Source: a virus
IMG/VR virus record: IMGVR_UViG_3300042478_000808
Coordinates: 1 to 26,847 of that record
Strand: one strand, 5' to 3'
DNA: 26,847 bases
In this document: piece after piece, positions 1-26,847 of the stretch
How positions within the stretch are numbered: the stretch's first letter is position 1
Layout of the letters: every line of letters begins with the position of its first letter
Made by a program: the position numbers and the translations under genes
The notes under the pieces: generated by a model
Databases searched by the model: none
What the model saw: only the letters and a program-made list of their open reading frames with translations
What the model was told of the DNA's origin: nothing

Positions 1-1434
1 AATTTGATCTATAACGAAGACTATTGCCGTAAAGTGTTTCCTTATATTAAAGAGGAATACTTCGACGACAATAGTCTTCGTAAGATCTTTTCAACTTATA
101 CCGATTATATGAATGAATACAAAGAGCCGCCATCTATTGAGGCTCTTAAGATCTCTATCGATAAACGTAAGGATCTTAACGAGTCTTCATATAAAGAAGT
201 GGTGACTCTTATTGACGAATTGAAAGTTGATAAGGATACGAACGAACACTTTCTTATCAATGAAACGGAAAAGTTCTGTCAGGATAAGGATCTCTATAAC
301 TCAATTCGTAGAGCAATCCTTATTCTTGACGGGCAGGATAAAGAACTTGACAAGGGAGCAATTCCAAAGATACTTTCGGACTCCCTTGGCATCGGCTTTG
401 ACTCTCATATCGGTCATGACTTCCTTGAAGATGTTGAGTCTCGACACAGCTACTATCATCGTAAAGATGAACGCATCGCGTTTGATATTGAACTTCTGAA
501 TAAAGTAACAAAGGGCGGTCTTCCTCGTAAGTCTATGACTGTCCTGCTTGCGACTACCGGTGGTGGTAAGTCTCTCGTTAAGTGTCACATGGCTGCTTCG
601 AGTCTTATGTTCGGAAAGAACGTTCTGTATATTACAATGGAACTTGCCGAAGAAGAAGTTGCGAGAAGGATCGACGCAAACATCATGGACATAACTCTTG
701 ATGAAGTTCGAGAGCTTCCTCTCGATGTTTTTGAAAAGAAGATGGCTATCTTTAAACGCAAGACTCCAGGTAAACTTATCATTAAGGAATATCCGACTGG
801 GTCTGCTCACTCCGGTCATTTCCGTCACCTACTGAATGAGTTGCGCCTGAAGAAGAACTTTACACCAGATATTATCTTCTTGGACTATCTGAATATCTGT
901 TCGTCTTCAAGAGTAAAGGGAGCTGCGCAAGCAAACTCCTATACTCTCGTAAAATCTATCGCAGAAGAAGTTCGTGGTCTTGCGATGGAGTTTAATTTAG
1001 CTATCGTAACTTCTTCGCAGTTCAATCGCGGAGCGTATGATAGTTCTGACGTTGAACTATCGAATACTTCAGAGTCCATGGGTATTACTCATACTGCAGA
1101 TGCAATCTTCGGCCTAGTTACATCCGAAGAATTGTCAGACCGTCGCCAGATCATATTCAAACAGCTTAAAAACCGTTGGGGTGATCTTGGTCAGTATCGA
1201 AGATTTATCGTTGGGATCGACCGTGCAAAGATGAAACTGTTCGATGCTGAAGAGTCTGCTCAGAAAACTCTGTTTAAAGAACCGCAGGATGACCGAACGA
1301 ATAAACGTGGTGAGACTAAATTTACGAGTGATGATGAAGACTCCTCTGTCTTTGATAAGGGTGCTTTCAATCAGCAGTGGGATATTAAACCTAAGGGCAA
1401 AAAGTCGTTATTTGAAGTAGGAGATCTGAAATGA
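1..1434 (+). CDS. 41: Replicative DNA helicase, T4 gp41-like (5' partial)
   Basis: Hexameric DnaB-type 5'-3' helicase of the phage replisome, working with the gp61 primase. The reading frame is open from base 1. The first in-frame start-like codon, TTG at base 4, is internal: residues LIYNEDYCRKVFPYI align with T4 gp41 LIFDQAYFSKVWPYM near its N-terminus, so about seven residues are missing. A Walker A motif ATTGGGKS lies about residues 183-190 counted from TTG, followed by LYITMELAEEEVARRIDAN (T4: LYISMEMAEEVCAKRIDAN). A Walker B strand IIFLDYLNIC lies about residue 290, with the Q-rich loop TSSQFNRGAYDSSD beyond. The stop overlaps the next gene by ATGA. The polar C-terminal extension after about residue 415 is longer than I recall for T4. 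The family call is firm. Confidence 0.95.
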   Translation, partial: NLIYNEDYCRKVFPYIKEEYFDDNSLRKIFSTYTDYMNEYKEPPSIEALKISIDKRKDLNESSYKEVVTLIDELKVDKDTNEHFLINETEKFCQDKDLYNSIRRAILILDGQDKELDKGAIPKILSDSLGIGFDSHIGHDFLEDVESRHSYYHRKDERIAFDIELLNKVTKGGLPRKSMTVLLATTGGGKSLVKCHMAASSLMFGKNVLYITMELAEEEVARRIDANIMDITLDEVRELPLDVFEKKMAIFKRKTPGKLIIKEYPTGSAHSGHFRHLLNELRLKKNFTPDIIFLDYLNICSSSRVKGAAQANSYTLVKSIAEEVRGLAMEFNLAIVTSSQFNRGAYDSSDVELSNTSESMGITHTADAIFGLVTSEELSDRRQIIFKQLKNRWGDLGQYRRFIVGIDRAKMKLFDAEESAQKTLFKEPQDDRTNKRGETKFTSDDEDSSVFDKGAFNQQWDIKPKGKKSLFEVGDLK

Positions 1435-1625
1435 GCTATAGCGTAAAGAAACAAGAAGACGGTTACGATATTCTTGAAAAAGATACCGGTACATTGATTC
1501 ATCTTAGCTGCGACGAAACCAAAGCAAGGGATATCTGTCGAAAAATGAACCTTGGGTCTGGGTTCAATGGATGGACTCCGACGTTCTTTACTACGAAAGT
1601 AAATGCAGTATATGAAGAGGCGTAA
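1431..1625 (+). CDS. Small hypothetical protein (64 aa)
   Basis: No function recognised. The gene overlaps the helicase stop by ATGA, so it is probably translationally coupled to it. The protein is soluble and charged, with no membrane segment and two Cys (about residues 28 and 36). The N-terminal part VKKQEDGYDILEKDTGTLI reads like a small beta-sheet fold, as in short phage proteins that carry a beta-hairpin followed by a helix. Its stop codon lies in the loop of the terminator hairpin at 1614-1634, so it is the last gene of the replication transcript. Confidence 0.7.
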   Translation: MSYSVKKQEDGYDILEKDTGTLIHLSCDETKARDICRKMNLGSGFNGWTPTFFTTKVNAVYEEA

Positions 1626-1640
1626 AGCCTCTTCTTTCTT
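1614..1640 (+). terminator. Rho-independent terminator after the helicase operon
   Basis: Perfect 8-bp stem GAAGAGGC (1614-1621) / GCCTCTTC (1627-1634) with loop GTAAA, followed by TTTCTT. The left arm and loop include the end and stop codon of the upstream gene. A late promoter begins two bases after the T-rich tail, so this separates replication and late transcription. Confidence 0.85.
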
Positions 1641-1641
1641 T

Positions 1642-1649
1642 TATAAATA
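1642..1649 (+). promoter_or_regulatory. T4-type late promoter TATAAATA
   Basis: Exact match to the T4 late octamer, 23 bp before the ATG at 1672. In T4 this box is read by host RNA polymerase with gp55 and gp33. It lies within a 22-nt palindrome (arms 1635-1644 and 1647-1656). It should drive the 1672-6096 block. Confidence 0.85.
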
Positions 1650-1671
1650 AAAGAAAACTCAGAGGTTTTCT

Positions 1672-2457
1672 ATGCAATCTTTTAGAAGGTATATTATTGA
1701 AGTGGCTCAACAAGGTTTTCAATACGAAAGAAATGCTGTTGAAGCGTTAAAACCATTTGACATCGTACCAAAAAGTTTTGTTCCTGCTGGCGCTGGATCT
1801 GATATACCAGATCTTATGATTAAAAGACCTGGGCCTGGCCAGACAGCAACCGGGTGTGAACTTAAGATCACTGCGGCATCTGCAGGTTCGTTAGTCATGA
1901 AATGGAACGATGGCAATTGGTCGATAGGTAGTGAGAATGAAACCAATGACGAAAAACTATTTGTCATAGAACTCGCTAAACAAGTTGGGATACTTGACAC
2001 AATCAAATCTTCTTGGAAGCAAGAACCATATAAGTTTACGAAGAATAGAAACGTTTTGTCTGAGATAGAAGGACTAAACAAAAGAGAAATATATTCAAAA
2101 GAGCTTTCTCGTTTTTCAGAAATTAAAGGTGTTATACCTGCAACAAAGATAGAAGAATACTACAATAAGAAAAAGACTTATTATGTAAATGTTGGTACTG
2201 ATGGGTTCTTTTTATTAGGAAATAACAATCCGCTTGGATTAAAGGGTGTTCCTTCATTTGGTAATGCCGCAAACGCTGGTTATAGGGCAAGAGTGCAGGC
2301 AAAAGGTGGCGGAACATATCAATTTACATTTGAAATGAGTTTTTCAATACCAAGAGCACGAAGATCTCCGTTTAACATTGCACCTACGATGGGAAAAACA
2401 GTTAACATAGATTTCGATGTGATGGAAAAAACATTAAAAGATCTTTTTGGAGTTTAA
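1672..2457 (+). CDS. Predicted capsid-targeted PD-(D/E)XK-type nuclease (261 aa)
   Basis: The N-terminus MQSFRRYIIE matches the T4 capsid-targeting sequence pattern (IPIII MKTYQEFIAE), with a predicted gp21 cut after Glu10. Next comes a nuclease-like core: helix FQYERNAVEAL (about 17-27), then GSDIPDLMI with Asp47, then CELKIT with Glu63-x-Lys65. This is the spacing of a PD-(D/E)XK active site. The rest (about 90-261) matches nothing I know. The gene is the first after the late promoter, with RBS AGAGG about 1660. It looks more A+T-rich than the neighbouring HAD gene, which may indicate separate acquisition. The nuclease call rests on a short motif and could be wrong. The N-terminal signal is clearer. 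Confidence 0.65.
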   Translation: MQSFRRYIIEVAQQGFQYERNAVEALKPFDIVPKSFVPAGAGSDIPDLMIKRPGPGQTATGCELKITAASAGSLVMKWNDGNWSIGSENETNDEKLFVIELAKQVGILDTIKSSWKQEPYKFTKNRNVLSEIEGLNKREIYSKELSRFSEIKGVIPATKIEEYYNKKKTYYVNVGTDGFFLLGNNNPLGLKGVPSFGNAANAGYRARVQAKGGGTYQFTFEMSFSIPRARRSPFNIAPTMGKTVNIDFDVMEKTLKDLFGV

Positions 2458-2459
2458 TG

Positions 2460-3065
2460 ATGCTTTCATTTAAATCTTTCATAACCGAACAGACTCGCGG
2501 TAAAGGTCTAACGATCTTTGATATCGATGAGACTCTCTTTCGCACTTCTGCTAAGATACGAGTGATGAAGGACGGCAAGTTAGTTCGTTCACTCGATAAT
2601 CAAGAATTTAATACTTATAAATTGAAAGATGGCGAGTCCTATAACTTCGGGGAGTTTGAGTCCGCAGAAGTCTTTCAGAAGACTTCAGTCCCCATCATGA
2701 AGATGATCGAAAAAGCAAAGGCGATCATTAAGAACGCCACGGCTGCAGGGTCTAGAGTCATTATCGTGACTGCTCGATCCGATTTCGACGATAAGAAAAA
2801 GTTCCTTGACACATTCCGTCGTTATGGTATAGATATTGATAACGTATATGTTGAGAGAGCTGGAAATCTAAAACTTGGATCATCTGCAAAGAACAAGAGG
2901 TTCGTCTTCCATAAGTATCTTCGTGGCGGTAAGTACGAGAGAGTTCGTTTCTTTGACGATGCCATGTCGAACATTACAATGTTTAAGGCTCTCGCAAAAC
3001 AGTATCCAGGTATTTCCTTCGAGGCATATCACGTAAAGCACGACGGATCAATAAGGAAAGTATGA
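2460..3065 (+). CDS. Predicted capsid-targeted HAD-superfamily phosphatase (201 aa)
   Basis: HAD phosphohydrolase. Motif I is FDIDETLF with nucleophile Asp21 and Asp23. Motif II is IIVTARSDF with Thr104, a Lys-rich stretch about 143-147 could supply motif III, and RFFDDAMSN with Asp166-Asp167 is motif IV. This arrangement occurs in polynucleotide 3'-phosphatases and related acid phosphatases. The first ten residues, MLSFKSFITE, match the capsid-targeting pattern with a predicted cut after Glu10. Two ATGs lie in tandem (2457 and 2460). I chose the second because GGAG (2449-2452) is then 7 nt away and Glu falls at position 10 as in the sister proteins. It directly precedes the ligase-like gene. 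Confidence 0.82.
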   Translation: MLSFKSFITEQTRGKGLTIFDIDETLFRTSAKIRVMKDGKLVRSLDNQEFNTYKLKDGESYNFGEFESAEVFQKTSVPIMKMIEKAKAIIKNATAAGSRVIIVTARSDFDDKKKFLDTFRRYGIDIDNVYVERAGNLKLGSSAKNKRFVFHKYLRGGKYERVRFFDDAMSNITMFKALAKQYPGISFEAYHVKHDGSIRKV

Positions 3066-4294
3066 TGATAACTTTTAGAGAATACCTCGCCGAGGAAAAG
3101 AATCTCCATATGGAGCACCTTGAAGATGCCATTCTAAACCTCGGTGTTGATGGAACTCGTTCGTCAATCAACTTCCTCCGCTCGCTTCGAGACATGCTTG
3201 CTGGAAGATCTAAAGCTCCTATCAACGTAACCGTTAAGTGGGATGGCGCACCTGCCGTATTCGCTGGAATAGACCCTTCTGACCGTAAGTTCTTCGTCGC
3301 TAAGAAGGGTATCTTCAACAAGAATCCAAAGGTCTATAAAACAGACGAAGACATTGATGCCGATACCTCAGGCGATTTGAATACAAAATTGAAACTTGCT
3401 CTTGCTGAGCTTCCAAAGCTTGGCATCAAGGGTGTGATACAAGGTGACTTTCTATATGCGAGAGAAGATATCAAAGAAGTTAACATTAATGATGAACCGC
3501 ATATTACTTTTCATCCTAATACGATTGTTTACGCGGTACCTGAAAACAGCAAGCTTGCTAAGGAAATCCTCAGATCTAAGATCGGAGTGGTATGGCACAC
3601 TCGATACAGAGGAGACTCTTTTGAAACAATGTCAGCGAGTTTTGGAGAAGAGATCGCAAGCGGCCTTAAGAAAGTAAATTCTGTCTGGTCCGTCGACGCC
3701 GTCTATAAAGACGTGTCCGGAACAGCTAACTTTACTTCAAACGAGACCGAAGCCGTCACTGAGATACTATCCAAGGCAGGAAAGCTCTTCAACTCGATTA
3801 AGAGGGAGACACTTAACGGCATCTCTGAGAACGAAGAGAGACTTATGAGAGTAAAGACCTTCGTAAACTCCAAGATCCGTCAGGGAGAAAGAGTTCGCAA
3901 CTCTGCGGTGTTCGTCAACGACCTAATCGTATATCTGAACCGATACTACGACGGCGAGATTGAAAAGAAAAAGACAGACGCTGGCAAGAAGGCTGTGATG
4001 GCTAAAAAAGACGAAGTAATGTCTTACTTTGACAAGACTCAGAGATCTCAGATCGTAGCGATGTTTGATCTATACAATCATATCATAGACGCAAAACTAT
4101 TAATCATACGAAAGCTCGATAGAGCAAAGAGAATTGGTACCTTCCTCAAGACAGCTGACGGGTATAAGGTAACCGAGCAGGAAGGTTTTGTCGCAATCGA
4201 CCACATGGGTAAGAACGCAGTTAAACTTGTAGACCGACTCGAATTTAGTAAAGCAAACTTCTCCGCGGAATACATAAAGGGATGGCAACGATAA
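3065..4294 (+). CDS. Predicted capsid-targeted ligase-type nucleotidyltransferase (409 aa)
   Basis: Covalent nucleotidyltransferase motifs of the ligase/capping superfamily can be read in order. Motif I is VKWDGAP (Lys58-x-Asp60-Gly61, the candidate AMP-Lys), motif III-like VIQGDFLY is about 124-131, motif IV is EGFVAID (373-379) and motif V-like KLVDR is about 387-391. A long helical insertion separates motifs III and IV. It resembles a T4-like phage family that I recall as DUF6267 (name not verified). Known members of the superfamily seal nicks or RNA breaks; the substrate here is unknown. The N-terminus MITFREYLAE matches the capsid-targeting sequence with a predicted cut after Glu10. ATGs at 3062 and 3065 are tandem; AGGA (3054-3057) is better spaced from the second. 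Confidence 0.8.
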   Translation: MITFREYLAEEKNLHMEHLEDAILNLGVDGTRSSINFLRSLRDMLAGRSKAPINVTVKWDGAPAVFAGIDPSDRKFFVAKKGIFNKNPKVYKTDEDIDADTSGDLNTKLKLALAELPKLGIKGVIQGDFLYAREDIKEVNINDEPHITFHPNTIVYAVPENSKLAKEILRSKIGVVWHTRYRGDSFETMSASFGEEIASGLKKVNSVWSVDAVYKDVSGTANFTSNETEAVTEILSKAGKLFNSIKRETLNGISENEERLMRVKTFVNSKIRQGERVRNSAVFVNDLIVYLNRYYDGEIEKKKTDAGKKAVMAKKDEVMSYFDKTQRSQIVAMFDLYNHIIDAKLLIIRKLDRAKRIGTFLKTADGYKVTEQEGFVAIDHMGKNAVKLVDRLEFSKANFSAEYIKGWQR

Positions 4295-6096
4295 TGAGTA
4301 ATGCAATTAACGAGTTGAAGAAAATGCTTCTTGAAGCAGCAGCTGCACAGAAGAAGTCTCAAGAGCCAAATCTTAAAGAAGAAATTATAATTGCGCCTAC
4401 GGCCATTGAGGAAGAAGACGTTGTAAAAAAGACGATGCACTATTTAAATAGTCCACGTAAATCCGAACCTATTGTACGTAATGTGGCTGAAAATATAGAA
4501 ACTCAAAGATGGAACGATCCTCTTCGAAGAGAACCTAGCGAAAAATTTGTAACATTTAAAGAAATGAACGATCATTACGGTTTGTTCTTACAGCGCATTC
4601 AACAACAAATGTCGTCAATCGGTGGTGGCGGTGAAGTTAACTTTTCTAGATTAGATGATATTAATTCAGCAACTGTGGGCACAAACAAGTATCTAACTTA
4701 CGATCAAGCTACCAAAAAATTCATCTTTGATACGATAGAAACTGGCGATGGTCTTTACTTAAATGGCAGTAATGAAGTTTCTCTTTCTGTTGCTTCATCA
4801 AGTGATCTTGGCGGGATAAAAATAGGTACTGCATTTACGATAGATGGATCCGATAGACTTCAACTGAACGCGGCAACTAATGATATAATAGGCGGTGTTA
4901 GATTAGGACCCGGTGTCACTACCAATAACCAAGGCCAAATTATCATTAGCTCTGAAGGGCTCGATTTTAGTTTCGGTGACTTCCAAGCAACAGTTCCAGC
5001 TAATGGTGCTGCTACATTAAGTTCAGTGAATCTTGGTCAAAACATTGATATAGTATCATCAGCCAATGGTGTTATTAATGTTATCGGCAATTTTCATGTG
5101 CATACACCAGATACATATGATCCAATCGACCCGGATGCAAATGGCGCCGTTTTTAGAGTAGACGAATCCGGCAAAGTTCGTATACTTGTGCCGAACGCTA
5201 ATAGTAGTGAAGGCGCTGTTGAAATTATTGGTGGTTCGGGCGGAGTTTTCCAATCGCCAGTTAACACTGGAGTTATGTTACACGTTACAGGTATTGCCGG
5301 GTCACCTGGCGTACCTAGTAGAATATACAATGACTCACAAAATGCATTTTCTGCGTTTGTTTCGAGAAGATATAATAATACCGCAGCATCACCATCCGCG
5401 GTGTTGGCCGATGAAGAAATTATGCGTCTCAGCGGTACCGCACATAATGGCACGATAATACCAGGAACAGCCAATCAACGTATTGTCTATAAGGCGTTAG
5501 GTAACCAAACCTTAACTAATCAAGGCGGTTATATTGAATTGTGGGCTACTCCGATAAACACCACGACATTAGCTAAAATTGCCACTGTGGACAGTACAGG
5601 TATTACACTTGAATCAGGTAAGGTATTAACAGGTAATGTGTCAGGCTCTGCCGGTTCAGTTGCTGCTGCAAACGTTACTGGCACAACATTAGCAAGCAAT
5701 GTAGTTACAAGTAGTTTGACTAGTGTGGGCACATTGGGTAGCTTAACCGTCACAAATCTTGTTACTGCTAGAAACTATCACGGTCAATCTCGTGATGCTG
5801 GAACACTAGGTGCGGCAGGCACGCTGACTATTGACTTTGCTACAGATCATAATGTGTTAGTTGAACTTACTACTACTGCGGTCATTGCGTTCTCTAATAT
5901 TACAGCAGGCAAGACTGTGACCGTATTGGTTAAGAATGATACTGGTAGCAATCGTGCTGTGACAACAGGCGTTAACGCTGGCAATCACACTGGGAATAAC
6001 ACTGCTCCTAACGTCAATGATGGTAGAACTGGTGTGTTTATCTATCGCACATTTGGCACAGCAACCGGTGATGTCTATGTTGAGATCAGCGTTTAA
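4294..6096 (+). CDS. Fibre-like virion structural protein (600 aa)
   Basis: Long Gly/Ser/Thr/Asn-rich beta-type protein. It has a charged helical N-terminus (MSNAINELKKMLLEAAAAQK), a middle part with repeated short turns, and an imperfect repeat zone about residues 445-495 of the type found in marine phage tail fibres (GTTLASNVVTSSLTSVG, then a TLGSLTVTN strand). The C-terminal domain is rich in beta strands, ending VYVEISV. It is probably a trimeric fibre or head/neck-attached appendage, but the sequence does not say which. The start at 4294 (TAATG overlap) is preferred over the in-frame ATG at 4282, which lies inside the previous gene. It is the last gene before a hairpin and spacer. Strong C-terminal variation would be expected if it binds receptors. 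Confidence 0.75.
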   Translation: MSNAINELKKMLLEAAAAQKKSQEPNLKEEIIIAPTAIEEEDVVKKTMHYLNSPRKSEPIVRNVAENIETQRWNDPLRREPSEKFVTFKEMNDHYGLFLQRIQQQMSSIGGGGEVNFSRLDDINSATVGTNKYLTYDQATKKFIFDTIETGDGLYLNGSNEVSLSVASSSDLGGIKIGTAFTIDGSDRLQLNAATNDIIGGVRLGPGVTTNNQGQIIISSEGLDFSFGDFQATVPANGAATLSSVNLGQNIDIVSSANGVINVIGNFHVHTPDTYDPIDPDANGAVFRVDESGKVRILVPNANSSEGAVEIIGGSGGVFQSPVNTGVMLHVTGIAGSPGVPSRIYNDSQNAFSAFVSRRYNNTAASPSAVLADEEIMRLSGTAHNGTIIPGTANQRIVYKALGNQTLTNQGGYIELWATPINTTTLAKIATVDSTGITLESGKVLTGNVSGSAGSVAAANVTGTTLASNVVTSSLTSVGTLGSLTVTNLVTARNYHGQSRDAGTLGAAGTLTIDFATDHNVLVELTTTAVIAFSNITAGKTVTVLVKNDTGSNRAVTTGVNAGNHTGNNTAPNVNDGRTGVFIYRTFGTATGDVYVEISV

Positions 6097-6294
6097 TTAT
6101 GTATAGAAAATATAACAACGTTGTGTACGTCACAGAACACAGACCCAGACGACTCTAAAGGCCGCAACGATCAACCCGTTTAAAAGCAGTTGAAGATAAT
6201 CTTGCCGAGGTAAGCGAATAGTAGCTATAACATAACCGAATACCGGCTATTCTAAATAGGTAAACCTTTTTTACCTATTTTAGTAAACTATTCC
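6097..6294. other. Non-coding spacer
   Basis: Intergenic stretch between the fibre gene and the next late promoter. It holds no convincing gene, only a 19-codon ORF at 6099-6158 without a ribosome site. No tRNA T-arm sequence is present. A weak inverted repeat (GAATAG about 6215 with CTATTC about 6248) precedes the strong hairpin at 6254-6280. Confidence 0.6.
6254..6281. terminator. Hairpin, probable terminator after the fibre gene
   Basis: Perfect 10-bp inverted repeat AAATAGGTAA (6254-6263) / TTACCTATTT (6271-6280) with loop ACCTTTT. The run of T after the stem is short, so termination may be weak. The A-flanked left arm would give the mirror signal on the other strand. A late promoter follows 14 bp later. 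Confidence 0.6.
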
Positions 6295-6302
6295 TATAAA
6301 TA
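6295..6302 (+). promoter_or_regulatory. T4-type late promoter TATAAATA
   Basis: Exact late octamer, 69 bp before the ATG at 6371. It precedes the small-gene cluster and, unless terminated at 6963-7012, could also feed the sugar operon. Confidence 0.8.
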
Positions 6303-6370
6303 ATATCATTAAATCTGTGGTAATTCTACTACGGGCAACAAAATACACACACATTGAAAGAGAGAAAATA

Positions 6371-6538
6371 ATGCTAACGCTAAGACTTTTTGATGGTCTA
6401 ATAAAAACCGCGCACCGTTCAGAATCTGATAAAGAACTTGCTACTTGGGCTCGCACCGAGTATAAAGCTGATGCCGACTATGCATACTTCCATATGAAGC
6501 AGTATGGTGTCGCACCAAGACTAGGGGTGTCAGTATGA
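6371..6538 (+). CDS. Small hypothetical protein (55 aa)
   Basis: No family recognised. It starts at ATG 6371 behind GAAAGAGAGAAAATA. An in-frame GTG at 6317 has no ribosome site and lies just after the late promoter. The sequence is mainly helical, with an aromatic patch (YAYFHMKQYG about residues 38-47). It overlaps the next small gene by ATGA (6535-6538), so the two are likely made together. Confidence 0.6.
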   Translation: MLTLRLFDGLIKTAHRSESDKELATWARTEYKADADYAYFHMKQYGVAPRLGVSV

Positions 6539-6705
6539 TATCCCTACTCGTTAAGTGGTATTCTAGAAACAGAACCTATAGAAAAACCTACAAAGAACTC
6601 AGTTCTTTAACCATACATCAGCTCAAAGATCTAGGATTACATTATAGTTCTATCGATCAAATCGCGTTTGAAGCTGCGTATGGTAAGGAGGCTCGCGGTG
6701 TTTAA
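6535..6705 (+). CDS. DUF1127-like small protein (56 aa)
   Basis: Reads MISLLVKWYS then a basic stretch RNRTYRKTYK, then ELSSLTIHQLKDLGLHYSSI (residues 21-40). The last part follows the DUF1127 pattern (L-x-x-L-[ST]-x-x-[QE]-L-x-D-[IL]-G-[LI]-x-x-[ST]-x-I). Bacterial DUF1127 proteins are abundant small basic proteins of alpha- and gammaproteobacteria; some are reported to bind RNA and influence small-RNA turnover or phosphate and carbon metabolism. A phage copy could interfere with such a host regulator, which is inference. It is chained by ATGA to the gene before, and its 3' end carries the ribosome site of the next gene. Confidence 0.72.
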   Translation: MISLLVKWYSRNRTYRKTYKELSSLTIHQLKDLGLHYSSIDQIAFEAAYGKEARGV

Positions 6706-6868
6706 TTTTAAAAATTTATTTAAAGTAAGAACCGAAAAAGATAATATTGATGAATATCTTGCAGACTCTTCTGATCTTGCTGACCTAGAGAACCGTATTC
6801 GAAGAATCGATCGCCAAGAAGCTCCGTGGCAGATCAAATCAAATCAGAATTTAGTAGGGTGGGCATGA
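6698..6868 (+). CDS. DUF3563-like small protein (56 aa)
   Basis: The start is GTG 6698, set by AAGGAGG at 6685-6691 with 6-nt spacing; upstream in-frame starts would remove this site from use. Residues 20-38, YLADSSDLADLENRIRRID, follow the DUF3563 core found in short proteobacterial proteins (Y-L-x-x-[SA]-x-D-x-x-D-L-E-x-R-x-R-x-[LI]). Its function is unknown in bacteria as well. It overlaps the DUF1127-like gene by 8 bp in another frame. The two together look like host-derived small proteins carried as a pair. Confidence 0.7.
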   Translation: MFNFKNLFKVRTEKDNIDEYLADSSDLADLENRIRRIDRQEAPWQIKSNQNLVGWA

Positions 6869-6930
6869 TGATAGATCCAGATCACACCTTCCACAAAGAT
6901 AACACCGAAAAGAAAAAGGGCGGAAAGTAA
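6865..6930 (+). CDS. Possible 21-aa micro-protein
   Basis: A short frame starts at ATG 6865, overlapping the previous stop by ATGA, and ends before the tandem terminators. The product is hydrophilic with a Lys/Gly-rich tail (TEKKKGGK). The upstream GTAGGGTGGG is a poor ribosome site. Its position in a chain of overlapping small genes is the only support. Confidence 0.3.
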   Translation: MMIDPDHTFHKDNTEKKKGGK

Positions 6931-6962
6931 GAGTAAATCTTATTTGTATCGTTTGAATAAAT

Positions 6963-7010
6963 AAAGGAGGATACAGTCCTCCTTTTAAAGGAGGATACAG
7001 TCCTCCTTTT
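6963..7010. repeat. Perfect 24-bp direct tandem repeat (2 copies)
   Basis: Units 6963-6986 and 6987-7010 are identical base for base, and each is itself palindromic. Because of this, the left arm of copy 1 can also pair with the right arm of copy 2. Exact identity suggests recent duplication by slippage or selection for a double terminator. Confidence 0.9.
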
Positions 7011-7012
7011 TT
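6963..7012 (+). terminator. Two identical tandem terminator hairpins
   Basis: Two copies of a hairpin with a 9-bp stem AAAGGAGGA / TCCTCCTTT and loop TACAG: stems 6963-6971/6977-6985 and 6987-6995/7001-7009. Each is followed by T, and the second runs into TTTTTT (7007-7012). The left arms contain a perfect Shine-Dalgarno core (AAGGAGG), sequestered when folded. It stands between the small-gene cluster and the sugar operon. Confidence 0.85.
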
Positions 7013-7034
7013 ATTATCTAAAACTGAGTTAACG

Positions 7035-7580
7035 ATGAAAGAATGGTTCGCAGGAAAAACTGTTGCGGTTGTTGGTAATGCGGCTTCGCTCTTACAACAA
7101 AAGTACGGTAAAGAAATAGATCGAGCAGAAGTAGTGGTTCGTATCAACCGTGGTGGATATCGCTTCACCGAGTTTCCATCTCAGATGGGATCGCGTCTTG
7201 ATATCTGGTGTATGCAGAACATTAACCAAAACAAAGCATACTTTAATAAACCTCATACAAGACACGTACGTAAGATGCAGATGGATACTGTAGACGTATC
7301 CCCATTGCATATAGAGATGGCAGATCTGGTGTTCTCTGATGAGGATAGAAAGCAGTTAGACGGTAACTTGCCAAAGAAATCTTCGACTGGTCTAAGAGTC
7401 TTATACTATATAAAGAAGCAGAACCCACAAAAAGTTTTTGCATATGGCTTCGATTGGAAAGCATCTTATTCCTGGCACGAGAGAAGAAAATGTATCGCTC
7501 ATGACTTTGGAACAGAACGAAATTACTGTTTGAATAACATATTTAACGATGATACATTTTTACTTAGAGGTTCATCGTGA
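7035..7580 (+). CDS. GT29 (sialyltransferase-fold) glycosyltransferase, paralogue 1 (181 aa)
   Basis: GT29-type signature in order: motif L-like VAVVGNAASLL (10-20) with YGKEID and VVVRINRG behind, motif S-like SSTGLRVL (116-123), YGFDWK (137-142), and His156-x4-Glu161 (HDFGTE), corresponding to the very small H-x4-E motif of sialyltransferases. At 181 aa it is a minimal catalytic domain with no signal or membrane anchor, so it should act in the host cytoplasm. Known GT29 enzymes use CMP-sialic acid; the donor here is not shown. It heads the ATGA-chained sugar operon. Two paralogues close the same operon (13486 and 13986). Confidence 0.82.
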   Translation: MKEWFAGKTVAVVGNAASLLQQKYGKEIDRAEVVVRINRGGYRFTEFPSQMGSRLDIWCMQNINQNKAYFNKPHTRHVRKMQMDTVDVSPLHIEMADLVFSDEDRKQLDGNLPKKSSTGLRVLYYIKKQNPQKVFAYGFDWKASYSWHERRKCIAHDFGTERNYCLNNIFNDDTFLLRGSS

Positions 7581-8479
7581 TTACATCTTCTATATTTTAC
7601 AAAACTCTAAAGTCTGATAGAAAAGATGAAAGATTTGAGGCAATTCAAAAAACATTTCCAAATTGCTCTGTCGTGAAAAACTCGGTTTGGAATAAATGCA
7701 ATCTTGCTATCATACAGGGATGGCCAAAGCCAGGATCCGATACACCTCATAATATGTTTAGAAGATACGTCATAGAAAAACAGAAAAACCATTGCGGCCA
7801 CATTTTAACTGTTGATGGGAACATCTTTAATTATCTAAGTAAAAACATTTATTTTAGATACAGCATGAACGGCATATTTGCAAACACTGGTTATTATTTT
7901 GATAAAGAGATAGATCCAAACAGATGGACTAATATAAGTAAGGTAACCGAATGCAAACTTAAACCTTGGAGAAAAACCGGAGATCATATTCTCATACTTA
8001 TGCAAAAGAGTTCCGGTTGGACTATGTGTGGTTTAGACGGATTAAAGTGGTGCACTTCAACGATAAAAAAGATAAGGGAATATTCCGATAGAGATATTGT
8101 CATTCGATTACACCCAACCGATAATCATTTAGTAAATGGATACATTAGTAACTTAGAAAAAAGTAGAGTAACCATATCGAGAAATAAAAGCATTTTAGAA
8201 GATTTAAAAAACGCATGGTGTTCCATTACATATAACAGTTCTCCTGGAGCCGTTAGCGCGATTGAAGGCGTTCCGGTGTTTATCATGGACCCGGATTGGA
8301 AAAAGAGCCCGGTGGCAGATGTTGGAAATTATGACATGTCAATGTTAGAAAGTCCATATATAATAGATAGAGAAACTTGGATCCAAAAGATAGCAATGTC
8401 TCATTACAGTATTCAAGATATAAAAGATGGCCTCCTGTGGAAAGAAGTATCAAAATATTTAGACGTAGGTAAGATATGA
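7577..8479 (+). CDS. Capsule-type glycosyltransferase-like protein (300 aa)
   Basis: No exact family recognised. The C-terminal half has a GT-B type nucleotide-sugar site of the capsule synthesis kind. VIRLHPTDN (about 174-182) is followed by a helix with LEDLKNAWCSITYNSSPG, then AVSAIEGVPVFIMDP (about 226-240). The same order (basic strand, D-x-L-x-x-A, S-x-x, A-x-E-x-G-[VI]-P-V) occurs in the protein at 9264, so the two are distant paralogues. Linked by ATGA to both neighbours. Codon use looks more A+T-rich than in the ColD or GMD genes. Acceptor unknown. Confidence 0.6.
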   Translation: MITSSIFYKTLKSDRKDERFEAIQKTFPNCSVVKNSVWNKCNLAIIQGWPKPGSDTPHNMFRRYVIEKQKNHCGHILTVDGNIFNYLSKNIYFRYSMNGIFANTGYYFDKEIDPNRWTNISKVTECKLKPWRKTGDHILILMQKSSGWTMCGLDGLKWCTSTIKKIREYSDRDIVIRLHPTDNHLVNGYISNLEKSRVTISRNKSILEDLKNAWCSITYNSSPGAVSAIEGVPVFIMDPDWKKSPVADVGNYDMSMLESPYIIDRETWIQKIAMSHYSIQDIKDGLLWKEVSKYLDVGKI

Positions 8480-9267
8480 AAAGAATTAATGCAGTAACTT
8501 GTTATAATACAAGCGGGTTCAGAGAGACTGGATCGCTGCTCATCAATGGGTTTATTCGATACTGGCCAAAAGAAGTATCATTAACTGTGTATGTTGACGA
8601 CCCTATTCCAAAGAACGAACTCATTCGAGACGAGAGAGTTACATATAAGATATTAAATCAGAAAGATCTAATAGCTTTTAAAGAAAGACACGCGAACAAC
8701 TTGGAAGCAAATGGTCTCGGAAGTAAATCTGAAGCAGGTCAGAAAAATTACAGATACGACGCAGTAAGATTTAGTCATAAAGTGTTTGCTTTGTTCCAAT
8801 TCCTTGAAGAGAACGATACAGATGTTCTTATATGGTTAGATGGCGATAGCAGAACTCATTCATCTGTCTCTGTAAATGATATTAACAGTTGGTGCCCAAA
8901 CGAAAAGTTCGCTGGATATCTTGCCCGCCCTTGGATGTACACTGAAACTGGTTTTCATATCTTAAATACGAAACATCCAATATCCAAAGAGTTTCTTAAT
9001 GCTTGGAAGCAATACTATATTGATGATAGTATCTTTCGCCTTGATATGTGGACGGATTGTCATACTTATGATGCAGCAAAGACAAAGTTTAACGATGATC
9101 ACTGGTATAACCTTAGCCCACCAATTAAGAATAATCATCCTTTCATTAACGGGCCTCTCGGTATGTTTATGGACCATATGAAGGGTCCTCGTAAAAAGAA
9201 AGGGACTAGTAATAAGAGGGATCTAGTCGTAAAGAGAAACACAGAATACTGGAACAAAGTAAAATGA
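8476..9267 (+). CDS. GT-A type glycosyltransferase-like protein (263 aa)
   Basis: The N-terminal strand INAVTCYNTSGFRETG is followed by a typical GT-A nucleotide-binding half and a DxD-type motif in VLIWLDGDSRTH (Asp at about 119 and 121, preceded by hydrophobic residues), the metal and sugar-nucleotide site. Further residues of interest are GFHILNTKHP (about 159-168) and the Trp/His-rich DDHWYNL. A Lys/Arg-rich tail (MKGPRKKKGTSNKRD) could contact membrane or nucleic acid. Overlaps both neighbours by ATGA. No family number can be assigned from motifs alone. Confidence 0.6.
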   Translation: MKRINAVTCYNTSGFRETGSLLINGFIRYWPKEVSLTVYVDDPIPKNELIRDERVTYKILNQKDLIAFKERHANNLEANGLGSKSEAGQKNYRYDAVRFSHKVFALFQFLEENDTDVLIWLDGDSRTHSSVSVNDINSWCPNEKFAGYLARPWMYTETGFHILNTKHPISKEFLNAWKQYYIDDSIFRLDMWTDCHTYDAAKTKFNDDHWYNLSPPIKNNHPFINGPLGMFMDHMKGPRKKKGTSNKRDLVVKRNTEYWNKVK

Positions 9268-10145
9268 TGTGCGCATTTCTTTCAGGAAAAAAAGACCAAG
9301 ACTCGTATGTTAAATCTTTTGGTTACACAAACGAAGCAAAAATTGTTTATACACGTCATCATGTATACAAACACCAAACTTCACGGCATGCACCACCGCA
9401 TCTAAGAATTAAAAAGCTATTACCTAGTTATGAATCTGTGGTATTTGCTGGTCTGCTAAGAGGAAACGCTCATATTTTGGATATGGCCGTGAATGATAAT
9501 ATGAATTTCTATTACATAGATCACGCATACTTTAAACCAGGTTATAGATATCCAAACTGGATGAGAGTTGTAAAAAACGGATTTGTTCAGAATACCATAT
9601 TACCTGATGTTAACAGTGATCGTTTAAAACTATTTGATATTAACTTTTTAGACTATAATTTTAACAAGAAACAAAATATTGTCGTGTTTCCACCGAGCGA
9701 TACCGTTGCTCGAGTATTCAATCATACAAACTGGGAAGCTGAAACTATAGAAAAAATAAAACAATACACGGATAGGCCGATCGTAGTTAGAAGAAAGACC
9801 GGGCCTGTCATGGATAATCTAATGATTAATGTTAAGTACGAAGAAAAACACGATTACGAAGAATCTCTTGACGATGTTCTAAACAATGCTTACTGCGTAG
9901 TTGCTTTCAATAGTGCAGTAGCTCTTACGGCATTGGAAAGAGGAATACCTGTGATATGTGAAAGATACTGTGCCGCGTTTCCGTTAACCCATTCATTTGA
10001 AGAGATAGAGCATTTAAAAGAAAAAGAAAGGTTTCATCTATTCGCGAGTCTTGCGTGGGGTCAGTTTACGATGGAAGAAATAAAAGACAAGAAAACATTC
10101 AAATTCATAAACGGTGCAACACAATGGAAGGGACCTATAAAATGA
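9264..10145 (+). CDS. Capsule-type glycosyltransferase-like protein, paralogue of 7577 (293 aa)
   Basis: Shares its C-terminal layout with the protein at 7577: IVVRRKTGP (about 173-181), SLDDVLNNAYCVVAFNSAVA, then ALERGIPVICE (about 224-234). This suggests a GT-B fold that binds a nucleotide-sugar. The N-terminal half (residues 1-100) includes NFYYIDHAYFKPGYR, an aromatic-rich stretch. No DxD is obvious. Phage proteins of this type are usually annotated only as hypothetical. Linked by ATGA on both sides, the downstream partner being the ColD-type enzyme. Confidence 0.55.
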   Translation: MMCAFLSGKKDQDSYVKSFGYTNEAKIVYTRHHVYKHQTSRHAPPHLRIKKLLPSYESVVFAGLLRGNAHILDMAVNDNMNFYYIDHAYFKPGYRYPNWMRVVKNGFVQNTILPDVNSDRLKLFDINFLDYNFNKKQNIVVFPPSDTVARVFNHTNWEAETIEKIKQYTDRPIVVRRKTGPVMDNLMINVKYEEKHDYEESLDDVLNNAYCVVAFNSAVALTALERGIPVICERYCAAFPLTHSFEEIEHLKEKERFHLFASLAWGQFTMEEIKDKKTFKFINGATQWKGPIK

Positions 10146-11302
10146 AATACAAACTTGCGAGTGATACTTGGGGCCAGGAAGAAATAGATGCTATTCATCG
10201 AGTAATCGCAAGTGGGCGATATACTATGGGTGAAGAGGTTAAGAAGTTTGAAAAGCAATTCGCTAAGTTCTTCGGTAGTAAATATGCAGTCATGACGAAT
10301 AGCGGAAGTAGTGCTAACTTAATAGCACTTGCTGCGCTCGCTCTCAATCCTAAGTACAAGAATAAAGGAAACATCGTTGTTCCTGCTGTGAGTTGGAGTA
10401 CAACGTATTTCCCAGTACATCAGTGGGGATATAAGCTTCGCTTTGTTGATGTTGATCCTAACACGTTCAATATTAATACAAAGAAAGTGATTGCGGCGAT
10501 CGATGAAGATACGGCAGCCGTATTTGTTGTGAACCTACTAGGTAACCCAGCAGAACTTGAAGAACTTAAGACGATATGCGACGAACGCAGCATTGCTCTT
10601 CTTGAGGATAACTGTGAGAGTCTAGGAGCTTGGGAAGGTTCATCATTCTGTGGATCCATTGGTGAGATGGGCACGTTTAGTTTCTTCTTTAGCCATCATA
10701 TGCAGACTATGGAAGGCGGAATGGTTCTTACGAACGACGACCTAACATACGAGTATCTAAAGAGTCTGAGAGCTCACGGTTGGATACGTGATATGTCTGA
10801 AGGTAGTACTCTACATCAGAAAACTGGCGATCCGTTCGAGGATAGCTTTAAGTTTGTTCTTCCTGGTTACTGTGTTCGTCCGCTTGAGATGAGCGGCGCC
10901 GTTGGGCAAGAGCAACTCAGGAAGTGGCCAGATATGATGACGAAGCGTAGACAGAACGCGACCGCAGCCAAAGCCGCATTTCGTAACGTCCCTGGTATTA
11001 GATTACAATCAGAACATGGTACCAGTAGTTGGTTTGGTTTTGGATTAGTCCTAGAAGGACATCTAAAGGGAAGAAGAAAAGAAGTCATTCAGATCCTCAC
11101 AGAGAATGAAGTTGAAACTAGACCGATCGTAGCAGGAAACTTTATGAAGAACCCAGTGATCAATCTTTTGAACTGGGATAGTGTTGGAACGTTTGAAGGT
11201 GCGGATGATCTTCATGAAAATGGATTCTTTATAGGAAACGACTGTGTTAACTTGGTCGATAATATAAACATGGTCGCAGATATAATAAGGAACATAAAAT
11301 GA
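10142..11302 (+). CDS. colD: GDP-4-keto-6-deoxy-D-mannose 3-dehydratase, ColD type (386 aa)
   Basis: DegT/DnrJ/EryC1/StrS-fold, vitamin B6-dependent enzyme that removes the 3-hydroxyl of GDP-4-keto-6-deoxymannose, a step of colitose synthesis. It aligns with E. coli ColD over its whole length (ColD 388 aa): ASDTW at the N-terminus, GSKYAVMTNSGSSANL (45-60), VPAVSWSTTYFP, LEDNCES with Asp156 for the pyridine nitrogen, ESFKFVLPGY-type segment and RPLEMSGAVG. The Schiff-base Lys of aminotransferases is replaced: SHHMQTMEGG has His185-His186 where ColD has its catalytic His188, arguing for dehydratase rather than transaminase chemistry. The start at 10142 (ATGA overlap) is preferred over an upstream in-frame ATG at 10055. 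Next gene supplies its substrate. Confidence 0.9.
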   Translation: MKYKLASDTWGQEEIDAIHRVIASGRYTMGEEVKKFEKQFAKFFGSKYAVMTNSGSSANLIALAALALNPKYKNKGNIVVPAVSWSTTYFPVHQWGYKLRFVDVDPNTFNINTKKVIAAIDEDTAAVFVVNLLGNPAELEELKTICDERSIALLEDNCESLGAWEGSSFCGSIGEMGTFSFFFSHHMQTMEGGMVLTNDDLTYEYLKSLRAHGWIRDMSEGSTLHQKTGDPFEDSFKFVLPGYCVRPLEMSGAVGQEQLRKWPDMMTKRRQNATAAKAAFRNVPGIRLQSEHGTSSWFGFGLVLEGHLKGRRKEVIQILTENEVETRPIVAGNFMKNPVINLLNWDSVGTFEGADDLHENGFFIGNDCVNLVDNINMVADIIRNIK

Positions 11303-12276
11303 AGACTGCGCTAATTACAGGATTCCCTGGCCAAGATGCATGTTACCTTGCTGATTTCTTGTTAGAAAAAGGTTACGTTGTATACGGAGTCGTTAAGAGA
11401 TATACAAGTCCAAATTGGAGCAACATAGAGTTTCTAGATTTATTTAGTAAGGGTCTTAAGACAATCGTAGGAGATGTTACTGATCCATGTAGCCTGATGG
11501 ATGTAATGGAGATAGTGCAACCCGACGAGTTCTACAACCTCGCAGCACAGAGCTTCGTTGGTGGATCTTGGAGACTTGCTTATGTAACTACTCACGTTGA
11601 TGCGCTCGGTCCTCTTAATTGTCTTGAGGCAATTCGTCGTATCAAACCTGATACTAAGTTCTATCAAGCTGGTACGAGCGAGATGTTTGGAAACAGTAGT
11701 ATAGACGGAAGGCAGACAGAAAAGACACCTTTCGAACCAGTAAGTCCATACGGCATTGCTAAACTCTATGGATACCACATTACACGAAACTATAGAGAGA
11801 GCTACGATGCTTTTGCCTGCACAGGTATTCTATTCAATCACGAGTCTCCTATTCGTGGAATAGAGTTCGTCTCAAGAAAGATAACCGACGGCGTTGCAAG
11901 AATCGTAACTGGAAAGGGTGATAAGATTATCCTTGGTAACCTAGATGCAGAACGCGATTGGGGTCATGCAAAGGATTACGTACGTGCTCAGTGGTTAATG
12001 TTGCAACAGGACAAACCTGAAGACTTTATCATTGCAACTGGAGTTAAACACAGCGTAAGGGATCTATGCAGGATCGCGTTCTTGGCGGCTGGGATATCAA
12101 ACTGGGAAGACTATGTAGTATCCGATAATGAATTCCAAAGACCGAATGAGCTTCACAGCCTACACGCAGACTCGGACAAAGCAAAGAGACTACTTGGTTG
12201 GGAACCAAAGTATTCGTTTGAGTCTATGATATGCGAGATGGTCGCATGCGATATTGAAAGACACAGTATAACATGA
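11299..12276 (+). CDS. gmd: GDP-mannose 4,6-dehydratase (325 aa)
   Basis: Extended short-chain dehydrogenase that turns GDP-mannose into GDP-4-keto-6-deoxymannose. NADP site TGFPGQDACYLADFLLEKGY (GMD: [20 protein letters not shown]), catalytic SPYGIAKLYGYHITRNYRES (Tyr-x3-Lys), and GILFNHESP with the following R-x-x-E-F-V-S-R-K-I-T, all GMD hallmarks. The length is a little below the usual 345-370 aa, shortened mainly at the C-terminus. Its product is the substrate of the ColD-type enzyme encoded just upstream with an ATGA overlap, so the pair forms a two-step pathway. It draws on host GDP-mannose. Confidence 0.93.
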   Translation: MKTALITGFPGQDACYLADFLLEKGYVVYGVVKRYTSPNWSNIEFLDLFSKGLKTIVGDVTDPCSLMDVMEIVQPDEFYNLAAQSFVGGSWRLAYVTTHVDALGPLNCLEAIRRIKPDTKFYQAGTSEMFGNSSIDGRQTEKTPFEPVSPYGIAKLYGYHITRNYRESYDAFACTGILFNHESPIRGIEFVSRKITDGVARIVTGKGDKIILGNLDAERDWGHAKDYVRAQWLMLQQDKPEDFIIATGVKHSVRDLCRIAFLAAGISNWEDYVVSDNEFQRPNELHSLHADSDKAKRLLGWEPKYSFESMICEMVACDIERHSIT

Positions 12277-12815
12277 AGGTAGTAGTAACTGGTCATACTA
12301 GCGGTCTTGGCAAGACGCTATACGATAGACTATCAGAGAAACATCACACAATAGGTCTCAGTAGGTCAAACGGACACAATCTTTCAAATGGTGTCGAGTC
12401 ATTTTTAATAGAAAATTTTGATGTCTATATTAATAACGCGTATCATGCTTATGCGCAAGTTGATCTATTATATAAGTTATTTGAACAAAATAAATATAGA
12501 AACTGCACAATCATTAACATTGGAAGTGTAAGCGCTGACGGTAATAAAGACACCGTTAATGAATATGCTATTCATAAATCTGCATTGGAAAAAGCTTGTT
12601 CTCAGCTTCAGTTAATTGACACCGGCTGCAAAGTCATTCATTTAAAACTTGGAAGAATGAACACTCCAATGACGGATTCCAAAAAAGAATACCCACGCAT
12701 AGATACGGATTACATCGCAAATGTAGTTGAGTGGATGCTACACCAACCCGAAAAAATGTTCTTTAAGAACTTAACGATAGATATAATGCATAGTAGAAGA
12801 AAGGAAGCGTCATGA
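12273..12815 (+). CDS. Classical short-chain dehydrogenase/reductase (180 aa)
   Basis: Rossmann cofactor motif TGHTSGLGKTL (T-G-x3-G-x-G, residues 7-17), NNAYHA in the NNAG position, INIGSVSADG with the catalytic Ser, and YAIHKSALEKA with Tyr-x3-Lys: a complete SDR active site. At 180 aa it is shorter than the usual 250. It follows GMD with an ATGA overlap and might reduce the 4-keto sugar left by the ColD-type enzyme (the role of ColC in colitose synthesis). However, ColC is a larger extended SDR, so this assignment is inference. Substrate unknown. Confidence 0.8.
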   Translation: MKVVVTGHTSGLGKTLYDRLSEKHHTIGLSRSNGHNLSNGVESFLIENFDVYINNAYHAYAQVDLLYKLFEQNKYRNCTIINIGSVSADGNKDTVNEYAIHKSALEKACSQLQLIDTGCKVIHLKLGRMNTPMTDSKKEYPRIDTDYIANVVEWMLHQPEKMFFKNLTIDIMHSRRKEAS

Positions 12816-13489
12816 TACCAATTTTTATTGGTTTTGATAAGAGAGAATCAGCAGCTTATCACGTGTGTTCAAACTCAATTATGAGACTGTCCACATCGCC
12901 AATTAGTTTAAATCCTCTATCACTCAATCTCTTGAGCGGATACGAAGAAAAGCATACTGATGGCAGCAATCACTTCATATACAGTCGCTTTCTTATTCCG
13001 CACCTAATGAACTATAAGGGTTGGGCTTTGTTCCTTGACGGAGATATGATTCTTCGTGACGACATTACAGAGTTGTGGAATATGCGTGACGAGACGAAAG
13101 CCGTCATGGTCGTAAAACACGACTATAAGACTCGCATGGAAGAAAAGTATCTTGGTGCAAAGAATGAAAATTATCCTCGCAAAAATTGGTCAAGTGTGAT
13201 ACTATGGAACTGTGGACACGAGGCGAATCGAGTTGTGACTCCCGAGTTTGTGCAGAATGCGACAGGTGCAGTCGTTCATCGTTTCACTTGGCTAGACGAT
13301 AGTCTAATTGGAGAACTGCCTATCGAATGGAACTGGCTACCTGACGAATTTGGAGAGAACAAGAATGCAAAGCTTCTTCACTATACATTAGGAACTCCGT
13401 GCTTCCATGACTTCGCTACAACACCAATGGCTGATGAATGGCATAGAGAAAGAATCTACATGAACTACAGTCTTCAGAGAGGATTATGA
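12812..13489 (+). CDS. GT8-like glycosyltransferase (225 aa)
   Basis: N-terminal strand IPIFIGFDKRESAAYHV, typical of GT8-like and related GT-A transferases, then FIYSRFLIPHL and WALFLDGDMILRDDITELW (about 70-88), where Asp-Gly-Asp is the metal-binding DxD. WSSVILWNCGH and HRFTWLDDSLIGELP fit the acceptor-side loops. LHYTLGTPCF (about 191-200) gives a His as third metal ligand, as in GT8 (H-x-x-G-x-x-K/P). No membrane segment. Linked by ATGA to the SDR gene and the second GT29 paralogue. Confidence 0.72.
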   Translation: MIPIFIGFDKRESAAYHVCSNSIMRLSTSPISLNPLSLNLLSGYEEKHTDGSNHFIYSRFLIPHLMNYKGWALFLDGDMILRDDITELWNMRDETKAVMVVKHDYKTRMEEKYLGAKNENYPRKNWSSVILWNCGHEANRVVTPEFVQNATGAVVHRFTWLDDSLIGELPIEWNWLPDEFGENKNAKLLHYTLGTPCFHDFATTPMADEWHRERIYMNYSLQRGL

Positions 13490-13989
13490 GAGAAGTATTT
13501 GAAGGTAAGACTGTGTCTATAGTCGGAAACGCAAGAAGTCTTTTTGATAAAACATATGGTAAAGAAATAGACTCTGCACAGGTCGTTTGCAGGATCAAAC
13601 GTGGCTTCTTTATGTTAAAACCAGAAGATATTAAGTCTCATGGTAAGAGAACAGATGTCTGGTTTTTAAACTGGTTTAAGACTATGAAGCCAAATAGAGT
13701 TACGAATAAAACTTGTGATCATATAGTTGAGATACTGCATCATCCTGAGATAGACGTCGAGTGGTTAAGAAACGATCTCGGTCATCATCGCCCATCAACA
13801 GGATTGAGGATACTTCATTTGATCTCTCTTTACAATCCAGATCAAGTAAACGTATATGGTTACGACTGGAAAGCGACTTCTTCTTTTCACGATAGAAAAC
13901 TTCACGACGACCGACATGATTTCGCTCTTGAAAAGCAATACTGCATAAATAAATTTTTCAGCAACAAAAAGTTTGTGTTAAGACAATGA
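13486..13989 (+). CDS. GT29 glycosyltransferase, paralogue 2 (167 aa)
   Basis: Same architecture as the proteins at 7035 and 13986. VSIVGNARSLF (10-20), YGKEID, VVCRIKRG, PSTGLRIL (103-110), YGYDWK (124-129) and His144-x4-Glu149 (HDFALE) correspond to the GT29 motifs. It lacks any N-terminal anchor. It is shorter by 14 residues than paralogue 1, mainly between the two sugar-nucleotide motifs, which may change acceptor choice. Chained by ATGA to paralogue 3. Confidence 0.82.
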   Translation: MREVFEGKTVSIVGNARSLFDKTYGKEIDSAQVVCRIKRGFFMLKPEDIKSHGKRTDVWFLNWFKTMKPNRVTNKTCDHIVEILHHPEIDVEWLRNDLGHHRPSTGLRILHLISLYNPDQVNVYGYDWKATSSFHDRKLHDDRHDFALEKQYCINKFFSNKKFVLRQ

Positions 13990-14546
13990 AAGAATGGTTT
14001 AAAAGTAAAACGGTTGCCGTGATAGGCAACTCGATGGCACTCTTTGGTAAGAGTTACGGCGAAGAGATTGATGCACACGATGTTGTTGTGCGCATCAATA
14101 AAGCAGCGATGTTATACACGCGTCAAGAGGTAAGTAAGAGCCACGGAACGAAAACCAACGTCTGGGTCTTTTGGAATGCTGCTGAGTATAAGTCTTTCTT
14201 TAATAAGATACCTAAACATATTAAAAAGATGCATGCTGGCCATCAGGGAAGAACACCAAGTAACATACATGCAGTCGACTTTGTTTATCCGGAAAATCTG
14301 TATAAAGAGTTAAAGAAGCATTCTGGTAAATACAGTAACCCAACAACGGGTCTAATTTTTCTAGACTACTTATCAACTTGTAACCCAAAGCACGTAGATG
14401 TGTATGGTTTTGATTGGAAAGAGACTGCAACGTTTACAGATCCTGAAATGAAGAGAGAAAAGACGTGCCCTCACGACTATCCAACAGAGAAGGAATACTG
14501 CGCAAAGAACTTCTTCTCAAAGGATAATTTTACTTTAAGAGACTGA
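13986..14546 (+). CDS. GT29 glycosyltransferase, paralogue 3 (186 aa)
   Basis: Third copy: VAVIGNSMALF (10-20), YGEEID, VVVRINKA, NPTTGLIFL (118-126), YGFDWK (140-145) and His163-x4-Glu168 (HDYPTE). The N-terminus MKEWFKSKTV is closest to paralogue 1 (MKEWFAGKTV), although the C-terminal insert before the His-Glu motif differs. It is the last gene of the sugar operon and ends just before a late promoter. Confidence 0.82.
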   Translation: MKEWFKSKTVAVIGNSMALFGKSYGEEIDAHDVVVRINKAAMLYTRQEVSKSHGTKTNVWVFWNAAEYKSFFNKIPKHIKKMHAGHQGRTPSNIHAVDFVYPENLYKELKKHSGKYSNPTTGLIFLDYLSTCNPKHVDVYGFDWKETATFTDPEMKREKTCPHDYPTEKEYCAKNFFSKDNFTLRD

Positions 14547-14549
14547 TAT

Positions 14550-14557
14550 TATAAATA
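14550..14557 (+). promoter_or_regulatory. T4-type late promoter TATAAATA
   Basis: Exact late octamer in the 38-bp gap before ATG 14585. It should drive the block to 18738. No terminator is visible ahead of it, so sugar-operon transcripts may read through. Confidence 0.85.
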
Positions 14558-14584
14558 GAAAGAACATACTCCTTAGAGGACAAG

Positions 14585-17053
14585 ATGGACGACAATAAAA
14601 AGATTGATCCAAAGAAAAAGAAGCAAAAAAGCTTTAAAGAATTTGACCCAACAAAATACATAGAAACAGAGCCAACTATGAACGAAGCTGCAAGAGGTGT
14701 GGCTGTCGTTAGTTTTGGTCGTTTTAATCCAATTACAACCGGTCATGAAAAGTTAGTCAACACCGTCATGTCTGAAGCGATTAAGCGTAAGGGCGAACCT
14801 GCGATCTATATGTCTCATACACAAGATCCTAAAAAGAACCCGCTATCGTACAATCAGAAGATATCTCTCGGTCAATCTGCATTTGGCAAGATCGTTAAAA
14901 AGTCTACATCAAAAACACTCATAGAAGTAGCCAAAGAGCTCTCAGGAAAATATTCGGAACTCGTAATCGTTGTCGGTTCGGATCGAGTCAATGAATTTGA
15001 GACTCTTATGAATAAGTATAACGGAAAAGAATACAATTTTGAGAATATATCAGTAGTATCTGCCGGAGAAAGAGATCCGGATTCTGACGATGTTTCTGGT
15101 ATGTCAGCATCAAAGATGAGATCTCTTGCAGCTAAGAAGGACCTTGAAGCTTTTAAGAACGGTCTTCCAAAAAAGTTAAAATCGTCAGCTAAGAAAGTGT
15201 ATGACATGGTTAGAAACGGAATGAACATGACAGAAAGCACTGAAGAAGTAGTTTTAGAAGCAGCACCTCTTACTCTTGCTCAAAGACGTAAACGTGGTCT
15301 TATAATGAAACGTTATAAGACAAAGATAAAGGCTGCTCGTGAGAGAGCTAAGAGAAAGATGGCGCCAAAAGAAAACCTTCTTAAGAGAGCAAGAAAGCGA
15401 GCTTTAGAAGTTATTCGTGATCGCCTTATGAAGAACAAGAAGTATTCGGAAATGTCTCCTGCCGAAAAGATCAATCTAGACGCAAGACTTGCAAAAGTAC
15501 CTAAGGCAGTCATTGGTCGTATTGCAGCAAAGCTTCTTCCTAAAGTTCGTGCCGCAGAAAAAGAAAGACTAAAGAATGTCCTTGCGCCTAAACAAGAATC
15601 TTTAGATACTGCGTTCGAAACTTTCTTAGAATCAAGAACCGTTAAACCGCAGGACAAAGACGTGGCACATATGCCGGGTTCGCAGCCTAAGGGATACTAT
15701 GCTGGCGTTAAATCAAGTGTAAAGGATGATCGTGCTAGACACTTCGCAAAGTATTCTAAAAAGAGCGACGATGAGCAATCATCATATAAGCCAGCGCCTG
15801 GTGATAAAGGTGCTAAGACGAAGCCATCGGTTCACACAACAAAATTTAAACAGATGTTTGGCGAGTCTCTTAACGAAGCTTCACAGGCAGATACTAAGTT
15901 TCGTAAGAGACCGCATATGGCACTAGAAAAGAATGGTTCTGTTAAGTTTGATAAAAGATTTAAGATCTTTAAGAAACAGATTAACGAGAGCCACGAAGAT
16001 TTTTCGTTTGAAATACTCGGTCTCATGGAAGATGTTGATAACTTTGTCATGTCTGAAGAGTACGATGTTCTTATGGAAAATAATCCAGAAGAAGCTCTCA
16101 AGAATAAAGCCGAAAAGAGCGGAATATCATACGGAATACTTAAGAAGGTGTTCGATCGTGGTGTAGCTGCTTGGAGAACTGGACACCGTCCAGGTACGAC
16201 TCCAACTCAGTGGGGTCTCGCAAGAGTTAACTCGTTTGCCACAAAAGGCAAGGGTACTTGGGGTAAGGCAGACTCAGATCTTGCTGCTAAAGTAAGAAGC
16301 GAAGCAGTATCGCCAACAGCAGTTCATCCTTTTGTCCACATAAAGGACCCTGATAAAGCAGTTAAGATACCAAAGGCTCTAAAGCACAAGCTAGGTGTTG
16401 GTCTAACTCCAAAGCATATGATGATGCATGGAAGTAAAGCAATCGACTTAGATGTTGATGGCGACGTGGATAAGTTTGATAAGACTACACCAGACGAAAT
16501 CACTGGTACAGAGAAGAAGAACCTTACTCGTCAAATGCAAAAGAAGTATTCTGGAGAAGTCAAAACAGGTAAGATCGGAAACGCTTTTGAATCTGTTGAC
16601 GAAGGCGTAGAACAAGCAAAGATGAAGATGAAGATCTCTCAAGAAAAGATGGCTGATGCAAGAAGGCACGATCGTATGCTTGATGCTGCAAAGCAAAGAG
16701 ATAAATCTTCAAGCAAGAATCTATCTCGAGATATTCAAGAAGGTGATCCGAACCCTCATAATCGTGAGGATGGGACCGATAAGCTAGTCAAGACTTATAA
16801 GAAAGATACGCCCGGAGAGAAATCCCTTAAAGAGTTTATGCTCGCAGGATCGTTTGGCACATTCAAGAGAGGCGATAGAGTTCGTTTTACGAAACACTCG
16901 ATGGATATGTTCGACGGTCAACTACGTAAGGGTACTGTAGTAGGCGGAGACATTTCTTGGCTAAGAGTAAGAGACGACGACGGTACACTATATAAAGTTC
17001 GCCATTACAACGCAGCTGCCGTCAATAACGACGATCCAGCCAATAAGTTTTAA
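14585..17053 (+). CDS. Mosaic head-type protein with N-terminal nucleotidylyltransferase domain (822 aa)
   Basis: Multi-domain protein. Residues about 37-205 are a cytidylyltransferase-like fold: GRFNPITTGHEKL (45-57; the HxGH motif reads TTGH), LVIVVGSDRVNEF, and SGMSASKMRSL in place of the ISGT-x-x-R signature. NMN and related adenylyltransferases have this layout. Residues 225-340 are very Lys/Arg-rich. Residues about 503-565 (with AAWRTGHRPGTTPTQWGLAR) resemble a phage family I recall as DUF5824. An EF-hand-like loop starts at Asp621 (D-x-D-x-D-G-x-V-D-x-x-D), and an SH3-like segment lies about 760-815. Several [IL]-x-E sites (LNE, INE) suit gp21 cleavage. KSFKEF at 15-20 resembles the capsid-targeting sequence but is not at the N-terminus. 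RBS AGAGGA 14575-14580. Confidence 0.75.
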   Translation: MDDNKKIDPKKKKQKSFKEFDPTKYIETEPTMNEAARGVAVVSFGRFNPITTGHEKLVNTVMSEAIKRKGEPAIYMSHTQDPKKNPLSYNQKISLGQSAFGKIVKKSTSKTLIEVAKELSGKYSELVIVVGSDRVNEFETLMNKYNGKEYNFENISVVSAGERDPDSDDVSGMSASKMRSLAAKKDLEAFKNGLPKKLKSSAKKVYDMVRNGMNMTESTEEVVLEAAPLTLAQRRKRGLIMKRYKTKIKAARERAKRKMAPKENLLKRARKRALEVIRDRLMKNKKYSEMSPAEKINLDARLAKVPKAVIGRIAAKLLPKVRAAEKERLKNVLAPKQESLDTAFETFLESRTVKPQDKDVAHMPGSQPKGYYAGVKSSVKDDRARHFAKYSKKSDDEQSSYKPAPGDKGAKTKPSVHTTKFKQMFGESLNEASQADTKFRKRPHMALEKNGSVKFDKRFKIFKKQINESHEDFSFEILGLMEDVDNFVMSEEYDVLMENNPEEALKNKAEKSGISYGILKKVFDRGVAAWRTGHRPGTTPTQWGLARVNSFATKGKGTWGKADSDLAAKVRSEAVSPTAVHPFVHIKDPDKAVKIPKALKHKLGVGLTPKHMMMHGSKAIDLDVDGDVDKFDKTTPDEITGTEKKNLTRQMQKKYSGEVKTGKIGNAFESVDEGVEQAKMKMKISQEKMADARRHDRMLDAAKQRDKSSSKNLSRDIQEGDPNPHNREDGTDKLVKTYKKDTPGEKSLKEFMLAGSFGTFKRGDRVRFTKHSMDMFDGQLRKGTVVGGDISWLRVRDDDGTLYKVRHYNAAAVNNDDPANKF

Positions 17054-17062
17054 GAGGATAAA

Positions 17063-17860
17063 ATGAAATCTTTTAAGAAGTTTGTAAAAGAAGCATGCTG
17101 GACTGGATACAAGCAGGTTGGCATCAAAGAAAAGAATGGACGTAAAGTTCCTAATTGTGTTCCAGAAGAAGCTGATGTTGACGAAGCATATGTTCATACT
17201 GATTTTACTGATAAAACAACCCCAATGGGGAATAGAAAGGCATATGCAGCTGCAAAAGCAAATGATGAAAAGAAACCAGTTTCTTTAAAAAAGGCTCCTT
17301 GGGATAAGAAGAACGAAGAAGTTCAACTAGATGAAGTATCCGATAAGAAGCTAGATGTGTATCGTCAGAAGGCATTTGCGGATCAACCATCTGGTGACGA
17401 TGGTTCTGACAAGTATCGTAAGCGCAAGTTTGGTCGTGACCTAGCATTCGCTAAACAAACTGGTAGAGCTAAAGTTCTTGCTACAAAGGAATCTGTCGAA
17501 GAGCTTGATGAGCTTTCACCGAACACGCTTTCTTCTTATGCAAGTAAAGCTAACATAGACGCGTCAAAAGCTAGAAGTCATATGAGAGTTTCCGCTGGTG
17601 GAAAAGATTTTGCTACTCATAAGAAAAGATACGATAAGAGAACCGCCGGTGCTGTGAGGGCAGGAGAAAAGTATCGCAAGTTAGTAGCCAGAGAAGAAAT
17701 CAAACTTGATGAAGCTTCAGATCTTCGCATCACCAAGGTCTACAATAAGTTTCCTAAGAAAGCGACCTATGCAGTTCACTCACCAGATCGCAAGTACTAC
17801 AAAGAGTTTGACTCAATGGAAAAAGCAAAAGCTCATCACGCAGAAAAGACAGGTAAGTAA
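17063..17860 (+). CDS. Predicted capsid-targeted internal head protein (265 aa)
   Basis: Starts MKSFKKFVKE followed by ACWTGYKQVG, so the capsid-targeting pattern is met with a predicted cut after Glu10. CWTGYKQVGIKEKNGRKVPN (11-30) is a short conserved phage motif with two Cys nearby. Further LDE-type sites (QLDEVS, ELDELS, KLDEAS) divide the chain into pieces, with the ELSPNTLSSYASKA repeat related to the modules of the 711-aa protein. Very basic and Lys-rich overall, which fits DNA contact inside the head. RBS AAGAGGA 17052-17058. The exact role is unknown. Confidence 0.75.
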   Translation: MKSFKKFVKEACWTGYKQVGIKEKNGRKVPNCVPEEADVDEAYVHTDFTDKTTPMGNRKAYAAAKANDEKKPVSLKKAPWDKKNEEVQLDEVSDKKLDVYRQKAFADQPSGDDGSDKYRKRKFGRDLAFAKQTGRAKVLATKESVEELDELSPNTLSSYASKANIDASKARSHMRVSAGGKDFATHKKRYDKRTAGAVRAGEKYRKLVAREEIKLDEASDLRITKVYNKFPKKATYAVHSPDRKYYKEFDSMEKAKAHHAEKTGK

Positions 17861-17861
17861 A

Positions 17862-18140
17862 ATGAAATCTTTTAAGGAATTCGTAGAACATCCAAACTGC
17901 GGAACGCCAGACTGCTGCGGACAATGCAGCACCGTCTCGGAAGCCGAGTCTTGGGAAGCAGGATACAAGCGTCGTGTCGTAAAGACTACGAGTGCTGAGC
18001 ATAAAGAAAAGGGAATGAACTGGCGCATCAAGGGTAAAGAGCGCCCAGAGATCTCAATCAAGCTCTATAAAGAAAAGCCATCACAGGCAGAGTTCAATAA
18101 GCAGATGCGTCGAGTCGCCGGCCACGAGTTTGGTGGATAA
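17862..18140 (+). CDS. Cys-rich capsid-targeting-like protein (92 aa)
   Basis: Begins MKSFKEFVEH, almost identical to the start of the preceding gene (MKSFKKFVKE), but Glu10 is replaced by His. The next possible gp21 site is VSE (25-27, followed by Ala). A Cys cluster CGTPDCCGQC (13-22; Cys 13, 18, 19, 22) could bind zinc or form disulfides. The remainder is basic (KERPEISIKLYKEKP). A longer frame extends upstream to 17706 but would lie inside the previous gene, and only the ATG at 17862 gives the conserved N-terminus. Ends in a TAATG overlap with the next gene. Confidence 0.7.
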   Translation: MKSFKEFVEHPNCGTPDCCGQCSTVSEAESWEAGYKRRVVKTTSAEHKEKGMNWRIKGKERPEISIKLYKEKPSQAEFNKQMRRVAGHEFGG

Positions 18141-18433
18141 TGATTCGTTTTAGTCAATACATCTCAGAAGCATATTTTGTTCAATATGTCCGTGATAAAG
18201 ATATTGACGTATTAAAGTTGCGTGATACCAATCAAAGAGGCTGGGTTGAGGTTCGCGGTAAAAAGAACTATGAAGTTACATATGATAAGAACGATCCTAT
18301 GCACAAAGCTATCGACGGTTTAGGCAAGGCAGCAAGTATATCAGATCTGATGAATGGTGATGTAGTAAGTATCAATCCTCATCATCCTCATGGTAAAAAA
18401 GCAATCGAAAACATCCAAAGGTTAATGAAATGA
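18140..18433 (+). CDS. Predicted capsid-targeted small protein (97 aa)
   Basis: N-terminus MIRFSQYISE then AYF, matching the capsid-targeting pattern with predicted cleavage after Glu10. The rest has a beta-rich middle (VLKLRDTNQRGWVEVRGKK), then GDVVSINPHHPHGKKAIENI (about 73-92), with a His cluster. No family recognised. Starts at a TAATG overlap and ends at an ATGA overlap. Confidence 0.72.
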   Translation: MIRFSQYISEAYFVQYVRDKDIDVLKLRDTNQRGWVEVRGKKNYEVTYDKNDPMHKAIDGLGKAASISDLMNGDVVSINPHHPHGKKAIENIQRLMK

Positions 18434-18738
18434 AGACGTTTAAGCAGTTTCTCGAAGAAAAGGATCCTCGTATCGAGAGAGCAGGAGTTGCCGGTTTCAA
18501 TAAGCCAAAGGCGACTCCTAGTCATCCAGAAAAGAGTCACATAGTCGTTGCAAAGTCCGGCGATCAAGTAAAGACGATCCGCTTTGGACAGCAAGGAGCC
18601 GAGACTGCGGGTGATCCTAAGGAAGGCGAATCCGAAAGAATGAAGATGAAGAGAAAGTCTTTCAAAGCTCGTCACGGTAAGAATATCGCTAAGGGAAAAA
18701 TGTCGGCTGCTTATTGGGCCGATAAAGTTAAGTGGTAA
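18430..18738 (+). CDS. Predicted capsid-targeted basic protein (102 aa)
   Basis: Begins MKTFKQFLEE, very close to T4 IPIII MKTYQEFIAE. A KTIRFGQQGAETAG segment (about 48-61) is followed by a strongly basic C-terminus, RKSFKARHGKNIAKGKMSAA and then YWADKVKW. This tail belongs to a motif I have seen in several phage and giant-virus proteins, but I cannot name the family safely. Likely DNA-binding in the capsid (inference). Last gene before a late promoter. Confidence 0.72.
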   Translation: MKTFKQFLEEKDPRIERAGVAGFNKPKATPSHPEKSHIVVAKSGDQVKTIRFGQQGAETAGDPKEGESERMKMKRKSFKARHGKNIAKGKMSAAYWADKVKW

Positions 18739-18745
18739 CTACTTT

Positions 18746-18753
18746 TATAAATA
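18746..18753 (+). promoter_or_regulatory. T4-type late promoter TATAAATA
   Basis: Exact late octamer, 61 bp before ATG 18815, flanked by inverted arms CTACTT (18739-18744) and AAGTAG (18758-18763). It should drive the 711-aa repeat protein and the genes behind it. Confidence 0.85.
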
Positions 18754-18814
18754 AAGTAAGTAGATCTAGTATCAGCAATTCATGTTAGGCAATCAATTTC
18801 TAAGGACAGAATAA

Positions 18815-20950
18815 ATGAAGAGATTCAAATCTTATATTAACGAATCAGTTGAGCTCGATGAGTCAATCACGAAAATGTCTGATGCTCGTCTCAAGTTTCA
18901 CGTTTTGAAAAATGTACCACATGGTAGCTATACCAAAAAAGAGCTATCGGCAGAACACGATCGTCGTAGAAAGACCCAAGGGCCTGCATATATGGCCGTA
19001 AAACCTTCACTCAACGAAGAAAATATTGATGAAGCAGTAAATGCTAAAAAGATTGCTGCAGATCATGACGCTGGTCATTCGATTGACGTTATTGTCCAAA
19101 AGCATCTCAATAAAAAGGGTGATAACAAGGATGAGATTCTAAAAGCTATTCAAGCTCACCGCTGGAATAAGCGTATGAAGAAAGAAGAAGCTGAACTTGA
19201 CGAAGTTTCACAGGAGACGCTCCGTAATTATCACGCGAAGGCTGCTCTCGATTTAAGAAAGAAAAGAGAAAAACTTGATAAGGGTACTCTGACCTCTAAA
19301 GATTATAAGCAGGGACAAAACCGCGTAACTGGTTTGAATAGAGCTGCCAATAAAATGGAAGAAGTTGAACTTGATGAAGCTCGTAAGAGCGACTCATATC
19401 AATTTACTCACAAACCAGGCGATGCTGAATCTGAAAAAAGATTAGCCGACCTTAAAAAGTCAGTAAAAGGTACTGGTAAGCGTGTTGTACTACAAGGTCG
19501 TTTGGGTAAAGACAATCCTAACGCACATAAGTATTCTAAGGATGCACCTAGTGCGAAATACAAAGACGGCAAGCGCGTAAATAGTGACGTTTCAGGAAAA
19601 TCAGGTGGCCATTCTCATCAGCGCATTCAAAAAGCAGATGCAGCCCATCACGACGTATATGTCTACGACCGTAATGAGTCTGTTGAACTTGATGAAATTT
19701 CAAAAGCCACTTTACGTAAAGTGGGAGGCCAAATGCTACGTAAAGGCCTTTCAGACGACCCAAAAGCAGATAAGCACATGAAGTATGCAAATCTAGCGTC
19801 TGCAAAACTTTATCCTAACCAATATAAAAATTCTCCTCTAAAAGCGAAAGTTAACGCTACAGAAGAAGTCGAGTCCCTCGACGAACTTTCAAAGAAGACT
19901 CTTGGTTCATACGTGAAAAAAGCTGCTGGTGATGCTGTTACTAAAGCTTATAGAGCAGGTGACGTTCGAGATAAAGATAGTGGTAAGAATTACATGAAAG
20001 CCCTAGGAAGACAGATTGGTATTTCTACAGCAACTAGTAAACTTGCGAAAGAAGAAGTTGAACTTGATGAAGTTTCGACCGCAACTTTGCAAAGATATAA
20101 ATCTGCGGCAAGTAAAGCCATGGATCGTGCATCAGACTCAGCAATTGATAAAATGCTAGGCAGTAAGGATTCTCAGTCTGTAGACATTTCAAAAGAAAAA
20201 AAGACTATGGACAAGCGTAGCAAGGGAGTATCCCTCGCTTCAAATAAACTAGCTAAAGAAGAATTCGAACAGATCGACGAACTTTCAAAGAAGACCCTTG
20301 GTTCATATGTTAAGAAAGCCTCACGCAATCTAGCTGGAAGAGAATATAAGCGTGGAGCCGAAAAAGATACAAGCACGTCAAATCTCCAAAAATCCTATAA
20401 AAGAGATATGGGCATCGCTAAAGCAGTTGATAAACTAACTAAAGAAGAAGTTGAAAATCTTGATGAACTCAAGAAATCAACCCTCGGTTCATATGTGAAG
20501 AAGGCTGCTGGTAGTATGGCTGGTAAAACTGCTGTTGCTGCTGCACAAGCCTCATCCTCAATGGGAAAATCTTCGCCAGATATAAAGCGTGGTATAGTTA
20601 ACCGTATGAAGGGTATTACTAGAGCTACTGATAAACTCGCAAAAGAAGAAGCAGATCTCGAAGAAAAACTGGTTGGCGGTCAAAAGAAGTTGGATCACAA
20701 CAAGAACGGTAAAATCGACTCGCATGATTTTCATCTTATGAGAAAAAAGAAGATGAAGGAAGAAGTTGAAGGTCTTGACGAGATCTCTCGCGACCTAGCT
20801 CGTCGTTACATCCGTAAAATTGCTGATAAGACGAACACCGGAGAACTATCCGTCAAGCAAGTTGAGAAGCGTAGACCTGGTCTAAATCTTGCTGGTAAGA
20901 AAGCATACCCTTCGATCGCTGGTGAACCAAAGGTTCGTGCTACAGATTAA
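18815..20950 (+). CDS. Repeat-rich capsid-targeted protein with serial LDE sites (711 aa)
   Basis: N-terminus MKRFKSYINE (capsid-targeting pattern), then SVELDES. [LI]DE tripeptides recur at residues 14, 71, 128, 186, 292, 355, 417, 487, 549 and 654, and LEE at 615. Most intervals are 57-70 residues. T4 gp21 cuts after (I/L)-x-E, so the chain may be cut into about a dozen basic peptides. The modules share E-[LIV]-S-x-x-T-L-x-x-Y-x-x-K-A at the start and K-L-A-K-E-E-V-E before the next site. A canonical EF-hand-like loop, DHNKNGKIDSHD (627-638), sits near the end. Lys-rich throughout. RBS AAGGA 18802-18806. Confidence 0.8.
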   Translation: MKRFKSYINESVELDESITKMSDARLKFHVLKNVPHGSYTKKELSAEHDRRRKTQGPAYMAVKPSLNEENIDEAVNAKKIAADHDAGHSIDVIVQKHLNKKGDNKDEILKAIQAHRWNKRMKKEEAELDEVSQETLRNYHAKAALDLRKKREKLDKGTLTSKDYKQGQNRVTGLNRAANKMEEVELDEARKSDSYQFTHKPGDAESEKRLADLKKSVKGTGKRVVLQGRLGKDNPNAHKYSKDAPSAKYKDGKRVNSDVSGKSGGHSHQRIQKADAAHHDVYVYDRNESVELDEISKATLRKVGGQMLRKGLSDDPKADKHMKYANLASAKLYPNQYKNSPLKAKVNATEEVESLDELSKKTLGSYVKKAAGDAVTKAYRAGDVRDKDSGKNYMKALGRQIGISTATSKLAKEEVELDEVSTATLQRYKSAASKAMDRASDSAIDKMLGSKDSQSVDISKEKKTMDKRSKGVSLASNKLAKEEFEQIDELSKKTLGSYVKKASRNLAGREYKRGAEKDTSTSNLQKSYKRDMGIAKAVDKLTKEEVENLDELKKSTLGSYVKKAAGSMAGKTAVAAAQASSSMGKSSPDIKRGIVNRMKGITRATDKLAKEEADLEEKLVGGQKKLDHNKNGKIDSHDFHLMRKKKMKEEVEGLDEISRDLARRYIRKIADKTNTGELSVKQVEKRRPGLNLAGKKAYPSIAGEPKVRATD
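19205..20665 (+). repeat. In-frame repeat modules of the 711-aa gene
   Basis: Modules bounded by LDE codons: 19205-19378, 19697-19885, 19886-20071, 20072-20281, 20282-20467 and 20468-20665. DNA identity is high locally, for example CTTTCAAAGAAGACTCTTGG at 19886 versus 20282 with one change, while the second half of each module has diverged. This fits duplication followed by selection on protein. Confidence 0.8.
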
Positions 20951-20951
20951 G

Positions 20952-21119
20952 TTGAATAGTCAGGTGTTTCGTAGAGTAATAGAAGTACTGAACGGAAAAT
21001 GGATCGAAGATGTCATAAATAACTTCGATCCATACGGAATAAAAGAACAGACTGATATTGAGTTAAATAAAAAACATCATGAAAAAACAAAACTCAATAA
21101 TAAGGAGAAAATAAAATGA
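20952..21119 (+). CDS. Small hypothetical protein (55 aa), start uncertain
   Basis: An open frame fills the gap between the 711-aa gene and the next, ending in an ATGA overlap with it. The likely start is TTG 20952 or GTG 20964; neither has a good ribosome site, and an ATG at 20889 lies inside the upstream gene. The product is helical with a strongly charged C-terminus (KKHHEKTKLNNKEKIK). VFRRVIEVLNGKWIEDVINN suggests an amphipathic helix. No family recognised. Confidence 0.45.
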   Translation: MNSQVFRRVIEVLNGKWIEDVINNFDPYGIKEQTDIELNKKHHEKTKLNNKEKIK

Positions 21120-21739
21120 GTTTATGGGGAAAAACAGATACGCTAGCTTCGGTGCCTAAGTGGCTCAATGCTAACGATCCAAACAAGTCCAACGACCTAG
21201 ACAACGCATTCTTCGTTGACCTAACAGAAGCAGCAGTTGCTTCAAACATAGCAAAAGGCCTAGGTACTCCTGGCTGGAACCTTTATCATACATACGTCGA
21301 TGGAACTGGAAATACACGTCACAAAGCTGAACCGCTTATCGTGATGAAGGTAACAGCTGCAGCCGCAGGCGACCTAGGTATTAGCGGTAACACTAATATT
21401 GAAGATACTACTGTACCTGACACTATCATTGCGATTACAGTACAACCAGCTAGCGTTTCACGAGTTGCACCTAACACTGCAACATTTACTGTTACCGCAA
21501 CAGCGACACCTACCGCAACACTTACTTACCAGTGGCAGATTCAGCAATCTAACGAATCTGGAACTACATGGACTAACGTAGGTACGAACGCCGCTAGCTA
21601 TACCACAGGTGTAACTGCAGTGGCACCAGGATCTGGCGCAACTAACGGCGATAAGTATCGTGTACTTGTTTCAGCACCAAATAATACACCTACTGTTGTA
21701 ACATCTTCTACCGCAGTACTAACGGTAACTGCATCATAA
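21116..21739 (+). CDS. Virion protein with C-terminal Ig-like domain (207 aa)
   Basis: The N-terminal part MSLWGKTDTLASVPKWLN followed by GWNLYHTYVDGTGNTRHKAE is the pattern of a conserved T4-like marine phage structural family. Residues about 105-207 form an Ig-like beta sandwich: alternating T/V strands, TYQWQIQQS (the Trp of the Ig core) and a final TAVLTVTAS strand. Ig domains decorate phage heads (T4 Hoc) and tails and bind carbohydrates weakly. Attachment to the head surface is inferred from context. RBS AAGGAG about 10 nt ahead of the ATG. No signal peptide. Confidence 0.75.
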   Translation: MSLWGKTDTLASVPKWLNANDPNKSNDLDNAFFVDLTEAAVASNIAKGLGTPGWNLYHTYVDGTGNTRHKAEPLIVMKVTAAAAGDLGISGNTNIEDTTVPDTIIAITVQPASVSRVAPNTATFTVTATATPTATLTYQWQIQQSNESGTTWTNVGTNAASYTTGVTAVAPGSGATNGDKYRVLVSAPNNTPTVVTSSTAVLTVTAS

Positions 21740-21745
21740 TTTGAA

Positions 21746-22120
21746 ATGAAACTAGGAGAATCAACCTTTCTTCTCTACGCTGCAAAACACTATGATAATC
21801 CGCATTGTTCAGACATAGCAGAGTTTGAGGAAGACCTAAAAAGATTTCAGTACTTACGAAAGCTTTTTAGTAGATATAAGCAGACAGGAGATCTTAAGGA
21901 AAGGTTGATTCTCAATCATCTTATCATTCTGTATAATTGTTTTGGTGTAGATGCTACGAACATGCTCTTTATGAAGCTAGAAGAGTATCATAAATACTTA
22001 AAACCGTTTGTTGAATACTTAAACTTCATGCCCGCTTTCATAGAGTATGAAAATAAAAAGATACACAACAACCATATCGAATCCGATAGAACAATTGAAG
22101 AAACTCTTAAAGGCATCTAA
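21746..22120 (+). CDS. Conserved T4-like hypothetical protein (124 aa)
   Basis: Resembles short helical proteins found beside head and lysis genes of T4-like marine phages, with N-terminus KLGESTFLLYAAKHYDNP and a central LKRFQYLRKLFSRYK helix followed by NHLIILYNCFGVDAT. No catalytic motif or membrane segment. Function unknown. It sits 6 bp after the Ig-like gene and 2 bp before the next gene, so it is co-transcribed. Confidence 0.7.
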   Translation: MKLGESTFLLYAAKHYDNPHCSDIAEFEEDLKRFQYLRKLFSRYKQTGDLKERLILNHLIILYNCFGVDATNMLFMKLEEYHKYLKPFVEYLNFMPAFIEYENKKIHNNHIESDRTIEETLKGI

Positions 22121-22122
22121 CA

Positions 22123-22677
22123 ATGGTCGTAGATCTTTTCCTTGTATATAGCTTTATTCGTAGACTTACAACTCCATTTGAAAAATGGGAAGCGTATGCA
22201 CAAGGCGTAATCGATAAAGATGGAAATATTCTAAAGAAGAAAAAAGAAAGAAACACTAGAGGTGAAAAAGATTCCTTTGGTATATTCGATCTTATGGTGC
22301 TAAAGCTTAAGAAGCTTCTTGCAAAGATCCCAGGTGGTTCCACTCGTCTTGCTTCATACACTGCTGCGTTGTGGCTCATAAAAGAGTGGAACCATTTTTC
22401 CGAGGATTCTTTACTCACTGAGTCTATCACCGATGAGCAACTCGATGAATCTCTAGATTTATTTTTTAGCAGATATTGCTATTATATCGGTATAGAAGAA
22501 GATGTCAAGGAAAAAATGATAGAAGAACCGACAGTAAATGTCGGGTCTGGTAACATAGCTGGTCTCGGTGTTGGACCGCAGGGCGAACCTGGATTAACAC
22601 CTTCGCAGATGAAGAAGTATAAAAAGAAGAACCCCGGTCCTAAGAGACTTAGAGATATAATAGGAGCAAACACATGA
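22123..22677 (+). CDS. Conserved T4-like hypothetical protein (184 aa)
   Basis: The N-terminus VVDLFLVYSFIRRLTTPFEK, then WEAYAQGVIDKDGN and LVLKLKK-type helices (DLMVLKLKKLLAKIPGGS, about 56-73), match a conserved family of T4-like phage genes of unknown function near structural genes. A possible gp21-type site is LTESITDEQLDES (about 103-115). The C-terminus has a Gly/Pro-rich collagen-like run (GPQGEPG) followed by a basic patch KKYKKKNPGPKR. Overlaps the endolysin start by ATGA. Confidence 0.7.
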   Translation: MVVDLFLVYSFIRRLTTPFEKWEAYAQGVIDKDGNILKKKKERNTRGEKDSFGIFDLMVLKLKKLLAKIPGGSTRLASYTAALWLIKEWNHFSEDSLLTESITDEQLDESLDLFFSRYCYYIGIEEDVKEKMIEEPTVNVGSGNIAGLGVGPQGEPGLTPSQMKKYKKKNPGPKRLRDIIGANT

Positions 22678-23567
22678 TTACATTAGAACAGTTCAGCGCA
22701 ATGATACCGAAGAATAAAGAAGCTAAAGAATGGTATGATGTAGCTATCGACATGTTTGAAAAGTATGAAATCACAACACCACTTCGCATTGCGGCTTTCA
22801 TGGCACAGTGTGCTCACGAGTCAGCTGACTTTACAATGCTTGAAGAGAACCTTAACTATCGTGAAGAAACTCTTCTCAAGGTATTCCCACGCTACTTCGG
22901 AGCTGGAAAGCGCAATGCAGCTGAGTATGCAAAGAACCCAGAGAAGATTGCGAACTACGTCTATATGGACGAGTTTAGAAGTAAGCAGGGTGCTATGGGA
23001 AATACTCAAGCAGGAGATGGTTGGAGATTCCGTGGTCGCGGAGTTAAGCAGTTAACTGGACGTAATAACTACACCGCATTCGCAAAGACTGTTAACATGA
23101 CCGCAGAACAGGCATCAGCTTATCTTGACACAAAGAAAGGTGCTCTTGAGTCCGCATGCTGGTTCTGGAAAACGAACAACATCGCTAAGTTTGCAGATGC
23201 AGACGACATTGTTGGAATGACTAAGAAAATCAATGGTGGAACGATTGGTCTTGAAGATCGTACTACTCGTTATACAAAAGCGAAAGCACTACTTGGCGGT
23301 AAGGTTTCTGCACCTCCTGTTACTGAGCAAGCAAAACCAGCGTCGGCAGCAAAACCAGCGGCCGCTGCTCCTAAGGCTGCCCAGAGAACTCTCACGAGAG
23401 GGATGAAGGGCGACGATGTTAAAAGAATGCAGCAAGCTCTCGGAATTGCCGCAGACGGTGACTTTGGTTTTGGAACTGCCGGCGCACTCAAGAAGTGGCA
23501 GCGAGAGAATGGATTAGAAGCCGACGGTGTCGCTGGGCCAGCGACTCTAGCAAAGCTACTCAAATAA
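22674..23567 (+). CDS. Endolysin: GH19 glycosidase plus peptidoglycan-binding domain (297 aa)
   Basis: Cleaves the peptidoglycan glycan backbone at lysis. Residues 1-205 are a GH19 (lysozyme/chitinase-type) domain: MAQCAHESADF with His48-Glu49 (the catalytic Glu of the HE motif), NLNYREETLLKVFPRYF (about 59-75), and FRGRGVKQLTGRNNY with the conserved Arg-Gly-x-x-Gln-Leu-Thr. An Ala/Pro/Lys-rich linker (about 216-243) leads to a C-terminal PG_binding_1 domain (about 238-297) with GMKGDDVKRMQQALG, DGDFG, T-x-x-ALKKWQ and DGVAGPATLA. No signal peptide, so a holin is needed for release. The Ala/Pro linker is GC-rich. Confidence 0.93.
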   Translation: MITLEQFSAMIPKNKEAKEWYDVAIDMFEKYEITTPLRIAAFMAQCAHESADFTMLEENLNYREETLLKVFPRYFGAGKRNAAEYAKNPEKIANYVYMDEFRSKQGAMGNTQAGDGWRFRGRGVKQLTGRNNYTAFAKTVNMTAEQASAYLDTKKGALESACWFWKTNNIAKFADADDIVGMTKKINGGTIGLEDRTTRYTKAKALLGGKVSAPPVTEQAKPASAAKPAAAAPKAAQRTLTRGMKGDDVKRMQQALGIAADGDFGFGTAGALKKWQRENGLEADGVAGPATLAKLLK

Positions 23568-23573
23568 TAAATA
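23566..23573 (+). promoter_or_regulatory. Possible late promoter variant AATAAATA
   Basis: Seven of eight positions match TATAAATA, overlapping the endolysin stop codon and 34 bp before the gp67-like ATG, a place where T4 late genes need a promoter. A small hairpin TAGGTT/AACCTA (23575-23580/23584-23589, loop AGA) follows directly. Confidence 0.4.
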
Positions 23574-23607
23574 GTAGGTTAGAAACCTAATAGAAAAGGA
23601 GACAAAA

Positions 23608-23814
23608 ATGTCTGTTACTGATATTATAAAGCATTCAGTTGATAAAAATCCTCTAGCGATGAAGGAAGCTCTAGAAGCAGAGCTTGCAGCACGTATTCGT
23701 CTTGCTCTCGAAGCAAAGATGTCTGATGACGAAGAAGACGAAGATGAAGAAGAGGAAGATGAAGACGAAGACGAAGACGAAGAAGATGAGGACGAAGACG
23801 AAGCCAAAAAATAA
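23608..23814 (+). CDS. 67: Prohead core protein, T4 gp67 (PIP)-like (68 aa)
   Basis: Short helical N-terminus SVTDIIKHSVDKNPLAMKEA plus LEAELAARIRLALEAKM, followed by an unbroken run of 26 acidic residues (Asp40-Glu65) and AKK. T4 gp67 (80 aa) has the same plan: N-terminal helix with AxAAR, then a long Asp/Glu tail. gp67 is a scaffold component of the prohead core that gp21 degrades. The acidic run is encoded by GAA/GAC/GAT triplets (23725-23802). RBS AAAAGGAGA 23595-23603. In T4 the gene precedes 68-21-22-23; here it stands among lysis genes. Confidence 0.72.
   Translation: MSVTDIIKHSVDKNPLAMKEALEAELAARIRLALEAKMSDDEEDEDEEEEDEDEDEDEEDEDEDEAKK
23725..23802 (+). repeat. Low-complexity GAA/GAC/GAT run
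   Basis: Twenty-six consecutive acidic codons with short internal hexamer repeats (GAAGAC, GATGAA) form the tail of the gp67-like protein. Slippage could lengthen or shorten it in related phages. On the opposite strand it gives an artefactual poly-Ser frame. Confidence 0.85.
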
Positions 23815-24390
23815 ATGAAGATCTATATCATCATAGCAATGTTTATGGCGGCTTCTATGGTAAGTGGAGGCGTATACTATTATTACACCTCCACGCAAGC
23901 CAAGATAGAGCAGCTTACTCAATATAACGCCACTCTTATGGCGAATGTTGAACAGATGGAACAAGTGAACAAACAGAACATCGCTACGATTAATAATCTT
24001 CAGGCTGGTTATCAGCAGGCACAGGAGAACTTTGCTGCGCTTCAGAATAACTTTACGGAAATACGTCGTCAGAATAACGAATTGAGAGACAGACTCGGAA
24101 AGCACGAGTTGGATGTCCTCGCAGCTGCAAAACCGGGTTTGGTTGAAAAGATACTAAACAGCGCAGCTGAAAAAGCAATGAGATGTTTTGAACTTGAGTC
24201 TGGATCGGTTCTAACAGACAAAGAAAAGGAAGCAAAGAATGCAAGAGCGTTTAACAGCGAGTGTCCTTGGATTTATGATCGTCTTGTCGCTAGCGGCATG
24301 CTCACGCCCAGCGCCAGTGGAACCACCACCGAAGATAATAACGGAGACACAAATAGTGAAACCTCCGAAACCGTCGGTTCCAACCCCTGA
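23815..24390 (+). CDS. Inner-membrane spanin, Rz-like (191 aa)
   Basis: i-spanin candidate. N-terminal transmembrane helix (IYIIIAMFMAASMVSGGVYY about 3-22), followed by a periplasmic coiled coil with heptad-like Leu/Met/Ala/Asn pattern (about 28-100, from AKIEQLTQYNATLMANVEQM to ELRDRLGKHEL). The C-terminal tail has one Cys pair (MRCFELES and SECPWIYD) and ends in a Ser/Thr/Gly-rich linker. The gene starts directly after the gp67 stop codon. It overlaps the o-spanin gene in another frame for 152 bp, an arrangement known from lambda Rz/Rz1. Pairs with the lipoprotein to fuse inner and outer membranes. Confidence 0.85.
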   Translation: MKIYIIIAMFMAASMVSGGVYYYYTSTQAKIEQLTQYNATLMANVEQMEQVNKQNIATINNLQAGYQQAQENFAALQNNFTEIRRQNNELRDRLGKHELDVLAAAKPGLVEKILNSAAEKAMRCFELESGSVLTDKEKEAKNARAFNSECPWIYDRLVASGMLTPSASGTTTEDNNGDTNSETSETVGSNP

Positions 24391-24595
24391 CGAATTGAAT
24401 CTAAGAGAAGTAAAATTCGCGGTCATTACACCCGAAAACGCAGAAGAAATTTTCTCAAAGGTAAAGGGAGACAAAGTTCTCTTTGCTCTCACAGCGAAGG
24501 ACTATGAGAACATTTCTCTCAACTTAAGTGACATTCGAGCATACATACAGCAGCAAAAAGAAATCATTGTGATATATGAAAAGCAGTGGGACTAA
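24239..24595 (+). CDS. Outer-membrane spanin lipoprotein, Rz1-like (118 aa)
   Basis: Starts in the +1 frame inside the i-spanin gene and continues 205 bp past its end. Signal peptide RLTASVLGFMIVLSLAAC (4-21), with lipobox L-A-A-C and lipidation at Cys21, so an outer-membrane lipoprotein of about 98 aa after processing. The mature part opens with Pro-rich SRPAPVEPPPK and KPPKPSVPTPDEL, typical of Rz1 proteins, then a C-terminal helix (YENISLNLSDIRAYIQQQKE). The AAAGGA at 24225-24230 gives 8-nt spacing to ATG 24239. Together with 23815 it forms a classical two-component spanin. Confidence 0.88.
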   Translation: MQERLTASVLGFMIVLSLAACSRPAPVEPPPKIITETQIVKPPKPSVPTPDELNLREVKFAVITPENAEEIFSKVKGDKVLFALTAKDYENISLNLSDIRAYIQQQKEIIVIYEKQWD

Positions 24596-24597
24596 AA

Positions 24598-24605
24598 TAT
24601 AAATA
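24598..24605 (+). promoter_or_regulatory. T4-type late promoter TATAAATA
   Basis: Exact late octamer, 74 bp before ATG 24679, starting 2 bp after the o-spanin stop codon. Short inverted arms GACTA (24590-24594) and TAGTC (24604-24608) flank it. Confidence 0.8.
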
Positions 24606-24622
24606 GTCTCGATTGGTTTTAG

Positions 24623-24650
24623 ATGGCCCTTCAGGGGCCATTGTTCTTTA
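24623..24650 (+). terminator. Hairpin with T-rich tail in the holin-candidate leader
   Basis: Stem ATGGCCC (24623-24629) / GGGCCAT (24635-24641), loop TTCAG, then TGTTCTTTA. It resembles a Rho-independent terminator for the spanin transcript, but it lies downstream of the late promoter at 24598, so it would also fold in the leader of the next mRNA. Confidence 0.6.
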
Positions 24651-24678
24651 TAGAATGTGATTTCTTTCAGGAAACAAA

Positions 24679-25146
24679 ATGACTGACACCGAAGTAAACG
24701 TTCTAAAGACAGATGTCGCTCTTATCAAAAAAGACATTAAACAGATAGAGAGAGTATTTAATAAAGTCGACCACGCAGTTGGTGACATGGCCGAGCTACA
24801 TAAGATAGCTGCGGTTCAAGAGAAGATTCTTGAGAACGCTGAAAGAAGAATTGAAAACCTAGAAGATACCTTTATTAAACATGCCGATGATGAGGCTGAG
24901 CATCGTAAAGAACTCAGCAAAGTAATCGCCGACATGAGAGAGGACGCTCAGATACAAAGAGAACGTCGTCACAAAGAAGTATTAGAGTCAATACAGAATA
25001 TGCATACGGTCATAACTGCAAAACTTGAGACTCAGGATGCAAGAATACAAGCCCTTGAAAACTGGAGATGGTGGATCCTCGGTGCAGCCGCGGTCTTGAT
25101 CTTCCTCTTTGACAGATATGAATCCCTGATGTCACTTTTTGGTTGA
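24679..25146 (+). CDS. Holin candidate / tail-anchored membrane protein, XhlA-like (155 aa)
   Basis: A long charged coiled coil (about 1-128) contains no Cys and many Glu/Lys/Ile heptads (VALIKKDIKQIERVFNKVD, QEKILENAERRIENLEDTF). It leads into one C-terminal transmembrane helix, WWILGAAAVLIFLF (about 131-144), preceded by NWR and followed by DRYESLMSLFG. The NW(R/K)WW entry and single C-terminal membrane segment recall the XhlA haemolysin family that accompanies phage lysins. Its own late promoter and location after endolysin and spanins suggest the holin or a holin partner. T4 gpt is different in sequence. Could instead be an unrelated virion membrane protein. Confidence 0.55.
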   Translation: MTDTEVNVLKTDVALIKKDIKQIERVFNKVDHAVGDMAELHKIAAVQEKILENAERRIENLEDTFIKHADDEAEHRKELSKVIADMREDAQIQRERRHKEVLESIQNMHTVITAKLETQDARIQALENWRWWILGAAAVLIFLFDRYESLMSLFG

Positions 25147-25170
25147 CATTTGGGATATATGGAATATATT
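25143..25170 (+). promoter_or_regulatory. Sigma70-type promoter before gp61
   Basis: TTGACA (25143-25148), a 16-bp spacer, and TATATT (25165-25170). The -35 box is exact and the -10 differs at one base. The -35 overlaps the stop codon of the holin candidate. It would start transcription about 28 bp before the gp61 start codon, providing early or middle expression of the replication genes. Confidence 0.75.
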
Positions 25171-25204
25171 GTAATTCAATATCATGCAACTAATGTGAGG
25201 CAAC

Positions 25205-26212
25205 GTGGTAGATTTTGTAGATCTCCAATACGCGACTATGCTTTCGAGCCGATTGGATCGGTTTAAAGTTCGGTCGACGAATCCGTATAAGATAAACTTC
25301 AGGTGCCCTGTCTGCGGCGACTCTCAGACGTCAAAGACGAAGGCACGAGGCTGGCTGCTCGAAAAAGATAACAGCTTCCACTTCTACTGCCATAACTGCG
25401 GCGCAAGCCAATCGTTCTCGTACTTTCTCAAGAGTATTGACGGTATGGCATATAATGATTACATCGCAGAAAAGTTTGTGAAGGACGCGAAGAAGTCCGA
25501 TGCGTCCATCTTAGAAAAAACAAAATTTGAAAAGCCTGTGTTCAATGTTGACCCTCTTAAACAACTTAAGAAGGTGAGTCAACTATCCACGGATCATCCT
25601 CTTAAAAAGTACGTAATGAAAAGAGGAATTCCACCACAGCACCACTATCGAATGTATTTTGCCCCAAAGTTTAAAACTTGGATCAATAGCATTATTCCAA
25701 ATAAGTTTGAGAACGTAGGCAAAGACGAACCTCGTCTCGTAATTCCATTCTTTGATGAGAACGGAAAGATGTTTGGTGTGTCGGCTCGTGGTTTTGATCC
25801 GAACGGCGTAAGATACATTACCATTATGTTTGAAGAACGTTCTAAGATCTTTGGCCTCGACACTGTAAATTTTGAACAGACATACTTCGTAGTTGAAGGT
25901 GCTCTCGACTGTATGTTTCTTTCAAACGCTGTTGCAATGGCAGGTGCTGACGGAAACGTAAGTGGTCTGAAAAGAGCTGACAACGCGATCTTTGTATTCG
26001 ATGCTGAGCCTCGGAATAAAGAGATCCATAAAAGGATTGAGAGGCTCATCAACGCCGGTTATCGAGTGTGCGTATGGCCCTCTAGCGTGCCTGGCAAGGA
26101 TATAAATGAAATGGTTCTAAACGGTATATCAAACGTTGAAGAAGTCATTCGAGAAAACACTTATAAGGGTCTTCAAGCGACACTTAAGTTAGCATCATGG
26201 AGAAAAGTATGA
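25205..26212 (+). CDS. 61: DNA primase, T4 gp61-like (335 aa)
   Basis: Makes RNA primers for lagging-strand synthesis with the gp41 helicase. Residues 34-65 hold a zinc ribbon (CPVCGD with Cys34/Cys37, CHNCG with Cys62/Cys65). Residues about 225-270 hold a Toprim-type catalytic centre: VVEGALDCMFL with Glu231 and Asp235, and VFDAEPRNKE with Asp266 and Glu268. T4 gp61 is 342 aa. Start GTG 25205 follows GAGG (25197-25200) at 4 nt; no nearer ATG gives the full zinc domain. Its end overlaps the frd start by ATGA, making a gp61-frd-td operon. Confidence 0.92.
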   Translation: MVDFVDLQYATMLSSRLDRFKVRSTNPYKINFRCPVCGDSQTSKTKARGWLLEKDNSFHFYCHNCGASQSFSYFLKSIDGMAYNDYIAEKFVKDAKKSDASILEKTKFEKPVFNVDPLKQLKKVSQLSTDHPLKKYVMKRGIPPQHHYRMYFAPKFKTWINSIIPNKFENVGKDEPRLVIPFFDENGKMFGVSARGFDPNGVRYITIMFEERSKIFGLDTVNFEQTYFVVEGALDCMFLSNAVAMAGADGNVSGLKRADNAIFVFDAEPRNKEIHKRIERLINAGYRVCVWPSSVPGKDINEMVLNGISNVEEVIRENTYKGLQATLKLASWRKV

Positions 26213-26706
26213 AGAATGTAAATGCTATTTTAGCTCACGATGCTTTTTGGGGAATTGGAAAGGACGGTGATCTTCCTTGGCCAAAGAATAGCGATGATCT
26301 TAAATGGTTTAAAGAAAAGACGCTCGGTGGTGTCGTTGTGATGGGTAGAAAGACTTGGGAGAGTCTACACGTCAAGCCATTACCTAATAGACTCAACTAC
26401 GTTATCTCGTCTTCGAATAATATTTCGCGTGGCTATCATGGTACGTATGGCGGCAATGATATTGTAGAAGTAATTAAAGATAAGATTGTGAAACGATACT
26501 CGGATCATTCTAAAATCTGGATCATCGGTGGTGCGCAGCTCGTTGAGAGTTGTCTTGAAATCATTGATGAACTCTGGTTAAACGATGTCGGCGGTGTTTA
26601 TGATTGCGATACATTCCTTCCTAAACAAAAGATCACGGAACAGTTTCATATGGGTAGCGTAGAAGTTTTAAGTTTTGGAATTATTACAAAGTGGGTTAAA
26701 AGATGA
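26209..26706 (+). CDS. frd: Dihydrofolate reductase (165 aa)
   Basis: Reduces dihydrofolate to tetrahydrofolate, supplying thymidylate synthesis. Signature [20 protein letters not shown] (4-23) with the substrate Asp in the KNSDDLKWF segment, then [11 protein letters not shown] (NADPH) and [12 protein letters not shown]. The length is nearer E. coli FolA (159 aa) than T4 Frd (193 aa). The start at 26209 is preferred: GGAG at 26199-26202 is 6 nt away and it overlaps the gp61 stop by ATGA. An in-frame ATG at 26197 lies inside gp61 and adds only MEKS. It overlaps td by ATGA. Confidence 0.95.
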
Positions 26707-26847
26707 AACAGTATCATAAATTACTCGAAGATATCCTAGAGTACGGAGAGGACGTAAATGACAGGACAGGAACAGGGACAAGATCCATATTCGGTTACCA
26801 AATGCGATTTAATTTACAAGACGGATTCCCTGCAGTTACAACAAAAA
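26703..26847 (+). CDS. td: Thymidylate synthase (3' partial, 48 codons)
   Basis: The reading frame from ATG 26703 runs open to the window end. Residues [20 protein letters not shown] then [20 protein letters not shown] and FPAVTTKK are the N-terminal part of ThyA-type thymidylate synthases, including the Arg-Thr-Gly-Thr dUMP phosphate loop. It overlaps the frd stop by ATGA (26703-26706). Pairs with dihydrofolate reductase as in T4 frd-td. No intron is seen in the visible part; T4 td has one further into the gene. Confidence 0.93.

Follow-up and report, generated by a model that had tools for sequence, protein, structure and literature searches.

Tagged genes and late promoter boxes of the window

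The window, the whole stretch of 26,847 nucleotides analysed here, lies with 1 mismatch within the 217,966-base record of a T4-like phage. A six-frame scan revealed seven matches to the decapeptide M-x-[STR]-F-x-x-[FY]-[ILV]-x-E (the tag), every one of them at a gene start, while an eighth gene, 17862, carries a variant with His at position 10; no further motif match was found in the window on either strand. By composition, 0.00035 matches would be expected among its 34 genes with Glu or His allowed at position 10, which confirms the decapeptide N-terminus that the initial annotation had described for eight genes. The genes, named by their first position, and the promoter boxes in front of them are given below; a slash marks a predicted cut.

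1642..1649, + strand: late promoter box TATAAATA before the first tagged operon, 30 bases 5' of the 1672 start codon
1672..2457, + strand: tagged protein 1, predicted PD-(D/E)XK nuclease, 261 aa; tag MQSFRRYIIE at 1672-1701
2460..3065, + strand: tagged protein 2, predicted HAD-type phosphatase; tag MLSFKSFITE; nearest named PHROG is polynucleotide kinase
3065..4294, + strand: tagged protein 3, DUF6267, RNA/DNA-ligase-like predicted fold; tag MITFREYLAE
14550..14557, + strand: late promoter box TATAAATA in front of 14585, the head of the second operon
14585..17053, + strand: cytidyltransferase-like protein; long leader of the IPI kind (FKEFDPTKYIETEPTMNE/A); first gene of the second operon
17063..17860, + strand: tagged protein 4, 265 aa; tag MKSFKKFVKE; three [LI]DE sites, 59 and 67 aa apart
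17862..18140, + strand: tagged protein 5, 92 aa; MKSFKEFVEH, with His10
18140..18433, + strand: tagged protein 6, 97 aa; tag MIRFSQYISE; 6/6 classified relatives tagged
18430..18738, + strand: tagged protein 7, phrog_7595 family; tag MKTFKQFLEE, missing from most relatives fetched
18746..18753, + strand: late promoter box TATAAATA preceding 18815
18815..20950, + strand: tagged protein 8, 711-aa repeat protein; tag MKRFKSYINE

Genes 2460 and 3065 each start with an ATGATG doublet, and the motif fits the second ATG. Aromatic residues occupy positions 4 and 7 in all eight tags, and a gp21-type site, [I/L/V]-x-Glu, is present at residues 8-10 in seven, the exception being 17862 (H10). For the latter, a cut after Glu9 (F-V-E/H, its P3 Phe matching that of T4 Alt, F-D-E/D) and no cut are equally possible. 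Single-linkage BLAST of the parts following residue 10 grouped 17063, 17862 and 18815 together; the eight proteins thus form six clusters and are not all unrelated.

The T4-type late promoter box TATAAATA occurs five times on the plus strand (1642, 6295, 14550, 18746 and 24598) and not once on the minus strand; three of the five precede 1672, 14585 and 18815 by 30, 35 and 69 bases, respectively. As judged from these boxes, the tagged genes would be expressed late. The initial annotation spoke of two late operons; three boxes rather than two precede the genes in question. A gp21-type prohead protease is encoded in the 217,966-base record, and Peptidase_S77/gp21 was found in 9/9 long records (E 1.7e-36 in G006) and in 0/14 controls.

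Predicted enzymes and repeat protein

In the family of gene 1672, P46-D47 and E63-L64-K65 are invariant in 32 sequences and make up the catalytic D...(D/E)xK signature. With the model of this protein (pLDDT 87.7), the top row in VIA-align was HhaI endonuclease (Z 8.8, 179 aligned, rmsd 5.4), with Hjc at 6.4 and HinP1I at 5.1; Foldseek returned nothing at E<=0.001, and neither a sequence search of the PDB nor tblastn against the phages collection gave a match. The 2460 protein matched phrog_415 (E 1.5e-10) and, above the Pfam cut-off, DUF2608, and D21, D23 and T25 of the HAD DxDxT motif are invariant in 19 sequences. Its profile gave 4 weak matches in the PDB, among which no phosphatase or kinase, PNK included, appears by name. 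For 3065, K58-x-D60-G61 and E373-G374, which we take to be ligase motifs I (KxDG) and IV (EG), are invariant in 32 family members. With the 3065 model, RNA ligases filled the first 21 rows of VIA-align (Z 8.9-6.9; 162-199 of 409 residues aligned), followed by an Hsp70 in row 22, while Foldseek gave nothing at E<=0.001, the sequence search of the PDB gave no match and a literature search found no paper naming DUF6267. PADLOC gave 0 matches among the 10 proteins scanned.

Gene 14585 is probably a ninth cargo gene. Its IPI-like leader, which matches the long IPI-type leader of T4, was found in 12/39 distinct N-termini related to it, and comparison of the protein with the PDB gave no match. Its cyanophage relatives include T4-GC190.

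The 18815 protein contains eleven gp21-like [LI][DE]E sites, and eight of the ten gaps between them measure 57-70 aa. The resulting pieces are regular and, except for the leader, net positive. On these sequence features, 18815 is a candidate polyprotein cut by gp21, although the LDE sites may be the mere edge of a repeated domain. LDE-type repeats gave no match in the T4, Syn9, S-SM1 and HTVC008M pieces. The T4 core proteins gp22, gp67 and gp68 are fragmented by gp21, as stated in the part of PMC5694885 consulted; unlike these, 18815 lies outside the head gene cluster.

Specificity and modularity of the tag

The tag is specific. With any residue allowed at position 3, the 217,966-base record holds eight matches, seven being those of the window and the eighth a 154-aa ORF, as opposed to one match of the reversed pattern. 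Across nine long records, the counts were 40 and 3, though not all of the 40 are gene starts; one, in G009, contains an in-frame stop. Among the distinct ORF contexts found in related loci, 193 copies of the core F..[FY][ILV].E are preceded by Met at -3 and 92 by some other residue, which corresponds to 594 per 100,000 Met versus 0-21 for other residues. Chance as the origin of the tag is ruled out by the composition expectation, the reversed-pattern counts and this Met-context rate. The search of genome and relatives is in support of the capsid-targeting function initially ascribed to the decapeptide.

As a positive control in T4, the pattern retrieved the gene starts of ipII, ipIII, gp24 and alt, all known gp21 substrates, as well as that of gp61.1, together with two further matches at no annotated start. 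No core-pattern match was found in HTVC008M (139,999 of 147,284 bases examined), and S-SM1 encodes its DUF6267 protein (GC71) without a tag. These families are therefore not universally packaged. Large tagged sets are likewise not universal among the phages examined, Syn9 and S-SM1 having one core-pattern match each.

The related loci (3.8 Mb) yielded 233 tagged ORFs in 34 clusters, as defined by single linkage at E 1e-4 on the sequence after residue 10; since these loci were fetched with tagged queries, the tagged share is biased upward. Single linkage lumps families: cluster 2 unites 17063, 17862 and 18815, and cluster 3 several nuclease-like proteins. The count of 34 still includes two apparently spurious clusters: the 61-aa frame of cluster 28, in L186, is on the minus strand and has H10, and the Met of cluster 11 sits 239 residues into a longer open frame. 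Matches were obtained to ligase, kinase, HD-hydrolase and ADP-ribosyltransferase families, and PHROG matches among the representatives comprised ParB-like and kinase/RNA-ligase families as well as one 'endolysin' family (head and packaging). Polymerase, helicase, reductase and tail families were absent from the matches of the tagged representatives scanned (PHROGs for 30/34 plus two more; Pfam for 20).

Residue preferences were compared in 32 DUF6267 orthologues, which, unlike the sequences in the logo over tagged clusters, were not chosen by the tag pattern. Glu10 and an aromatic F/Y at position 7 are present in 32/32, position 4 is Phe in 28/32 and Leu in 4/32, position 8 is L/I/M, and positions 2, 3, 5, 6 and 9 vary (2.0-2.75 bits). 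The fixed positions of the window tag, 4, 7, 8 and 10, are those mapped in T4 IPIII, where, according to the portion of PMC9026906 consulted, mutagenesis assigned 4 and 7 to targeting and 8 and 10 to processing. Among 115 DUF6267 relatives, 19 were scored untagged by the first classifier, and the 14 of these that were listed all carry variant tags that are one residue shorter or longer or have Val at position 7 (e.g., MNFKDFITE/QKNTH). The AlphaFold models of 3065 and 1672 predict a helical tag segment, with pLDDT < 50 at residues 1-14 and 1-8, respectively.

The tag is also modular. Among 46 gene-1672 relatives, each of which differs from the others in the first 80 body residues, 33 begin M-AAQQGFQYE; in the other 13, the tag precedes a body of the same kind, which in 12 of the 13 joins 0-4 residues from the predicted cut after Glu10. 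A lone Met stands between tag and body in L191, L195, L198 and L200 (e.g., MDSFKGYISE-M-AAQQGFQYE). This natural add-on or loss of the tag is the best evidence obtained. In L182 of this family, the tag is placed further upstream. A quick tree with several weak branches gave one change of tag state for this family, meaning a single gain or loss rather than repeated swapping. The nuclease is untagged in two gp21-bearing records (L239 in G008, L220 in G009) and hence does not need packaging. For phrog_7595, 5 tagged and 69 untagged relatives with two changes of state were found; one of the 69, L021 (MKKFKTFTEE), may be a tag variant. In the 2460 family, 10/61 classified relatives have a degenerate tag lacking Glu, or none; of 12 scored untagged, two proved to carry the tag with a non-ATG start.

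Probable capsid targeting and competing explanations

We conclude, with a probability of roughly 0.82, that the decapeptide is a portable capsid-targeting sequence like that of T4 IPIII, placed on late genes of different families and cut after Glu10 by a gp21-type protease. In this mechanism, the aromatic residues 4 and 7 would tie the cargo to the prohead core, and the prohead protease would cleave after Glu10 (P3 I/L/V, P1 Glu), releasing the mature protein inside the head, where it would be packed alongside the DNA and probably be ejected into the cell. The module would stand in front of late-expressed genes for a nuclease, an HAD phosphatase, a DUF6267 protein, a cytidyltransferase-like protein, small proteins and a repeat protein (all predicted), the last of which, encoded by 18815, gp21 could split into about a dozen pieces. 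Packaging of tagged proteins is well supported in general, and we strongly infer both packaging and cutting for the phage of the 217,966-base record, an uncultured phage for which no virion proteomics was found. By analogy with T4, the cargo would be injected, and it may serve in handling nucleic-acid ends or countering host defence at entry.

If the tag instead directed proteins to the prohead core for head assembly, its carriers would be scaffold or core proteins that are consumed, broken down and without function after infection. The LDE sites fit such degradation, and 18815-like genes lie beside gp20-like (recognised by reading) and gp21 genes: in L356, a relative with four LDE-type sites (start MKTLRQIISE) is flanked by a gp20-like and a gp21-like gene, the position that core genes 67 and 68 occupy in T4; in both L337 and L340, an MKSFHKIVSE protein follows the gp20-like gene, and the locus ends there; and in G006, a 377-aa MKTLRQIISE protein directly precedes gp21. 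The enzyme families, however, keep intact catalytic signatures, needless in a disposable scaffold, and the cargo changes from phage to phage, which makes this explanation rather unlikely. A helix predicted to start at the start codon would also suit a translation-enhancing start, N-terminal docking to a late complex or attachment to a membrane. We consider such functions very improbable, because positions 4, 7, 8 and 10 are conserved while their neighbours vary, and the pattern both matches the mapped IPIII positions and retrieves known T4 gp21 substrates. Descent from one duplicated internal-protein gene deserves hardly any credence. The tags of T4 ipII and ipIII are identical, the tagged genes are clustered, and 17063, 17862 and 18815 are BLAST-linked via mosaic relatives; yet 34 clusters, six in the window, result after residue 10, the junction between tagged and untagged forms of a family falls on the cut or close to it, and the nuclease and ligase-like models differ in predicted fold. 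A single ancestral gene was rejected on the clustering and the tagged/untagged pairs.

The T4 tag itself is already known, the capsid-targeting sequence of T4 internal proteins reportedly going back to Mullaney and Black (1996), a study cited in PMC9026906. T4 IPI, IPII and IPIII share with the window a short N-terminal propeptide that is aromatic at 4 and 7, has I/L/V at 8 and a gp21 cut at Glu10, and is followed by different mature domains. Whereas T4 has a few small internal proteins, eight tagged genes are present in 26.8 kb here, and their products include large predicted enzymes as well as a repeat protein with many sites. T4 Ip1-3 block restriction, as described in the part of PMC12373910 consulted. 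The tag would provide a sequence rule for proteins that T4-like phages may bring into cells, reaching far past the small anti-restriction proteins of T-even phages. T4 Alt ADP-ribosyltransferase is a packaged, gp21-processed enzyme whose short propeptide also ends in Glu10 (MELITELFDE/D), but without the F4/[FY]7 pattern; tagged proteins of this type occur in relatives (L267, L182 and, by reading, Cr30 gp060), with none in the window. SPN3US ejection proteins are packaged in the head with N-terminal propeptides, most of those named exceeding 100 residues, and the F4/F7 pattern is not mentioned in the part of PMC5694885 consulted. The Dar proteins of phage P1 are reportedly taken into the head, like the proposed cargo. 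Among the literature matches listed, none linked the tag to marine or cyano T4-like phages.

A broader proposal, to which we give somewhat less than even odds, is that a cyanophage-related T4-like lineage carries an interchangeable virion enzyme arsenal (nuclease, end-healing phosphatase plus kinase, ligase and nucleotidyltransferase, joined in relatives by HD hydrolases and ADP-ribosyltransferases), every member bearing the one removable ten-residue tag, together with a polyprotein from which the prohead protease, cutting at some eleven regularly spaced sites, would release basic peptides for delivery along with the genome. The arsenal would then be a ready-made kit for cutting or mending nucleic acids at entry. 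The tagged list offers candidate early effectors of uncultured phages, including nucleases, end-repair enzymes, ADP-ribosyltransferases and HD hydrolases, and the tag may double as a packaging handle beyond T4. Named phages with such tags are C48C1, which has several tagged genes, Cr30 and Melnitz, which have fewer, and Syn9 and S-SM1, in which packaging can be tested by mass spectrometry where they are cultured.

The T4-GC190 cytidyltransferase (Syn9 gp184, SSM1_190) starts with MKKFSAFL[NS]E, Lys3 being outside [STR]; it is tagged like the window genes, but is the sole core-pattern gene in Syn9 and S-SM1. The portion of PMC3037559 consulted does not report the N-terminus of the virion form, and lists the T4-GC190 product among the proteins detected by mass spectrometry in S-SM1 virions, which is the nearest direct datum for packaging of a tagged protein.

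Occurrence of the N-terminal tag

The window, a virus record of 26,847 bases, was scanned in six frames, which revealed seven matches to M-x-[STR]-F-x-x-[FY]-[ILV]-x-E, every one at the start of a gene for which the initial annotation had claimed this shared N-terminus, and the eighth gene named there (17862; genes are denoted by their start positions) carries the motif with His10. The window sequence is contained, with 1 mismatch, in IMGVR_UViG_3300042868_003731 (G006; 217,966 bases). The whole-genome pattern search proposed in the initial annotation, run on this record with the core pattern written as DNA and position 3 left free, gave 8 matches, 7 of which are those of the window; the reversed-pattern control gave 1. 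The eighth match, with the cut predicted after Glu10 marked by a slash, is:

61114, minus strand: 154-aa ORF, MQSFKNFLLE/Q

A looser scan of the record additionally picked up 17862 as well as a gene at 176454 that encodes 377 aa (MKTLRQIISE/V), and its remaining matches look like chance.

In 3,803,004 bases of related loci (designated L), counting contigs that overlap and the record that holds the window, 233 distinct ORFs with M..F..[FY][ILVM].[EH] were found; the loci had been retrieved using tagged proteins as queries and are therefore biased toward tagged genes. Single-linkage clustering on the sequence past residue 10 yielded 34 clusters, 14 of them single, and at least two of the 34 are probably chance. 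As an internal control, distinct contexts were counted, revealing the core pattern to be preceded by Met 193 times versus 92 for all other residues combined, with rates per 100,000 residues of 594 after Met versus 0-21 after others. Tagged N-termini of named phages, taken from 37 genes read near matches, include MMKFTQFLAE (DLP_6 DUF6267), MLDFKNFITE, MLSFKQFVSE, MITFKKYLEE and MKKFKQYIDE (C48C1), MQGFKTFLSE (Melnitz-3) and MKTFKQFFNE, with Phe at 8 (Cr30 gp060). Syn9 and S-SM1 gave one core-pattern match apiece and HTVC008M none in 139,999 of 147,284 bases, these genomes having been scanned in pieces, where a border-cut gene could escape. Large tagged sets are not universal among these phages.

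Agreement with the T4 signal, and virion evidence

Mutagenesis of IPIII in T4 assigned targeting to residues 4 and 7 and processing to residues 8 and 10, with Asp10 blocking processing and leaving targeting unaffected (PMC9026906). A set of 32 DUF6267 sequences from related phages (31 selected out of 80 loci, plus the window protein) shows Glu without exception at position 10, F (28) or L (4) at position 4, F or Y at 7 and L, I or M at 8, with positions 2, 3, 5, 6 and 9 variable. At the level of sequence, the decapeptide of these phages matches the T4 signal as mapped in IPIII. In a whole-genome control on T4, the loose pattern hit five annotated gene starts, i.e. ipII, ipIII, gp24, alt and gp61.1, and two further positions away from any annotated start; IPs, Alt and gp24 are known substrates of gp21 (PMC5694885). 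T4 gp61.1 (NC_000866, 19130-18966, minus strand; 54 aa) has a perfect tag, MKTFKEFIKE/D, and might belong to the T4 internal proteins as well.

The T4-GC190 cytidyltransferase, which starts MKKFSAFL[NS]E/A, is the sole core-pattern match in Syn9 and likewise in S-SM1. Sullivan and colleagues detected it in purified virions of S-SM1 (PMC3037559), which provides an independent check with n = 1.

A gp21-family prohead protease gene is present in the 217,966-base record (Peptidase_S77, E 1.7e-36), and Peptidase_S77/gp21 was found in 9 of 9 long records (the window's and eight others) and in 0 of 14 controls. The loosely tagged 377-aa gene at 176454 (also L378) directly precedes the gp21 gene, a place occupied in T4 by core genes 67 and 68; the start of its product is common with that of an LDE-repeat protein of a relative. 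Five T4-type late promoter boxes were located on the plus strand of the window and none on the minus strand, those upstream of 1672, 14585 (a cytidyltransferase-like gene) and 18815 lying at 30, 35 and 69 bases, respectively.

We consider the tag mechanism already known, since using the leader to identify internal proteins is established practice in T-even phages (PMC12373910; for IPIII also PMC9391042), whose Ip1-3 block GmrSD restriction (PMC12373910). A literature search did not find leader-based detection applied to cyanophage- or pelagiphage-type T4-like phages. New are the size of the tagged set, the enzymes in it, the add-on joins and the repeat protein.

The tag as an add-on

For the 1672 protein, 46 relatives distinct over the first 80 body residues were compared: Met is joined straight to AAQQGFQYE in 33, and in the other 13 the tag stands ahead of a body of this kind, which begins 0-4 residues past Glu10 in 12 of them and after a longer insert in L182. 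As the join in L011 reads MLTFKKYITE/AAQQGFQYE, the predicted cut would give back the untagged protein less its Met. One Met separates tag from body in L191, L195, L198 and L200, and because it looks like a former start codon, a gain of the tag is suggested; in a quick tree, one change of state suffices, which fixes neither the direction nor the number of gains. Relatives of the phrog_7595 protein (18430) are tagged in 5 cases versus 69 untagged, with two changes of state. Judging by these sequences, the tag is an add-on in both families. Cytidyltransferase relatives with the tag are SSM1_190 and Syn9 gp184, with variant tags in L185, L196 and L112; an IPI-like leader is present in 12 of 39 distinct N-termini, including that of 14585, and many of the remaining relatives retain an [ILM]xE/A site.

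Predicted cargo

PHROGs matched 12 of 30 tagged cluster representatives at E<=0.001, mostly with function unknown (of the 34, two window proteins were scanned separately and L186 and L209 left out). Families with a function were ParB-like nuclease, phosphohydrolase, and polynucleotide-kinase or RNA-ligase, and one 'endolysin' (head and packaging) match came from an ART-like protein. None of the representatives scanned matched a polymerase, helicase, reductase or tail family. Pfam gave HD_4 (3.6e-16), Zeta_toxin (2e-12) and AAA_33 (9.1e-12) above cut-off, and ART-PolyVal (1.1e-5), RNA_ligase (5.7e-5) and ParB_N (0.0024) below it.

In the 1672 family, P46-D47 and E63-L64-K65 are common to 32 homologues. 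For the AlphaFold model (pLDDT 87.7), the top alignment was to HhaI endonuclease (Z 8.8, rmsd 5.4, 179 aligned), followed by Hjc, SPARDA and HinP1I, which are PD-(D/E)XK proteins; Foldseek alone gave no significant match. The 3065 protein is DUF6267 (Pfam E 8.1e-112) with invariant K58-x-D60-G61 and E373-G374. Rows 1-21 of its VIA structure comparison were all RNA ligases (Z 8.9 to 6.9, where, by the tool's own warning, a Z near 8 can reflect a common arrangement), followed by an Hsp70 and then mostly DNA or RNA ligases; it is the motifs that tip the balance towards a ligase-like reading. The 2460 protein is a predicted HAD phosphatase with invariant DxDxT, and it matches a polynucleotide-kinase PHROG; in relatives the tag also precedes a P-loop kinase and an RNA_ligase-like protein. 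A phosphatase, kinase and ligase kit is comparable to the tRNA-repair enzymes of T4; that the tagged proteins would form such a kit, here inside the virion, is given about one chance in three.

A tagged protein in L199:1997-2560 has an HD_4 domain (Pfam 3.6e-16) and presumably resembles RelA/SpoT-type hydrolases; a packaged signal-nucleotide hydrolase, if true, would be unusual. Two tagged ADP-ribosyltransferase-like proteins (L267:6606-7172 and L182:7991-8527; ART-PolyVal 1.1e-5, below cut-off; PARP 0.16) parallel T4 Alt, and the tagged gp060 of the Caulobacter phage Cr30 (L387:14170-14490; MKTFKQFFNE/S) also reads like an ADP-ribosyltransferase. Cr30 is in culture on a laboratory strain, Caulobacter crescentus CB15.

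The 711-aa repeat protein encoded by 18815 contains 13 [IL]xE sites, where 6.0 would be expected (p 0.005), and its L[DE]E[ILVA] sites number 7 versus 0.17 expected. If it were cleaved at each of the eleven [LI][DE]E sites, twelve pieces would result, nine of 55-70 aa, and the predicted pieces are net positive, the leader alone excepted. In L356, a relative that has four of these sites and begins with a tag-like sequence sits between gp20-like and gp21-like genes, and in L337 and L340 a relative comes next after the gp20-like gene, where the locus stops (gp20-like genes named by reading). The 18815 protein fits a core polyprotein that would be cut by gp21; alternatively, the [LI][DE]E sites could merely be the edge of a repeated domain. 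Another LDE-repeat protein, Cr30 gp064 (L387:10822-12870), starts right at a cut-like site (MRSKILAE/ISKKTL).

Elsewhere in the window, a 68-aa protein between endolysin and spanin (23608-23814) ends in a long Asp/Glu run, an acidic tail reminiscent of T4 gp67. The region that separates the two tagged clusters, 7035-14546, was read as a surface-sugar-type gene block with aminotransferase, epimerase/dehydratase and transferase-like ORFs. Also by reading, the ORFs at 7035, 13486 and 13986 are related, with KTV[AS][VI][VI]GN common to all three near their starts.
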